From positions 1-64,000 of the forward strand of contig CALKDK010000054.1 in the NCBI GenBank assembly GCA_938084055.1: 64,000 nt of DNA. The letters run 5' to 3'. The stretch comes from an uncultured Luminiphilus sp. (GTDB lineage: Bacteria; Pseudomonadota; Gammaproteobacteria; Pseudomonadales; Halieaceae). A program made the position numbers and the translations under genes. Below the pieces are notes generated by a model. It was given only the letters and a program-made list of their open reading frames with translations. It had not been told where the DNA came from and searched no databases. Positions 1-64,000 of this stretch are shown here, piece after piece (within the stretch, counting starts at the first letter, position 1; the number at the start of each line of letters is the position of its first letter).

Positions 1-62
1 GCTACGGGCGCATAAAACGGGTGATGCCTGATGACAGCTAGCACTCACACGATATTGAAAAG

Positions 63-139
63 TGGTCGGGGTAGAGAGATTCGAACTCCCGACATCCTGC
101 TCCCAAAGCAGGCGCGCTACCAGACTGCGCTATACCCCG
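63..139 (-). tRNA. tRNA-Pro (anticodon UGG)
   Basis: Read on the minus strand this 77-nt stretch folds as a complete tRNA. The acceptor arms CGGGGTA and TACCCCG pair, followed by discriminator A and an encoded CCA. The anticodon stem CCTGC/GCAGG encloses the loop TTTGGGA, giving anticodon TGG (proline). The T arm carries the usual GTTCGAATC. The first base pair C-G is typical of bacterial tRNA-Pro. I saw no clear terminator after it within the 62 bases left in the window. Confidence 0.96.
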
Positions 140-323
140 AAGTCACACGGGACGAGCTCACCCGCTGGAACCAAGGCCCAGCGCCGGAGTCGTCATCGCC
201 GACCGGGGCGAAGGATACTGATTTGACCAGAGGCGGTCAATTCACGACCTTTCTGCTTGTTCTCCCCGGCCCATTTCTGGGAGACTTCGCCGGAATTTAT
301 AAACTGGCTGAACAGAGGCAATC

Positions 324-1169
324 ATGACGGCACAGATACTGGACGGCAAACACGTGGCAAAACTCACTGAAGAAGCCCTCAAGGCGCGCGTGGAGAAACT
401 CAAAGCCCGCTCCGACGGCCGTACGCCAGTCCTGGCAACGGTACTGGTCGGCGACGACCCGGCGTCCGCCACCTATGTGAAAATGAAAGGAAACGCCTGC
501 CGACGCATTGGCATGGAGTCCCTTGCGATCGAGCTGCCGTCAACACTCAAGACCAACGACCTCTTACGAGAAATTGAACAGTTGAACGCCAATCCCGATG
601 TCCACGGCATCCTGCTTCAACATCCCGTACCCAGCCAGATAGATGAGCGAGCCGCCTTTGACATGATTGATCTCGGTAAGGACGTCGATGGCGTCACCTG
701 CCTTGGCTTCGGGCGCATGGCCATGGGTGAGGACGCCTACGGCTGTGCCACACCCCAGGGCATCATGCGGCTGCTGGCTCACTATGAGATACCCCTTGAA
801 GGCCAGCATGCGGTTGTTGTGGGGCGCAGTCCAATTTTGGGCAAGCCCATGTCCATGATGCTTCTGCAAGCCAATGCCACGGTAACCATTTGCCATTCTC
901 GAACACAGAACCTTGCCGACCACATTCGACAGGCGGACATCATCGTCGGTGCCGTTGGCCGTCCGGAATTCATCCGGGCAGACTGGATCAAGGATGGCGC
1001 AGTGGTCGTGGACGCCGGCTATCACCCGGGCGGGGTGGGTGATGTCGAGCTGCAGCCCCTGCTTGATCGGGTGGCTGCCTACACACCGGTGCCCGGTGGT
1101 GTCGGGCCCATGACCATCAATACCCTGATACAGCAAACCGTGGAGTCTGGAGAAAAGGCCCTCGCCTGA
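324..1169 (+). CDS. folD: Bifunctional methylenetetrahydrofolate dehydrogenase/cyclohydrolase FolD
   Basis: FolD interconverts 5,10-methylene-THF, 5,10-methenyl-THF and 10-formyl-THF in the cytoplasm, supplying one-carbon units for purines and formyl-Met-tRNA. The 281-residue length is normal. The catalytic Tyr/Lys pair sits at about Y51 and K55, the KDVDG motif at 119-123, the Rossmann motif GRSPILGKP at 168-176, and the C-terminal PGGVGPMTI is intact. The substrate-loop motif reads QHPVP at 99-103 rather than the more common QLPLP. The ATG follows an AGAGGCAATC leader. It is divergent from tRNA-Pro and the first gene of the core block here. Confidence 0.95.
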
Positions 1170-1177
1170 TTTTGGGG

Positions 1178-1230
1178 CCCTGCTCTTGGCGCTGCCCTGC
1201 TCTTGGCGCTGCCCTGCTCTTGGCGCTGCC
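1178..1230. repeat. 17-bp tandem repeat, about three copies
   Basis: The unit CCCTGCTCTTGGCGCTG is repeated three times without a mismatch (1178-1194, 1195-1211, 1212-1228), then a partial copy begins. It starts nine bases after the folD stop codon. Because 17 is not a multiple of three it would shift frame each copy, so it is unlikely to be coding. A role is not evident. Confidence 0.9.
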
Positions 1231-1523
1231 CTCCTCGGCAATCACCTTGGAGTCGGTGACCCGGGCCATGGGCCGTCACGACGACAGGCCTATGCGCTGA
1301 GCCGCTCAAGCACGCGTCACGGCAGAGCCTCTGACTAACAAGCCCTGCCGGCAGAGCCGATAACGCGTCGATAGCCAGCGCTGTCGTCCCCCCCGGACCA
1401 ACGGCCTACGCGAACCTCTGACGGCCGGACATGACGTGCCTGACACAGTGCGCCAGCCAGCACAGACTTCCCTGCGCACAGACGTGGTTCGGCGACCACG
1501 GTTGAACAAGGGCAGGAGGGACG
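1231..1523. other. Intergenic region between convergent folD and cysS
   Basis: I see no convincing gene here; open frames crossing it are short or are antisense extensions of cysS. It contains an imperfect palindromic stretch around 1256-1279 (GTGAC...GTCAC arms around a GGGCCATGGGCC core) and a 10-bp direct repeat CGGCAGAGCC near 1320 and 1350. No T-run terminator was found for either flanking gene. Confidence 0.5.
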
Positions 1524-2897
1524 TCAGGTGCGTCGCCAACTGGTGCCGTCAGCGCTGTCTTCAAGTACGATGCCGGCGGCCTGCAATTCATTGCGAATCG
1601 CATCAGCGCGGGCAAAATCCCGAGCCGCCCGGGCTGCCAGGCGCTCTTCCAGGAGGGCTTCGATGGTCTCGGCATTTGGACCATCGCCAGCGCCCTGGGT
1701 GAACCAATCGCTGGGGAACCGCTCCAGCAGGCCGAGGACCCGCCCGTTGGCCAACAGGCGCCCCTTGCACAGAGCCAGCGAATCAGCGTTTGCCTTGTTC
1801 AACTCTTTACTCGCAGCATGCAAAGCGGCAATGGCCTTGGGCGTATTGAGATCGTCCAGTAACGCCGCAAAGGCCTCGGTTTCCGTATCGGCCAACGCCA
1901 CGGGTTCGACCGTTTCTACCTGGCGCAGTGCCTGATAGAAGGCATCCAAGGTGTTTCGCGCCTGATCGAGCAACGCGCCGGAAAAGTTCAAAGGCGACCT
2001 GTAGTGCGTTGAAAGCAGTGCGAAACGCAGCACTTCACCGGGATAAACTTCCAGCAGTTCCCTCACGGTTCGAACATTGCCCAGGGACTTGGACATCTTC
2101 TCACCGTCCATATCCACATAGGCATTGTGGACCCAGTAGCGAACGAAATCGCCACCATAACCGCAGCAGCTTTGCGCCCGTTCATTTTCGTGGTGGGGAA
2201 AAATCAGATCCCGTCCACCACCATGAATATCAATCGCATCGCCCAGATGGGCCCGAATCATTGCCGAGCATTCGAGATGCCATCCGGGACGTCCCCAACC
2301 CCAGGGGCTCTCCCAGCCAGGGTCATCCGCCAGGGAAGGCTTCCAGAGCACAAAATCGCCGGGGTTACGTTTGTAATCAGCCACCTCAACGCGTGCTCCA
2401 GCTAGCATGTCATCGAGGTTTCTGCCGCTCAGGGCTCCGTAACCCTCCATCGACGTCACATCGAACAACACATGACCATCCGCCGTGTAGGCATGATTGC
2501 GTTCAATCAGTCGCAGTATCAACTGCTGCATTGCTTCAATATTTTCAGTGGCCCGTGGCTCCAGGCTGGGCGCCAGCGTATTCAGCTGAGCCACATCCTC
2601 CCGGAACTTTAGGGTGAATTCCGACGTGATGGCATCGATCGTCTCACCTCGCTCCCGGGCACTCGCGATGATCTTGTCATCTATGTCCGTGATGTTGCGG
2701 GCATAAACCACCGAGGGGAACAGCAATTGCAACACGCGGTACAACATGTCGAATACAACCACCGGGCGCGCGTTACCAATGTGCGCCAGGTTATAAACCG
2801 TCGGGCCACAGACATAGAGGGTAATCCGGTCAGGGTCCCGGGGTTCAAATACTTCCTTGTTACCGGTAAGCGTGTTTGTCAAACGCAACTCAGGCAT
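1524..2897 (-). CDS. cysS: Cysteinyl-tRNA synthetase
   Basis: This class I aminoacyl-tRNA synthetase charges tRNA-Cys. The 457-residue length fits the family. The HIGH-type motif is HIGN at residues 39-42 and KMSKS lies at 267-271. The zinc site is visible as C30 (YVCGPTVY), C210 (HLECSAM) and the PHHENE segment near 235-240. The ATG overlaps the last 8 bases of glnS, so the two synthetases are translationally coupled. The glnS-cysS adjacency is common in Pseudomonas-type gammaproteobacteria. Confidence 0.97.
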
Positions 2898-4548
2898 TCG
2901 CGGTGTTCCAGGTATCCCGGAGCCCGATGGTCATATTGAAAACCGGCCGCTCGCGGCAGTGGTCAAAACGATCGGCGACGAAGTAGCCCTCACGCTCAAA
3001 CTGAAACACCTGCTCGGGTTCCGCATGTGCAAGTGAAGCCTCTATCACCGCGTCTTCAATACATCGCAGGGAGCCAGGATTAACTACCGCCATGACGTCC
3101 TCAGTCCTGCCCGGGTTTGGATCGCTGAAAAGACGATCATAGCAGCGGACCTCGGCCCGCACCCCGCTGGATGCGGACACCCAGTGGATTACACCCCGAG
3201 CTTTTATGCCGTCGGGCGGGTCCTCCCCCAGGGTCCCTTCAATAATTCGGGCATACACCCGGGAGACCGCCCCGGTGGCATCGTAGTCGCAGCTATCGGC
3301 CTCAATCACGTAGGCGCCGCGCAACCTGACCCTCTTCCCAAGCACCAGGCGCTTGTACTTCTTGTTTGCCTCCTCACGAAAATCGGCGGCGTCGATCAGC
3401 ACCTCGGCTGTCAGTGGTACTTCACGGGTCCCCATGTCCTCGTTATTGGGGTGATTGGCCACCGACAGAGTCGCGGGTGTAGAGAGATTGGTAAGCGTCA
3501 GGGGAAGGGGATTCAGGACGGCCATGGCCCGTGGCGCAGATTCATTTAGCTGGTTACGCACGGCGCTTTCGAGCATGGCAACATCTACAACGCTGTCCGA
3601 ACGCGACGTTCCTATCTCCTCACAGAAATGCCTGATCGCCCCCGCTGGATAGCCTCGGCGGCGCAGACCCGCGAGCGTTGGCATTCTCGGATCATCCCAA
3701 CCTGTGACAACACCGGCATCCACAAGGTGCTTCAGTTTCCGCTTGCTGGTCAGCGTATAGCTGGTGTTAAGCCGAGCGAATTCATACTGCCGAGGTCGGT
3801 TGGGTACAGGTAGGTGCTCGATAAACCAGTCGTACAGCGGGCGGTGATCCTCAAATTCAAGGGTGCAAATGGAGTGCGTTATCCCTTCGATAGCATCCCC
3901 TTGGCCATGGGCAAAATCATAGGTGGGATAAATTGGCCACTCTCCGCCCGTTTGATGGTGGTGAGCTGTGCGGATGCGGTACAGGATTGGGTCGCGCAGA
4001 TTGATATTCGGCGCGGCCATGTCGATTTTTGCCCGCAGTACCCTGCTGCCCTCGGCATACTCCCCCGCCCGCATTCCTTCAAACAGGCGTCTATTTTCAT
4101 CGACTGAACGACACCTGAAAGGACTGTCGCGACCCGCCTCCGTCAGGCTACCCCGGTAGTCGCGGGCCTCCTCGGCAGAGAGGTCACAGACGTAGGCCAA
4201 CCCCTGCTCGACCAAATGCAGCGCCCATTCATACAATTGTTGAAAATAGCTTGAGGCGAACCGGACCTCGCCATCCCATTTATAACCGAGCCACCGGACA
4301 TCCTCCTGGATCGCCTCTATAAATACTTTGTTTTCCTTTTCCGGGTTGGTGTCATCAAAACGCAAGTGGCAGCGCCCACCGAACCGGCTCGCCAGCTCGA
4401 AATTGACGGTGATGGATTTCGCATGACCGAGGTGCAGGAACCCGTTGGGTTCTGGTGGGAACCGGGTGACCAGTTGCTCCACCAATCCGCCATCAAGGTC
4501 TGACTGGATCTGCGTCTTGAGAAAATTACTGCGCGCTTCGGTACTCAT
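2890..4548 (-). CDS. glnS: Glutaminyl-tRNA synthetase
   Basis: This class I synthetase charges tRNA-Gln directly. The product of 552 residues matches GlnS length. The catalytic-domain signature [15 protein letters not shown] spans about 31-45, with HLGH at 39-42. The second signature appears as LTSKRKL where E. coli has MSKRKL. C-terminal beta-barrel anticodon-binding sequence such as [10 protein letters not shown] ends the protein. It is transcribed ahead of cysS and overlaps it. It is divergent from ppiB, with about 190 bases between the two starts. Confidence 0.97.
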
Positions 4549-4736
4549 GAACAGCCTCTGAATCGAGCGCGCATAATAGCAAGCCAGACAGCGCGCCGCA
4601 GGGTATTAAAGCCACTTGGGATGTTTATTTGGGGGGCAATAATACATGCTCTGGACCGGGACCGTCCTGAGGATCGCGCCGAGTTACCAAAACGTGTACG
4701 ATGCGCTCCGTCTGAATGTGCCCAGCTGGAGGCAAC

Positions 4737-5246
4737 ATGACCCACACTGTTGTAGAGATCAAAACTACGTTTGGTGCCATCAAGGTTGAATTGGATGGTG
4801 AAAAAGCACCAAAAACTGTCGAGAACTTCCTGCGCTACGCCTCCGAGGGGTTTTATGACGGCACCATATTCCACCGGGTGATTGACAACTTCATGATCCA
4901 GGGTGGCGGCTTCGATAGTGAAATGGAGCAGAAAGAAACCGGAGCGGCTATCGACAATGAAGCCGACAACGGCCTGCAGAATGATCGCGGCACGATCGCA
5001 ATGGCCCGCACCATGGATCCCCATTCGGCCACTGCGCAGTTTTTCATCAACGTGAAAGACAATGATTTCCTGAACCACAGCGGCAAGAACATGCAGGGCT
5101 GGGGTTATGCGGTATTTGGTCGAGTCATCGACGGCGACAGCGTGCTCGACAAAATTCGGACTGTGGAAACCGGCAGTAAGGGTGGGCATCAGGATGTACC
5201 GAAAGAGAGCATCGTTATAGAAGCTGTCTCGGTCGTCAGCCCCTGA
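4737..5246 (+). CDS. ppiB: Peptidyl-prolyl cis-trans isomerase B (cyclophilin)
   Basis: This 169-residue cytoplasmic cyclophilin catalyses prolyl isomerisation. The family core [15 protein letters not shown] is at about 44-58, followed by [15 protein letters not shown] and [10 protein letters not shown], as in E. coli PpiB. The start at 4737 is preferred over an in-frame ATG 21 bases upstream because CTGGAGGCAAC sits at ribosome-binding distance and homologues begin near this point. No signal peptide is present. lpxH follows after three bases, so the two are probably cotranscribed. Confidence 0.95.
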
Positions 5247-5249
5247 CCC

Positions 5250-5960
5250 ATGAGCTCGACGCTGTTCATCAGCGACCTGCACCTCAGTGATAACACCCCC
5301 GAGATAGAGGACGCGCTGTACGCCTTTCTGTTGAGAGAGCGACGTATGGCCCGGCTTTTCATACTCGGCGACTTTTTTGAATACTGGATCGGGGATGACG
5401 ATGACACGCCCCTGAACCGTCGGGTAATAAAACAACTCAGGGCGGCAAGTGATCGAGGTACGGAGCTGTTCCTCGTGCGGGGCAATCGCGACCTTGCGCT
5501 CGGTTCGGTCTTTGCGAATCAAATTGGCGCCACCCTGCTGGGCGATACCACAGTGATTTCACTCGATGGCAAGCCAACCCTCGTGTTGCATGGCGACACC
5601 CTGTGCACCGACGACATCGAATACCAGAAAATGCGCACTATTCTCCATGACCCTGCATGGCAGGCAGAAATGCTGCAACGTCCCTTGGAGGAGCGCCGCG
5701 AGTTTGCCCGTGGATTGCGTAATGCAAGCCAGGAGAAAGCCGATAAAGACCCCGCCAACATTATCGACGTGAACGCGGAGGCCGTAGCGCAAGCCTTTTT
5801 GGATAATGGTGTTGAGCAGATGATTCACGGCCACACACATCGGCCACAGACCCACAGAACAGACCGGGGCACCAGGATTGTCCTGGGAGACTGGTCGGCC
5901 TCGAAGGGCTGGTGTGTCCGCTCGGAAAACGGTCAGTGTACGCTGGAGAGTTTCAGCTAA
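5250..5960 (+). CDS. lpxH: UDP-2,3-diacylglucosamine diphosphatase LpxH
   Basis: LpxH cleaves UDP-2,3-diacylglucosamine to lipid X and UMP at the inner face of the cytoplasmic membrane, a step of lipid A synthesis. The 236 residues show the calcineurin-like metallophosphoesterase motifs in order: FISDLHL near the N-terminus, GDFFEYWIGDDD, VRGNRD, LHGDTLC and HGHTHRP near the C-terminus. It starts three bases after ppiB stops and faces miaE, whose stop codon is only nine bases beyond its own. Confidence 0.95.
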   Translation: MSSTLFISDLHLSDNTPEIEDALYAFLLRERRMARLFILGDFFEYWIGDDDDTPLNRRVIKQLRAASDRGTELFLVRGNRDLALGSVFANQIGATLLGDTTVISLDGKPTLVLHGDTLCTDDIEYQKMRTILHDPAWQAEMLQRPLEERREFARGLRNASQEKADKDPANIIDVNAEAVAQAFLDNGVEQMIHGHTHRPQTHRTDRGTRIVLGDWSASKGWCVRSENGQCTLESFS

Positions 5961-5969
5961 CCCTCGCAA

Positions 5970-6590
5970 TCAGGCCGCGGCGGGAATACCGCTGTGAAAC
6001 CGCATCTCCCCATCCTCGCCCTCAATGAGACCCTGTTCCACTGCCCTGAAGTCTTTCAGCCGCTCTTCAACCTCGGCGGGATGCGCAACCGATCTCGCAA
6101 GCGTCAGGTAATCCTTGAAATGACGCGCCTCGCTTTTTAGCAGTGAGCGGTAGAAATCTGAGAGTTCGCTGTCAAGGTGGGGAGCCAGCGCGGCAAAACG
6201 TTCGCAGGAGCGGGCTTCAATCAGCGCACCGAGAATCAGTGTATCAACCAGTCGACCGGGGTCCCGTTTTCTCACCAATTGGTGGAGTCCACCCGCATAA
6301 CGCGAAGCGGTGACCGCCTCATAGCGGATATTCCGCTTCTCCATCAGGCTCAGGACCTGTTCAAAATGCCGCAATTCCTCCCGTGCAAGGCGTGACATTT
6401 TATTCATCAACTGCGGGTTATCCGTGTGTCGATGCAGTAGTGCCATGGCGGTAGCCGCTGCTTTTTTTTCACAATTCGCGTGATCGATAAGCAGCGTCGC
6501 CTGGTCAGCCAGGGCAGCCTGGATCCACGCCGATGGCGTTGGACAGGGCAGGAAAGCCAGCAAATCACTCATTTCGGGGATGGCCGTCAT
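5970..6590 (-). CDS. miaE: tRNA-(ms2io6A) hydroxylase MiaE
   Basis: MiaE is a diiron monooxygenase that hydroxylates the isopentenyl group of ms2i6A37 in tRNA. The ferritin-like core is recognisable from DHANCEKKAAATAM and ALIEARSCERFAAL plus SEARHFKDYL, which carry the Glu/His diiron ligands. The start at 6590 gives 206 residues and follows GAGGAG near the end of the DUF1289 gene. An ATG 57 bases farther upstream would overlap that gene and add an unlikely leader. The two minus-strand genes are separated by four bases and look cotranscribed. Confidence 0.9.
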   Translation of the reverse strand: MTAIPEMSDLLAFLPCPTPSAWIQAALADQATLLIDHANCEKKAAATAMALLHRHTDNPQLMNKMSRLAREELRHFEQVLSLMEKRNIRYEAVTASRYAGGLHQLVRKRDPGRLVDTLILGALIEARSCERFAALAPHLDSELSDFYRSLLKSEARHFKDYLTLARSVAHPAEVEERLKDFRAVEQGLIEGEDGEMRFHSGIPAAA

Positions 6591-6594
6591 GATG

Positions 6595-7092
6595 TCATGA
6601 CTCCTCGAACAGGTCGGGAGTGGCAAGATATCGCTCATAATGTGCATCAGAAAGTGACCAGAATTCGTGATCTACCATCTCACGAAGTGCGCGAAGACTG
6701 TGGGATCGCCAGGTCAGGTGGACCGCAAATCCGAAGGACTCGGTATCCTCAATTTGGCTCGCGCCTGCTTTTAACAGTGCGAAAAGGCCACAGTATTGGT
6801 CATGCACAGGGTTGAATCGCACCTGTTGGGTCTCCAATTGCCAGCGCAGCAATCCTGAATCGGTTACGACAAACTTGTTTTGCATGCAGGTACTCAGGAA
6901 GCTGGCCAGACGCTGGTCAACAATCGCCTTCTCTGCTTCTGTATAGGCATTCCAGTCGATCACCTCATGACTGAAACGCTTACACCCGCGGCAGACGGCG
7001 TCACCAATGCCTGTCGAGCAGACACCAATGCAGGGGGTACGAACGCGCGCACGTGCTACCCGGGGGGACTTGGAGGCGGTACTTTCTGTCAT
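6595..7092 (-). CDS. DUF1289 family protein
   Basis: This 165-residue protein carries an N-terminal DUF1289 module: TPCIGVCSTGIGDAVCRGC at about 19-37 with four spaced cysteines, then the typical segment IDWNAYTEAEK. The remaining 110 residues are not a domain I recognise. DUF1289 proteins are small, cysteine-containing and of unclear function; metal or iron-sulfur binding is a guess from the cysteine pattern. It is directly upstream of miaE and divergent from acnB. Confidence 0.8.
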   Translation of the reverse strand: MTESTASKSPRVARARVRTPCIGVCSTGIGDAVCRGCKRFSHEVIDWNAYTEAEKAIVDQRLASFLSTCMQNKFVVTDSGLLRWQLETQQVRFNPVHDQYCGLFALLKAGASQIEDTESFGFAVHLTWRSHSLRALREMVDHEFWSLSDAHYERYLATPDLFEES

Positions 7093-7213
7093 AACGCAAG
7101 TCTAGGGTATGGATTGGCTGAATGCACAGAATCATCGCTTGCCGATGTCATGATATCCGGTCACAAGCTATACTGCGCCCCGAAAATTACCCCCCTTTGC
7201 AAGGAGTGCACCC

Positions 7214-9826
7214 GTGCTTGAAGCTTACCGCGCCCACGTTGAAGAACGCGCCCAACTCAATATACCCGCCACGCCACTGTCCCCAGGACAGGTCGCTGAA
7301 CTGGTGGAGCTGATCAAGAACCCACCGGAAGGGGAGGCTGATTTTCTACTGGAGTTACTGGCCACGCGCGTTCCACCCGGCGTCGATGAAGCCGCCTACG
7401 TCAAGGCGGGGTTTCTCTCTGCAATTGCAACTGGAGAGACCACCTGCGACCTCCTGAGCCGGACTGAGGCCGTAACCATGCTCGGCAACATGCACGGCGG
7501 TTACAACATTGAAACCCTTGTGGCCCTGCTTTCCGACGCTGAATTGGCGGCTGAGGCCGCAGAACAGCTGAAGCACACCCTGCTGATGTTCGAAGCCTTC
7601 CACGACGTGGCTGAACTGGCCAGGCAGGGTAATGCCCATGCTGCTGCTGTGATGACGAGCTGGGCTGAGGGAGAGTGGTTCACCAGTCGAGATGCCGTCC
7701 CAGAATCCGTCAAAATGATCGTGTTCAAGGTGACCGGGGAGACCAATACGGATGACCTGTCACCTGCGCCCGATGCCTGGTCGCGACCCGATATTCCACT
7801 CCATGCCAACGCCATGTACAAAATGACCCGCGACGGCCTCACGCCCGATGACCACGGGACTACAGGCCCTCTCCAGCAGATTGCTGAAATCAAAGCCCAT
7901 GGGCTGCCCGTCGCCTTTGTCGGCGATGTCGTGGGCACCGGATCCTCCCGTAAGTCAGCAACCAATTCGGTGCTCTGGTTTTTCGGCGAGGATATGCCCG
8001 GCGTACCCAATAAGCGTGGCGGCGGTGTTTGTATTGGTGGCAAAGTGGCGCCCATTTTCTACAACACCATGGAGGATGCCGGAGCGTTGGTCTTTGAAGC
8101 CCCGGTCGATGGCCTCCAGATGGGTGATGTGATTGAGATTCGGCCCTATGACGGTAAGATTTTGGGGGAAACCGGAGATGTGCTCGCAGAATTTTCGCTG
8201 AAATCCGATGTACTCCTTGACGAAGTTCAGGCCGGGGGGCGCATTAACCTCATTATTGGCCGAGGACTTACAACCCGCGCCCGTGAGGCGCTGGGCCTGG
8301 ATGAGGACAGTCTATTCCGCAGGCCCGAGCAACCCGAAGATACCGGCAAAGGCTTCACGCTTGCGCAGAAAATGGTGGGCCGTGCCTGTGGCGTCGCAGG
8401 GATACGGCCTGGAACCTACTGTGAACCGAGAATGACCACAGTAGGTTCCCAGGACACTACGGGGCCCATGACCCGGGATGAATTGAAGGATCTGGCCTGC
8501 CTTGGTTTCTCTGCCGACCTGACCATGCAATCCTTTTGTCACACGGCCGCGTATCCCAAGCCCGTCGATATCCACACCCAGCATACCCTGCCCGATTTCA
8601 TCATGACCCGGGGTGGCGTTTCGCTCCGACCCGGGGATGGCATTATCCACAGCTGGCTCAACCGTATGTTGCTGCCGGATACGGTGGGAACCGGGGGTGA
8701 CTCCCACACGCGTTTTCCCATGGGAATTTCTTTTCCCGCAGGATCGGGGCTGGTCGCCTTCGCCGCTGCCACGGGTGTCATGCCCCTGGATATGCCCGAA
8801 TCGATCCTGGTCCGCTTCAAGGGGAAAATGCAGCCGGGCATCACCCTTCGGGACCTCGTTCATGCCATTCCCTACTACGCCATACAGAAGGGCCTGCTGA
8901 CCGTTGAGAAGAAAGGTAAGAAAAACATTTTCTCAGGGAGGATCCTGGAAATTGAGGGCCTGGAAAATCTAACCGTTGAACAGGCCTTTGAGCTCTCCGA
9001 TGCCTCAGCAGAGCGCTCCGCGGCCGGATGCACCATCAAGTTGGGTGAGGAAACGATCGCCGAATATCTCCGGTCCAATATCGTGTTGCTGCGCTCCATG
9101 ATTGCTGAGGGCTACGGTGACTCCCGCACCCTCGAGCGGCGGGTCCGAAAAATGGAGGCGTGGCTCGCCAACCCCGAACTGCTGATCGCTGACGAGGACG
9201 CTGAATACAGGGAAATCATCGAGATAGACCTGGCTGAAGTCAACGAGCCAATCGTTTGCGCGCCCAATGATCCAGATGACGCACGCAGGCTGTCTGATGT
9301 GGCTGGCGACAGCGTACAGGAGGTGTTCATCGGCAGTTGTATGACCAACATCGGCCACTTCCGTGCTGCGGGAAAGCTCCTCGAGGCCCATGGCAAACCC
9401 GTAACCACCAGAATGTGGATTTGTCCGCCAACGCGCATGGATGAGCACCAGCTCATGGAGGAGGGTTACTTCGCAATTTTCGGTAAGGCCGGCGCACGGA
9501 CTGAAATGCCGGGATGCTCGCTGTGTATGGGCAATCAGGCCCGCGTGGAACCCGGTAGCACTGTACTGTCAACGTCAACCCGCAATTTTCCGAACCGGTT
9601 GGGTGAAGGCGCGAATGTCTACCTCACATCCGCCGAACTTGCTGCGGTAGGCGCCCTGCTCGGTAAGTTGCCCACACCCGCGGAGTACCTCGAGTTTGCC
9701 AACAAAATCGACTCCATGTCTGAGGAAATCTATCGCTACCTTAACTTTGACCAGGTCATCGAATTCCAGCAGCGTGCTGATGAGGGCCGACGCATAGCTG
9801 CAGTACAAATTGATCAGGTTGCATGA
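7214..9826 (+). CDS. acnB: Aconitate hydratase B
   Basis: AcnB interconverts citrate and isocitrate in the TCA cycle using a [4Fe-4S] cluster. The 870 residues match the AcnB family, with the HEAT-like N-terminal domain ([13 protein letters not shown] onward), the swivel domain ([16 protein letters not shown]) and the catalytic domains. Cluster cysteines are seen in [15 protein letters not shown] (about 710) and [11 protein letters not shown] (about 769 and 772). The GTG start at 7214 follows AAGGAGTGCACCC, a strong ribosome-binding site. It is the last gene of the conserved core block. Confidence 0.97.
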
Positions 9827-9863
9827 ACCCAATAGGCGGGAGGATAGGCTCACTACCCCCCCA

Positions 9864-9924
9864 GGCCAACCAGCCGAAGTGGGCGCAAGCAGGAAATGTG
9901 CTTGCCTCGTACTTTGGGTTGGCC
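9864..9924. other. Long interrupted hairpin between acnB and the MarR gene
   Basis: Three nested complementary segments line up: GGCCAACC (9864-9871) with GGTTGGCC (9917-9924), AAGT (9877-9880) with ACTT (9911-9914), and GCAAGCA (9885-9891) with TGCTTGC (9899-9905), leaving a 7-base loop. It lies between two convergent stop codons, so it could terminate or stabilise both transcripts. There is no T-run, so it is not a textbook intrinsic terminator. Confidence 0.6.
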
Positions 9925-9955
9925 CAATGCCAGCTGAGGCGCTCCCGGGGGCGCC

Positions 9956-10510
9956 CTAGGACTGCTGCTCCCCGGTGAGACTGCCGAAGGGCGGCGGCGG
10001 CTGATCTAGGGACTCGGACAGCTGATTGAGAAGTGTGTAGAGAAGCTCCAGGTTTTCCCGGCCGAACTGAGCCTCAATGTATTGATAACGGGCCTCGGAT
10101 TCCGGGGCAAGCCGCGCAATAAGCTCCCGGCCATGGGCTGTGATGGAGACCAGCGTGCGGCGACTGTCACGAGCACATGGCTGCCTCACCGCAATACCCC
10201 TGGTCTCCAAATTTTGGAGAATCCGGCTCACACTGGGTCGCAACAGAGAGCAGGCCCTAGCCAATTCACTGATGTCCTGGGGTTCTTTCTCGGCCAATGC
10301 GCGCATGACACGCCACTGCTGGGTGGATAGGTCGTGGGCACGCAAATGGGGGACAAAGGTGCTCAAAACGGCCTCGTGGGCCTTGAGCAGACTCATGGGC
10401 AGGGAGCGCCCGAAGCGCCGCATACTCTGGGCTGCCGTAATAGCCCCCTCCGCAGGTGGTTTGCGGGGCCTGGGGTCCGGCGTTGGCGAGGGCTTTATTG
10501 ACTTGGGCAT
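9956..10510 (-). CDS. MarR family regulator, HpaR-like
   Basis: This 184-residue winged-helix protein resembles HpaR, the repressor of homoprotocatechuate operons. The segment RSLPMSLLKAHEAV precedes LSTQQWRVMRALAE, then the recognition region LARACSLLRPSVSRIL and the wing ARDSRRTLVSIT. The N-terminal 30 residues are proline-rich and poorly conserved. It is divergent from an amidase gene and separated from it by about 200 bases containing an 18-bp near-palindrome. The hpa genes themselves are 44 kb away, so control of them is only a possibility. Confidence 0.82.
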   Translation of the reverse strand: MPKSIKPSPTPDPRPRKPPAEGAITAAQSMRRFGRSLPMSLLKAHEAVLSTFVPHLRAHDLSTQQWRVMRALAEKEPQDISELARACSLLRPSVSRILQNLETRGIAVRQPCARDSRRTLVSITAHGRELIARLAPESEARYQYIEAQFGRENLELLYTLLNQLSESLDQPPPPFGSLTGEQQS

Positions 10511-10671
10511 GGTCCAAGCATATCAGGATGATGGCGGCGCGGTCGCTTATTTACTCGACGGGATCCCGGTCCCAGACCGATCCGTGGCCTCGGCGCCGAA
10601 GATGGACTGCGCCACGCGGTATAGGGCTGGATGTCAATCTTATGGCCCATTTTGCCAATGAATTGCCCGCA

Positions 10672-10689
10672 CCTTATTCTAGGATAAGG
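10672..10689. promoter_or_regulatory. Near-palindrome, candidate MarR operator
   Basis: CCTTATTCTAGGATAAGG matches its own reverse complement at 16 of 18 positions. It lies between the divergent MarR-type gene and the amidase, about 25 bases before the amidase ATG. The length and position suit a MarR-family operator, but binding is inferred only from placement. Confidence 0.45.
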
Positions 10690-10713
10690 CCCAACCCCAG
10701 CAGCGAGCCATCA

Positions 10714-12186
10714 ATGGCAACGCCACCCGCATCCCGCACCGAACACAACACCCCTTGCGCACCCCGTGCCATTGACCTTGTCAATGACGTTGCCACGGGA
10801 GCCAGATCAGCGGTGTCCCTGCTGGAGGACACCTACGAAAATATTGCCCTGTACAACCCAAGGGTCAATGCCATCTGCACATTGACCCCCATAGAAGAGG
10901 TCCTGCCCCTGGCAGTGGCGGTTGACAGGGCCCGACAGCAGGGACTGCAACTACCGCCTCTGGCGGGACTGCCCATGGCGATTAAGGATCTCGCCCACGT
11001 ACAGGGGCTCCCCACTACCATGGGCTCCCCTATTTTCTCGAATCAGGTAGCCGAGGAAGACTCTCTGTTTGTGGCTCGCCTCAGGGCGGCGGGTGCCATC
11101 ATAATCGGCAAGACCAACACCCCGGAATTTGGCGCGGGCTCCAATACCTTCAACAGCCTGTTTGGTTCGACTAAAAACCCCTACGATCCCACCAAAATAG
11201 CGGGCGGAAGCTCCGGCGGCGCCGCTGCGGCCCTGGGCACCGGCATGGTGGCCCTCGCTGACGGCTCTGACATGGGCGGCTCTCTGCGCAACCCGGCGGC
11301 CTACTGCAACGTCGTGGGACTTCGCCCGACGCTGGGCCGAGTGCCCTCCCCTCCCCTGTTTGAGGAAGTATTCTCACGCATGGCGGTTGAAGGTCCGATG
11401 GCCAGAACCGTTGAAGACTGCGCGCTGATGCTGCAGGCGATTGCCGGGCCTGATGATCGAGACCCGCTATCCTCCTCTGTCGCCCCTCTTGGCACGAACA
11501 GGTCGCTCGGTCGGAAAGTCCAGGATTTGCGATTGGGGTGGGCGTCACATCCAGCTGGACTACCGATCGAACGCGCCGTGTCATCGGTCCTGGCAGGCGC
11601 CGTGCAGCAAATGTGGCAAATCTGTCCCAACATCGAGGAAATCTCCCTGACAGAATTGGCGGGTGCCATGGCTGTCTTCAGCACACTGAGAAGCGCCGCA
11701 TTTCAACAACTGATGGGGGAACTCTACGAAAGCCACGGTCACATGATGAAAGCCACGCTGAGAGGCAATATCCAACTGGGGCTTGCCCTGTCCACGAGGG
11801 ACATTGAGGGGGCGGAGGAGCAGCGCCGTCAAATGCTCGTCGCGCTGGAAACGCTCTTTGCACGCTTCGATTACCTACTCTTACCCGTTACCCAGGTCAT
11901 GCCCTTCGCCACGGAAATCGAGTACCCTCAGAAGATCAATGGTCAAACCATGTCAAATTATATTGAGTGGATGTCGAGCTGCTGCATATTGAGCCCGTTT
12001 GGTATGCCCTGTATTTCTGTCCCGGCTGGATTCAGCCCCGATGGTCTGCCCGTGGGACTCCAGATTGTGGGCCGACCCGGCGATGACTGGGGTGTACTGC
12101 AACTTGCCTATGCCTTCCAGGAGCACACCCAGTACTGGCGACGTTTGCCGCCCATGGTAAAGGATGCTGCCGTTGACGTTGGTTGA
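10714..12186 (+). CDS. Amidase signature family amidohydrolase
   Basis: The protein belongs to the amidase signature family, Ser-cisSer-Lys hydrolases that split carboxylic amides to acid and ammonia or amine. K91 lies in MAIKDLA, the glycine/serine loop GGSSGG is at 164-169, and the likely nucleophile S190 is in SDMGGSLRNPA. With the ATG at 10714 the product has 490 residues, a usual size; an upstream ATG at 10642 would add 24 residues without homology. No signal peptide is seen, so it should be cytoplasmic. Its end overlaps the AtoE-like permease gene by 23 bases, implying joint transcription. The substrate is unknown. Confidence 0.85.
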   Translation: MATPPASRTEHNTPCAPRAIDLVNDVATGARSAVSLLEDTYENIALYNPRVNAICTLTPIEEVLPLAVAVDRARQQGLQLPPLAGLPMAIKDLAHVQGLPTTMGSPIFSNQVAEEDSLFVARLRAAGAIIIGKTNTPEFGAGSNTFNSLFGSTKNPYDPTKIAGGSSGGAAAALGTGMVALADGSDMGGSLRNPAAYCNVVGLRPTLGRVPSPPLFEEVFSRMAVEGPMARTVEDCALMLQAIAGPDDRDPLSSSVAPLGTNRSLGRKVQDLRLGWASHPAGLPIERAVSSVLAGAVQQMWQICPNIEEISLTELAGAMAVFSTLRSAAFQQLMGELYESHGHMMKATLRGNIQLGLALSTRDIEGAEEQRRQMLVALETLFARFDYLLLPVTQVMPFATEIEYPQKINGQTMSNYIEWMSSCCILSPFGMPCISVPAGFSPDGLPVGLQIVGRPGDDWGVLQLAYAFQEHTQYWRRLPPMVKDAAVDVG

Positions 12187-13507
12187 GCGCTTTCAGGAAT
12201 TCATCGAAAAACGGCTGCCCGACCCCCTGAGCTTCGCACTGGGACTGACAGGCCTGATGGCCCTGCTTACCCTGTCCTTGACACCAACCGCACCCACCTC
12301 GTTACTCATGACCTGGGGCGACTCCCTGAGCGCCCTCCTGACCTTCACGATGCAGATAGGACTGACCATTATCCTGGCCTACGTCCTGGCCCAGACACCC
12401 TTGATACAGGGCGGCCTGATCTGGCTTGCCAAATTGGCTAAAACTCCCACGCAGGCCTATGTGTTGGTCATAATGACAGCGGCGGCTTTTTATCTTATTT
12501 CCTGGCCGCTGGGCCCCATCACCGGCGCCCTGCTCGCGCGGGAAATCGCCCGGGAGGCGGTTGCACGGAACAATCCGGTGCATTTCCCACTCATGGCCGC
12601 GGGCGCACTGAGTGGCTATGCCGTCTGGGAAATGGGTTACTCCTCATCCATAGCCCTCGCCGTAGCAACAGAGGGAAACCCAACCTTCGAGCAGATTGGT
12701 CGACTCATTCCCATACAGGAAACCTTGCTGACACCCTGGAACCTGCTCAGCATCCCGGGCACGCTGGCGGTCATCATCGCCACAGTACTGCTGGTTCACC
12801 GGCAGTTTGACCTGAAAGCACCCTACGTTCCCGACGATCTGGTTATGCCGTTACAGGAACCCGACCACCGCCCTGTGGAGATTGACCCTGGCGAGGGTCA
12901 ACGCCGCTGGTCTGTATTTGCTGGCGTGCTCTTTGCGGCCTATGTCGTGGGGTGGTTTGTACAGCGTGGTCTGGCCCTGGAACTCAACATAGTCAACTGG
13001 ACCTTCCTCGCTGCTGGACTGTTCCTGGTGCGATCACTCCCGCACTACAGCGCATTATTTGCCGACGGGGCCAAAGTCGCCGCCCCAACGCTCCTCCAAT
13101 ATCCGCTGTACGCGGGAATCATGGGTATGGCAATACAGAGCGGCCTCGCCGAGCAGTTCACAGCGGCGCTCGTAGCCGTATCTGACGACACCACGCTGCC
13201 CATCATTGCGTTTTTTTCCGCTGGCCTGATCAATATTTTTATCCCCTCAGGAGGCGCTCAATGGGCCCTGCAGGGTCCGTCATTTATTGAAGCGGCGAAA
13301 CTTCTCGAGGTTGATCTCGGCCTGATAGCCATGTCAGTCGCCTATGGCGACCAGTGGACCAACGTGATCCAACCCTTCGTGGCCATTCCCCTCCTGGCCC
13401 TCACAGGACTTAGACTCAAGCACATTTTTGGTTTTGCCCTGGTCCTGTGCGCCACAACGAGTGTGCCGTTGATGGCGGGGCTCATGTTCGGCAACCTGCA
13501 GTACTGA
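12164..13507 (+). CDS. Short-chain fatty acid transporter, AtoE family
   Basis: This 447-residue inner-membrane protein has many hydrophobic segments and the AtoE-family signature NIFIPSGGAQWALQGP, followed by SVAYGDQWTNVIQPF. E. coli AtoE is associated with short-chain fatty acid uptake. The ATG lies inside the last codons of the amidase gene, a tight coupling that suggests this permease moves the acid released by, or related to the substrate of, the amidase. It might equally import another small carboxylate. A 127-base gap separates it from the convergent deacetylase-fold gene. Confidence 0.88.
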   Translation: MLPLTLVERFQEFIEKRLPDPLSFALGLTGLMALLTLSLTPTAPTSLLMTWGDSLSALLTFTMQIGLTIILAYVLAQTPLIQGGLIWLAKLAKTPTQAYVLVIMTAAAFYLISWPLGPITGALLAREIAREAVARNNPVHFPLMAAGALSGYAVWEMGYSSSIALAVATEGNPTFEQIGRLIPIQETLLTPWNLLSIPGTLAVIIATVLLVHRQFDLKAPYVPDDLVMPLQEPDHRPVEIDPGEGQRRWSVFAGVLFAAYVVGWFVQRGLALELNIVNWTFLAAGLFLVRSLPHYSALFADGAKVAAPTLLQYPLYAGIMGMAIQSGLAEQFTAALVAVSDDTTLPIIAFFSAGLINIFIPSGGAQWALQGPSFIEAAKLLEVDLGLIAMSVAYGDQWTNVIQPFVAIPLLALTGLRLKHIFGFALVLCATTSVPLMAGLMFGNLQY

Positions 13508-13634
13508 TTGGACATTCACCGCGCCCCACAACATAGACGGCACGGGCTGAACCCCTTCTTTCATCCCAACGGGACAACGTGGCGAATACCCCGGGACACC
13601 CCATCGTCCCGTCACACTCGTCCGTTGTTTTTTT

Positions 13635-14747
13635 TCAGGCCAGCGCTTCTAGCAGCGGCTTGGCGGCGTCTATGGCAACCTGCTGATGGGGTTGCAGACC
13701 CTGCCCGCCCAAACCGGCGTGCAAAGGCAGGAATGGATCCTCGGTTCCTGTGCTGTAACCCGCGAGAGCTTCCATCACCGCGAGCCCAAAAAAAGGCACG
13801 GTCCAACTGTTGTAACCCCCCTCATGGGTCATCAACAGGCGCCCGCCACTGTGCCGATCAGCCGCAGCCAACAGCTTTTCGGTCAGTCGACGATAGCCGT
13901 CACTGTGCATTTGCATCCGACCCAGGGGGTCATAAGCGCCCGCGTCAAAGCCACTTGGGACGATGATGATTTGAGGGGCGAACGCATCCAATGCAGGCAC
14001 CACAATCTGGTCAAAGGCTGCCTCGTAAGCTCCTACTCCAGATCCCGGGGGTAACGGGACATTGATATTGAAACCCGCGCCCGAACCTTCGCCTACCTCG
14101 TGGACGTGGCCAGAATCCGGTGGGAAACAATTGTCCTGATGTACGGAAATGGTTAGCGCGCGCGGGTCGTCGTAGAACGCACTCTGTGTGCCATTGCCAT
14201 GATGCACGTCCCAGTCAACGTAGGCGATGCGCTCGAGGCCCAGGGAGTCCAGGGCGTGAAATCCCGCAATAGCGGCATTACCAAAAATACAGAAACCCAT
14301 GCCCTCTCCCGCAATAGCGTGGTGGCCAGGAGGCCGGACGAGGGCGTAGGCATTATCAATCTCCCCTGCGACAACCGCTTCGAGAGCACTCAGGACCCCG
14401 CCAGCAGATAGCAGGGCAATCTCATAGCTACCTCGACCCGCAGGAGTGAAAAACCCTGCATCCCCGCCTGTCTCAGCACTAATTTTTTGCACGTTCGCCA
14501 AATGTTCAGGCGTGTGGAATCGAAGGATTTCTTCCTCTGAGGCCGATCGCGGCTTGAGCAGCGTCAGGTGATCATTCATGCCCGAAACTTCAAGCAGGTT
14601 TCTGAACCGTCGCTTGGTCTCGGGATTTTCGGCATGGGTATCCGGTTGTACCGGGTTGCCAAAGGGCATCGGCCCGGCATAGTTACCCGTGTCGTGCCAC
14701 ATATACAGCTCATGACACACTAAACCTGTCTTTCGTATTGCCGACAT
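13635..14747 (-). CDS. Histone deacetylase-fold amidohydrolase (class II-like)
   Basis: The 370 residues carry the arginase/deacetylase-fold zinc hydrolase motifs: RPPGHHA at 138-144, DWDVHHGNGT at 178-187 and PSGFDAGAYDP later, providing the zinc-binding Asp/His/Asp and the tandem His pair. Bacterial relatives include acetylpolyamine amidohydrolases and other N-acyl amine deacetylases. No signal peptide is present. The start follows GAGGTAGCAGA, and the gene begins ten bases after the Tat-amidase stop, so it is the distal gene of an amidohydrolase-amidase-deacetylase operon. Removal of an N-acyl group from an amine is the reasonable expectation; the substrate is unknown. Confidence 0.85.
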   Translation of the reverse strand: MSAIRKTGLVCHELYMWHDTGNYAGPMPFGNPVQPDTHAENPETKRRFRNLLEVSGMNDHLTLLKPRSASEEEILRFHTPEHLANVQKISAETGGDAGFFTPAGRGSYEIALLSAGGVLSALEAVVAGEIDNAYALVRPPGHHAIAGEGMGFCIFGNAAIAGFHALDSLGLERIAYVDWDVHHGNGTQSAFYDDPRALTISVHQDNCFPPDSGHVHEVGEGSGAGFNINVPLPPGSGVGAYEAAFDQIVVPALDAFAPQIIIVPSGFDAGAYDPLGRMQMHSDGYRRLTEKLLAAADRHSGGRLLMTHEGGYNSWTVPFFGLAVMEALAGYSTGTEDPFLPLHAGLGGQGLQPHQQVAIDAAKPLLEALA

Positions 14748-14756
14748 TCTGCTACC

Positions 14757-16280
14757 TCATTCTGAAGTGGTGATGGCACCCGACCACACTTTTGGCCTGT
14801 ATTGGAACCAGGGTCGCGCCCGCTCAATCTGTCCGGCCAGCGCCATTAGTTGCGCGTCCTCACCACCCGGAGCGGACAGCATAATTCCGATGGGGAGTCC
14901 TGAAGCACTCATTGAAAACGGCACCGCCATGGAGGGCTGGCCCGTCATGTTGTACAGATGGGTGAACGCCGAGACCGCTTTAAACCGTTCGGTGTAGGCC
15001 TGCAGATCATCACCTTCGCGATAGGTGATGGCAGCGAGGCGAGGTGCGGGCGTTGCGGCTACGGGTTGCAGGATAGCATCGAAATCACGGAAAAAATCCC
15101 CCATCTGAAAGCCGAATTGATGCATCAATTGGAGAGCTTCCGCCACTTGGGCACCGGTGTACCGGGAACCCTCGGAACGAATCATATGGGTCATGGGTTC
15201 GAGTTCGTCCAAACCAATTTCCCGACCGCGGCCACGGGCAACACTGTCAAGCCAGGCAGCCATATTACTTGCGATCAACGTATTCTGGACGCGATTCAGC
15301 ACAGCGTAATCAATACCCGGAGCGGCCATTTCCACCGAGTGGCCCAACTGCTCAAGGAGGGCGGCCGCATCGAGCACAGATGCCCGAACCTCGGGGTCGA
15401 TTGCTACCGTGGGCTCACTCAGGCAGACCGCAATGCGCAGTGGTGTCGGATCCCGGCGCGTTGCCTCAAAAAACCCCCTGTTGGGTAAACCCTGTCCGTA
15501 AGGTGCACCGGGCTCATAACCCGCCAGCGCCTCCAGCATAAGTGCGCTATCCCGCACTGAACGCGTCACCACGTGACCCACCGACATGCCGCTACCCCGG
15601 GCACCCGGTGTGAGGCCCCGGGTCGGCTTGAAACCAAACAAACCACAAAACGTGGCGGGCACACGAATGGATCCGCCGCCATCCGTGGCGTGGGCCATGG
15701 GAATGACCCCGGCAGCCACGGCGGCAGCCGAGCCACCACTGGACCCTCCGGTGCTGTGGTCAACGTGCCATGGATTGCGACAATCGCCAAGAAAGCGCCC
15801 CTCAGTGGTCAGTGCCAGACCAAACTCCGGCGTATTCGTTTTACCGAATATGACCAGACCGCTGCTTTTGAGGCGCTGCACCAGGGTCGAATCGACGGCA
15901 GCCACGGCCTTGGCATTCAACGCCGAGCCCGCACTAGTGACGGTTCCCGCCAACTGCACGCCAAGGTCCTTGAGCAGGAAGGGAACGCCGGAGAGCGGCC
16001 CCTGTGGCAGCGGTGACTCCACCGTCGCCAGAGCCAGCTCAATATGATCCTGGGCCAGTAAATTCAGTTTTGGGTTAACACGTCGAAGGCGCCGAACGGC
16101 CTCCTGAAGCAGTTCAGCGGGGCTTACTTCGCCGGTGGCCACCCAGCTCGCGAGTGTAGTGGCGTCAGCGCTATCCCAGTCACCCAGAGCGTCCTTGGAC
16201 CCAGCACCCGCGACAAGGGTGGGGCTCAGGCCGGCCGCTACGGCAGTGCCAAGAAACTCCCGGCGACGCAGTGGTCTCAT
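14757..16280 (-). CDS. Tat-exported amidase
   Basis: This amidase signature protein has 507 residues from the ATG at 16280. It opens with a twin-arginine leader ([13 protein letters not shown] at 5-17), indicating periplasmic export in folded form. The catalytic set is K104 (LLKDLG), the [10 protein letters not shown] loop at 178-187, and the probable nucleophile S204 in [11 protein letters not shown]. The start forms an ATGA overlap with the preceding amidohydrolase gene; an ATG 36 bases upstream is possible but would move the Tat motif away from the N-terminus. A periplasmic location separates its role from the cytoplasmic amidase at 10.7 kb. Confidence 0.87.
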
Positions 16281-18040
16281 GGCGTCGAAGAAAAAACCTG
16301 GCGTCCGCGAAACCATGTTTGATTGGGCTCTATTTCCGACACGTCATCAATCGCTATCCGGTGCAGATCCCGGTTAAGTACGATGAAATCCGCTGACTTA
16401 CCCACTACGATCGAACCCGCACGGTCGTCTATGCCCATAATCAGCGCGGGCTGGGTAGTCCACAACACAATGGCGTCATCGAGACTGACCGCCTGCTCGG
16501 CCCAGAAGGTCTCCTTCGAATCACTCGTGGGATGGCGTCGAGTCACCAGTGACTCGATAGCCGGCCAGGGATTCATATCTGCCGCCGCTGCGGGCCAATC
16601 TGAGCCGCCATTGACCAACGCACCCAAATCGAGAAGGTCCCGGGTCGGCCAGTACTCGGCACCCCGGGGCAGCCCTACCGCCTGTACCACCGACTCAATG
16701 ATGGGCCTCGGATACCAGAGATAGGGTGTGAAATCGGCCACCGCATTTAACGCCCGAAAGCGATCAAGATCTGCAGGATCAATATAGCCCGCATGGGCCA
16801 AGGAAATGGGTTGACCAGGTGATCCATTGGTTAGGCGCGCGACGGCTATCGCATCCAGGGCCACCCGCACTGCACCATCGCCCGCCGTATGTATTTTGAT
16901 AAGGTAACCAGCCGCGTCGAACCGCGTCACCGCGGTATTCAATTCAGGGGTAGCGATCATCTGCATCCCCAGCGTCTCCTCCGGGTGCATTGCATCAGTG
17001 GTGTAGGGTGCGACCATCAGGGCCGAGCGGGAAGCGGTTGGCACGCCATCGAGAAAGAATTTGATCGCCTTGGCCTGCACATTGGCGGACCCAAAGCGGT
17101 TGGCCCGTTCATCGTAGGCGCTCACCGGCTCGAGGGGTTGTGGTTCACCACCATGACCATAGCTCGCTTGATACAAAACAGCATGAACCGACAGCTCTCC
17201 AGCTGCATCTGCCGCGTGATAGGCCTGCATCGCTGCTTCGGGAACCCGCGCATCACCCCAGGCAGTCACACCAAAGCTATTGGCAATGGTAGATGCGGTG
17301 GCGACCGCGGCCGCCTTTTGTGCCGGACTGTAGGGAGGGATTATCGAGTAGACGACGCCGGCAGCAGCCTCGAGCAGGACACCATTGGGTATGCCCTCCT
17401 CATCACGAACGAAAACACCGCCCGAGGGATCGGGTGTATCGGGACTGAGCGCTACGCCTGCCAATTCCAACGCCCGTGTGTTGGCCCAGCCGTGATGGGC
17501 TGAATCATCATCGAGGAATACCGGATGGCCACCACTGACAGCATCCAGGAACGCCCTGGGTGACTCGATATCATTATCGACGAAAAAATTACTGTTCCAC
17601 TGACCGCCAATGATCCACTCTGGAGCCCCCTCCGCCTCGGCGCAGGCCTTGATAGTTGCCGCCAGCTGGTCAGGTGTGGTGTCAAAGGAGAAGTTACAGC
17701 TGTACAGTACTTTTTCGCCGCCCTGGAAAGGGTGCACGTGGGCATCGAGCAAGCCCGGCAACACAGCCGCGCCCTTTACATCAATGACTTCCGTGCCGTC
17801 ACCAATAACAGCGCTTATCTCGTCATGGGAACCCACCGCAAGAAACCGGCCGTCTTTGACCGCAAAAGCCGCCACCCGGCTGCCTTTCGCTCCGTCGGTA
17901 TAGACACTGCCGTTGATAACAACCGTATCCGCGATGCGGTCAGAGGTCGGTCCCGACGCCTCAGTGGCCTCCCTCTGACCACAGCCGACCAGCAACAAAA
18001 GTACCGACGCGCATACCCCCAGTTTTTTTAAATAGGTCAT
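16277..18040 (-). CDS. YtcJ-like metal-dependent amidohydrolase, lipoprotein
   Basis: The 587-residue protein begins with a lipoprotein signal ending in LLLLVGC (lipobox cysteine about residue 20). The amidohydrolase body follows: GLLDAHVHPFQGGE near 97-110, and late motifs LAHAGYIDP, NGGSDWPAAAADMNPW and VGKSADFIVLNRD, typical of the YtcJ/Amidohydro_3 group. Such enzymes hydrolyse amide or N-acyl bonds with bound metal; the substrate is not evident. It is the first gene of a three-gene minus-strand operon with the Tat amidase and the deacetylase-fold protein. All but the last should act outside the cytoplasm. Confidence 0.85.
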   Translation of the reverse strand: MTYLKKLGVCASVLLLLVGCGQREATEASGPTSDRIADTVVINGSVYTDGAKGSRVAAFAVKDGRFLAVGSHDEISAVIGDGTEVIDVKGAAVLPGLLDAHVHPFQGGEKVLYSCNFSFDTTPDQLAATIKACAEAEGAPEWIIGGQWNSNFFVDNDIESPRAFLDAVSGGHPVFLDDDSAHHGWANTRALELAGVALSPDTPDPSGGVFVRDEEGIPNGVLLEAAAGVVYSIIPPYSPAQKAAAVATASTIANSFGVTAWGDARVPEAAMQAYHAADAAGELSVHAVLYQASYGHGGEPQPLEPVSAYDERANRFGSANVQAKAIKFFLDGVPTASRSALMVAPYTTDAMHPEETLGMQMIATPELNTAVTRFDAAGYLIKIHTAGDGAVRVALDAIAVARLTNGSPGQPISLAHAGYIDPADLDRFRALNAVADFTPYLWYPRPIIESVVQAVGLPRGAEYWPTRDLLDLGALVNGGSDWPAAAADMNPWPAIESLVTRRHPTSDSKETFWAEQAVSLDDAIVLWTTQPALIMGIDDRAGSIVVGKSADFIVLNRDLHRIAIDDVSEIEPNQTWFRGRQVFSSTP

Positions 18041-18068
18041 ATCGAGCCCCGCAACTTTTTTTATTGGT

Positions 18069-18096
18069 AAAAAAGGGGCCCAGACAGACCCCTTTT
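18069..18096 (-). terminator. Terminator downstream of the TonB receptor gene
   Basis: On the minus strand the stem AAAAGGGG/CCCCTTTT with a 10-base loop follows the receptor stop codon by 16 bases and ends in a T-run. It should terminate the receptor transcript before the amidohydrolase operon. Confidence 0.75.
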
Positions 18097-18112
18097 CTGA
18101 CTCATCTCAATT

Positions 18113-20545
18113 TTATTGGCCGATGGAGTAACTGAAACTCAGACCGTAGGTCCGAGGCATGCCCCAGGTCCGAACATAGGGGCCATTACCACCAGCATAG
18201 GCTGAAGGGTAGTAATCCTCATCAGTGAGATTGCGCACCCAGGCCATCACCCGCCAATTTCCATCACTAGAACCCAAACCCACACGAGCATTGGCAACAC
18301 CGTAATCATCGGTCGCGTCCTCGAGACGAGGCCCCCCCGTCGTCTCCCCGGTCTGGTTGTAATCTGCAGATATGTCCAGCATCAGGCTGTTGGTGATAGG
18401 CATTTCATAGCGGGCGAACAGCGTGTAGGAGAAGTCAGGCGTCATCGCCAGTTCCTGGCCCGACGCATCGTAGTAGTTGACACCACCGCCATCAGGTTGC
18501 CAGGCACTGGTGGCACGATCCACGGCCTGCCACTTCTTGACCTCCGACTCAAGCCAGGCCCCGTTGGCTGCCAGTGTCAGGCCCTCGGTGGGCTGCCAGG
18601 TTAACTCCACTTCGGCGCCGTAGATTTCAGACTCATCCACATTGGTCAGGCCGGAAATATTCCCCACCAGGGTAACGGCGGCATCCTGCTCCTGCTTATC
18701 CTGGTAGTCATAGTAAAAAACCGCACCATTGAGCTGCATGCTGCCATTGGCCAGCGTCGCCTTGGTGCCCAGTTCGTAGGCTGTCAGTACTTCTTCCTTG
18801 TACGGTATCAACTGGGTCGTTGTATTGGAGTTCGCGCCGTTGAAGCCCCCGGATTTGAACCCGTTGGAGATCGAGCCATAAACCAGTACGTCGTCAGACG
18901 GCTGCCAGTCCAAACCAATTTTCCCCGTGGGTCGGCTGGTGTCTATGCTGTCTGAGTAGGCAGGAAACTCGGGATCAATGCCGCCGATATCGGCGATCGT
19001 ACCGCAATCCCCAACCCCCTTCTCAAAGGGTGAGCCCCAGAAACCAAAGACATTGTTCAGGAAAACCCCGAGGGAGCCATCATCAGCGACATAGGTACAC
19101 CCGGTCCAATCCCGCGTCTCGTTGGTGTAACGGGCACCGAGGATCAGGGTGAGCGAATCCGTCAGGTCATATTCTACATGGCCAAAAATCGCCGCCGATG
19201 TGGTCTCCTGATCGTATTTGGTATCCAGTTCCAGAATGGGATTGGGTGCAAATAAACCGACACCAAAGGGAATACTGCCGTAGCCGTAAACCGAATCCGA
19301 CATGAAGTAATGGTAGTACTCATCCATATCATCCTGGGAGTAGTACAAGCCCACCACCCAGTTCAAGCGGTCGGTCTCTCCAGCAAGACGTAACTCCTGG
19401 CTAAATACCTGGAGGTCCGTGGTGTTGATGTTGCTGGAATCGTTGTAGAAGCCACCATCCCAATCGTTGGCTTCCTCACGCTGGAAGTCGCTGTAACCCG
19501 TTATGGATGTCAGCGTCGCACCGCCGATGTCCCAATCCATGCGCAGCGCAATATTCAGGGTCTGATTATCTCGCTGGGGGCGCAAATCAAAGGTCCGACC
19601 TGTAATCGCACTGGTGTAGCTATTGGTCCAACCGGCTTTGGTGTTGTCATCAACTGAGTACCATGGCGGGGTTGTACCAAAGGTCGGGTTGCCCGGAATA
19701 ATATATTCGTTGAGCGGCTGGTAGGGTGCAACAAAGCTGCCAAGTCCGATCAGGCTGCCATCGTAGGCCGTGTTGGCTGTGTTGTCGGACTGGTCGTCAA
19801 CATAACTGACCGTGAGCTTGGTGCTGAAGGTGTCACTCCAATCGGAGACCAGCGTGCCCTTGAGGGCCATGACGTCATCTTCACCCAACTCATCGTCGCC
19901 TACGGTGTTCTCCTGCCACCCCTCCCCCGACTGCACGATTCGAGCAGCCAAACGACCCCGGGTGGAGTCGGACAGGCTGCCGCTGACATAACCCTCAACG
20001 TCGACGGCCTCGTAACGCCCGTAGCTCGCCGTAATGCCCGCAGAAAATTCCTCGGTCGGTGCCCTGCTGATGAAGTTGATCTGACCCGCCGTAGTATTAC
20101 GGCCATAAAGGTCACCCTGGGGGCCCTTCAGTATTTCCACTCGGTCGGTATCGAACAACAACCCACGGGTCATGACCGTATAGGGCATGGCTATTTCGTC
20201 AAAGTAGATGCCCACGGTGGATGAGGCCGCCGTTGAATAATCCTGAAAGCCGACACCTCGTATTGTATACAGGGGCACACCCGTCGCCGCCGTCTCGTTC
20301 ACCGTGACACCGGGGGTGTACATGGCAATATCCTCGGCACTGAGAATACCGAGTTCGCGAATCTGGTCACCGGTAAACGTCGTGATGGCGATACCCACAT
20401 CATTGGCTCCCTGCTCACGCTTCTGGGCCGTTACGAGCACCTCCTCCAACTGCAGTGCTGAAGCGGGCAGAGCCAGCGTGGCGGCAGCTACTGCCGCACC
20501 CAGCGATGACAACCCTAGGCGATGGCTTTTCGGACGATTTCCCAT
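18113..20545 (-). CDS. TonB-dependent outer-membrane receptor
   Basis: The 810-residue product has a signal peptide (GLSSLGAAVAAATLALPASA) and then LEEVLVTAQKREQG, the usual beginning of the plug domain. The plug motif VEILKGPQGDLYGRN, repeated beta-barrel segments and a C-terminus ending in an aromatic-rich strand (YGLSFSYSIGQ) follow. The ATG at 20545 is preceded by AGGGGAACTC and gives the proper signal peptide; the frame stays open 174 bases upstream but without a leader-like sequence. Such receptors import ligands larger than porins admit. Placement between the amine dehydrogenase set and the amidohydrolases suggests an organic nutrient, not necessarily an iron chelate. Confidence 0.9.
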   Translation of the reverse strand: MGNRPKSHRLGLSSLGAAVAAATLALPASALQLEEVLVTAQKREQGANDVGIAITTFTGDQIRELGILSAEDIAMYTPGVTVNETAATGVPLYTIRGVGFQDYSTAASSTVGIYFDEIAMPYTVMTRGLLFDTDRVEILKGPQGDLYGRNTTAGQINFISRAPTEEFSAGITASYGRYEAVDVEGYVSGSLSDSTRGRLAARIVQSGEGWQENTVGDDELGEDDVMALKGTLVSDWSDTFSTKLTVSYVDDQSDNTANTAYDGSLIGLGSFVAPYQPLNEYIIPGNPTFGTTPPWYSVDDNTKAGWTNSYTSAITGRTFDLRPQRDNQTLNIALRMDWDIGGATLTSITGYSDFQREEANDWDGGFYNDSSNINTTDLQVFSQELRLAGETDRLNWVVGLYYSQDDMDEYYHYFMSDSVYGYGSIPFGVGLFAPNPILELDTKYDQETTSAAIFGHVEYDLTDSLTLILGARYTNETRDWTGCTYVADDGSLGVFLNNVFGFWGSPFEKGVGDCGTIADIGGIDPEFPAYSDSIDTSRPTGKIGLDWQPSDDVLVYGSISNGFKSGGFNGANSNTTTQLIPYKEEVLTAYELGTKATLANGSMQLNGAVFYYDYQDKQEQDAAVTLVGNISGLTNVDESEIYGAEVELTWQPTEGLTLAANGAWLESEVKKWQAVDRATSAWQPDGGGVNYYDASGQELAMTPDFSYTLFARYEMPITNSLMLDISADYNQTGETTGGPRLEDATDDYGVANARVGLGSSDGNWRVMAWVRNLTDEDYYPSAYAGGNGPYVRTWGMPRTYGLSFSYSIGQ

Positions 20546-20733
20546 AATGAGTTCCCCTGATTGGCTTGCTTTTCTTATTGAGCAGGCTGCCGTCCCGCCG
20601 GACACCTGCACGATTGCCCTGACTATACCGTCCATCGTAAACGACAGTTTGACAAAAGCGGCCACGGGCTTGACCCTGCTTCTGACACGGAAAGGCCCCG
20701 CTGAGCCCGGGAAAAACACCGGCGTAGCGCAGG

Positions 20734-21768
20734 TCAGTCGAGCAGGGCGCGTATATTGTCTCGATACGCTTGGGGAGTTTCGCCCACCCAGCCCCGGAAG
20801 GCACGGCTAAAGGCACTCAACTCTGAATAGCCCAGTTCAAACGCGATCTCGGTAAGCGAGGCTCGAGAGTTGACCAACAGGTACTTGGCACGCCTTTCTC
20901 TGGCGAGATTCTTTGCCCCGTTGAAGGTGAATCCCTCTTCGGAGAGGCGACGGCGCAGAGTGCGGGTGGACAACCCCATTTGCCCGGCAATGCGCTTGGA
21001 ATCGGGGTTCACCATCGGATCTTCGAGCATGATCTGGCGACAAACCGAGGCCACAAAACCACTGGTTTTGTCGCCCATAGAAAAGTATGTCTCCATGGCA
21101 TTTGCCAGGATGCGATACAGGAGCTTGTTGCTGGTAAGGAAGGGCTGTTGCAGAAAATCAGTGGGCAGTTGGATGCTGTTGTGTTCCCTGCCAAACTCGA
21201 GGGGACAGGCGAAGAACTGCCGCAGCGCCCCGGTCTGATCCGGCTCCCGATGCTTGAAAGTTACTTTGATCAAGGGCACCGACGTGCGGGTTGCTGTCAG
21301 CAGTGTCTGCACCAGAAAGCCAATCAGGTATTCGTTGAGTTGACCCATTTCGACGCCACCAAGGTGAATCAGGTCTGCTGTAAAAACAAAAGGATCGGCG
21401 TTGGGCTGGAAACTCGTGGTTATACCCGAGTCAATATAACGGTCGTACTGGTTGAGGAAAGTTAGCCCCCCGGCAACCGAGGGCGCAGCGAGCATGGCAA
21501 CGATCAGCAGGCTGCTGGACTCATAATGGAAATCACGCCCCATTGACAGGCCCATGGCCTTATTGTCAGTGACTGCGGCCGCTCTCTCGAACAGGATGCC
21601 GACCTGCTCTACAGGTAACGGCGTGTCGTACTCTTCATTGTTGGTGTAGTCGAGGCCGCTGGCGCCGAATACCGGTGCCGGATCAACGCCCCGGTCCATG
21701 AGATAGTCACGGACATAAGCGGCAAAACGTGGGGACAGACTGGGCGTATAGCCGCCAGGCGCTGTCAC
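20734..21768 (-). CDS. AraC family transcriptional regulator
   Basis: The 344 residues comprise an N-terminal ligand domain of the arabinose-binding-like type (PF12625-like, ALDR-type) and a C-terminal double helix-turn-helix. The latter contains LSTRTLRRRLSEEG and LTEIAFELGYSELSAFSRAF, the classical AraC signatures. It begins seven bases after the diheme cytochrome stop codon, so it belongs to the amine dehydrogenase transcript, and it ends 188 bases before the TonB receptor start. It could activate the receptor, the amine dehydrogenase operon or both; no ligand can be read from the sequence. Confidence 0.88.
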   Translation of the reverse strand: MTAPGGYTPSLSPRFAAYVRDYLMDRGVDPAPVFGASGLDYTNNEEYDTPLPVEQVGILFERAAAVTDNKAMGLSMGRDFHYESSSLLIVAMLAAPSVAGGLTFLNQYDRYIDSGITTSFQPNADPFVFTADLIHLGGVEMGQLNEYLIGFLVQTLLTATRTSVPLIKVTFKHREPDQTGALRQFFACPLEFGREHNSIQLPTDFLQQPFLTSNKLLYRILANAMETYFSMGDKTSGFVASVCRQIMLEDPMVNPDSKRIAGQMGLSTRTLRRRLSEEGFTFNGAKNLARERRAKYLLVNSRASLTEIAFELGYSELSAFSRAFRGWVGETPQAYRDNIRALLD

Positions 21769-21775
21769 AGTGGAG

Positions 21776-22348
21776 TTAATCTACTTTGGTGACCTGGGTA
21801 TAGTAGGCTGCCAGCGCCTTCATCGCCGCAGGATCAAGATTCTTCACCACGTTGACCATCAAGGGGTGATAACGTAAACCCTCCTTGAAGCCCATTAACT
21901 GATTTTCGATATAGGGCGCACTCTGACCGGCAATAATGGGCCACTCAAGAGCGACGGGATGGCCCTGCATGCCATGGCAGGCATGGCAATAACCGGCCCG
22001 GTTGAGCCCCTCCTCCACCAGGTTGGCGTTGCCGTTGTTCTGGGTAACCCATTCCTGTTGCGCGTACCAGGCCGCCAGTTCCTGGATGTCCGAGTCACTC
22101 AGGCCGGCCGCCAGATCATTTTTCTTGGGGTGCTTTCTCTCTCCACTGCGAAAAGCATGCAGTTGGTTGACGAGGTAGGCCTCATGTTGCCCCCCCAGAT
22201 TGGCGTATTCCGGATTAATGCCAACACCATTCTTACCATGACAAGCTGCACAGATAGACAGCGCCTCGGGCTCCGCCGTCAGGGGCGGGGCCATCAAGGC
22301 CGCGACCAGAATTACCCACCGTCGCGCACACTGATTAAAAAGTTTCAT
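21776..22348 (-). CDS. Diheme cytochrome c, c4-like
   Basis: The 190-residue protein has a signal peptide ending about residue 25 and two covalent haem motifs, CAACH at 33-37 and CHACH at 121-125, in two halves of similar layout. This is the pattern of cytochrome c4. It should be a periplasmic electron carrier. Its start overlaps the stop of the preceding monohaem cytochrome gene by four bases (ATGA). The position in the amine dehydrogenase operon suggests it passes electrons toward a terminal oxidase. It is far too short to be MauG. Confidence 0.88.
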   Translation of the reverse strand: MKLFNQCARRWVILVAALMAPPLTAEPEALSICAACHGKNGVGINPEYANLGGQHEAYLVNQLHAFRSGERKHPKKNDLAAGLSDSDIQELAAWYAQQEWVTQNNGNANLVEEGLNRAGYCHACHGMQGHPVALEWPIIAGQSAPYIENQLMGFKEGLRYHPLMVNVVKNLDPAAMKALAAYYTQVTKVD

Positions 22349-22797
22349 GACTCTGCTCCTTGCTGATTCATCGCAGCGATTTCCGCCAATACTGACGCTC
22401 TATGATTCTCAATTTCCTGAAGCGGCCGGGTCCGCAACTCTCCAACCTCGGCCGCCGTGTAGGGCTCGTAGCCCGCAGGGGCCAGGCTTGAGCCCGCAAA
22501 ATTGTCGATGCTCCAATTCAGCACCTCCGCGAGCTGCGCATCATTGAGCTTTGATGTGGCAGAGCCCGGCACCCGCACCATGAATTCCCGCCCGCGCTGA
22601 CTGCGCAGAAAGTAGCCCATGAAATCCTTCAGGGGTGGCACCGCATTGGCTCCTGCTCCGTCCGGGGTGTGACAACCCTGGCAAAACATCTGGTAGTGGT
22701 ACTTGGCTCGCGCTTCATTAATGGCGGCGTCGGCTCCCCACACACCGTGCGAAAGTACTGTCAAACCTGCCAACGCTGTCAAAACTGCGCGCCTCAC
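22345..22797 (-). CDS. Monohaem cytochrome c
   Basis: This 150-residue protein has a cleavable signal (LTALAGLTVLSHGVWGADA) and a single haem motif CQGCH at 39-43. A methionine in GREFMVRVPGS may be the axial ligand. It begins seven bases after aauA. In the Alcaligenes faecalis aromatic amine cluster a small periplasmic monohaem cytochrome gene also follows aauA, so by position this is the likely electron acceptor of the amine dehydrogenase, either directly or through a cupredoxin encoded elsewhere. Confidence 0.85.
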   Translation of the reverse strand: MRRAVLTALAGLTVLSHGVWGADAAINEARAKYHYQMFCQGCHTPDGAGANAVPPLKDFMGYFLRSQRGREFMVRVPGSATSKLNDAQLAEVLNWSIDNFAGSSLAPAGYEPYTAAEVGELRTRPLQEIENHRASVLAEIAAMNQQGAES

Positions 22798-22804
22798 CTG
22801 TTCC

Positions 22805-23326
22805 CTACTCCTCGAAAGCCACTCCGACTACCACCGCAGTGGAACAGTGGTAAGACGCACTGGAGGTGCCCAGACACCAATTAATATCGTTGGTCTTGTC
22901 CGGCCGATAGGGCGGTCGGTCACCCTCGTCACGCTGACAGAGGCAGGCGCCACAACTGGGTTTGCCACAGCAATCGTTATAGGAAATGACGTAGTTCCTC
23001 CCATCGGCTGGATTATGGCAGGTGCCAATCCAGGTTACTGGAGACATCTCCGTTCCCGGCGGGCAGGTGTTGGCACTGCCACCACAACAGCTACAGAGAA
23101 AGCCATCGATGGCACAATAGCGCCAGTAATCACAATCGGTTTCGCTACCCGTCTCCTGGGGATGCGCAGCACCGCCGTGGCCATCAGCGCGGGCAACCGG
23201 CAGCAAAGGCACCGCACTGGCGCCGACCAAAACGCCACCCAGGGTCTTGAGCAAACCACGCCGCGAGGCGTGTTGAGCGGCACTTCTTGCTCGTTTTTCG
23301 AGCAGTCGATCAATGAGCGACATCAT
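22805..23326 (-). CDS. aauA: TTQ amine dehydrogenase small (beta) subunit, aromatic type
   Basis: This is the quinoprotein subunit carrying tryptophan tryptophylquinone. A long leader with a twin-arginine motif (SRRGLLKTLGGV at 21-32) precedes a cysteine-rich body starting at CDYWRYCAIDGFLCSCCGG (65-83). The two tryptophans expected to form TTQ are W99 (VTWIGTCHNP) and W150 (INWCLG), 51 residues apart as in methylamine dehydrogenase. The catalytic-base aspartate is D118 (YNDCCGK). The spacing from W150 and the text around it resemble the aromatic amine dehydrogenase subunit more than the methylamine one. The residue corresponding to the active-site threonine is S162. It oxidises primary amines to aldehydes and ammonia in the periplasm. 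Confidence 0.92.
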   Translation of the reverse strand: MMSLIDRLLEKRARSAAQHASRRGLLKTLGGVLVGASAVPLLPVARADGHGGAAHPQETGSETDCDYWRYCAIDGFLCSCCGGSANTCPPGTEMSPVTWIGTCHNPADGRNYVISYNDCCGKPSCGACLCQRDEGDRPPYRPDKTNDINWCLGTSSASYHCSTAVVVGVAFEE

Positions 23327-23934
23327 GATTTGACCTCCACAAAAGGCGTCTCCACGCGCTTGTTCATATAGTCCTGAATCGACGCCACACCACGTTCTTT
23401 GGCTTCGAACAGGCTGTCGATATGCTCCCTTGAATTGACGATGCCGAATGAGACAACGCGCTGCTGCTCATCAATAAGCACCGCATAGGGCAGCTTCGAT
23501 ACCCCATAACTCTTCCCCACCAACTCGCTGACCACATAGGGCAGGTGTATCGATTTTCTCGCCACATAACCGGCGTGGTCCTGCTGGTCACCATCGCTAA
23601 CGAGCACCACCTCCATCCAGTCGGCCTCGGCTCGTGCACTGGACAGCAATGCGGGCAGCAATTCCCCACAGACGGGGCAATCCGGTGACAGGAAAAACAG
23701 CAGCTGTGACTTTCCCTCGACACCACCAATAGAAATGCGTTCCTCAGCCAACGTCAGCGCCTCCAGCGCCGGCGCCGGGCCGCCATTCTCCAGCGTACGA
23801 TTGACCATCAGTGCGCCCGCCGGCGCCACACGCTCATAAAGAACCCCGATCTGGCGCAGCAGGGCATAATTGATCACCGCAAGCACTACCACCGCGACCC
23901 ACAACACGCCGTTCGATACGACCAGCCAAGTCAT
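23323..23934 (-). CDS. aauD: Amine dehydrogenase maturation thioredoxin-like protein MauD/AauD
   Basis: MauD-type proteins are needed to form the six disulfides of the small subunit. This 203-residue protein has one N-terminal membrane anchor (about 6-25) and a thioredoxin fold facing the periplasm, with FFLSPDCPVCGELLP holding the redox pair C86 and C89. The conserved cis-proline segment is KLPYAVLIDE. The ATG at 23934 forms an ATGA overlap with aauE; the frame remains open upstream but that part overlaps aauE. Its own end overlaps the aauA start by four bases. Confidence 0.9.
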   Translation of the reverse strand: MTWLVVSNGVLWVAVVVLAVINYALLRQIGVLYERVAPAGALMVNRTLENGGPAPALEALTLAEERISIGGVEGKSQLLFFLSPDCPVCGELLPALLSSARAEADWMEVVLVSDGDQQDHAGYVARKSIHLPYVVSELVGKSYGVSKLPYAVLIDEQQRVVSFGIVNSREHIDSLFEAKERGVASIQDYMNKRVETPFVEVKS

Positions 23935-24455
23935 GAGGCCCACCCCGATACACGCTGTCGATTGGCTATAATTTGATCTGTCGCAAGGTAGGCGAAGAGC
24001 AGAAACACGCCGACCGCGAAACCCAAAAGCGCCAGAGGCCAGGAGGCTTCGAGGGGAGCCGCAAGCGCCAGCGACAACACGGGAACGGCAACGACCACGT
24101 TTCGAGCCACCAGTTCTGAACTCACTCGGGTATCCGCGGCCGGACCGCTGCAACCACAGCGCAGGTCCCTTCTTCCCAGCTGTGTCTGGCGCCACATCAT
24201 CGCGCCGTAGGTCAATAACAGCGCACCGCAGCCCAGCGAACCCCACACCCGGGTCATGGGAACCAGTATCATCAGACCCGAAGCCATTTCAACAAGACCG
24301 ACCGCCTGAACCAGCCGCTCGCCCACCGGCCGGCCCAGGTAGGTGGCCATAATAGTCCGATAATCATCGGGCCCACGAAGCTTGGCATAACCGGCATGGC
24401 CAAATACCACAGCGGAGAACACCGCGATGCCTGCAACAAACACGGCACTGAACAC
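23931..24455 (-). CDS. aauE: Amine dehydrogenase accessory membrane protein MauE/AauE
   Basis: This 174-residue membrane protein of the DoxX-like MauE family has about four hydrophobic helices, with FGHAGYAKLRGPDDYR in the first loop and a cysteine pair RCGCSG around 98-103. MauE works with MauD in transport or disulfide formation of the small subunit. The start is GTG, placed directly after the aauB stop codon (TAAGTG), and its end overlaps aauD. The B-E-D-A order is the one reported for the Alcaligenes faecalis aau cluster. Confidence 0.88.
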   Translation of the reverse strand: MFSAVFVAGIAVFSAVVFGHAGYAKLRGPDDYRTIMATYLGRPVGERLVQAVGLVEMASGLMILVPMTRVWGSLGCGALLLTYGAMMWRQTQLGRRDLRCGCSGPAADTRVSSELVARNVVVAVPVLSLALAAPLEASWPLALLGFAVGVFLLFAYLATDQIIANRQRVSGWAS

Positions 24456-25628
24456 TTACTGAGCACTCATCATCAGCAGGGGCGTTTCCTGGCCGAAGCC
24501 CGTTATTTTCCGGATGAACTCCCCAGTGAGGCCGTCGTACAGTTCGACACTCATGTCCACAGGGTTGGTAACCAGAACCGTAGGCTCCTCCCCTCGGCTC
24601 ACGGCAAAACTCAGGCCCCACTCCTGCAGGGGAATTCGGAGAACCCGTCGACGTGCCTCGGGATCAAAAACCCAGATTTCCGCGCCGCCCGCGTTGTGCA
24701 TACCGTCGACACCGTTTGCCTCGGGATTCATAAGAAAGTAGATGCGGCCAAGATCGTCTTCACCGTCCAGACCGATACCCGCAGGGGCCCAGTTCTCTTC
24801 ACCCTCGCCAACCAGTGACCAGGAGGTCATGGGCATGGCGGCGTTACCGCTCATGGCCACCGGCTGCACCCTGGCGTCAAAGGCAGGAAAATAAGCAATG
24901 TTCCCAACCCTTGCAGGTCTCTCAAAAATGGGGCTCTCATCCGAGTCAAAGAACACGTCACTAAAACTTCTGGATTTTTCTTTGCCATCGCCATCGAGCG
25001 CAACCGTCAACATTCGACCATCGGCGCAGACGGAACTGAACGCCATGCCACCACTGGCATACACGAAACTGCAGCCGGGGATCGGAATCTCACCGATGAT
25101 TTTGCGGGTTTCGAGGTCCACGAGCGTTACCGAGGTTGATGGGCTCAAGTTGAAAATAGCCAGCCAGCGATCGTCATTGAGCGCATGCAGCGCCACCCGC
25201 TGGGGCATCCCCATAAAGCGTTTTTTTCCGGGCAGTTCGACCTCGGCGACCACATCCAGATTGGCATTGTCCCAAATAGTCAGGACATCAAACCGGTCTC
25301 CCCGGGTGCCACGGGTATGAAAGGTCTCCACCGACATGATCTCGCCCCGGGAGGCCACCTGCAGATAACTCCCCATCAGGTTCATGGGAAACATGCCCTT
25401 AACCTGCTCACCAACCGTATCCTTGCTGGCATCAATGACGTACACCTTGCCATCGGACATGTGGAAAAAGGCGGCGTCATGGACCAAGAACCACTCCGCA
25501 GGATAACGATCGGGCAGCGTTTCGATAACACCCGTTGGCTCTACCGGCAGCGGTGGCGGCGAATCTGCAGCACCTACCTGAGCACACACCCCGACCAGCA
25601 CCGCCAGCAGCAGGCTTTTTCTCACCAT
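24456..25628 (-). CDS. aauB: Amine dehydrogenase large (alpha) subunit
   Basis: The 390-residue protein has a Sec signal peptide (SLLLAVLVGVCAQVGAAD) and a seven-bladed beta-propeller of the amine dehydrogenase heavy chain family. Recognisable segments include DGKVYVIDASKD, GDRFDVLTIWDN and GGAEIWVFDPEARRRVLRI. It packs against the TTQ subunit to shape the substrate channel. The ATG at 25628 follows GGGGGAT and gives a better signal peptide than the GTG 15 bases upstream. It starts 23 bases after the aldehyde dehydrogenase stop, so the two enzymes that act in sequence share a transcript. Confidence 0.91.
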   Translation of the reverse strand: MVRKSLLLAVLVGVCAQVGAADSPPPLPVEPTGVIETLPDRYPAEWFLVHDAAFFHMSDGKVYVIDASKDTVGEQVKGMFPMNLMGSYLQVASRGEIMSVETFHTRGTRGDRFDVLTIWDNANLDVVAEVELPGKKRFMGMPQRVALHALNDDRWLAIFNLSPSTSVTLVDLETRKIIGEIPIPGCSFVYASGGMAFSSVCADGRMLTVALDGDGKEKSRSFSDVFFDSDESPIFERPARVGNIAYFPAFDARVQPVAMSGNAAMPMTSWSLVGEGEENWAPAGIGLDGEDDLGRIYFLMNPEANGVDGMHNAGGAEIWVFDPEARRRVLRIPLQEWGLSFAVSRGEEPTVLVTNPVDMSVELYDGLTGEFIRKITGFGQETPLLMMSAQ

Positions 25629-25651
25629 CACTCTATCCCCCACAGGCCGGT

Positions 25652-27073
25652 TCAGGCCTTCGCTATCTGCATCGTTTGTATATTCGTGTATTCCACCAGG
25701 CCATAGCGTCCAAACTCCACACCAACGCCCGACTGTTTAACCCCACCAAAAGGCGCGTCGGGCTGGATCATCGCGTGGTTATTGACCCAGGCGGTGCCGC
25801 ACTCCAGCCGAGAGGCGAGTTCCTGAGCCGCCGCTACATCACTTGACCACACCGATCCACCGAGTCCAACCGACACCGCGTTGGCCCGGGCCAAGGCATC
25901 CTCCACGTCGCTGAAGCTGACCACTGGCAGAATGGGTCCAAAAGGCTCCTCCTGCACAAGCCGGCTGTCCTCAGGAATATCCTTAACAATTGTCACCGGG
26001 AAAAAATACCCCGGCCCTGCCATGGGCTCACCACCCGTCAGGAACGTCGCACCATCGGCGCGGGCCGCTTCGGCAAGTTCACACACCCGGTCATACTGCA
26101 TTTTATTCTGGATCGGACCGAAATCGGGTCCCTCTGAAGCCGGCCCGGTTTTAACGCTGGCGGCAATGCCAGCGAGCGCGTTACACATGTCATCGTAAAT
26201 GTCCTCGTGGACGTACAGCCGTTTAAGGGCGGCGCAGGTCTGGCCATTGTTGATCATGGCCGTAGCGAAGATCTTTCCAGCAGCCTCCGCCACATTGGTA
26301 TCGGGCAGAACGATCGCCGCGTCATTACCACCCAATTCAAGGGTCAGGCGCTTCAGGTTGCCCGAGGCGGCCTCCATGATTCGCTTACCCGTTCGGGTCG
26401 AACCCGTGAAGACGATTTTATCGATGTCGGTATGAGACGAAATGGCTGCCCCCAGTGGACCTTTCCCCGTGACAACATTGATGACGCCGGGCGGCAGGAT
26501 ATCGGCGATCAGGTGCATGGCTCTCAGCACCGTCAGTGGCGTGTATTCCGAGGGCTTGGCGACTACGGTGCAGCCCGCCAGCAGCCCGGGAATGACATGC
26601 CAGCAGGTGATGAGCAGCGGGTAGTTCCAGGGCGTAATCGACCCCACGACCCCCACCGGCTTACGATGCACCTCGATTCGCGCGTCGTCGTTGTCCTGAA
26701 TAACCTCAACGGGCAGATCCAGGCTGGCGGTATAGCGAATCCAGGCCAGGCAGCCACCCAACTCGAACATGGCGCCCAGTCCCGCGAAGCCCTCCATGGG
26801 TTTGCCCTGCTCCTCACTGAGCAGCTGGGCCAGTTCCCCCATATGTTCCTCAATTCGATCGGCTATTTTGAGAATCAGGTCGCGGCGCTCATCCATGGAC
26901 AGGGCACTCCAGGCCGGCAATGCTGCCCGCGCTGCGGCGACGGCCTGGTCGAGCTGGTCTGTACTCGCCTCGGGAACCCTTGCGATAACATCCTCAGTTG
27001 CTGGATTAAGCACTTCAATGAACCCGTCGGCAGACACCGACTCACCGTTGATGAGCATTGCATAATCAGACAT
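25652..27073 (-). CDS. Aldehyde dehydrogenase, probable phenylacetaldehyde dehydrogenase
   Basis: This NAD(P)-dependent aldehyde dehydrogenase of 473 residues has the PWNYPL motif, the glutamate loop LELGGNDAAIV and the catalytic cysteine in NNGQTCAALKR. By position, immediately upstream of the amine dehydrogenase genes and next to a phenylacetate operon, it should oxidise the aldehyde made by the amine dehydrogenase, such as phenylacetaldehyde, to the acid. The sequence alone does not fix the substrate. The chosen ATG at 27073 follows a G-rich leader; a GTG at 27085 is an alternative. It is the first gene of the aau operon. Confidence 0.85.
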   Translation of the reverse strand: MSDYAMLINGESVSADGFIEVLNPATEDVIARVPEASTDQLDQAVAAARAALPAWSALSMDERRDLILKIADRIEEHMGELAQLLSEEQGKPMEGFAGLGAMFELGGCLAWIRYTASLDLPVEVIQDNDDARIEVHRKPVGVVGSITPWNYPLLITCWHVIPGLLAGCTVVAKPSEYTPLTVLRAMHLIADILPPGVINVVTGKGPLGAAISSHTDIDKIVFTGSTRTGKRIMEAASGNLKRLTLELGGNDAAIVLPDTNVAEAAGKIFATAMINNGQTCAALKRLYVHEDIYDDMCNALAGIAASVKTGPASEGPDFGPIQNKMQYDRVCELAEAARADGATFLTGGEPMAGPGYFFPVTIVKDIPEDSRLVQEEPFGPILPVVSFSDVEDALARANAVSVGLGGSVWSSDVAAAQELASRLECGTAWVNNHAMIQPDAPFGGVKQSGVGVEFGRYGLVEYTNIQTMQIAKA

Positions 27074-27205
27074 ACACCCCCCCACTCATTTTCAAATTCG
27101 TTGTTATTGGTGCTCCCCCGGAACGCCACACCGTGGCTGCCGATCCCAGCAGCTTGCCAACACTGCCCCGTCCTGCGCCAACCCCTCGACGCAGCCTTTG
27201 GTTAG

Positions 27206-27217
27206 GTAACACGTTAT
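27206..27217. promoter_or_regulatory. GTAACACGTTAT, candidate operator before the aau operon
   Basis: This 12-mer matches 10 of 12 positions of the perfect palindrome GTAACATGTTAC found at 51508 and 54352 and keeps the TAAC/GTTA half-sites with the same 2-base spacing. It lies in the 222-base gene-free stretch (27074-27295) upstream of the aldehyde dehydrogenase, 132 bases before its ATG. A shared regulator is inferred; nothing else was recognised in this gap. Confidence 0.5.
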
Positions 27218-27295
27218 CTATTTCCCCAGTATAGCCGTGCTGGGCATAGCCACCAAATCGAACTCGGGCGCCTCCTGTCTGCGGTCGAGCCCACA

Positions 27296-28966
27296 TCATG
27301 CCCGAGACGCCTCTGCGTCTGCTTCACCAAACTCGGAGCGAACCAGCAACTGCGCGTAATTGTCGCGATCAACCTCTCCCCGGGGGCTACGATCCGATTT
27401 GGATACCCAAACCATGACTGCCATCGACACCGGCATGGTGAAGAGCGCTGGATAGTCGTAGGGGAACCAGGGCTGGGCATGGCCAAGCACCGACACCCAG
27501 ACCTGTGGGCCAAGGACAATCAACACAATTGAGGACACCAGGCCTACCAGCGCGCCGGCCATGGCACCCCGAGTGGTGAAGCCACTCCAGAACAGCGATA
27601 AAAACAAGATGGGGAAGGTAACTGACGCAGACACCACCATGGGTATCGTCGCAATAAAGGCTATGTTTTCCTCCTGGAATGCAATGCCAAGCAACACAGC
27701 CGCCAAACCAATAAGCAAAACGCTGGCACGGGTTAAACGGAGCTCCGTCTTGGGGTTTGGCTTACCCTTCTTGAGGACCTCTGCGTAAACATCGTGTGAT
27801 ATGGCGGCCGCACCGGACAGGGTCAGGCCGGCAACCACCGCCAGGATGGTCGCGAAGCAAACTGCAGACATGAAACCGGTGAGAATATCGCCGCCCATGG
27901 CGGTTGCCACATGGATGGCCGCCATGTTGCTGCCGCCAATGAGCTTGCCACCGGCATCAAAAAATTCCGGCGCACTGGCCACGTAGGCGATGGAGCCGAA
28001 GCCGAGGACCAGGAGGGCGATATAGAAATAACCGATGAAGAGCGACGCGTAGTAAGCGGACAACTTCGCCTGCCGCATATCGGGAACAGTAAAGAGCCTC
28101 ATGAGGATGTGTGGCAAACCGACGGTACCAAACAGCATCGAAACCTGAATGGTCAATATCTGCACCGGATCGTCGAAAATAACACCGGAACCTAAAATCG
28201 CTTCCCCCTTTGGATGGGCGTCAACCGCCTTTCCCAGCAACGTGGAGAAGCTGAACCCTGAGTCTGCGAGCAACAGAAACGCAATCAAAGTGACCCCGGT
28301 GAGCAGTAAGCCGGCTTTTATAATTTGCACCCAGGTGGTCGCCAACATCCCACCGAAAGCCACATACGCGAGGACCAGACCGCTAACCAGCAGCAGGGCC
28401 ACCTCGTAGGGCAAGCCGAACAGCAGTTGAATCAGCTTACCCGCGCCTACCATCTGGGCAATCAGATACATGATGACAATAAGAATAGTACTGAAGGCTG
28501 TGACCAGCCGAATGGGGTCACGGTCGAGCCGCTGGGAGATGACATCGATAAACGTAAAGCTGCCCAGGTTCCGAACGCGCTTGGCGAACAAAAACATCAA
28601 TATGGGCCAGGCGCCAAAGGCGCCCAGGGACAGTATCAAGCCATCGAAGCCGCCAACATACATGAGGCCCGTGATACCCAGAAACGAGGCAGCCGACATA
28701 AAATCCCCGGCAATCGCCAACCCATTCTGGGCACCGGATATCTTGCCCCCCGCGTTGTAAAAAGTAGAGCTGGTCGTGGTCGACTTGGACGCCCACCAGG
28801 TGACGTAGAGCGTAAACGCCACAAACAGCAGGAACATGGCAATCGCCGTGGGGTTAATGGCCTGCCCCCCCCCGGTATCGTCCAGCGACCCGGCAGCCAA
28901 ACCCAGGCCCGGCGCCATGACCAGAAGCGCGCAAAGCGCGATCGGTAACAGGTGACGGGGCTTCAT
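27296..28966 (-). CDS. Sodium:solute symporter (ActP/PaaL-like)
   Basis: This 556-residue SSS-family transporter begins with a cleavable leader-like segment (LCALLVMAPGLGLAAG), as in ActP, and has about thirteen membrane helices. Family segments include FYNAGGKISGAQNGLAIAGD, FAKRVRNLGSFTFIDVIS and VFGTVGLPHILMRLFTV-like text (FGTVGLPHILMRLFTV). ActP carries acetate, while the related PaaL/PhaJ of Pseudomonas carries phenylacetate. Here it lies directly downstream of the paa operon and upstream of the aldehyde dehydrogenase, so phenylacetate or a similar acid is a reasonable substrate. It overlaps the DUF485 gene by four bases. Confidence 0.87.
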   Translation of the reverse strand: MKPRHLLPIALCALLVMAPGLGLAAGSLDDTGGGQAINPTAIAMFLLFVAFTLYVTWWASKSTTTSSTFYNAGGKISGAQNGLAIAGDFMSAASFLGITGLMYVGGFDGLILSLGAFGAWPILMFLFAKRVRNLGSFTFIDVISQRLDRDPIRLVTAFSTILIVIMYLIAQMVGAGKLIQLLFGLPYEVALLLVSGLVLAYVAFGGMLATTWVQIIKAGLLLTGVTLIAFLLLADSGFSFSTLLGKAVDAHPKGEAILGSGVIFDDPVQILTIQVSMLFGTVGLPHILMRLFTVPDMRQAKLSAYYASLFIGYFYIALLVLGFGSIAYVASAPEFFDAGGKLIGGSNMAAIHVATAMGGDILTGFMSAVCFATILAVVAGLTLSGAAAISHDVYAEVLKKGKPNPKTELRLTRASVLLIGLAAVLLGIAFQEENIAFIATIPMVVSASVTFPILFLSLFWSGFTTRGAMAGALVGLVSSIVLIVLGPQVWVSVLGHAQPWFPYDYPALFTMPVSMAVMVWVSKSDRSPRGEVDRDNYAQLLVRSEFGEADAEASRA

Positions 28967-29205
28967 CGCCTACCCCATCGGCTGAGCATCATGAAGATGG
29001 TTTCCAGCGTAATGAAGGCGAGCACCAATAACACGAACATCAGCAGCGATCCGGTGATTTCAGTGGCGCCGATGGCAGAACGAAGGCCCTGCCCCCACTG
29101 CGTCCAGTTGAGCGAAAAGGAAAAATAGAGCACGAGGTGGATACCCGAAAAAGATAACCGCAAACGCGTCTTTCTGTGCACCGCATCAATACTGCTGTCT
29201 ATCAT
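28963..29205 (-). CDS. Small membrane protein, DUF485-like symporter partner
   Basis: The 80-residue protein has two hydrophobic helices (about 20-35 and 48-72), matching the size and topology of DUF485/YjcH proteins that precede actP-type symporters. Sequence similarity is weak by eye, so the call rests on topology and the ATGA overlap with the symporter gene. It starts 47 bases after paaE. Confidence 0.7.
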   Translation of the reverse strand: MIDSSIDAVHRKTRLRLSFSGIHLVLYFSFSLNWTQWGQGLRSAIGATEITGSLLMFVLLVLAFITLETIFMMLSRWGRR

Positions 29206-29245
29206 TGACCCCTCTTGATTCCTTTCTGATTTTTATTCCTGTCAC

Positions 29246-29269
29246 GCTGGGCCTAGTCTCCGGCCCAGC
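29246..29269. other. Perfect 8-bp-stem hairpin at the paaE stop codon
   Basis: GCTGGGCC (29246-29253) and GGCCCAGC (29262-29269) form a perfect stem with an 8-base loop. The paaE stop codon is inside it. There is no T-run on the minus strand afterwards, so it may slow or protect the transcript rather than end it. Confidence 0.55.
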
Positions 29270-30356
29270 GCTGATCGAAGTCAACGTGAACACGATCGCT
29301 GATGGGATGGGCCTGGCAGGTCAATATCATCCCTCGGGCAATTTCCTCTGCCGTCAGTCCGCGCTGGATATCCATTTCAACCTCACCGTCGACCAGCAGG
29401 GCCTTGCAGGTGGAACAGACCCCGCCTTTACAGGCATAGGGTAAATCCATACCCAGGTTTAACCCGGCATCAAGCAGGTTTTCGCCATCGGCAGCGATTT
29501 GCACTTTGCTTTCCCGGCCTTCGTTAACGAGTGTGACCTCACAGACCTTACCCGCAAAAGCTTCCGCCCGGGCATGGTGCCTTGCGACGCGCTCGGCGGC
29601 ATCCGATGCGGAGCTGCCGAATAGCTCATAACTGATCCTGTCTTCTGCAATACCAGTGCTCCGCAGGCCTCGGGACACCTCGGAAATCATGGACTCAGGA
29701 CCGCAGAGAAAGAAGTGATCAAAAGCCGAGAGGTCGAGTAAATGCTTGCCCAGCTCGGCGCCTTTGCGGTTGTCGATGCGGCCATTGAGCACCGGCGCCT
29801 CCTGGGTTTCACGGCTCAGAATGTTGAGCCAGTGCAATCGACACAGGTAGCGGTTTTTGAGGAAGGCCAGCTGCTGTCTGAACATGATGCTGGAGGAGCG
29901 CTGATTGCCATACAGCAGCGTGACACGGCTATCTTCCTCGGCCTCGAGTACCGTTGTAAGCATGGACATTATGGGTGTGATACCCGATCCCGCGGCGATA
30001 AATAGGTAATTCACTGGCCCATCTTGATCCGCCGGCAGTGCAAAGGCACCCTGGGGCGGCATGACGTCAAGGGTCATACCGGGCTGCAGTTGGTCATTGG
30101 CGAAATTGGAGAACAGGCCATTATTGACACGTTTGACGGCCACCTGCAGGCGTCCGGCTGAGGGTGGCAAGCAGAGTGAATAGGAGCGACTCAAGGGGGC
30201 CCCATCGAGGGTGGTACGCAGCGTGAGGTATTGTCCTGGCTGGAATTGGAAGGCTGCACCCAGCGCATCCGGCACGTCGAAGGTGATACAAACCGCATGG
30301 TCGGTTTCAGGCTCCACCGCCGCCACGGTGAGATTATAGAATCCTGAAGTCGTCAT
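29253..30356 (-). CDS. paaE: Phenylacetyl-CoA epoxidase reductase subunit PaaE
   Basis: PaaE passes electrons from NADPH to the PaaABC epoxidase. The 367 residues contain an FAD-binding ferredoxin reductase module (QPGQYLTLR and RSYSLCLPP), an NAD(P) module (FIAAGSGITPIMSM and FFLCGPESM) and a C-terminal plant-type [2Fe-2S] domain with CKGGVCSTC and a last cysteine in LTCQAHP. The ATG at 30356 lies one base after the paaD stop; the longer open frame upstream overlaps paaD and lacks homology. It ends the paa operon. Confidence 0.95.
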   Translation of the reverse strand: MTTSGFYNLTVAAVEPETDHAVCITFDVPDALGAAFQFQPGQYLTLRTTLDGAPLSRSYSLCLPPSAGRLQVAVKRVNNGLFSNFANDQLQPGMTLDVMPPQGAFALPADQDGPVNYLFIAAGSGITPIMSMLTTVLEAEEDSRVTLLYGNQRSSSIMFRQQLAFLKNRYLCRLHWLNILSRETQEAPVLNGRIDNRKGAELGKHLLDLSAFDHFFLCGPESMISEVSRGLRSTGIAEDRISYELFGSSASDAAERVARHHARAEAFAGKVCEVTLVNEGRESKVQIAADGENLLDAGLNLGMDLPYACKGGVCSTCKALLVDGEVEMDIQRGLTAEEIARGMILTCQAHPISDRVHVDFDQRWAGD

Positions 30357-30357
30357 C

Positions 30358-30873
30358 CTACAGGTCCTTGAACACGTCGAAGGGTTCGAGACAGGTTTCG
30401 CAGCGAAAAAGCGCTTTACAGGCGGTGGAGCCAAACTCGCTGATACTGCGGGTCTGAGCGCTGCCACACTGTGGGCAGCTAACTGCGTCGTGCTCAGGTG
30501 CTGCCACACCATACGCTGACATCTTGCGCCGGGCTTCCGGCGTCAGCCACGCGGTCGTCCAGGCCGGCGCCAGACGCGTCTCAACGGTCACATTGTGATA
30601 GCCCGCAGCAGCAAGGGCGACCCGTGCATCCTCTTCCATAATTCCCAATGCGGGACAGCCGATGTAAGTGGGCGTAAAAATAAGGGTGATAGCCTCACCC
30701 TGCTGCTGCACATCCTGGAGCACACCCAGCTCGTAGATTGAGATCACCGGTATTTCGGGATCCATGACATGATCAAGAACCGTCCACAACTCGGCACAGG
30801 GAGAACAGCGCCGACGCTCACGCCGTGCCCACTCCTCTGCCGGTAGCAGCGATATCAGCTTGGCCTCAGACAC
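30358..30873 (-). CDS. paaD: Phenylacetyl-CoA epoxidase assembly protein PaaD
   Basis: PaaD is a DUF59/MIP18-type protein needed for a functional epoxidase, probably in iron-sulfur delivery. The 171 residues contain the DUF59 core DPEIPVISIYELGVLQ and PTYIGCPALG, and a C-terminal zinc-ribbon-like part with CPQCGS and CETC. The start codon is GTG. It sits between paaC and paaE with gaps of 12 bases and one base. Confidence 0.93.
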   Translation of the reverse strand: MSEAKLISLLPAEEWARRERRRCSPCAELWTVLDHVMDPEIPVISIYELGVLQDVQQQGEAITLIFTPTYIGCPALGIMEEDARVALAAAGYHNVTVETRLAPAWTTAWLTPEARRKMSAYGVAAPEHDAVSCPQCGSAQTRSISEFGSTACKALFRCETCLEPFDVFKDL

Positions 30874-30885
30874 GGGGTAGGACGC

Positions 30886-31644
30886 TCACCATTGCAACCC
30901 CGGATAGGCGCGCTGCATAAATTGAAGTTCGGCGAGCAAAAACCCGAGATCATCCGTATGGATGCCGCGCCGCCCCCCGGAAACATCAGCCGTCGCTGTG
31001 GGTGGTGTCAGGGTTGCAGCGCGCAGGGTCTCGGACACAGTCTCGATCCAGCAACGTCGCAATTCGGCGGTATCAACCGCGACCCCCAGCGCTACGAGTT
31101 CATCGATCAATTGATCGGTCTCAAACATTTCTCCGGTGTAGATCCAGAGCTCATCGAGGGCTTGCTGGCAGCGACGGTGGCTTTCTTCGGTCCCGTCACC
31201 CAGCCTGACTATCCAGTCCCGGCTGCGGCGTAAATGGTATCGACTTTCCTTGACGGCCTTGGCTCCGATAGCAGCGAGCCGCGAATCGGCGCTGCCCGCC
31301 AACGCTTCGGTAAACGGCAGTGAGAACGCATCGTAGAGAAACTGGCGGCACAGGGTAAAAGCAAAATCACCCCGAGGAAGCTCGCACAGCAGTAAATTGG
31401 TGAACTCCCTGACGTCACGCGTGTACGCAAAGGTGTCTTCGGTGACACCTCCACCGACGCGTTCGGCGGCATACTGGTAAAACAAACGCGCCCTACCGAT
31501 AAAATCGAGTGCCACATTGCCCAGGGCAATGTCCTCCTCCAAAAAAGGGGCGCGGCTCATCCACTCCGATAGGCGATGCCCGAGTATCAATGCGTCGTCA
31601 CCCAGTCGGAGCGCATAGCGCGTCACCGGATCGTCAGATTTCAC
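30886..31644 (-). CDS. paaC: Phenylacetyl-CoA epoxidase structural subunit PaaC
   Basis: PaaC is the non-catalytic ferritin-like partner of PaaA in the 1,2-phenylacetyl-CoA epoxidase. The 252 residues include DALILGHRLSEWMSRAPFLE, DIALGNVALDFIGRARLFY and KESRYHLRRSRDWIVRLGDG, all familiar from PaaC. The GTG start overlaps the paaB stop as GTGA, indicating coupled translation. Confidence 0.94.
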   Translation of the reverse strand: MKSDDPVTRYALRLGDDALILGHRLSEWMSRAPFLEEDIALGNVALDFIGRARLFYQYAAERVGGGVTEDTFAYTRDVREFTNLLLCELPRGDFAFTLCRQFLYDAFSLPFTEALAGSADSRLAAIGAKAVKESRYHLRRSRDWIVRLGDGTEESHRRCQQALDELWIYTGEMFETDQLIDELVALGVAVDTAELRRCWIETVSETLRAATLTPPTATADVSGGRRGIHTDDLGFLLAELQFMQRAYPGLQW

Positions 31645-31925
31645 AGGCTATCAACCCCCTCGGGTAGCGCGTACATAGCCGCGTGTCGGTAGGGTTTGTC
31701 GTCCAGTGGATCGTAGAAGCTTTCACAATCGGATTCCTGCGAAGCGGTGATATCCCGGGACGCCACTACCCAGATACTGACACCCTCGCCCCGTCGGGTG
31801 TACACATCACGGGCGTACTCCAGGGCCTGGATCGCATCGTCTGCATGCAGGCTGCCTACGTGTTTGTGATCGAGGCCCCGACGGGAGCGAATGAAAACCT
31901 CGTACAGTTGCATTTGATCAGCCAT
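31641..31925 (-). CDS. paaB: Phenylacetyl-CoA epoxidase subunit PaaB
   Basis: PaaB is a small structural subunit linking PaaAC units. The 94-residue protein has the expected start LYEVFIRSRRGLDHKHVGSL followed by HADDAIQALEYARDVYTRRGE and the tail FYDPLDDKPYRH. It begins nine bases after paaA and overlaps paaC. Confidence 0.95.
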   Translation of the reverse strand: MADQMQLYEVFIRSRRGLDHKHVGSLHADDAIQALEYARDVYTRRGEGVSIWVVASRDITASQESDCESFYDPLDDKPYRHAAMYALPEGVDSL

Positions 31926-31934
31926 GGCAATTCC

Positions 31935-32891
31935 TCAGGCCACGTCTTCATTGCTGAGACGCTGCTTGGCTTCGTGGACGGCCATCGCCTCGCGCACCCA
32001 GGCACCCTCTCGATGTGCGCGTTTGTGGTGCGCCAGTCGCTGCCGGTTGCAGGGGCCATTTCCCGAGATAACGCGTTCAAATTCTTCCCAGTCGATCGCA
32101 CCAAAATCATAGTGACCTCGAGCATCATCCCACTGCAGATCAGGGTCGGGGACTACCAGACCAATCGCCTCGGCCTGCTGAACCGCCTGGTCAACAAACT
32201 GCTGGCGCAGGTCGTCGTTACTGCGACGTTTGATTTTCCATTTCATAGACTGGGCCGAGTGGGCCGACTCACCATCATGGGGACCAAACATCATCAGGGA
32301 CGGCCACCACCAGCGGTCGAGTGCATCCTGTGCCATATCACGCTGCACCTGGGAACCGTTCATTAACGTCATCATGATGTTGTAGCCCTGACGCTGGTGA
32401 AAGCTCTCCTCTTTGCAGATGCGCACCATTGCGCGGGCATAGGGGCCATAGGATGTGTTCTGCAGCGACACCTGATTGACGATGGCTGCACTGTCGACGA
32501 GCCAACCTATCGCACCGATATCTGCCCAGGTCAGGGAAGGATAGTTAAAAATTGAGGCATATTTGCTGGCCCCGGTGTGCAGCCTGTCGATGAGTTCCTC
32601 CCGGGTTATCCCAAGCGTCTCAGTTGCGGCGTAGAGGTATAGGCCGTGTCCCGCCTCGTCTTGTACCTTGGCCATCAGGATAGCCTTGCGTTCGAGCGAC
32701 GGCGCCCGTGTAATCCAATTGCCCTCGGGCTGCTCACCGATTACCTCGGAATGTGCATGCTGGGAGATCTGGCGAATGAGGTTCTGTCGATATTTTTCCG
32801 GCATCCAGTCCTTGGGCTCGATCTTCTCCTCAGCATCTATCCGTGCCTGGAACGTTTGTTCACCGGGTACCAGGGCAACACGCTTATCCAT
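31935..32891 (-). CDS. paaA: Phenylacetyl-CoA epoxidase catalytic subunit PaaA
   Basis: PaaA holds the diiron centre that epoxidises the ring of phenylacetyl-CoA with oxygen. The family text [20 protein letters not shown] is followed by [14 protein letters not shown] and [12 protein letters not shown], which contain the Glu and His metal ligands. The segment [16 protein letters not shown] is close to the C-terminus. The product is 318 residues from 32891; an ATG nine bases upstream is also possible. It lies 24 bases after paaJ and begins the paaABCDE portion of the operon. Confidence 0.95.
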
Positions 32892-32915
32892 AATCCACAT
32901 CCACTTATCAAGGCT

Positions 32916-34121
32916 TTAAATTCGTTCCAAAATCAGGGCAATCCCCTGTCCAACACCAATACACATAGTGCACAGGGCGTAGCGCCCCTTGCGACGTTGC
33001 AGTTCATAAACCGCCGTGGTCACGAGTCGGGCCCCGCTCATACCCAGTGGATGGCCAAGTGCAATCGCGCCACCGTTGGGATTGACGTGCTCCGCGTCGT
33101 CGGGCAGTCCCAGTGAACGTGTCACTGCCAGCGCCTGAGCCGCGAAGGCCTCATTGAGTTCAATAACGTCCATATCAGCAAGGGACAGTCCGGTGACGGA
33201 CAGTACCTTGAGACTGGCTTCATAGGGTCCATGGCCCATAATTCGAGGCTCAAGACCCGACGTGGCCATACCCAGGACCCTGGCCATCGGTGTCAGGTTA
33301 GCCGCGCTTACTCCGGCCTCTGACGCCAACAGTAAGGCACAGGCGCCGTCATTCACACTCGAGGCGTTGCCCGCAGTGACACTACCCCCATCGCGAAACG
33401 GTGCCGGCAACTTGCCCAGGCGCTCCATGGAAGTCTCCCTGCGTGGACCCTCATCGAGAATGACTGGGACCGGTTCACCCCTGCGCTGCGGCACCCGAAC
33501 TTCTGTAACCTCTTCTGCCAGGCGCCCGGCATCCTGCGCCGCCACGGCGCGCTGGTGGGAGCGCAGGGCAAACGCATCCTGGTCTGCCCTCGCTATGGCA
33601 AACTGTGCCACGAGATTCTCAGCCGTTTCAGGCATGGAATCCGTCCCCCAGCGCTTTTGAAACCGAGGATTTATAAAACGCCAACCTATGGTCGTGTCGT
33701 AGCTCTGGACATTGCGATCGAACGCTGAATTGCCCTTGCCCATAACGAAGGGGGCACGGCTCATGGACTCCACACCACCGGCGAAGGCCAGGTTGATTTC
33801 GCCGCTCTTGATTGCCCGGGCCGCTGACCCTACCGCATCCATACCCGAGCCGCACAAACGGTTCAGGGTGACCGCCGGGACGGTTTCGGGCAAGCCGGCC
33901 AGCAGCGCGCTCATCCGAGCAACATTACGATTGTCCTCCCCGGCCTGATTGGCACAACCCAGCCAGATATCGTCGATCGCCGACCAGTCCATTTGCGGAT
34001 GCCTGGCCATCAGTGCCGCCAGGGGCACGGCTCCCAGGTCATCTGGACGCACGGTCGACAAGCCTCCCGCGTAGCGACCTATGGGCGTGCGCACGGCATC
34101 GCAGATAAACGCATCAGACAC
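32916..34121 (-). CDS. paaJ: 3-oxoadipyl-CoA/3-oxo-5,6-dehydrosuberyl-CoA thiolase PaaJ
   Basis: This thiolase of 401 residues performs the two thiolytic cleavages of the phenylacetate pathway, releasing acetyl-CoA and succinyl-CoA. The nucleophile is C90 in [11 protein letters not shown]. The histidine of [16 protein letters not shown] and the cysteine of [10 protein letters not shown] complete the site. The start [17 protein letters not shown] is like PaaJ/PcaF. The paaI gene overlaps its start by eight bases. A role in beta-ketoadipate degradation by the same enzyme is possible. Confidence 0.93.
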
Positions 34122-34560
34122 TGACAGCCTCCTCTACAAGCGCGCCACCAACAGTGACCGAGTTACCCCGGAAGCGGGCAATGCACTTTCCTGCCTCATC
34201 ATCCACAGCCACGTCGTACACCCCCGATCGTCCACCCTGATGGATAACCCTGGCAGACGCGACCAGCCGGTCATGGAGCTTTGCCGGTCGCAAAAAGTCG
34301 ATCCGCGCGCCGGCCGCGACAGTCACCAGATTGCGACTGTTGCAGGCATAGGCAAAGGCACTGTCCGCAAGGGTGAAAATATAGCCGCCGTGACAAATGC
34401 CGTGACCGTTGACCATGTTCTCCTGCACCGTCATGGCCATCTCAGCGCAACCCAGATCAACCGACATCAGCTCCATACCCAGTGCCTGGCAGGCCCGGTC
34501 ATCGCGCCACATGGCAGCGGCCGCGGCTGTCGCTACCGCTGCTGCAGTTTTGCCTGTCAT
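34114..34560 (-). CDS. paaI: Hydroxyphenylacetyl-CoA thioesterase PaaI
   Basis: This 148-residue hotdog-fold thioesterase has the PaaI motif VNGHGICHGGYIFTLADSAF at about 50-69. It rescues CoA from dead-end thioesters formed when the epoxide ring closes abnormally. It overlaps paaG by four bases at its start and paaJ by eight at its end. The alanine-rich N-terminus up to residue 16 is not conserved. Confidence 0.93.
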   Translation of the reverse strand: MTGKTAAAVATAAAAAMWRDDRACQALGMELMSVDLGCAEMAMTVQENMVNGHGICHGGYIFTLADSAFAYACNSRNLVTVAAGARIDFLRPAKLHDRLVASARVIHQGGRSGVYDVAVDDEAGKCIARFRGNSVTVGGALVEEAVSV

Positions 34561-35345
34561 CGCCCTGTGTACTCCGGCTTGCGTTTCTCCAGAAATGCCT
34601 TGACACCCTCAGCGTAGTCGTCGGTGAAACCCGCGGCGCGCATTAACCCCTTTTCCACCTCGAGCTGATCCTGCAGACTGTTGGTCATCGACGCAGAAAA
34701 AGCCTGTTTCGTGTAGGCAAAGCCCCGGGTAGGCTGCGTTGCCAGATGCTCCGCCAAAGGCATCACGGTCGCCATCAGGTCGGCGTCATCAACCACCTCC
34801 CATATCAGGCCCCACTCCCTGGCCTGCTCAGCAGTGATCTTGGGCATGAGCATCGCCATGCCCTTTGCCCGGGCCATCCCCACCAGTCGGGGCAGGTGCC
34901 AGGTTCCCCCGGAATCAGGTATCAACCCAAGCATGGCGAAGGACTCGACAAACTTTGCCGAGCGGGCAGCGAATACCAGATCGCAGGCCAGCGCGATATT
35001 GGCACCGGCGCCCGCTGCCACGCCATTGACAGCGCAGATGACGGGCTTTTCCATTTCCGTAATCCTGCGAATCAACGGGTTGTAGAAGCGCTCCACGGAG
35101 TCACCAAGATCCACGCGCTGTCCCGGAGCCACATTGCGGTCATTGAGGTCCTGTCCCGCACAGAAGCCCCGGCCTGCACCGGTGATGACGACGGCGCGAA
35201 TCGTCGTATCATCCGCCGCCTCTGTGAGGACCTCGGCCACCTCGGCATGCATCGCCGCGGTGAAACTGTTCAGGCTGTCAGGCCGGTTGAGCGTCAGGCA
35301 GGCCACCCCCTTGGCAACCGAATACAGAATAGATTCGTAGGCCAT
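34557..35345 (-). CDS. paaG: Ring-1,2-epoxyphenylacetyl-CoA isomerase PaaG
   Basis: PaaG converts the ring epoxide to the seven-membered oxepin-CoA and acts again later as a double-bond isomerase. The 262 residues show the crotonase fold: RPDSLNSF, GAGRGFCAGQDLNDRNV, VNGVAAGAGANIALACDLV and LGLIPDSGGTWHLPR with the catalytic aspartate. Similarity to E. coli PaaG, including GFCAGQDLNDRNV, distinguishes it from PaaF. It starts three bases after paaZ ends. Confidence 0.94.
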   Translation of the reverse strand: MAYESILYSVAKGVACLTLNRPDSLNSFTAAMHAEVAEVLTEAADDTTIRAVVITGAGRGFCAGQDLNDRNVAPGQRVDLGDSVERFYNPLIRRITEMEKPVICAVNGVAAGAGANIALACDLVFAARSAKFVESFAMLGLIPDSGGTWHLPRLVGMARAKGMAMLMPKITAEQAREWGLIWEVVDDADLMATVMPLAEHLATQPTRGFAYTKQAFSASMTNSLQDQLEVEKGLMRAAGFTDDYAEGVKAFLEKRKPEYTGR

Positions 35346-35348
35346 GGC

Positions 35349-37391
35349 TCAGTGCTCCCGTCGCTCGACCAGAGTCAATATGTCGTACAGCGCCACCAGG
35401 CCCTGGTCCTGATTGCTCACCTCTACGGCCCAGACCACCACACCATTGGGCTTCTCATCCCCCCGAGGGGCTTTTTTGATTTTGCGCTTGACGGTCAATT
35501 TGCATTGAATAGTGGTGCCTGCGGGAACGGGTTCGACAAAGCGCAGGTTTTCCAGCCCGTAGTTTGCGATAACCGGCCCGGGTGCCGGATGCACAAACAT
35601 GCCCGCGGCCGCTGAAATAATAAAATACCCGTGCGCCACCCGCTGACCAAAAAAAGAGTCCTTCGCCGCTATCTCATCAAAGTGTGCATAAAAATGATCG
35701 CCACTGACACAACCGAAGTTGACAATATCCGCCTCGGTGACCGTGCGCCTGTGGGTCACCAGGGTTTCCCCAATCTTCAAATCCTCAAAGTGCTTCATGA
35801 AGGGATGTACGGCGTCGTGACTCTCCACCGCACCGGGGTGATACTCATTGGTAATCGCCATCAGGGTGGTGGGAGAGCCTTGCAAGGCCGTGCGCTGCAT
35901 GTAGTGCTTGATGGCGCGGGCACCCCCCAATTCCTCGCCACCCCCAGCCCGTCCGGGCCCACCATGGATGAGGTTTGCCAGGGGCGATCCGTGCCCCGTT
36001 GATTCCCCGGCACAGTCGCGATTGATGATCAACATCCGCCCATGCCAGGGCGCGCAACCCAAAATAATCTCCCTGGCCTCGCTGTCATCGCGGGTAAAAA
36101 CCGACCCCACGAGGGACCCCTTGCCCCGGCGGGCCAGTGTCACGGCATCCTCGAGGGACGCGTAGGGCATGACCGTGGCCACCGGACCAAAGGCTTCCAC
36201 TGAATGCACCTTCTCAGCAGTCATTGGCTCATCACACCGCAGTAACGTGGCGGGGAAAAATGCACCTGCGTTGGCTTCCAGTCCCTCCAGAACCATGTCC
36301 TCACCCCCGCCCGCAACAACCCTTGCCTCGGTACTGAGTTCTGCCACGCTGGCCCTGACATCGTCGGCCTGTTCCGCACTCACAAGAGCCCCCAGTCGAA
36401 CCTGCTCCAGCGCTGGATCTCCCGGCGTGACCTTGGCGAGGCGCTCCCCGAGCGCACCCACCACGGTGTCGATCACGCGGTCCGGCACAATGACCCTCCG
36501 TATAGCGGTGCACTTCTGACCGGCCTTGGAGGTCATTTCACGGGCTACCTCCTTGATGAAAAGACTGAACTCTTCGTCTGAGGGCTGGACTGATTGCCCG
36601 AGGATTGCGCAGTTCAGGGAGTCCGCTTCCATGGTAAATGGAATGCTGTTGGCAACAAGGTTGGGATGATTGCGTAACGTGCGGCCTGTGGCGGCAGATC
36701 CTGTAAAAGTCACCACATCCTGCTCATCGAGGTGATCGAGCAGGTCCCCGGTGCCACCGCAGATTAGCTGCACGGCACCCTCGGGAAGGGCTCCCAGTTT
36801 GATCATTTCCGTCACCACCGCATGGGTCAGGTAGGCAGTCGCCGTGGCGGGCTTGATGATCACCGGCATACCCGCAGCAATGCTGGGTGCAACCTTTTCC
36901 AACATGCCCCAGACAGGAAAATTATAGGCGTTGATGTGCACCGCGACTCCCACCTTGGGCGTCAGGATATGCCGACCGACAAACGTACCGTTACGGGACA
37001 GCCGTTCCATATCCCCCTCAACGAGGAGTACATCATTTGGAAACTCCCGGGTGACAAGGCTTGCGTAGCTGAACACGGTACCGATACCGCCCTCGATGTC
37101 TGGCCAGGCGTCGGCTCGGGTGGTACCGGTCTTGAAGGACAGTGTGTAAAACGCCTCCTTGCAGGCCATGAGATGCTTTGCGGTGGCCTTCAGCGCTGCG
37201 GCGCGATCATGGAAAGTCATGGCCCGGAGCGCCTTGCCGCCCACCTGACGCGCGTGCATAACAGCGGCCCGCATATCAAGACCGCCGCTGCTCACTTCGC
37301 AGACGGGTTGTCCGTGGACGGCATCAAGCACCGTACGGCCCGGCGTATCGCCCTCAACCCAGTGGCCGGCGATATAACTGGTGAGTTTCAC
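35349..37391 (-). CDS. paaZ: Bifunctional oxepin-CoA hydrolase/aldehyde dehydrogenase PaaZ
   Basis: PaaZ opens oxepin-CoA with its C-terminal MaoC-like hydratase domain and oxidises the resulting aldehyde with its N-terminal dehydrogenase domain. The 680-residue length equals that of E. coli PaaZ (681). The dehydrogenase part has [14 protein letters not shown] and the active cysteine in [13 protein letters not shown]. The hydratase part has [15 protein letters not shown] with the Asp/His pair. The GTG start at 37391 is preceded by GGAGAGGG and aligns with E. coli, so the longer open frame is not used. It is the first gene of the nine-gene paa operon. Confidence 0.95.
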
Positions 37392-37560
37392 GGATGCCCT
37401 CTCCCTACCACACTGCAAAGCACAATATGATACACAAATAACAAAAAAACAAAAGTTAATGTAATATTTTCAGCGTCACCCCCCAAACGCTATCCTACCG
37501 GGCACACGCTCTCCCCCCGGGAGTGCGCCGCCAAATAGATAACAATCAAGAGGTAACAAC
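37392..37560. promoter_or_regulatory. Divergent promoter region paaZ/amidase
   Basis: This AT-rich stretch separates the paa operon from a divergent amidase. Read toward paaZ, TTGTTT and CATATT are spaced by 17 bases as possible -35 and -10 boxes. The sequence TGATACACAAA (37428-37438) overlaps the proposed -10 box and resembles TGATACAAAA near paaX. A repressor site overlapping -10 would suit PaaX. Toward the amidase, AAGAGGT is a ribosome-binding site before the GTG start. Confidence 0.4.
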
Positions 37561-39003
37561 GTGCGCATCAAGACCCATGGAAAACTATCGCGATCGCCCT
37601 TCGTCATTACCACGCTCCTCATACCGCTTTTGACGGCCTGTAGCCTGGACGACTCCCAGAACAATGAAGGCGCAGTAACCGAGTACCCGCTGGACGTCGC
37701 CACCACACGCCTGCACCAGACACCTGGGCGAACCAACAGCTCGACACACGCGGCATTTATCACTGAAATGCGCGTCGAACCCACGGGGCAGGGCCCGCTC
37801 AGCGGTTTAACGCTGGGCATTAAAGACAACATTCATGTCGCCGGTATGCCCAATACCGCGGGCACGGCGGCCCTCGATGGTTTCGTACCCACCGCCGACG
37901 CGCCCCTCATCCAGCGTCTCCGCGCTGCGGGCGCGGTGGTGGCGGGAAAAAATAACCTCCACGAGCTGGCTTACGGCATTACCAGCGCCAATGCTGCCTA
38001 CGGTACGGTGCGCAACGCCGTGGACCCCACGCTGATAGCGGGAGGCAGCAGCGGCGGCACGGCGGTGGCGGTGGCACTGGGTCTGGTCGATGCCGGCATC
38101 GGAACTGATACCGGCGGATCGGTACGAATACCTGCAGCCCTCAACGGTATTGTGGGCTTTCGACCTTCCACCGGCCGCTACCCAAACGGCGGCATGACAC
38201 TCATTTCATCAACGAGGGATACCGCAGGACCACTAACAACAGCCGTCGCTGACGCGGCACTGCTCGACGCCGTGCTCGCAGGAGAGGCTGTGACACCATT
38301 ACCCACGGTGAATTTAACCGGCCTGCGCCTGGGGGTACCACGTGATTATTTCTATACTGGCTTGAGTCCCCATGTTGAAAACTCGATGACCGCGACGCTG
38401 CAGGCGCTGGCCGCTGCGGGGGTACAGTTGGTTGAGGCCAGCATAGCGGACGTCGGCGCACTCAACGGCGCGACCGGGTTCCCAGTAGCCCTGTACGAGA
38501 CCCAGCAACTGCTCCCCAGGTACCTTGCCAAACATCGGCCCGGCCTCGAAATCGACGACTTTGTCGCTGCCATCATGAGCCCAGATGTGCGGGCGGTGGT
38601 GGGCGATGCGCTGTCTGGTGCCATTGACAAGGCCACCTATGACGCCGCCGTTTCCGAGTATCGCCCCAAATTACAGGCCACCTACAGCGACTACTTTACA
38701 GCGCACAATGTGGCTGCGATTATTTTTCCCACAACGCCGGTGGAGGCCCGACCCATTGCCACCAGTCTGGAGACACTGACCATGGCGGGGCAGGAGCTTC
38801 CGACCTTCTCGACCTACATCCGCAATACGGACCCGGGCTCGAATGCCGGCATACCCGGCATCAGCCTGCCGGCCCTGATACCGTCCGGCACACTTCCCGT
38901 CGGCCTGGAGCTCGATGGACCCCGTGGGAGTGACCGGCAACTCCTGGCCATAGCGCTGGCTATCGAGTCATACCTGGCCGAAGTCCGCAGCGCCTACGAG
39001 TGA
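37561..39003 (+). CDS. Lipoprotein amidase, indoleacetamide/mandelamide hydrolase-like
   Basis: This amidase signature protein of 480 residues starts with a lipoprotein signal whose lipobox ends at C27 (LLTAC), so it should be membrane-anchored outside the cytoplasm. Catalytic elements are K88 (LGIKDN), the [10 protein letters not shown] loop at 161-170 and nucleophile S187 ([11 protein letters not shown]). The late segment [12 protein letters not shown] and the ending [18 protein letters not shown] resemble indoleacetamide and mandelamide hydrolases, which release arylacetic acids. It is divergent from paaZ and its stop overlaps a GTG of the hydroxylase gene, so it may supply an aromatic acid to that enzyme. 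Confidence 0.85.
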
Positions 39004-39005
39004 GC

Positions 39006-40907
39006 ATGGACTACCACCTCGAAGGATACCAGCCGGGCAACCCCAGAAACCGCTCTCCCCATCCGGGGCGGACTCTCCCCGAGCAACTACCCGCCACAGC
39101 CGACGTGCTCATCGTCGGCTGTGGCCCCGCCGGGTTGATGCTCGGGGCACAATTGGCGCAATTCGCTGATCTGAGCACGGTGATCATCGACCAAAAACAA
39201 GGACCCCTCGAGGTCGGCCAGGCGGATGGCATCTCAGGTCGATCTCTGGAGATTTTTGACGCCTTTGGATTCAGCAACCGGGTGCTGGAGGAGGCCTATC
39301 AATTAAGAGCCATCAGTTTTTGGCGCCACGATGCCAAAGAGCCGACCCAGATCAAGCGACACGAAAAAAGAGCGGACGGTCGGAGCCAGTTTTCCCATTT
39401 CCCCCACGTAGTACTCAACCAGGCCAGGGTGCATGACTTCCTGCTGGAAACAATGGCCAACGGACCCACAGGTCTGTTGCCCCACTACGGCGTCAGTTTC
39501 CAGTCACTGGCTATCGAGCCCCAAGATCACCATCCAATCAAAGCGGAGCTACAGCGCGCCACGGCCGACGGGCTTCGCCAGCAGAGCCTTGAGGCTCGAT
39601 ACCTGGTGGGCTGTGATGGAGCACACAGTCGGGTGAGGCGGGCCATGGGGCTGGAACTGGAGGGCGATTCGCACCGGCAGGGCTGGGGCGTGATGGATCT
39701 CCTGCTCGTGACAGACTTCCCGGATATTCGCCTCAAAACTGTGGTTGAGTCGGCCCGGGAAGGCACCCTGATGATCATTCCCCGTGAAGGCGGGCATCTT
39801 GTTCGCTTTTATGTCGAGCTTGACCAACTCGCCCACGGAGAGCGCATTCAGGAACGCAACATAACCCTCGAGAACCTGGTCGCGGCAGCGCAGAGGATCT
39901 TATATCCCTACACGCTGACAGTTAAACAGGTGGCCTGGTGGTCAGTGTACGAAGTTGGCCAGCGACTGTGCCCTGTTTTCGACAACCGGAACAGCGCGCC
40001 AACCCAGCGAGGCCCAACCGTGTTTATTGTTGGGGATGCCTGCCACACTCACAGTCCGAAAGCAGGCCAGGGAATGAACATCTCCATGCACGACAGCTTT
40101 AATCTGGGCTGGAAACTTGCGGCGGTTGCGCAGGGTAAAAGCTCCGGGGATTTACTCCTCAGTTACTCAGATGAGCGGCACGCCATTGCCCGGGAACTGA
40201 TTGACTTTGACCGACATTTTGCGAGTCTTTTCTCCGAGGCCGGCAGATCTGAGGAGACATTGGATACCTCGGCGCTACAGGAGGCTCTTATCCGGGCTGA
40301 TGGCTTCGTGTCCGGGACCACCAGCGAGTACGGCCAGTCACCCACAATAGACCGAGCAAGTGCCCAATGGTGCGCCGGCGGTCTGGAGATTGGCAAAAGG
40401 TTTCCGCCACTCACCCTACTCAGAGCGGTGGATGCCTGTCCTCTGCAATTCAAGCAAAAATTGCTGGCAGATGGCCGCTGGCGGCTGGTGGTTTTCGACA
40501 GGCTGTCCCCGCCATCGGGGCTGAGCGATGCGTCGGGGCAGTTCCTGGACTGGCTGGGAGACAGCCCGGATTCACCACTGCAAAAACATACGCCTGAGGG
40601 CACTGACATCGACAGCGTCATCGAGCTCCTGGCCGTCCTGCCGAGGGATTTTCGTGGCATCGAATTCACCGACCTGCCGCCCCTGTTACAGCCCTGCAAA
40701 GGCAAACTTGCACTCAGGGATTACGGCAAGGTTTTCTGTCCCCCCAGTAATCCTGTCGCATGGTATGCAACCCTGGGCATTGACCCGGACCTGGGTTGTT
40801 TGGCTGTGGTGCGTCCCGACCAGCATGTGGCCGCCGTATTTGCCCTCACCGAGTGGCACGCCCTCGCCCGTTTCTTTGCCGGGTTCATGACCCCCACCCA
40901 CGGCTGA
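39006..40907 (+). CDS. FAD-dependent aromatic hydroxylase, MobA/phenol hydroxylase-like
   Basis: The protein of about 633 residues is a class A flavoprotein monooxygenase. It starts DYHLEGYQPGNP as in 3-hydroxybenzoate 4-hydroxylase (MobA), followed by the FAD motif VLIVGCGPAGLMLGAQ, the DG motif GCDGAHSRVRRAMG and the second FAD motif GDACHTHSPKAGQGMNIS. A C-terminal thioredoxin-like domain typical of phenol hydroxylases follows. It hydroxylates an aromatic ring using NAD(P)H and oxygen. Either the ATG at 39006 or a GTG at 39000 overlapping the amidase stop could be the start. The exact substrate is unknown; a hydroxybenzoate or hydroxyarylacetate is plausible. Confidence 0.83.
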   Translation: MDYHLEGYQPGNPRNRSPHPGRTLPEQLPATADVLIVGCGPAGLMLGAQLAQFADLSTVIIDQKQGPLEVGQADGISGRSLEIFDAFGFSNRVLEEAYQLRAISFWRHDAKEPTQIKRHEKRADGRSQFSHFPHVVLNQARVHDFLLETMANGPTGLLPHYGVSFQSLAIEPQDHHPIKAELQRATADGLRQQSLEARYLVGCDGAHSRVRRAMGLELEGDSHRQGWGVMDLLLVTDFPDIRLKTVVESAREGTLMIIPREGGHLVRFYVELDQLAHGERIQERNITLENLVAAAQRILYPYTLTVKQVAWWSVYEVGQRLCPVFDNRNSAPTQRGPTVFIVGDACHTHSPKAGQGMNISMHDSFNLGWKLAAVAQGKSSGDLLLSYSDERHAIARELIDFDRHFASLFSEAGRSEETLDTSALQEALIRADGFVSGTTSEYGQSPTIDRASAQWCAGGLEIGKRFPPLTLLRAVDACPLQFKQKLLADGRWRLVVFDRLSPPSGLSDASGQFLDWLGDSPDSPLQKHTPEGTDIDSVIELLAVLPRDFRGIEFTDLPPLLQPCKGKLALRDYGKVFCPPSNPVAWYATLGIDPDLGCLAVVRPDQHVAAVFALTEWHALARFFAGFMTPTHG

Positions 40908-41131
40908 GGCCAGTCACACCCAGCATGCGCCGCAGCCCGCGGAGTTACCCGGCAAACCCCATTCGACGCGGCGCCGCCCATTGACCGGGGATCGGTGGCA
41001 GCCAGGGTCGCGGGTGCAAGGGCCAAAACCCTCCCAACATAACTCGCGACGCTGCTGAAGTGGCCGTGGCTGCGCTCCCGCCACGCCCCGATTGCCGTCA
41101 AAACCCCACCAAAAACCAACAGAGCGCCAAT

Positions 41132-41160
41132 TTGATACAAAACGTTTAAATCAATTAAAT
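41132..41160 (+). promoter_or_regulatory. Candidate promoter of TonB receptor gene
   Basis: TTGATA (41132-41137) and TTAAAT (41155-41160) are separated by 17 bases and lie in an AT-rich patch within the gene-free stretch 40908-41304, 144 bases before the receptor ATG. The -35 box overlaps the 10-mer TGATACAAAA (41133-41142) shared with the paaX region. Nothing else was recognised in the rest of this 397-base gap. Confidence 0.45.
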
Positions 41161-41304
41161 TTCCTGTATTATTTTTTTCCTGTGAAAATTAGCACTTTCC
41201 AAGCGCCCTACGATCTTGGCATGATCGGCAGACCACATGCTCACAACCAAAAAATAAGCCCCAGAGGCGCCAACACAAACCCGGTCCAACAATGGATGCT
41301 CCCC

Positions 41305-43617
41305 ATGAAAACAACACACGCAACTGCTTTTTCCCGAACACCACTCGCGCTGGCCCTGGCCACCGCCTGCCTTGCCACACCCCTTTACGCCCAGGATACA
41401 GGCCAACTTGAAGAAGTGATCGTGACCGCGACAAAGCGGGCGGAATCACTCCAGGAAGTGGGCATGTCGATCACGGTGCTGTCCGAGCGCGCCATCGAAG
41501 ACATGGGTATCGACAGTTATCTGGATTTCGCGGTGCGCATTCCCAACCTCGGTACTGCGTTTCAATCCGACGGGCGTTTCGATTCAAACTCCCCCGCACT
41601 GCGGGGCGTGTTCGGTAGTGGTGACAAGTCATCGGCAGCCACAACTGGAATTTACATCGACGACGTGCCGGTTACCGCCGCACTGCAACCACGGGTTCTG
41701 GACCTCGAGCGCATCGAGGTACTGAGAGGCCCACAGGGCTCGCTGTACGGGGCGCGCTCAATGGGCGGCACCATTCGCCTCATTACCCAGCAACCAAACC
41801 TTCAGGAATCCTCAGGAGCCTTACACACCTCAATCTCGTCAGTCAGCGACGGGGGCACGAACTTTGCCGTTGATGGCAACTTCAACCTGCCCCTGGTAGA
41901 AGACAAGCTTGGACTGCGTTTTGCCGCCTATTCCGGAACAATTTCCGGTATTTATGACCGGGTTTACGACCCGACCTGGTTCAACTACCAGACGGGCGAG
42001 GAAGTGCTGGGTACCACACCCGCTTTTGATCGCAATGAGGATGTCGATGACGAGGACTATTACGGCGGCCAGATTGCCCTGAAGTGGATGGCTACCGAAA
42101 ATCTCTCCATCACCCCTAAATTTATGTACCAAAAAATCAAGGCAGACGGCCTGCCCTTTGCCGATGTCGATGCGGAAAACATGGAGACACCGCGCTTTTT
42201 TGACTCCGATGAGCCGGGTCAAGATGAATGGTGGATTGCGAGTGTCGTCGTAAATTGGTCGATCAATGCGGGTGATATCACCTCCACCACGGCATTTTAC
42301 GAGCGGGAGACCTCGGAGTTCGAGGAGGAACATACCTTCCTGGACTTCATCTACGGCGCCGCTGTCGGCATACCCATCACCCCGCTGGAGTCTGTTCTGG
42401 AGACCACTTCGGAATATGAAAACTTCACCCACGAGACCCGCTTCACCAGCAATCTCGACGGAGCCCTGAACTACACTGTGGGGCTCTTTTATGGCGACAG
42501 CGAATTCATACGCGGCTATCCGCCGGCACTGCAACCGGGGGCCAATGCAGCGCTTGACAGCGCGCTGGGCATACCACCCCCGGGGTCAGCGGGGATTGTT
42601 CCCGGTGATTTGATCTACATCACCAGTCAACCCGAACAGGTTGAAGAACTGGCTATTTTTGGCGAGATCACCTGGGATGTAACCGACCGAATTGCCCTGA
42701 CCGCCGGTGGTCGCTGGTACGACACCGAAGTATCCTTCAGCTCCGCCTCTGACGGCTTTGCCAACGGTGGCCCCAGCGAGTTCTCAGGTGACCAGAGCGA
42801 GAGCGGCTTCAACCCCAAAGTCATGGCGTCCTTCGATGCCAGTGATGACCTCAACTTTTACGCCAGTGCCTCCAAGGGCTTCCGCGTAGGTGGGGTCAAC
42901 GGACAGATCTCTCCCACCCTGTGCGGTGATGAACTGGACCGGGTCGGTCTGGATCCCGAGTCACTGCGCACCTATGACTCGGACGACCTCTGGAGCTATG
43001 AGGTTGGCGTAAAATCAACCCTGGCCGATAATCGCGTCTCGCTGAATGCCGCTGCCTTCTTTATTGATTGGCAGGATTCTCTGCAGGTCCAGCGTCTTGC
43101 CTGTGGCTTCCAGGTTGATGCCAACATCGGTGACGTTGAGAGCACCGGGTTCGAGGTTGAGTTGTCGGCCGCTCCCATCGAAGGCCTGACTCTGGATGTT
43201 GGCGTGGGCTACACCCATACGGAAGTCGCCAGCCCCGCTGGTGATGGCTTCCCCGGTTATGAGCAAGGCGAATCGCTGCACGGCGTACCCGACTGGACAT
43301 CAACCGGCTCTGCCCAATACATTTTCCCCGCCTTCAATGGTTGGGACGGTCGCCTCAGGGCTGACGCCAACTACTATGGTGAGAGCACCAGCTTTAATAA
43401 CGGCTCGGTGATTGATCGTGACAGTTGGTCAGCCATCAACCTGCGGGCAGGTATCGTGGCTGAGCGGTGGGAAGTCACCTTGTTCGCTGACAACGTCACC
43501 GACGAGCGCGCCAATCTCGCCGATAATCGCTCGATTGCAGCCGAGATGCCCGGGCGCCCGCGCATCGTCACCAACCGACCCCGCACCATGGGCCTTGAAG
43601 CCCGTTACCGCTTCTGA
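41305..43617 (+). CDS. TonB-dependent outer-membrane receptor
   Basis: The 770-residue product carries a signal peptide (PLALALATACLATPLYAQ), the plug-start text LEEVIVTATKRAESLQEVG, the plug motif RIEVLRGPQGSLYGARSMGG and a 22-strand-type barrel ending in ARYRF. The ATG at 41305 gives a compact signal peptide; an ATG at 41296 is equally possible, and neither has a strong ribosome-binding site. Plug and barrel text resemble the receptors that marine gammaproteobacteria use for organic substrates. It is followed by a strong terminator and faces the penicillin-acylase gene. Confidence 0.9.
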   Translation: MKTTHATAFSRTPLALALATACLATPLYAQDTGQLEEVIVTATKRAESLQEVGMSITVLSERAIEDMGIDSYLDFAVRIPNLGTAFQSDGRFDSNSPALRGVFGSGDKSSAATTGIYIDDVPVTAALQPRVLDLERIEVLRGPQGSLYGARSMGGTIRLITQQPNLQESSGALHTSISSVSDGGTNFAVDGNFNLPLVEDKLGLRFAAYSGTISGIYDRVYDPTWFNYQTGEEVLGTTPAFDRNEDVDDEDYYGGQIALKWMATENLSITPKFMYQKIKADGLPFADVDAENMETPRFFDSDEPGQDEWWIASVVVNWSINAGDITSTTAFYERETSEFEEEHTFLDFIYGAAVGIPITPLESVLETTSEYENFTHETRFTSNLDGALNYTVGLFYGDSEFIRGYPPALQPGANAALDSALGIPPPGSAGIVPGDLIYITSQPEQVEELAIFGEITWDVTDRIALTAGGRWYDTEVSFSSASDGFANGGPSEFSGDQSESGFNPKVMASFDASDDLNFYASASKGFRVGGVNGQISPTLCGDELDRVGLDPESLRTYDSDDLWSYEVGVKSTLADNRVSLNAAAFFIDWQDSLQVQRLACGFQVDANIGDVESTGFEVELSAAPIEGLTLDVGVGYTHTEVASPAGDGFPGYEQGESLHGVPDWTSTGSAQYIFPAFNGWDGRLRADANYYGESTSFNNGSVIDRDSWSAINLRAGIVAERWEVTLFADNVTDERANLADNRSIAAEMPGRPRIVTNRPRTMGLEARYRF

Positions 43618-43635
43618 AGAGTCAGTGGGAACAAC

Positions 43636-43665
43636 AAGGCGCTGCTGATGCAGCGCCTTTTTTTT
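43636..43665 (+). terminator. Intrinsic terminator after the TonB receptor
   Basis: AAGGCGCTGC (43636-43645), loop TGAT, then GCAGCGCCTT running into eight T residues. The stem is perfect and sits 18 bases after the receptor stop codon. Confidence 0.93.
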
Positions 43666-43864
43666 GCCTGAAGACGACGCTACCGGTGCTTGTGCGGTTG
43701 CCGAATGGCGCATTCCGCAACCGGACCGGCTTTTATTTATCCGCAGTAGTCCCACAAGCTTCGCCGCCGGGATCCGCTGGGCAGCGATTGGCAGCCAACC
43801 TGTTGCGTGCCTTCTCTCCCGGTGGAGTCACGGGCCATCAATCACCGAACCTGCGCAGCACAGT

Positions 43865-46411
43865 TCAGGGTGCCTCGGACACGGCCTGCAGCACCTGTTC
43901 ACTCACTGCGTCCCGCGCTACCGAGGCTCGATCAAAGGGCAGGCTTTTGTGACGAAATGCCGTGTATAACCCCATCTGATCATCCCTATGGGCCATGGGG
44001 TTACCCGAGGCGTCAAGGTGTCCCCCCTGCCCAGGGGGGATCACATCATGGGCTTCGATACCGGAACCCGTGGCGACAAAGATATTATTTTCGCTGCCCC
44101 TATTCTGGTAGCCCCGCAGGCTGACCGAATTGTCCGTATCGGCCTGGGGAACCCCTCGGAAATTCACCGGCTGCCAGACCATGGGCGCGGCCTCCAGCCG
44201 CCAGTCGCTAACCACAGGCCCCTGCTCTGCGACCAACTCTTCGATAGCGCTGAGAAAACTGGCGCCAAAGACCTGCTCTGGCGTGGCGCCGTTAAGCAGG
44301 TCGAAGCCACCTTCAGTACCCGCGTCCCGGTCATCCAGATACTTGGCCAGGGCTCGAACCGCCACAGTCGTGCTCATGGCTGCGCCCACGGGCTGGTTTG
44401 GCAGGTTAGTGGCGGCGAAGCGAAAATATTCTGCCTCCCCCACGTCATCCAGGAACACCAGGCGCTGCAGATGGCGCAGAAAGGCCTCCATGATGGCGTT
44501 CGCGGGTCCGTAATGGCCGGTGTCATCAACCCGCCAGGAACGGTCCCAGTCCACCAGCCACTGATGCGCCGATGCAGCTGTCCCGTCAATGGCTTGTGCC
44601 GCCAGTGCTTCGCCCAACAGGGGCAAGAGATAACGGTGATTCACGTCTTCAAAAGTACTGCGGGTATTGATGGCAGCGACCGCCGCCACCGACCGGGACT
44701 CCAGGCCCTCGATTTCATCGATCAGGATGTGCACGCGGTCGGCCCTGGACCAGGTGTAGGGCCATAGATCGGAGCTGATCCAGTTACCGGCAGGCCGATT
44801 GTTCCAATTGACGATGTAACCCTGCTCCGGATCGAGGATTTTTGGATTGTCCGCGAAGGGGCGCATGCCCTGCCAATCCATACTGCCATCACCCGGCGCC
44901 GGTAAGCGCGGGTCGTGACCGGGAGCTCGCCGGGGATAACGACCGCTGTGCACGTAACCCAGTCGTCCCATTTTATCCATGGTGTACATATTGATATTGG
45001 TGGTCTTGTCGGCGATGCGCGCCTCCGCCGCCTCCAGGGTCTTGTCGGTGGCGAGCCACACCCAGGCCATCAAATCCTGAACAGCTGCGCCCTCCCAGGC
45101 CCGGGCCCTGGCCCAGGCTACGCCGCCCGCCGGATTGTGGGCCAGCACCATCCCGTGCACGGATCGCCTGGCCGTCACGGTCACAGGCTCAGCTCCGGCC
45201 ACCGCTATCTGCTCGGGCCAGCTGTCGAAATCCTGCCAGCCCCCCTGATGCCAATACTGCTCGGGATTCTCTGGGTTTAAGCGCAGCCAAAATTCATCGG
45301 TCTGGTCCGAGATGCCCGCCGTGCTGCCCCAGGCGACGTGGTTGTTGTGGGCAAACAGCAGCGCCGGCAACGCCAGCAGCGTATTGCCAACAACATCAAA
45401 GTCGCCGCCGTGCAAACCAACCCCGTAGACATAACTGGGCATGGCAAAGCCAAACTGGGGTCCATTGAGCAGCGCCCCTTTGCCGTCGGCCAGGTCGGTC
45501 ACCGCCCAATAGTTGCTGGCCGGGGCAAAGTCGCTGTGGCGGCCGTAGCCGGTCTCTGCCAGCTGCCGCTCGAGCCGGGCCTGACCAAACTCGGTATTAC
45601 TCAGCCCGGCAAACCGTCCATCCGCACCCGTCACAATCCGGGCAAGGGGTGATACGGCGGTCTCATCATTGAGATAGTCAGGGCGCTCGGGCGCCACCAG
45701 GGTGAGCGGCGCTTGCCGAGGCACGGTCGTGGGAGAGGTGTTGTCCACCAACCACTTGACCGCATTAAACAAAGCCCAGCCCCCGGGTACGCCATGGCGC
45801 TGCTCCATTGCCCGCAGGAACGCCAGATTGTCGCGTTCGCTGCTGAAATCGGCATAGCGATGGGCAATCGAACCCACGAAGATGGCCGCGACATCCAGCG
45901 CCGTCCAGCGGGATGGCGAGAAGCCATGATCATAGAACGGTTTCGGCAGCGGCTTACCGGGTTGCTGCGCCAGTTCCTCCAGCCGCGCATTGAAGCCCGC
46001 TGCATAACCCGCCAACACCTCGCGATCACGCTCAGGCAGCACCGCTACCTGCTCCTCCACCGTGGGATGGTTGTATTCCGTGCGCAGCTTGATATCCAGA
46101 TCCAGGAACTCAGGGCCCAGCACCTCCGCCACCCTGCCCCGGGCCGTGCGCTTGAGCATTTCCATCTGAAACAGGCGATCGCTGGCCACAGCATAGCCAT
46201 AGCCGAAAAACACGCCAAAGTTGGAATCAGCAAATACCTGGGGGGTACCGTAGGCGTCCCTGTAGAGGGTCACCCTGCCGGGAGCCTTGGCGACAGCCGT
46301 CGATTCACCGGGGACCACCGCTTCCCGATGAGCGCCCGGCCCGCCCTGCTGGGCATCGCCACAGCCCAGCAGACTGATGCACAGCCCAAAACAAACTGCC
46401 CTTATCGTCAT
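43865..46411 (-). CDS. Penicillin acylase family (Ntn-hydrolase) lipoprotein
   Basis: The 848-residue precursor belongs to the N-terminal nucleophile acylases (penicillin G acylase, acyl-homoserine lactone acylase, aculeacin acylase). A lipoprotein signal ends at C17 (SLLGC). The alpha-chain region includes YGTPQVFADS and GYGYAVASDRLFQMEM. The probable self-cleavage site precedes S299 in FAPASNYWAV, where this serine would become the N-terminal nucleophile. YIVNWNNRPAGNW holds the expected oxyanion asparagine region. The start at 46411 is chosen for the lipobox. It could release phenylacetate or fatty acids from amides; its proximity to paaK favours the former. It has its own gap on both sides. 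Confidence 0.87.
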   Translation of the reverse strand: MTIRAVCFGLCISLLGCGDAQQGGPGAHREAVVPGESTAVAKAPGRVTLYRDAYGTPQVFADSNFGVFFGYGYAVASDRLFQMEMLKRTARGRVAEVLGPEFLDLDIKLRTEYNHPTVEEQVAVLPERDREVLAGYAAGFNARLEELAQQPGKPLPKPFYDHGFSPSRWTALDVAAIFVGSIAHRYADFSSERDNLAFLRAMEQRHGVPGGWALFNAVKWLVDNTSPTTVPRQAPLTLVAPERPDYLNDETAVSPLARIVTGADGRFAGLSNTEFGQARLERQLAETGYGRHSDFAPASNYWAVTDLADGKGALLNGPQFGFAMPSYVYGVGLHGGDFDVVGNTLLALPALLFAHNNHVAWGSTAGISDQTDEFWLRLNPENPEQYWHQGGWQDFDSWPEQIAVAGAEPVTVTARRSVHGMVLAHNPAGGVAWARARAWEGAAVQDLMAWVWLATDKTLEAAEARIADKTTNINMYTMDKMGRLGYVHSGRYPRRAPGHDPRLPAPGDGSMDWQGMRPFADNPKILDPEQGYIVNWNNRPAGNWISSDLWPYTWSRADRVHILIDEIEGLESRSVAAVAAINTRSTFEDVNHRYLLPLLGEALAAQAIDGTAASAHQWLVDWDRSWRVDDTGHYGPANAIMEAFLRHLQRLVFLDDVGEAEYFRFAATNLPNQPVGAAMSTTVAVRALAKYLDDRDAGTEGGFDLLNGATPEQVFGASFLSAIEELVAEQGPVVSDWRLEAAPMVWQPVNFRGVPQADTDNSVSLRGYQNRGSENNIFVATGSGIEAHDVIPPGQGGHLDASGNPMAHRDDQMGLYTAFRHKSLPFDRASVARDAVSEQVLQAVSEAP

Positions 46412-46448
46412 CGCCCTCGCACTCCCTATCCGCCGGCGAATTCCCGGC

Positions 46449-46475
46449 AAAAAAAAGGGCTGTCCAGCAGCCCTT
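46449..46475 (-). terminator. Terminator after the TonB receptor at 46.5-48.8 kb
   Basis: On the minus strand AAAGGGCTG and CAGCCCTTT form a stem with a 5-base loop and run into a row of T residues, 18 bases after the receptor stop codon. It separates the receptor from the acylase gene. Confidence 0.88.
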
Positions 46476-46493
46476 TGATCACACCCTTTGCCA

Positions 46494-48794
46494 TTACATC
46501 TCGTAGGAGACTGCAACACCGTACAGCGCCGGTGCACCCCAAACGCCGATGACGCCGGGCCCGATGGTGTAACTGTGGGAGACCCATTCCTCGTCCGTGA
46601 GGTTCTTACCCCACAGGGCCACCTGCCAGTTGCCGCTGGCGGAGGTCCAGGACAGGCGCGCGTCGATGAGATCAAACTCATCAATGATCGTATTCTGGTT
46701 AATGTAATCATTGATCTGTTCGTCGGTGTGGTAGTAATCCGCCCGCAGGCTGATCATGCTGCCCCCCGGCAAAGGGAAGTCGATAACGCCACCCAGGGAG
46801 TATTTGTTCTCCGGGGCCTGGCGCAGGTCATCCGAGTTACCCGGTATCGCGGTGGGGTCAACACCACCGATGGTGAAATCAGCCACGGCGGTATCCAGGT
46901 AGGCGTAGGTACCAAAGAGCCGGAAGTTCTCTGACGGGGCCCAGGTGACCTCCATCTCCAGGCCGGCGATCTCCGCCTCACCGATATTCTCGGTGGTGAA
47001 CTGTCCGAAATCCGGGTTGTCGGCGGTGGGACCGAAACGCACGATCTGCAGATCGGTGTAATCCATGTAAAAGGCCGCCGCATTCAGACGCAGGGTGCGG
47101 TTGAGAAAATCACCCTTTAAACCCAATTCGTAGTTGATCACGTTCTCGGGATCGATTGACCGGGCCGCCTGCTCGGGGGTACCGGCGCCACCCCCGAAAC
47201 CACCGCTCTTGAAGCCCCAGGACGCGGTGCCGTACAGCATCAGGTCATCGCTGACGTTGTAGGTCAGGGTGAATTTGGGTGACACATCGCTCCAGTCGTC
47301 CTTGGCACTGACGGTAAAGGTCTGGGGTATGACCGACAGGCTACCCCCGACCCCGGCACAGTACTGGGGGAAGTTGGCCTGTCCGGCGGCGTTGCCGCAG
47401 TTGACCCCTGTCGTAGTGGTATCTTTTTCGTCGTAGGTATAACGAAGGCCAAAAGTCATGGTCAGGGCGTCGGTCAGATCGTAGTCACCCTGGAAATAGG
47501 CCGCGTAGGAGGTGGTGGTGTTGACCTGCCGAGACACCTCGTTACCAATGTCAGTGGCCCCCGCCCAATCCTGGGTAGAGGGATCAACAAATACCCCACC
47601 GCCCACCGCTCCCGGTATCAGCAATCGGTACTGCTCGGTGCGCTCCGAGTCCTCATCGAGGTAGTAAAGGCCCGCGACGTAATTGAAGCGGCCATCCAGA
47701 TTGGATGTCCAGCGGAATTCCTGGGTGAAGGTATCGATGTCCTGGGTAATGTCATCGATAATTTCCACCGGAATACCCACGCCCACCGACGCCATGCCCC
47801 AATCGGTCTTGGCGTTGCGGAAGCCGGTAATGGAGGTCAGCGTTCCCGCACCGAACTCGATATCCCCCACCAGGCTGAAACCAGAGGCCTCGCGCTCAGA
47901 ACCGCCCCCCTCTTCCTTGGTGCCTGCCGGAGCGGCAACCTTCCTGAAGCCACCGCCCCAGGACTTCCAGACGTCTACGGTCGGACCACCGTTGCCGAAC
48001 ACCGGAAAACGTCCCATGTCCTCACGCTCATCCTCCATGTAGTCGGCGGACAGTAGCCAATCCATGCGTTCGGTCTCCCAGCGCAGTTGCCCCCGGTAGG
48101 AGGTGACATCCTCGTCCTGCTGGTCAACGCCCATGATGATGTTGTCGACATAACCGTCGTGCTCCCGGTGGTTGTAAACCAGCTTGCCCGAGAGATTTTC
48201 CGTCAGCCCGCCAGAAATCAAACCCTGGTAACGAAGGGTGCCCTCATTGCCCGCCGATACTTCGGCACGAATATTGGTCTCCTGGCTGGGCTTGAGGGTG
48301 GTGACGTTGATAACGCCGCCGACCGCATTGCGCCCGAACAGTGTGCCCTGAGGACCGCGCAGCACTTCGATGCGCTCAACGTCAAACATTTCCTGATTGA
48401 TCGATGCGATGGAGCCGACGTACATGCCGTCGAGGAACATGACCACCGAGTTGTCCATGCTCGGGCCGTCGTCGGCGGAACTGACTCCGCGCATGGATAT
48501 AATGGCCTGCCCGGGCGCAAACTCGGCGTAGGCCATACCCGGGACACGAAAGGCAATTTCAGTGGGGCCAAATATCTGGGCATCATTGAGCTCATCGCCG
48601 CTGATGGCCGTCACCGCCACACCGATGTCCTGCAGGTTTTCCTCGCGGTAGGTGGAGGTCACGATCACCTCTTCCAGTTGATCACCCTGGGCCAGTGCGG
48701 GAGCGCTATTGAACAGCAGCGCCGCTGCGGCGGCGCCGCTGCCCAGTAAGGCAGATCGGCAGGCACTGGTTATTGGCTTGATCTGATGATCCAT
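46494..48794 (-). CDS. TonB-dependent outer-membrane receptor
   Basis: This 766-residue receptor has a signal peptide (LLGSGAAAAALLFNSAPALA), then LEEVIVTSTYREENLQDIG, the plug motif RIEVLRGPQGTLFGRNAVGG and a barrel whose last strand reads ALYGVAVSYEM. The ATG follows CGAGGGAACGACT. It lies between the penicillin-acylase gene and paaK, all on the minus strand, so it may bring in the amide or acid those enzymes use. An intrinsic terminator ends it. Confidence 0.9.
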   Translation of the reverse strand: MDHQIKPITSACRSALLGSGAAAAALLFNSAPALAQGDQLEEVIVTSTYREENLQDIGVAVTAISGDELNDAQIFGPTEIAFRVPGMAYAEFAPGQAIISMRGVSSADDGPSMDNSVVMFLDGMYVGSIASINQEMFDVERIEVLRGPQGTLFGRNAVGGVINVTTLKPSQETNIRAEVSAGNEGTLRYQGLISGGLTENLSGKLVYNHREHDGYVDNIIMGVDQQDEDVTSYRGQLRWETERMDWLLSADYMEDEREDMGRFPVFGNGGPTVDVWKSWGGGFRKVAAPAGTKEEGGGSEREASGFSLVGDIEFGAGTLTSITGFRNAKTDWGMASVGVGIPVEIIDDITQDIDTFTQEFRWTSNLDGRFNYVAGLYYLDEDSERTEQYRLLIPGAVGGGVFVDPSTQDWAGATDIGNEVSRQVNTTTSYAAYFQGDYDLTDALTMTFGLRYTYDEKDTTTTGVNCGNAAGQANFPQYCAGVGGSLSVIPQTFTVSAKDDWSDVSPKFTLTYNVSDDLMLYGTASWGFKSGGFGGGAGTPEQAARSIDPENVINYELGLKGDFLNRTLRLNAAAFYMDYTDLQIVRFGPTADNPDFGQFTTENIGEAEIAGLEMEVTWAPSENFRLFGTYAYLDTAVADFTIGGVDPTAIPGNSDDLRQAPENKYSLGGVIDFPLPGGSMISLRADYYHTDEQINDYINQNTIIDEFDLIDARLSWTSASGNWQVALWGKNLTDEEWVSHSYTIGPGVIGVWGAPALYGVAVSYEM

Positions 48795-48878
48795 AGTCGT
48801 TCCCTCGTCGTTGCACTTTTTTGTTGGGAGGCGGGCAAGCCAGCCCCCGGTTATGTCTTACATCCCAATACCGAACCG

Positions 48879-50171
48879 TCACCGACGGTCCACGACCCGC
48901 TTGGCCTTGCCCTCTGAGCGGGGCACCCCGCCCTCGGGTAACAGCTCCATGGCACAGCTGATACCAACAAGCGATTTAATCTGGTTGCGAAGTTCTCCCA
49001 ACTGCTGCTGGACCTCGGCCTCCTCGACACCGGGCTGCCCTTCAAGGCGCAGGGCCAGGGCGTCCATATTCCCGGCCCTGGACAGCTCAATCTGATAGTG
49101 GGGTGCAAGGGCGGGAAACCTGAGTATCAACTCCTCAATCTGGGAGGGGAAAACGTTCACGCCGCGTATAATGAGCATGTCGTCAGAACGACCGGTGATT
49201 TTCGCCATGCGCCGCATGACGCACTCACTCCCCGGTAGCAGCCGGGTCAGGTCCCGGGTTCGGTATCGAATGACGGGAAATGCGCGCTTGGTCAGGCTGG
49301 TAAATACCAGTTCACCCTCTTCGCCATCGGCCAGCACGGCACCGGTATCCGGGTCAATAACTTCCGGATAGAAATGATCCTCCCAGACCGTGGGGCCGTC
49401 CTTGCTCTCAACAAACTCCTGGGCGACGCCCGGACCCATCACCTCGGACAATCCGTAAATGTCTGTGGCGTCAAGATGACAGCGCGCCTCGATCGCCTCG
49501 CGCATGGCTGGGGTCCAGGGTTCCGCTCCGAAAATACCAATGCGCAGTTTCAGCCGGGCGGGGTCGATACCCTGACGATCGATTTCGTCAGCTATATTCA
49601 GCATGTAAGACGGCGTCACCATAATGATGTCGGTCTCAAAATCCTGGAGCAGCTGCACCTGCTTTTCTGTTTGCCCACCCGACATGGGTATCACGGTACA
49701 GCCCAGCTTCTCGGCACCGTAGTGCGCGCCCAGTCCACCGGTGAAAAGTCCATAGCCGTAAGCGACCTGGACCCGGTCACCGGGCCGACCTCCGGCCGCT
49801 TCAATGGAACGGGCAACGCAAGTGGCCCAGTGCTCAATATCTTCCCGGGTGTACCCCACGACGGTGGGTTTTCCCGTTGTGCCGCTGGACGCATGGATCC
49901 GCACCACCTGTTCCCGGGGTACGGAGAACAGGCCAAAAGGATAGTGGGCGCGAAGATCATCTTTCGTGGTGAAAGGAAATTTTGCGAGGTCAGCGAGGCT
50001 CTTCAGGCTGTCTGGCGCAACACCAGCGGCCTCGAATTTTTCTCTGTAGGGTGCGCAATGCTCAAACACGTGTTCCAGCGTGCTGCGCAGTCGCTGCAGT
50101 TGCAGCGACTCGAGTTGGTCCCGCGACGTTTTCCGAACTTCCATCAATGCCGACATAGACGCATTCACCAC
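48879..50171 (-). CDS. paaK: Phenylacetate-CoA ligase PaaK
   Basis: PaaK activates phenylacetate to phenylacetyl-CoA with ATP, the entry step of the paa route. The 430-residue protein has the AMP-binding loop HASSGTTGKPTVVGYT, then YGYGLFTGGLGAHYG, FGAEPWTPAMREAIE, DIYGLSEVMGPGVAQE and the C-terminal hinge GRSDDMLIIRGVNVFPSQIE, all close to E. coli PaaK. The first few residues are uncertain because ATGs occur at 50171 and 50156. It is divergent from paaX and separate from the main paa operon by 11.5 kb. Confidence 0.95.
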   Translation of the reverse strand: MVNASMSALMEVRKTSRDQLESLQLQRLRSTLEHVFEHCAPYREKFEAAGVAPDSLKSLADLAKFPFTTKDDLRAHYPFGLFSVPREQVVRIHASSGTTGKPTVVGYTREDIEHWATCVARSIEAAGGRPGDRVQVAYGYGLFTGGLGAHYGAEKLGCTVIPMSGGQTEKQVQLLQDFETDIIMVTPSYMLNIADEIDRQGIDPARLKLRIGIFGAEPWTPAMREAIEARCHLDATDIYGLSEVMGPGVAQEFVESKDGPTVWEDHFYPEVIDPDTGAVLADGEEGELVFTSLTKRAFPVIRYRTRDLTRLLPGSECVMRRMAKITGRSDDMLIIRGVNVFPSQIEELILRFPALAPHYQIELSRAGNMDALALRLEGQPGVEEAEVQQQLGELRNQIKSLVGISCAMELLPEGGVPRSEGKAKRVVDRR

Positions 50172-50284
50172 ACTGATCTAACGTTTGCAGTAGTTCTTGA
50201 AGCCTGTAAAGTAAAACACACTAGACTTATGAAGCAACTTTTTTGTATCAGAAAAGACGCCTGCCAAGCGGAAAAGGAACCACA
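50172..50284. promoter_or_regulatory. Divergent promoter region paaK/paaX
   Basis: This 113-base AT-rich region should hold promoters for both genes. On the plus strand TTTTGTATCA (50241-50250) is the reverse complement of TGATACAAAA, the 10-mer found before the TonB receptor at 41.3 kb and, with one change, before paaZ. AAAAGGAA at 50272-50279 is a good ribosome-binding site for the TTG start of paaX at 50285. Confidence 0.45.
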
Positions 50285-51199
50285 TTGAGCATCAGGAAAC
50301 AGCTCCAGCCCATCATCGATGCCTTCCGCGCGCGCCAACCTATGCGCGCGAAATCATTGATCATCACGTTCTTCGGCGATGTTGTCTCCCAGCACGGCAA
50401 GGAGATATGGCTGGGCAGTGCCGCAACGGCGCTGCAGGAGCTGGGTATTAACGACCGATTGGTTCGAACCTCGGTATTTCGCCTGACCAAAGAAGGTTGG
50501 CTGGAAGTGGATCGGGAGGGGCGGCGCAGTTTTTATCGATTCAGTACCTATGGGAGCCTGGAGTACCAGCGAGCGGCCCAGAGGATCTATAGCGCGAGCG
50601 GGGAGTCCTGGCAGGGACGTTGGCAATTGCTCATTCCCACCAACGTTGCTGAATCCCAGCGGGAAGATCTGCGGCGCAGCCTGAACTGGCTGGGTTTTCG
50701 CTCCATATCGCCGGGCACCTATGCGCGTCCGGGGGGCGACCTTGACTCGATTCGAGACCTGCTTGACGAATTCAATATTGAGACTGGCGTGATCCTCATG
50801 GACGCCGAGACCTCTACCCTGACAACCAAAAAAGCGCTTCGGGAAATCGTATCCGAGCACTGGAAGCTCCATAAGCTGGCCGCTGACTACTCGGATCTGA
50901 TACGGCAGTTCAGTCCCCTTGAACAAGTCATTGCCAAGGGTATTACGCCGTCGCCCCAGGAGGCTTTTCAGGCGCGACTGTTACTGATTCACGAGTACCG
51001 GCGTATCCTGCTGAGAGATACACCGCTACCGGAAGACCTGCTGCCCAACCGTTGGCAGGGCACCGTGGCAAGACAGATCGTGACGACACTGTACGAGGCA
51101 TTGGCGGCGCCCTCGGAGGCCTATGTGGTGGGTGAGCTGCAGAACTTACAAGGCAAGCTCCCGAAGGCCGCCGCATCCTTTCATCAACGCTTCCAGTAA
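50285..51199 (+). CDS. paaX: Phenylacetate catabolism repressor PaaX
   Basis: PaaX is a GntR-type-fold repressor of paa genes that is released by phenylacetyl-CoA. The 304 residues contain SLIITFFGDVVSQHGKEIWL, the winged-helix part LVRTSVFRLTKEGWLEV with GRRSFY, and the C-terminal LLIHEYRRILLRDTPLPEDL and LLPNRWQG, as in E. coli PaaX. The TTG start at 50285 is preferred because AAAAGGAA precedes it and the residues upstream are not conserved. It is divergent from paaK, consistent with self-regulation and control of the scattered paa genes. Confidence 0.92.
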   Translation: MSIRKQLQPIIDAFRARQPMRAKSLIITFFGDVVSQHGKEIWLGSAATALQELGINDRLVRTSVFRLTKEGWLEVDREGRRSFYRFSTYGSLEYQRAAQRIYSASGESWQGRWQLLIPTNVAESQREDLRRSLNWLGFRSISPGTYARPGGDLDSIRDLLDEFNIETGVILMDAETSTLTTKKALREIVSEHWKLHKLAADYSDLIRQFSPLEQVIAKGITPSPQEAFQARLLLIHEYRRILLRDTPLPEDLLPNRWQGTVARQIVTTLYEALAAPSEAYVVGELQNLQGKLPKAAASFHQRFQ

Positions 51200-51208
51200 C
51201 CTGAGACT

Positions 51209-51463
51209 TCAGTAGCCCATCACCCGGTTGGGCTCGAGCAGTGCCGGGTTTCGGGCGAGTGGAGCGCCGTCGAGGGTGATTTTGGCAAACTGGGTGCGCA
51301 GCATGGCGGTCGCGTACCAACAACGGTCATGGAGGTTGTGCAAGGCCACCTCGCGGGATGCTGACCCAAAGCTTTTCCGGGCAGAACTGGACGCGACCCG
51401 GGATCTCAATCCAACATTTTCGTGCAGGACCCCGTAAGCCTGCAGAGAACCCGCTGTCCTCAT
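51209..51463 (-). CDS. Possible small hypothetical protein (84 aa)
   Basis: An open frame from the ATG at 51463 would give 84 residues ending ITLDGAPLARNPALLEPNRV and MGY. I do not recognise it. The last 40 codons mostly end in G or C, as in real genes of this window, and the frame does not simply mirror a gene on the other strand, since no plus-strand gene lies here. It is divergent from the AhpD-like gene with the GTAACATGTTAC palindrome between them. It could also be the remnant of a longer gene. The ribosome-binding site is weak. Confidence 0.3.
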   Translation of the reverse strand: MRTAGSLQAYGVLHENVGLRSRVASSSARKSFGSASREVALHNLHDRCWYATAMLRTQFAKITLDGAPLARNPALLEPNRVMGY

Positions 51464-51507
51464 GGCGTCTTTGAAAGTTGTCTGCCTTTTTTGAAGCACA
51501 CATACTA

Positions 51508-51519
51508 GTAACATGTTAC
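51508..51519. promoter_or_regulatory. Perfect palindrome GTAACATGTTAC
   Basis: This 12-bp perfect palindrome lies 49 bases before the AhpD-like gene and 44 bases before the possible small divergent gene. The identical 12-mer recurs at 54352 before hpaE, and both are followed by ACG-AAT-like text (GAAATC, GCAATT). It is a strong candidate operator for a dimeric repressor or activator. Confidence 0.6.
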
Positions 51520-51568
51520 GAAATCTTGCCGAAAGCGCAGCACCATTAAGCCTAGAGGAACCCATGCT

Positions 51569-52162
51569 ATGGCACACCTGCCTCCCCTTGCCCGTGAAGA
51601 CATCGCTGACCCTGAATTGCAGGAGATGCTCGAGCGCTACCTGAAGATCCGGAAATTTATCCCCAACAGCGTACTCACCATGTCCCGCAGACCAAAGATC
51701 GCCAAGGCCTTCGCTGCCCTTAATCAAGTCATCCTCTACGAGGGGAGTGTTCCCGAGGAAACCAAAATGCTGGTCGCGCTGATCAGCAGCCAGGCGAGTG
51801 GCTGCCGCTACTGCCAGTCACACATGGCCAACCTGAGCAGTATCTACTCTGCCTCCGACGAGAAAATTGCCGCGCTCTGGGACTTTCCTACCAGCGATTT
51901 GTTTTCCCCAGCCGAACGCGCAGCACTGACTGTTGCGGTCAAAGCAGGCCAATTACCCAACGAGGCCAGTGCGGATGATTTTGCGGAACTGAAACGGCAT
52001 TGGGATGAGGGAGAAATCGTCGAAATTGTGGCTGCCATTGGATTATTCGGCTACCTGAACCGCTGGAATGACACGATGTCCACCGACCTCGAAACCCATC
52101 CCGCCGAAGTGGCCGAGCGCACTCTGGGCACCTGGGGTTGGCACATCGGTAAGCACGGCTAG
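51569..52162 (+). CDS. AhpD-like/carboxymuconolactone decarboxylase family protein
   Basis: The 197-residue helical protein carries the AhpD-type redox motif CRYCQSHM (C-x-x-C with a downstream histidine) after KMLVALISSQASG, the signature of peroxidase-related CMD-family proteins. Such proteins reduce peroxides or act on quinones and lactones; which applies here is unclear. It is preceded by the shared palindrome and lies beside the hpa module, so it may protect against by-products of aromatic ring oxidation. No signal peptide is present. Confidence 0.8.
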   Translation: MAHLPPLAREDIADPELQEMLERYLKIRKFIPNSVLTMSRRPKIAKAFAALNQVILYEGSVPEETKMLVALISSQASGCRYCQSHMANLSSIYSASDEKIAALWDFPTSDLFSPAERAALTVAVKAGQLPNEASADDFAELKRHWDEGEIVEIVAAIGLFGYLNRWNDTMSTDLETHPAEVAERTLGTWGWHIGKHG

Positions 52163-52215
52163 TCCGGGGCAACTGCCAGAAAACAACGCGGGGCTTTGCG
52201 CGCTACCGCACCAAA

Positions 52216-53127
52216 TCAACCACGACGATTGCTGCGCAGCTGCAATGTCATATCGCCACCCGCAGTCGGGTCATCTACGACTGAGTTGCTGAGCACACCA
52301 ATGGTTGGGCAGCTCACCTCGACCACATCACCCGGCGCAAGGTAACGGGGAGGATCAAAACGGGCACCTGCGCCGTTGGGTGTGCCGGTCGAAATCATGT
52401 CCCCAGGTTGCAGGGTGTAAAAAATTGACAGGTAGCTGATCAGGTAATCGAAGGGAAACATCAGGTTGGCGGTGGTATCTTTCTGTCGCAGCTCGCCATT
52501 GACTCGGGTTTCAAGACACAGCCCCGCGATATCACCCACGCTGCCGGGGTCGACCAGCCAGGGACCAACGGCGCCGGTCCGGGGAAAGTTTTTCCCCTGG
52601 GTCACATTGAACTTGGCGTGGCGGACCCAATCCCTGATCGTTCCCTCATTCATCAACGTGTAACCCGCCACATGCTCCATGGCACGCTGCTGGGGAATGC
52701 GATGCCCCGTCTTGCCAACAACCAGGACGATTTCACCCTCATAATCCAGTTGCGGACTTTCAGGGGGACGCCATAAATGTTGGCCAGAACCGGTAAACGA
52801 CTCCTGTGCCCGCATGAACAGGCTGGGCCATTCAGGTTCGGGAGTGTTGTCCTTGTACTCGGCATTGCGGTTGGCGTAGTTGACACCGACACAGATGATC
52901 TTGGACCCACAGACAACCGGCGGCTGTAAAACCACGTCTGCAATCGAGGTATCGGGCGCAACCGTGTCTTCGATCTCCGCAAGAGCCTGCCAATCCAGCC
53001 CTCTCCCCAGCGCCTGAAGAACCGAGCCGCCCTGTCGGCTGCCGAGATCGATGATGCCCCCATCGCCAGAGACAACTCCCCAGGAAGCGGCACCCCCCTG
53101 CTCAAAGCTGACCAGTCTGGTAGCCAC
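52216..53127 (-). CDS. Fumarylacetoacetate hydrolase family protein, HpaG candidate
   Basis: The 303-residue protein belongs to the FAH family. Segments ICVGVNYANRNAEYKDN, PQLDYEGEIVLVVGKTGH and DMISTGTPNGAG are typical and include the metal-binding glutamates and aspartate. In E. coli, hpaG (a FAH-family decarboxylase) completes homoprotocatechuate degradation, and no other decarboxylase gene is seen here, so this gene could fill that step. It could also be a diketone or acylpyruvate hydrolase. The start may be GTG at 53127 or TTG at 53133; the latter overlaps the Rieske gene stop. It is cotranscribed with the Rieske oxygenase. Confidence 0.78.
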   Translation of the reverse strand: MATRLVSFEQGGAASWGVVSGDGGIIDLGSRQGGSVLQALGRGLDWQALAEIEDTVAPDTSIADVVLQPPVVCGSKIICVGVNYANRNAEYKDNTPEPEWPSLFMRAQESFTGSGQHLWRPPESPQLDYEGEIVLVVGKTGHRIPQQRAMEHVAGYTLMNEGTIRDWVRHAKFNVTQGKNFPRTGAVGPWLVDPGSVGDIAGLCLETRVNGELRQKDTTANLMFPFDYLISYLSIFYTLQPGDMISTGTPNGAGARFDPPRYLAPGDVVEVSCPTIGVLSNSVVDDPTAGGDMTLQLRSNRRG

Positions 53128-53129
53128 GA

Positions 53130-54224
53130 TCAAAGCACCGGGTTTTTGATGATGTCGACCGGCTCGGGAAACGTTTCACGCTCCGCCGCGATCTGCTCAA
53201 ACCAAACCCGCCGGAACTGCGCCAAAGCGGTGTCACTGGCCAGCCCCCTTGGCTGGAAATCCCCGTGTTGCTCGAGTAATTTTTGCTGCGCCTCTATGAT
53301 TACCTTATCCTCAAAAAACCCCTCAAACATAACCTCCCTGAGGGTTTCACCCACGTCATCTTCCCCTTTACGGAAATTCCTCAGGTACTCCCAGAAAAAG
53401 TGCGTGGTGCCCCGGGTCTCAGGGGTCATGTACTGACAATTGCGAAATTCCAACAGCTCAGGAGGCTCGGGCATGCTGTCCCACCCAGTCGGGCCAAACT
53501 GGGTATCCATGAGAAAAATACCCGGGGTATACATGCGCACGAAGTTGCGTCGATCCACCACCGTATCCTCGGACCAAGGCGTGATTTTCTGCAGATATGG
53601 GGGTTGGCCACTGGCCCGATGCCAGCGTTCAAATTCAAATCCGTTGGCCAATTTGTCCACCGCCTGTGCCGACTCCTTCGCATAGTCCTCCGAGCCTCCC
53701 AGGGTATTGGTGTGCACGAAAGCGAGGTGGGAAAAATCTGCCAGATTATCCACAATCAGCATCCAGTTGGCGTCGTAGTGCAGGTAGCAGCGCTTGGGCA
53801 GTCCACACCAGTAGGGATCTTCAAGCGGTTCGAAGTGAGGAATATGGTCCGGGTCTGCTTTCTCCGGCTGTCCCATCCAGATCCACAACATGCCGCCGCG
53901 ATCCACCAGGGGGTAGCTGTGCACACGGTGGTTGGGACTGATTCGCGCCTGACCCGGGATTTCCACGCATTGGCCGGAGGGATCATATTTCATACCGTGG
54001 TACATACACCGCAGGCAGTTTCCCTCTATGCGTCCCATGGCGAGGGGCGCTGAGCGGTGACAGCAGCGATTGTCCAGTGCCACATAGCGACCGTCATCCC
54101 CACGGTATATAACAACGGGTTTTTCAAGATAGGTGCGAGCGAGGGGCTTCCCCTCCTCGATCTCACTGGTCCAAGCGGCAGCGTACCAACAATTGTAGAC
54201 AAACCAGTCATCTGCAGTGCGCAT
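53130..54224 (-). CDS. Rieske non-heme iron oxygenase, VanA-like
   Basis: The 364-residue oxygenase component has a Rieske [2Fe-2S] domain with CCHRSAPL and CMYHGMKY, which hold the Cys-His pairs. The mononuclear iron site is DNLADFSHLAFVH at about 157-169. The layout and start WFVYNCWYAAAW resemble vanillate O-demethylase oxygenase VanA and related O-demethylases. It needs a reductase that is not encoded nearby. Beside the hpa genes it may demethylate homovanillate to 3,4-dihydroxyphenylacetate, which would release formaldehyde; this substrate is inferred from context only. It is divergent from hpaE. Confidence 0.85.
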   Translation of the reverse strand: MRTADDWFVYNCWYAAAWTSEIEEGKPLARTYLEKPVVIYRGDDGRYVALDNRCCHRSAPLAMGRIEGNCLRCMYHGMKYDPSGQCVEIPGQARISPNHRVHSYPLVDRGGMLWIWMGQPEKADPDHIPHFEPLEDPYWCGLPKRCYLHYDANWMLIVDNLADFSHLAFVHTNTLGGSEDYAKESAQAVDKLANGFEFERWHRASGQPPYLQKITPWSEDTVVDRRNFVRMYTPGIFLMDTQFGPTGWDSMPEPPELLEFRNCQYMTPETRGTTHFFWEYLRNFRKGEDDVGETLREVMFEGFFEDKVIIEAQQKLLEQHGDFQPRGLASDTALAQFRRVWFEQIAAERETFPEPVDIIKNPVL

Positions 54225-54351
54225 AGTGCGTTTCCATCCCCTTTTCAGCGACTGTCAGCGCGTCAGCAGGGGTCGGCCCCGCCCAGCAGGAGGCCAACCC
54301 CGGCCTGATCAACGCGCACCCCGCCGGCCTTGCCAGCGCCTGCGCAGATAT

Positions 54352-54363
54352 GTAACATGTTAC
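54352..54363. promoter_or_regulatory. Perfect palindrome GTAACATGTTAC before hpaE
   Basis: This copy is identical to the one at 51508. It lies 37 bases before the hpaE ATG and 127 bases from the Rieske gene start, in the 176-base divergent region. A bound protein here would overlap or adjoin the hpaE promoter. Confidence 0.6.
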
Positions 54364-54400
54364 GCAATTTAGATCAACCGCTTGCGCAGAGAGCCCGGAC

Positions 54401-55942
54401 ATGTCCAAACCCCAAGGTGGGACCTTATCAGATCACAAAGATCGAGCAGCTGCTTACCTGGAGCGATTTCGCCAGCAGCCAGCAGGGCATTATATAGGCG
54501 GCAGCTGGTGCTCAACAAACGGGGCGGAGCTGTTCGAGAATCTCAATCCCGCCGACAATACCGTGCTGGGCAGTGTAGTCGCAGGCAATGAACAGGACGT
54601 GCAGAGCGCCTGTGAGGCGGCCGCGTGTGCCTTCCCGGACTGGGCCGCCATGGCGGGATCCCAGCGCAGAAAGCTCCTGCACCATTTCGCCGATCTCATC
54701 GAGCAGCGTGCTGATGAAATTGCCCTCGTGGAATCTTCAGATTGTGGTCAGGCCATACGCTTCATGAAACAAGCCGCTGTGCGCGGGGCCGCGAACTTCC
54801 GGTTTTTTGCCGACAAGGCGCCCGAGGCGCGGAACGGCCAGTCGCTGTTCCAGCCCGACCACACCAATTACACGGTGCGCGCACCGATCGGTCCAGTGGG
54901 GATTATTACGCCCTGGAATACCCCTTTTATGCTGGCAACCTGGAAGATAGCCCCTGCACTTGCCGCCGGCTGCACCGTGGTCCACAAGCCCGCGGAACTG
55001 AGCCCGCTGTCTGCGCAGCTGCTTGCCGAGATCAGCGCCGAGGCAGGACTCCCGCCAGGAGTTTGGAATACCGTGCAGGGTTATGGCGAGGTGGTCGGCA
55101 AGGCACTGTGTGAGCATCCGGCAATCAAGGCCATCGCCCTGGTGGGCGAGACCACAACCGGCCGACATGTTATCCGACAAGGTGCCGACACCCTGAAACG
55201 CGTGCATCTCGAACTGGGAGGCAAAAATCCGGTCATCGTCTTTGCCGATGCGGACCTGGACCGGGCGCTTGATGCCGTGGTGTTCATGATTTATTCACTC
55301 AACGGCCAGCGCTGCACCTCGAGCTCCCGGCTGCTAATCCAGAACAGTGTCCGGGACCAATTTTTGGATGCACTCAAGGAACGTGTGGCCAAACTGGTGG
55401 TGGGCCACCCCTTGGATCCCGGTACCGAAGTGGGACCGCTTATTCATCGCGGACACTACGACAAAGTCCTTGGTTACCTGACCACCGCAACCGAGGACGG
55501 TGCAACCATTGCCGTAGGAGGCACTGCCAGAGCAGACCTGGGTCCGGGTAATTATGTCGCCCCTACCCTGTTGACCGACGCCAGCAACAGCATGCGAGTG
55601 GCGCGGGAAGAGATCTTTGGACCGGTGCTGACGGCGATGGGTTTCGAGGATGAAGCCGACGCTTTACAGATCGCCAATGACAGTGAGTACGGTCTTGCTG
55701 GGTATATCTGGACCCGGGACACCGGGCGGGCCATGAGGATGGCGCAGGGCGTTCAGGCGGGTATGCTGTGGGTTAATTCTGAAAACAACCGCAATCTCCC
55801 CTCGCCTTTTGGCGGCACGAAGATGAGTGGCATAGGACGCGACGGAGGTGATTACAGCTTTGATTTCTACATGGAAACGAAGAACGTATGCATTGCACAC
55901 GATACACACCGGGTACCGGTCCTCGGGACGTCAACTGATTGA
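54401..55942 (+). CDS. hpaE: 5-carboxymethyl-2-hydroxymuconate semialdehyde dehydrogenase
   Basis: HpaE oxidises the ring-cleavage semialdehyde of homoprotocatechuate with NAD. The 513-residue aldehyde dehydrogenase has [19 protein letters not shown], the glutamate loop [12 protein letters not shown] and the catalytic cysteine in [13 protein letters not shown]. The C-terminal [20 protein letters not shown] is characteristic of HpaE. It is the first gene of a five-gene operon in the order E-D-F-H-I, as in E. coli after hpaG. The N-terminal extension of about 30 residues is not conserved. Confidence 0.92.
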
Positions 55943-55951
55943 GGCAGCACT

Positions 55952-56812
55952 ATGGGCAGCATAGCTTTCGCAGCAAAGATTACCCATGTGCCATCCATGT
56001 ACCTGTCGGAATTGGATGGCCCCCACAAGGGATGCCGGCAAGCCGCCATCGACGGGCATATTGAGATCTCCCGGCGCTGCCGAGAACTGGATATCGATAC
56101 CATCGTTGTCTTCGATACCCATTGGCTGGTTAATTCGGGCTATCACATTAACAACGCTCCCCACTTCAAGGGTGTCTACACCAGCAATGAATTGCCTCAC
56201 TTCATCAAGAACATGCCCTATGAATATGATGGCAACACCGAACTGGGAGATATCATCGCGGCGGGCTGCACTGCGGCGGGCGTCCAGACCCGAGCCCACT
56301 CAGACACAACCCTCGCACTGGAGTACGGCACGCTGGTGCCCATGCGCTACATGAATGAGGATCGACGCTTCAAGGTAGTGTCCATCTCCGCCCTCTGCCA
56401 GGTTCATGACCTCGAAGACAGCGCCCGCCTCGGGGATGCCCTCAGGCGCAGCATTGAGGAGCACTACGAAGGAAAAGTTGCCGTTCTTGCCTCGGGCTCA
56501 CTGTCCCATCGATTTGCACAAAATGGCATCTCTGAGCAGTACCTGCACCGGGTCTGGTCACCGATGCTCGAACACATGGACCGCGAGGTCGTTCGCATGT
56601 GGCAGCAGGGTGAGTGGCAGGAATTTGTGGCCATGCTCCCGGAGTATGCTGACAAATGCCACGGCGAGGGCTTCATGCATGACACGGCCATGCTGCTGGG
56701 CACGCTGGGCTGGGATAATTACCAGGGCAAGGTTGAGGTTTTGACCCCTTATTTTGGCAGCTCGGGTACGGGTCAGATCAATGCGGTCTTCCCACTGAAC
56801 GGACAGCCATAA
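55952..56812 (+). CDS. hpaD: 3,4-dihydroxyphenylacetate 2,3-dioxygenase
   Basis: HpaD cleaves the ring of homoprotocatechuate next to the hydroxyls. The 286-residue protein is a class III (LigB-type) extradiol dioxygenase. It starts AFAAKITHVPSMYLSE with His12 near the N-terminus, followed by IVVFDTHWLVNSGYHIN, and carries ASGSLSHRF and YADKCHGEGFMHDTAML, segments shared with E. coli HpaD. It lies nine bases after hpaE. The presence of this enzyme means that the pathway's substrate is a catechol with an acetate side chain. Confidence 0.93.
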   Translation: MGSIAFAAKITHVPSMYLSELDGPHKGCRQAAIDGHIEISRRCRELDIDTIVVFDTHWLVNSGYHINNAPHFKGVYTSNELPHFIKNMPYEYDGNTELGDIIAAGCTAAGVQTRAHSDTTLALEYGTLVPMRYMNEDRRFKVVSISALCQVHDLEDSARLGDALRRSIEEHYEGKVAVLASGSLSHRFAQNGISEQYLHRVWSPMLEHMDREVVRMWQQGEWQEFVAMLPEYADKCHGEGFMHDTAMLLGTLGWDNYQGKVEVLTPYFGSSGTGQINAVFPLNGQP

Positions 56813-56824
56813 CAGAGATACGTC

Positions 56825-57190
56825 ATGCCCCATATTATTGTCGAATACTCCAACAACCTATCCGAGTCGGCTCTCGATATTGATGCACTGCTCAAACGCC
56901 TCGCCGACACAGCGGCGGCGACAGGCCTGTTTCCCGAGCAGGGCATGCGTCTACGGGCCTACCGCGCGGATTACCAGCGCGTTGGCTCAGGTGACCCCGA
57001 CAGCGCCTTTCTTCATGTGGGAATGAACGTCGGTAGCGGTCGCACTGAGGAGGCTCGGCAGGCTGCCGGCGCGAGCTTGTTTGCGACCCTAAAATCCCAC
57101 CTGTCCGAGGCCATGGCCGAGCAGAAGATTTCACTGTCATTCGAGATGCGGGAGATCGCCCCCGTGAAGTTCAACTACCGCAACAACTGA
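56825..57190 (+). CDS. hpaF: 5-carboxymethyl-2-hydroxymuconate delta-isomerase
   Basis: HpaF isomerises 5-carboxymethyl-2-hydroxymuconate within the homoprotocatechuate route. The 121-residue protein starts MPHIIVEYSNNL, so Pro2 is available as the catalytic base after removal of Met, as in the tautomerase superfamily. VEYSNNL and the ending SLSFEMREI match E. coli HpaF (CHMI). It lies 12 bases after hpaD. Confidence 0.93.
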   Translation: MPHIIVEYSNNLSESALDIDALLKRLADTAAATGLFPEQGMRLRAYRADYQRVGSGDPDSAFLHVGMNVGSGRTEEARQAAGASLFATLKSHLSEAMAEQKISLSFEMREIAPVKFNYRNN

Positions 57191-57198
57191 GGAGCACC

Positions 57199-58002
57199 AT
57201 GCTGGATCCAGGGGAGATACAGACAGCTGCCGAGGCGCTGTACGTTGCCGAACAAACCGGACAGCAGATCAAGCCGCTCACCCTCTCCCACCCCGACATG
57301 ACGATGGACGATGCCTATGCCGTACAGCGGGCCTGGGTGGACCGGAAAATTGCTGGCGGGGACAGGATTACCGGCTACAAGATCGGCCTGACATCAAGGG
57401 CGATGCAAAGCGCCATGAACATTACGACCCCCGACTTTGGCATACTGCTGCACAGTATGTACTACGCCAACAACAGCACCATCAGCGCTGGAGAATTTTG
57501 CGATCCCCGCATTGAAGTTGAACTGGCGTTTGTCATGAAAACGCCTCTTTTTGGGGAAAGCGTTACTATCGAGCAGGTGATCGACGCCACTGACTATGTG
57601 GTCCCGGCACTGGAACTGATCGCCGCGAGAAGCTTCCGTACGGATCCCGAAACGGGTTACACCCGCAAGGTGTTCGATACCATCGCGGACAACGCGGCCA
57701 ATGCGGGCTACATCGTTGGGGATGGGCAGTTTGACCCGCGCGCCATCGACCTGCGCTGGTCTGGAGCGATCCTGTATGTCAATGGCGAAGTCGAGGAAAC
57801 GGGGCTTGCAGCTGGGGTGCAGGATCATCCAGCCAAGGGCATCTGCTGGGTGTGTAAACGTTTTGCAAAGCACGGTATTGGCCTGCAGCCTGGGCAGCTG
57901 GTTCTGAGCGGTTCGTTCACCCGACCCGTCATGGCAACTTCGGGGGACCGCATGACCTGTGACTACGGCCCGCTGGGCAAAATCAACGTGGACTTCACAT
58001 AG
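57199..58002 (+). CDS. hpaH: 2-oxohept-3-ene-1,7-dioate hydratase
   Basis: HpaH hydrates 2-oxohept-3-ene-1,7-dioate to 4-hydroxy-2-oxoheptanedioate. The 267 residues show the hydratase/decarboxylase (MhpD/HpaH) family text KIGLTSRAMQSAMNI, FGILLHSMYYANNST and DPRIEVELAFVMKTPL, the last with metal-binding glutamates, and a C-terminal LVLSGSFTRPV. It starts eight bases after hpaF. The N-terminal helix region is normal for the family. Confidence 0.93.
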   Translation: MLDPGEIQTAAEALYVAEQTGQQIKPLTLSHPDMTMDDAYAVQRAWVDRKIAGGDRITGYKIGLTSRAMQSAMNITTPDFGILLHSMYYANNSTISAGEFCDPRIEVELAFVMKTPLFGESVTIEQVIDATDYVVPALELIAARSFRTDPETGYTRKVFDTIADNAANAGYIVGDGQFDPRAIDLRWSGAILYVNGEVEETGLAAGVQDHPAKGICWVCKRFAKHGIGLQPGQLVLSGSFTRPVMATSGDRMTCDYGPLGKINVDFT

Positions 58003-58011
58003 GGGCCGACC

Positions 58012-58776
58012 ATGGACCTGCCGAAGAATAAGTTCCTGCAGCGGCTGGCAGCCGACAAAACGCTCTGGGGTTGCTGGCTGGGGCTTCCCGATCCCAGCGT
58101 CGCCGAAATCGCCGCTGGTGCGGGTTTCGACTGGCTGTTGATTGACCATGAGCACGCTCCCTTTGAACTGGCCGACGTCATGGCGCACCTGCGGGCGATC
58201 GAGCCCTACACCACCGCTCCGCTGGTCAGGCCCGTTAGCGGCGAACCCGCACTGCTCAAAAAATTTCTTGAAATGGGTGTGCAAAGCTTTGTCGTACCCA
58301 TGATTGATACCCCAGAGCAAGCCATGGCCTGCGTGCAAGCGGTTTACTACCCACCCCAGGGTCGCCGGGGGGTCGGTACATCACTGGCGCGGGCCTCACG
58401 CTGGAACCAGGTTGCCAATTACCTGCACGAGGCCAATGATGAGATCTGCCTGATCGTGCAGGCTGAAACGCTGACTGCGCTGGATAATCTGCAGGACATT
58501 CTGCAGGTGGAAGGCATCCACGGCGTATTCATAGGTCCCTCCGACCTCGCCGCCTCGATGGGTAAAATCGGCCAGGGAGACGATCCGGAGTTGGTGGCCC
58601 TCTGTGTAGATGCCATCAGAAAAATCAAATCGATGGACAAATTGGCCGGTATCCTGACGATGAATGACGCGCTGGTCACCCAGAGTGTCGAAGCCGGTGC
58701 CGACTTCATCGGTATTGGAGTCGACACCCTGCTTCTGGGCGCGGCGCTGCGCGAGCGCGCCAACAGCTGGACCTGA
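58012..58776 (+). CDS. hpaI: 4-hydroxy-2-oxoheptanedioate aldolase
   Basis: HpaI is a class II pyruvate aldolase that splits 4-hydroxy-2-oxoheptanedioate to pyruvate and succinate semialdehyde. The 254 residues include LLIDHEHAPFE with catalytic His48, LVRPVSGEP with Arg73, YPPQGRRGVGTSLARASRW, and the metal-site text VQAETLTALDN and FIGPSDLAASMG. It is the last of the E-D-F-H-I genes. The next gene is 102 bases away. Confidence 0.94.
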   Translation: MDLPKNKFLQRLAADKTLWGCWLGLPDPSVAEIAAGAGFDWLLIDHEHAPFELADVMAHLRAIEPYTTAPLVRPVSGEPALLKKFLEMGVQSFVVPMIDTPEQAMACVQAVYYPPQGRRGVGTSLARASRWNQVANYLHEANDEICLIVQAETLTALDNLQDILQVEGIHGVFIGPSDLAASMGKIGQGDDPELVALCVDAIRKIKSMDKLAGILTMNDALVTQSVEAGADFIGIGVDTLLLGAALRERANSWT

Positions 58777-58878
58777 TTCCAGTCTGAACACGTTGCCGTC
58801 AGCCCCCAATTGCAGCTATAAACCCTACCGGCAATTATTGCAGCGAGTGGCTGTCGACCATAACAAAGTGAGGTCAGC

Positions 58879-60000
58879 ATGAATTTTGAGTTTTCAGAAG
58901 AGCAACTGATGCTACGCGAACAGGCGCGGGGCTTCCTGGCCCAGCAGTGTCCGCCAGCGAAGGTGCGGGCCGTTCTCGACGGCGATCAGGGTCATGACGC
59001 TGACCTCTGGGCCCGGGTGGGCGAAATGGGATGGACTGCAACGGCGATACCTGAAGCCTATGGTGGGCTGGGTTTGGGCTACTACGAACTCGCCATCATT
59101 GCCGAAGAGTTGGGCAGAGCTGTCGCACCCATACCGTTCTCCTCTTCTGTTTATCTGGCGACCGAGGCCCTCATGGCCTTTGGCAACGAAACACAAAAAG
59201 CGCGGTGGCTGCCGGTCCTGGCATCTGGGGAATGTATCGCAACATTTGCCCATGCCGAGGGGCCGGGTCAGACCACGGCATCATCACTGGCGACAACGCT
59301 CTCGGACAATACCCTGAGCGGATCAAAAAAACCCGTGGTCGATGGTGAGTGTGCCCATATTGCTGTCGTAACCTGCCAATCGAGTAGCGAAACCATACAG
59401 CTTTGTCTGGTGGAGCTTGACCAGGACAGCGTCAGCCGACAGCCCCTGCAAACGCTGGATTTTAGTCGCGGCCATGCAGCCATCGATTTCACCAACGCAG
59501 CCGCCCAGAAACTCGGCGACGGCGCTGTTTCCTGGCGGGACTTTGAGGCGCTGTTGGATCGTGCCGCTGTGCTCATGGCCTGGGAACAACTGGGGCTGGC
59601 GGACAAGGCTCTCGAGCAAGCTTGTGACTACGCGAAACAACGCTATGCGTTTGGGCGGCCTATTGGCTCCTTTCAAGCCATCAAGCACAAACTGGCTGGC
59701 ATGTATGTCAAGAATGCTATTGCCCGGAGCAACGCATACTATGGCGCCTGGGCACTGGCGAGCGGAAGCGAAAGCCTGCCACTTGCGGCGGCCACCGCCC
59801 GGGTAGCGTCTATCCAAGCCTCACTCCATGCGGCACAGGAAAACATTCAGACTCACGGCGGCATGGGATTCACCTGGGAGTTCGACTGCCAGTTCTACTA
59901 TCGCAGGGCCAAGCTGCTCAGTCTGGCACTGGGCTCGGAGCGCCACTGGCAAGATCGCCTGGTGACAGCACTCGAACAACAAACCGCCACTGCGGCCTGA
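58879..60000 (+). CDS. Acyl-CoA dehydrogenase (paired subunit 1)
   Basis: This 373-residue flavoprotein of the acyl-CoA dehydrogenase family has MNFEFSEEQLMLREQARGFL at the start, YGGLGLGYYELAIIAEELGR, and late helices CDYAKQRYAFGRPIGSFQAI and NIQTHGGMGFTWEFD. It oxidises an acyl-CoA to the enoyl-CoA in the cytoplasm. It is followed after 18 bases by a second dehydrogenase of different subfamily, a pairing known for heteromeric enzymes. The substrate is unknown; the neighbourhood suggests an aryl- or dicarboxyl-CoA. Confidence 0.88.
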   Translation: MNFEFSEEQLMLREQARGFLAQQCPPAKVRAVLDGDQGHDADLWARVGEMGWTATAIPEAYGGLGLGYYELAIIAEELGRAVAPIPFSSSVYLATEALMAFGNETQKARWLPVLASGECIATFAHAEGPGQTTASSLATTLSDNTLSGSKKPVVDGECAHIAVVTCQSSSETIQLCLVELDQDSVSRQPLQTLDFSRGHAAIDFTNAAAQKLGDGAVSWRDFEALLDRAAVLMAWEQLGLADKALEQACDYAKQRYAFGRPIGSFQAIKHKLAGMYVKNAIARSNAYYGAWALASGSESLPLAAATARVASIQASLHAAQENIQTHGGMGFTWEFDCQFYYRRAKLLSLALGSERHWQDRLVTALEQQTATAA

Positions 60001-60018
60001 TGACACAGGAGTTTAGCT

Positions 60019-61227
60019 ATGGATTTCAACGATACCCCAGAAGAAGCCGCCTTCCGCACCGAGGCAGCCAGGTGGCTCGCCGATAACCAGCTGACAGCGC
60101 AGGATACCGAGGGCCTGAGTCGACTAGCGATTGCAAAGCTCTGGCAGAAGCGCAAGTACGATGGCGGCTGGGCCTGTATTGGCTGGGACGAGCAATACGG
60201 CGGACGCGGTGCTACTCCAATCCAGAGAGTCATCTGGGGTCAGGAGGAAGAAAAATATAACGTCCCCTCGCGATTTTTTGTTATCGGCCAGGGCATGATC
60301 GCCCCGACCATCATGGCCTGGAGTTCTCCTGAGTGCTGCGACCGCTTCCTGCCCAAACTGGCGAGTGGCGAGGAAATCTGGTGTCAGCTGTTTTCAGAAC
60401 CCGCCAGTGGCTCGGATCTGGCCGCGCTTCGCACCAAGGCTGAACCCGAGGGTGACGAGTGGGTGATCAACGGACAGAAAATCTGGACCTCGGGAGCCCA
60501 CTACTCGGATTACGGCATGATTGTCACGAGAACGGATCCAACAGTTGCCAAACACAAGGGACTCACCGCCTTTCTGGTTGATATGAAAGCTCCCGGCGTG
60601 GAAACAAGGCCGATCAAGCAACTGACCGGGGATTCAGATTTCAATGAAGTTTATTTCACCGATGTTCGGGTGCCCGATGGCTTCCGCCTGGGCGACGTGG
60701 GCCAGGGTTGGCAGGTCGCCCTCACTACCCTGATGAATGAGCGCCTCGCGATCGGTGGCGGCGGCTCGGGCGCGGACGTGCCCCTGGCCATGAAAATCGC
60801 CCGGGAGGTCACTATCAATGACCAACCGGCCATCAAGGACAGTGCGGTACGCGCAAAAATTGCGAATTTCCATGTCCTTGAGGCAGGACTCAAGTACAAC
60901 GGCTACCGCGCCCTCAGTGCCCTGTCACGTGGCGATTTGCCTGGCCCGGAGAATTCCATTGGCAAACTGGTGGGCGCTCCAAAACTCCAGGACATTGCCT
61001 CCTTCTGCATGGATTTGCTCGAGGAACACGGGGCGCTCTGGAGTGATGACTTCGAATCCCTGACGGGCATGGCACAGCGCTCCTATATGGGTGCGCCGGG
61101 GTTGCGAATAGCGGGTGGTACCGATGAGATCATGACCAATATCATCGCCGAGCGGGTTCTTGGCCTCCCCCAGGACCCCCGGGCGGACAAAGGTATTCCC
61201 TTCAACGAGGTTCCCACCGGCAACTGA
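60019..61227 (+). CDS. Acyl-CoA dehydrogenase (paired subunit 2)
   Basis: The 402-residue protein is a full-length acyl-CoA dehydrogenase. GWDEQYGGRGATPIQRVIW, FSEPASGSDLAAL, INGQKIWTSGAHYSDYGM and GGTDEIMTNIIAERVLGLP are the classical segments. The position where medium-chain enzymes have the catalytic glutamate (YEG) is a glycine, as in several heteromeric or long-chain type relatives; a glutamate in LMNERLAIGG could serve instead. It is probably cotranscribed with the preceding dehydrogenase. Confidence 0.88.
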   Translation: MDFNDTPEEAAFRTEAARWLADNQLTAQDTEGLSRLAIAKLWQKRKYDGGWACIGWDEQYGGRGATPIQRVIWGQEEEKYNVPSRFFVIGQGMIAPTIMAWSSPECCDRFLPKLASGEEIWCQLFSEPASGSDLAALRTKAEPEGDEWVINGQKIWTSGAHYSDYGMIVTRTDPTVAKHKGLTAFLVDMKAPGVETRPIKQLTGDSDFNEVYFTDVRVPDGFRLGDVGQGWQVALTTLMNERLAIGGGGSGADVPLAMKIAREVTINDQPAIKDSAVRAKIANFHVLEAGLKYNGYRALSALSRGDLPGPENSIGKLVGAPKLQDIASFCMDLLEEHGALWSDDFESLTGMAQRSYMGAPGLRIAGGTDEIMTNIIAERVLGLPQDPRADKGIPFNEVPTGN

Positions 61228-61295
61228 CCATAACGACATCCAGCGCGCCTGGATGCCTGAGATCACCGATTTCTGCTCGGCAAGGCGGGTAACCT

Positions 61296-62297
61296 ATGTT
61301 TGGCTCATCAGCAAAAACCGTGCCTTCAGGGGACAATGGTTTTCTGGAAGCGTACTGCCTCGACAAGACCGGGGGCGCATCATCCGTAGCCCCCCAGAAG
61401 CTGGCCAGCCTACTCAAGGCCGGTGACCCGCTGTGGATTCTACTGGACGCAGGTAATCCAGAGTCGCGGGCGTGGCTCAGGGCCAACACCGATTTGTTGC
61501 CGGTTGTTATTGACGGTCTGCTGGCCAGCCAAACCCGACCACGTATCGCAGAACTGGCGGATCAACTGTTATTACTCGTTCGGGGAGTCAATCTGAAAAG
61601 CGGCGAAAATACGGCGGACATGGTGTCGTTACGTATTTGGACCGACGGTGTGAGCTTGTTTTCAGCCCAGCTGCGGCACCTGAAGGCCACCGAAACCATT
61701 GAGTCACAACTCGCGGCCGGCGTGGGCCCTCCATCGGTGGGACAACTCCTGATCCAGTGGTTATCCCAGTTGGTTGCGAATATGGACGAATCCCTTGCGA
61801 CGCTTGAGGAACAAACCGCAATACTGGAGGAACGGGCCCTCACGGAGAGCTATCGGGAACTACAGTCAGACTTTGGCCTGTTGCGCAGGCAGACGCTGAA
61901 GTTCAGGCGCTATCTAGGGCCCCAGCGGCGGGCATTGGCCCAGCTTGCCGATGCCCGGGTAAGCTGGCTGAACGACGCAGAAAGGACGCAAATACGGGAA
62001 ATCAGCGAACTTCAGCATCGCCACGTCGAGGCGATCGAGCATATTCATTCGCAGGTATCGATTGCCCATGAAGAACAATTGAGTGACCTGTCTGCAGAGA
62101 TGAACGAACGGATGTACGTCATGTCAATTGTTGCCGCTCTGTTCCTGCCCCTTGGATTTTTTACCGGGCTCATGGGCATCAACGTGGGCGGGATGCCGGG
62201 AGTTGATAATGACTGGGCGTTCTGGATGGTCGCGGGGTTCTGCACGCTGGTCCTGATCGGGCTCTATACCCTGTTCCGGCGCAAAGGTTGGTGGTGA
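61296..62297 (+). CDS. CorA/ZntB family divalent metal transporter
   Basis: The 333-residue protein has a cytoplasmic N-terminal domain, a long helical stretch (about 165-260) and two C-terminal membrane helices. The family signature GMN occurs in the form LMGINVGGMPG, which with the following DNDWAFW is typical of ZntB-type zinc transporters. E. coli ZntB has 327 residues. The gene is a single unit between catabolic and formaldehyde genes and has no visible link to either. Whether zinc or another metal moves, and in which direction, cannot be read from the sequence. Confidence 0.85.
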   Translation: MFGSSAKTVPSGDNGFLEAYCLDKTGGASSVAPQKLASLLKAGDPLWILLDAGNPESRAWLRANTDLLPVVIDGLLASQTRPRIAELADQLLLLVRGVNLKSGENTADMVSLRIWTDGVSLFSAQLRHLKATETIESQLAAGVGPPSVGQLLIQWLSQLVANMDESLATLEEQTAILEERALTESYRELQSDFGLLRRQTLKFRRYLGPQRRALAQLADARVSWLNDAERTQIREISELQHRHVEAIEHIHSQVSIAHEEQLSDLSAEMNERMYVMSIVAALFLPLGFFTGLMGINVGGMPGVDNDWAFWMVAGFCTLVLIGLYTLFRRKGWW

Positions 62298-62411
62298 CCA
62301 GGTCACCACAGGACGCCAAACCTGCCTCAAACGTTGTTCAGTTCCTGCCGGGGGCTGGAGAAATTGGCCAATTTGATTGACACTGCGGCCAGCGAACTAG
62401 GAGAGAACACT

Positions 62412-63518
62412 ATGAAAACACGCGCCGCCATAGCCTTCGAGGCCGGCAAACCCCTGGAAATCGCCGACGTGGACCTGCAGGGTCCGCAACCGGGTGAGGT
62501 GATGGTAGAAATCAAAGCGACGGGGGTATGTCATACCGATGCCTTTACGCTCTCAGGGGACGACCCAGAAGGTGCCTTCCCGGCCATTTTGGGTCACGAG
62601 GGGGCGGGGATTGTCGTGGAGGTTGGTGCTGGCGTTACCAGCGTCAAACCGGGCGACCATGTCATTCCGCTCTATACACCAGAGTGTCGGCAGTGTGATT
62701 TCTGCCTGCACCCCAAGACCAACCTGTGCCAGGCGATCAGGGAAACCCAGGGACAGGGTGTGATGCCCGACAGAACCAGCCGCTTCTCCCTCGACGGCCA
62801 ACCACTACTGCACTACATGGGTTGTTCGACCTTCTCTAATTTTACAGTGCTGCCAGAGATAGCCGTTGCCAAGGTTAGGGAAGACGCACCCTTTGACAAG
62901 ATTTGTTACATCGGCTGTGGCGTCACCACAGGCATTGGCGCGGTCGCTTTCACCATGAACGTGGAGGCGGGTTCGACCGTCGCCGTCTTCGGCTTGGGCG
63001 GCATTGGTCTCAATGTGATTCAGGGCGCACGGCTGGTCGGCGCCACCCGCATCATTGGTATCGACATGAACCCGGCGAAGGCAGAACTCGGCAGGCGATT
63101 CGGCATGACCGATTTCGTCAACCCCAGCGAGGTGGACGATGTGGTGGATCACCTCGTGCAGATGACCGGCGGCGGCGTTGATTACAGCTTTGAATGCATT
63201 GGCAATGTCAATGTTATGCGCCAGGCTCTTGAGTGCTGCCACAAGGGATGGGGTCAAAGCTGCATTATCGGGGTCGCTGGTGCGGGCCAAGAAATAGCCA
63301 CACGCCCTTTTCAGCTGGTCACCGGCCGCTCCTGGCGCGGCACCGCATTCGGTGGCGCCCGGGGCCGTACCGATGTACCCAAAATTGTCGACTGGTACAT
63401 GGAGGGGAAAATCAACATCGATGACCTGATCACCCATACCATGCCGCTGTCGGATATCAACAACGCCTTTGACCTGATGCACAGCGGCGAAAGCATTCGC
63501 TCCGTTGTGGTGTACTGA
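62412..63518 (+). CDS. adhC: S-(hydroxymethyl)glutathione dehydrogenase (class III alcohol dehydrogenase)
   Basis: This zinc enzyme oxidises S-hydroxymethylglutathione, the adduct of formaldehyde and glutathione. The 368 residues have catalytic-zinc ligands C40 (GVCHTDAF) and H62 (LGHEGAGIV), the structural-zinc cysteines in [15 protein letters not shown], and the coenzyme motif [14 protein letters not shown]. The ATG at 62412 follows AGGAGAGAAC; the frame is open 78 bases upstream without homology. Together with fghA, whose start follows two bases later, it forms the usual formaldehyde detoxification pair. Confidence 0.95.
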
Positions 63519-63520
63519 CC

Positions 63521-64000
63521 GTGACCGAGTTGATTGACAGCCACCTCTGCTTTGGTGGGGAACAGCGTCGCTACCGTCATCGATCTGAGGCACTCAATTG
63601 CGACATGATCTACTCCGTTTTCCTGCCACCACAGGCCGCGGTGGGTCCAGTCCCTGTGCTCTACTATCTCTCAGGACTGACCTGCACCGATGAAAACTTT
63701 GTCGCCAAGGCCGGCGCCCAGCAGTATGCCGCGCAACACGGCATCGCCATTGTGGCGCCGGACACCAGTCCCCGTGGCGATGATGTACCCGACGACCCCG
63801 ACGGCAGCTGGGATTTTGGCCTGGGTGCCGGATTCTATGTGAACGCCACGCAGGCGCCTTGGAACAGACATTATCGGATGTACGACTATGTGGTGGATGA
63901 GCTGCCTGCACTGGTTAATGCCACACTGCCCGTAGACTCCAGGCGCGCGAGTATCACAGGGCATTCCATGGGTGGACATGGCGCCCTGACTATTGGCCTG
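63521..64000 (+). CDS. fghA: S-formylglutathione hydrolase (partial, cut by window end)
   Basis: A GTG at 63521 opens a frame that runs off the window after 160 codons. The translation begins [20 protein letters not shown] and contains [28 protein letters not shown] and the nucleophile motif GHSMGGHGA, all diagnostic of S-formylglutathione hydrolase (normally about 280 residues). It hydrolyses S-formylglutathione to formate and glutathione. The catalytic Asp and His would lie beyond the edge. Confidence 0.93.

Follow-up and report, generated by a model that had tools for sequence, protein, structure and literature searches.

Three palindromes before the genes of one proposed pathway

Is the oxidation of aromatic amines in this bacterium controlled together with the cleavage of the aromatic ring, and if so, by which regulator? 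The question is raised by three related 12-bp palindromes in the window, that is, the whole 64-kb stretch of DNA that was analysed, which the initial annotation had taken as a possible tie between an amine dehydrogenase operon and a homoprotocatechuate operon. The operator-like palindrome GTAACATGTTAC is found at 51508-51519 and again at 54352-54363, and the variant GTAACACGTTAT (ATAACGTGTTAC on the minus strand) at 27206-27217; none is assigned to a strand, all three match GTAACAYGTTAY exactly and just where they had been placed, and this pattern has no other match in the 64 kb.

All three lie, as had also been described, in gene-free DNA upstream of pathway genes. The 27206 site stands between an ActP-like transporter gene (27296-28966) and the start, at 27085, of an aromatic amine dehydrogenase operon on the minus strand (21776-27085), which is headed by an aldehyde dehydrogenase gene (25652-27085) and continues with aauB (24456-25643), aauE (23931-24455, named by its position only), aauD (23323-24246), aauA (22805-23326) and two cytochrome c genes. 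The 51508 site is 49 bp before an AhpD-like gene of the CMD family (51569-52162, plus strand). The 54352 site lies in the divergent gap between a Rieske gene (53130-54224, minus strand) and hpaE (start at 54401), and is thus common to the homoprotocatechuate meta-cleavage operon hpaE-hpaD-hpaF-hpaH-hpaI (54401-58776, plus strand) and to the genes for the VanA-type Rieske oxygenase and an FAH-family protein (52216-54224, minus strand). The best PDB match of both aau subunits is aromatic amine dehydrogenase, with 145 bits against 77 for methylamine dehydrogenase in the heavy chain and 162 against 152 in the light chain, and the NCBIfam models for methylamine dehydrogenase match them below the cut-offs only. 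Judged by these matches, the TTQ subunits resemble aromatic amine dehydrogenase more closely than methylamine dehydrogenase.

Under a base-composition model, 0.0016 copies of the exact palindrome and 0.0067 of the degenerate pattern would be expected per 64 kb on one strand, and 100 dinucleotide shuffles of the window gave no match to GTAACAYGTTAY. A scan of the whole genome, which had been proposed together with the regulon, found few matches: the assembly (2.92 Mb in 79 contigs, 82.75% complete) has a single additional GTAACAYGTTAY site, at position 14127 of contig C58, and the wider pattern DTAACRYGTTAH has five sites where about 2.5 are expected and the reversed control has three. The count of the loose motif across the genome is not significant by itself, and the case is carried by position and conservation.

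As regards position, sites that lie over promoter-like sequence hold what, from the DNA, look to be the positions of a repressor operator. In the hpaE promoter a -35-like TTGCCA (54330-54335) is followed after 17 bp by the -10 TAACAT (54353-54358), which is inside the palindrome; this is the only promoter that a consensus scan detected, the other pairs being read by eye from the upstream DNA. TTGGTG (27251-27256) and TATACT (27228-27233), both on the minus strand and with a spacing of 17, precede the aau operon, and a pair of this kind is seen by eye in four of nine genomes (that of the window, G003, G022 and G052), with variation in the last -35 letter. The aau site follows immediately downstream of this promoter-like pair, and would for that reason cover the start. 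A weak pair is found before the AhpD-like gene (TTGTCT at 51478-51483, CATACT at 51501-51506), and at the C58 site the palindrome falls within the 17-bp spacer of TTGCTA-17-TAATAT, before genes for a TonB receptor and a sulfatase.

Conservation of the sites in the genus

The genus sample comprises 57 genomes, our own included, which as members of the same genus are not independent of each other. HpaD is found in 12 of them and HpaR in 13, and the canonical HpaB hydroxylase (TIGR02309) is above its cut-off in none of the 57, with matches below the cut-off in 37. The exact palindrome occurs at 11 sites in nine genomes, all of which have both HpaR and HpaD, and outside the window eight of the nine sites stand before hpaE and one, in G042, before the aau aldehyde dehydrogenase gene, at the orthologous place of the 27206 site.

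When the upstream DNA was scanned, [AGT]TAACRYGTTA[ACT] was found 44-64 bp from the start in 12 of 12 hpaE regions, 11 of them on contigs that came from a motif-free search for HpaD and one (G029) from a search with the motif. The aau aldehyde dehydrogenase starts that have upstream DNA carry the site in nine of nine cases (8/8 in the upstream scan, and G053); the hpaD contigs of G018 and G029 and the aau contigs of G018 and G034 were dropped, as all of them end before the promoters. The same site was in 0 of 140 upstream regions from 28 other gene classes, these controls being genes that share 50% identity or more with a window protein, so that receptors below 50% were left out, some of which have sites, and some of the classes not being true operon heads because small intervening genes were not recognised. 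The Rieske gene has the hpaE gap and its site in common in 9/9 cases, the FAH genes have a site upstream in 1/2, and the AhpD-like gene in 1/1, which is the window's own gene. A second amine dehydrogenase cluster in G056 (58% identical) has neither such an aldehyde dehydrogenase at its head nor the site.

It could be argued that the sites are there by chance, or that they are conserved for some other reason such as transcript structure, and the loose motif is indeed hardly over-represented genome-wide. However, in two separate operons the half-sites are fixed and the centre is variable, and together with the empty control regions this leaves such an explanation a negligible probability. The conservation before orthologous hpaE and aau operons, which had been put forward as a check, thus supports the proposal that the palindromes join amine dehydrogenase and homoprotocatechuate genes in one regulon.

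The third member that had been proposed fares differently. Among four relatives of the AhpD-like gene, with identities of 62-79%, none carries a site within the upstream 300 bp, and a conserved AhpD site is rejected; of the earlier claim that all three sites form one regulon, conservation bears out the hpaE and aau sites and not the AhpD site. In three of the four, another ORF on the same strand immediately precedes the gene. In G003 and G018 the relative is found 380 and 33 bp, respectively, beyond a sulfatase gene, on the other strand, which links the AhpD-like gene to the TonB-receptor/sulfatase theme of the C58 site, with a site of its own only in this genome. Receptor-sulfatase pairs with sites are present in G003, G018 (where the receptor is in two ORFs), G042 and G046, and G034 has a site before the receptor alone, at a contig end; these were located via the motif and are not an unbiased count. 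In G018 and G034 there are two operators, 23 bp apart. The TonB-receptor/sulfatase operon outside the window probably belongs to the regulon.

Candidate regulators of the sites

A MarR-type repressor gene, hpaR, is encoded at 9956-10510 on the minus strand, 17-44 kb from the sites. Its product scores 141.6 bits against TIGR02337 (curated cut-off 121.2), shares 39% identity with E. coli HpaR across 129 aa, and has 7el2_A, named HpaR, as its third best match in the PDB (9.4e-20). In the genus, GTAACRYGTTAC is found in 13/13 genomes with HpaR (30 sites) and in 6/44 without it (6 sites), a class with an RY centre that was picked after inspecting the genus site list, and the Fisher value of 1.1e-8 is too optimistic given the relatedness of the genomes. 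Five of the six sites in HpaR-less genomes are inside ORFs of at least 419 aa and one is in an ORF of 131 aa, which may not be a gene. Sites with other centres give a weaker contrast (15 in the 13 genomes with HpaR, 24 in the 44 without), and GTAAC-NN-GTTAC with any centre is present in 37/57 genomes and most genomes hold more copies of its reversed control, which leaves the RY-centre form as the informative one.

Other genes acquired in one package with hpaR would co-occur with the sites just as HpaR does, and this leaves room for an unrelated regulator from outside the window, such as TetR or LysR, or for the AraC protein at 20734-21768. Against this stand the hpaD loci of distant Proteobacteria, where the same core precedes hpaR and hpa genes. 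In the best 80 of 533 HpaD loci there are 59 occurrences of TAACRYGTTA, spread over 42 loci; 11 permutations of the half-site letters occur 0-5 times each in the same 80, and when 64 half-sites were tried on them the runner-up had 14 occurrences. Once the seven genus loci are set aside, the core is found in 37 of 73 loci, with 53 matches, of which 50 are intergenic (14.1% of the bases) and 44 fall in the 250 bp that precede an hpa or hpaR gene (3.1% of the bases). The commonest form is TTAACATGTTAA (27/53), and in nine non-genus loci, mostly Burkholderiales, TAACATGTTA stands 4-22 bp before the called start of hpaR. The core is present in 27/40 non-genus loci with a nearby HpaR, the RY-core being absent in the other 13, and in 10/33 without one. 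A whole-genome profile search of 18 of these 33 found HpaR above the cut-off somewhere in the genome in 18/18, against 0/14 controls. The site follows hpaR less closely outside the genus than inside.

A two-fold palindrome of 12 bp is not the usual target of AraC proteins, and for this reason, together with the presence of the same core before hpa genes in distant bacteria, the AraC protein is disfavoured. It had been named as a candidate beside the HpaR-like protein at 10 kb, which is now strongly favoured. The core also agrees with the published layout of HpaR footprints (PMC7180172). We consider it quite improbable that AraC or a regulator from outside the window binds the sites; the binder is, by these sequence comparisons, very probably HpaR.

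The initial annotation had stated that no regulator gene of an obviously matching type lies beside any of the sites, which does not hold in view of paaX (50243-51199, plus strand; 283.1 bits against TIGR02277, cut-off 264.55), the phenylacetate repressor gene, whose end is 308 bp away from the 51508 site. If PaaX bound the palindromes, the hpa and aau operons would be tied to phenylacetate catabolism, of which the window has the paa operon (29253-37418) and paaK (48879-50171), and PaaX is found in all 13 genomes with HpaR and in one other (14/57). The site is, however, upstream of paaZ in 0/8, paaK in 0/7 and paaX in 0/7 cases, and these promoters have instead another element in common, GATACAAAAA...TATTAC, seen by eye, and no GTAAC palindrome. 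A single genome, G031, has PaaX but lacks HpaR, and it contains no site with an RY centre; TAACATGTTA before hpaR in the nine loci mentioned above also speaks against PaaX, which we reject as the binder and regard as a very improbable one.

Within the genus the 250 bp upstream of hpaR have no site in 13/13 genomes by direct scan, and direct autoregulation of hpaR is rejected there; a site does stand before a pair of FAH and hpaR genes in G056. The recognition helix of HpaR, considered for a link with the outer G of the operator, reads RPSVSR in all 13 distinct genus sequences, and MPSLSR, GPSLTG and similar elsewhere. The outer base of the operator is G/C in the genus and more often T/A elsewhere, yet E. 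coli HpaR, with the helix RPSLTG, has the same R and an outer base T.

A proposed common switch for amine oxidation and ring cleavage

The nearest known systems are HpaR and the hpa-meta operons of E. coli W and Yersinia pseudotuberculosis. According to PMC7180172, the Yersinia footprints at hpaG1 are TTAA-N4-TTAA, one of them over the -10, with sequences said to be similar to those in E. coli W; Yersinia HpaR also activates one promoter via a different, imperfect site, and in E. coli the hpaR gene is reportedly under the control of its product. The 54352 site, GTAA-CATG-TTAC, keeps the frame TAA-N4-TTA of this layout in a meta operon promoter, and in E. coli strain H1 TTAACATATTAA, one letter off the RY core, precedes hpaG by 31 bp. 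Apart from the MarR-type HpaR and this frame, the systems differ: the outer base is G/C here and T/A there, hpaR is here away from the hpa operon and has no site of its own, and the regulon reaches the amine dehydrogenase operon and probably others. A second likeness is the 3,4-dihydroxyphenylacetate catabolon (tyn and hpa) of Pseudomonas putida U, in which amine oxidation feeds homoprotocatechuate cleavage and HpaR acts on the meta operon (PMC7180172). In comparison, the amine oxidation here has a quinoprotein aromatic amine dehydrogenase, and the new element is a common HpaR-type site on the amine operon.

From the sites, their conservation, their co-occurrence with HpaR and their place on promoter-like sequence we infer binding, repression and an inducer. 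A dimer of HpaR would bind GTAAC-RY-GTTAC (core TAACRYGTTA) over the promoters of hpaEDFHI and the divergent Rieske-FAH genes, of ALDH-aauBEDA and, in this genome, also over that of the AhpD-like gene, and would there block RNA polymerase. HpaR would be released when it binds one of the pathway's aromatic acids, probably 4-hydroxyphenylacetate or homoprotocatechuate, and amine oxidation and ring cleavage would be switched on together; through the fourth operator, at C58:14127, the TonB-receptor/sulfatase operon would come under the same control. The inducer is probably a hydroxylated phenylacetate, as E. coli HpaR is released by ligands of the 4-HPA type. We are highly confident, from sequence, that the three palindromes are HpaR operators, which together with the C58 operator would place the hpa, aau, AhpD-like and C58 genes under common repression.

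The regulator and the type of operator are already known; the wider reach and the shift of the outer base were not found described in the literature searched. A full-text search of the same literature returned no paper that combines aromatic amine dehydrogenase with homoprotocatechuate, and none that combines it with tryptophan tryptophylquinone, regulation and operon. A tentative reading, to which we give somewhat less than an even chance, is that HpaR has been rewired in these marine bacteria from a local repressor of ring cleavage to the master switch of a programme that runs from aromatic-amine uptake to ring cleavage, with a shift of the outer operator base from T to G. The programme would then comprise TonB receptor, sulfatase, TTQ amine dehydrogenase, aldehyde dehydrogenase, Rieske oxygenase and meta cleavage, and some of the aromatic amines would perhaps arrive as sulfate esters.

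A regulator is hereby proposed for a quinoprotein aromatic amine dehydrogenase operon, and an HpaR operator core is predicted for many Proteobacteria. For the breakdown of aromatic amines in marine bacteria, this would give a regulator, an operator and a regulon that can be tested.

HpaR and its proposed sites in the genus

At its N-terminus, the MarR-type repressor HpaR of the window (9956-10510, minus strand) is longer than HpaR of E. coli by about 35 residues; the helix motif of the window protein reads RPSVSR. HpaR-type palindromes are also found before other genes in the genus. Two of them, spaced 23 bp apart, precede a TonB receptor in both G018 (L117:6262-6296) and G034 (L118:1839-1873), and GTAACGCGTTAC begins 66 bp upstream of a PhyH-family gene in G003 (L116:5926) as well as in G034 (L119:2159). 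In the window's own genome GTAACATGTTAA, a hybrid between the genus form and the general form of the site, lies 258 bp upstream of a class III aminotransferase ORF (L025:8813, that is G000:C4:100812). The genome G056 has a diverged second amine dehydrogenase cluster (L084, G056:C1:2258000-2272000), which lacks an HpaR-type site.

A candidate PaaX operator

An element conserved in the genus, GATACAAAAA...TATTAC, was recognized by eye as common to the gap between paaK and paaX (50172-50242) and the region upstream of paaZ (upstream of 37418). It is a candidate operator for the phenylacetate repressor PaaX.

Formation of homoprotocatechuate

No HpaB-1 4-HPA hydroxylase scored above the curated cut-off in any of the 57 genus genomes. 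Candidates for making homoprotocatechuate are the phenol-hydroxylase-like gene (39000-40907) and the Rieske gene (53130-54224).
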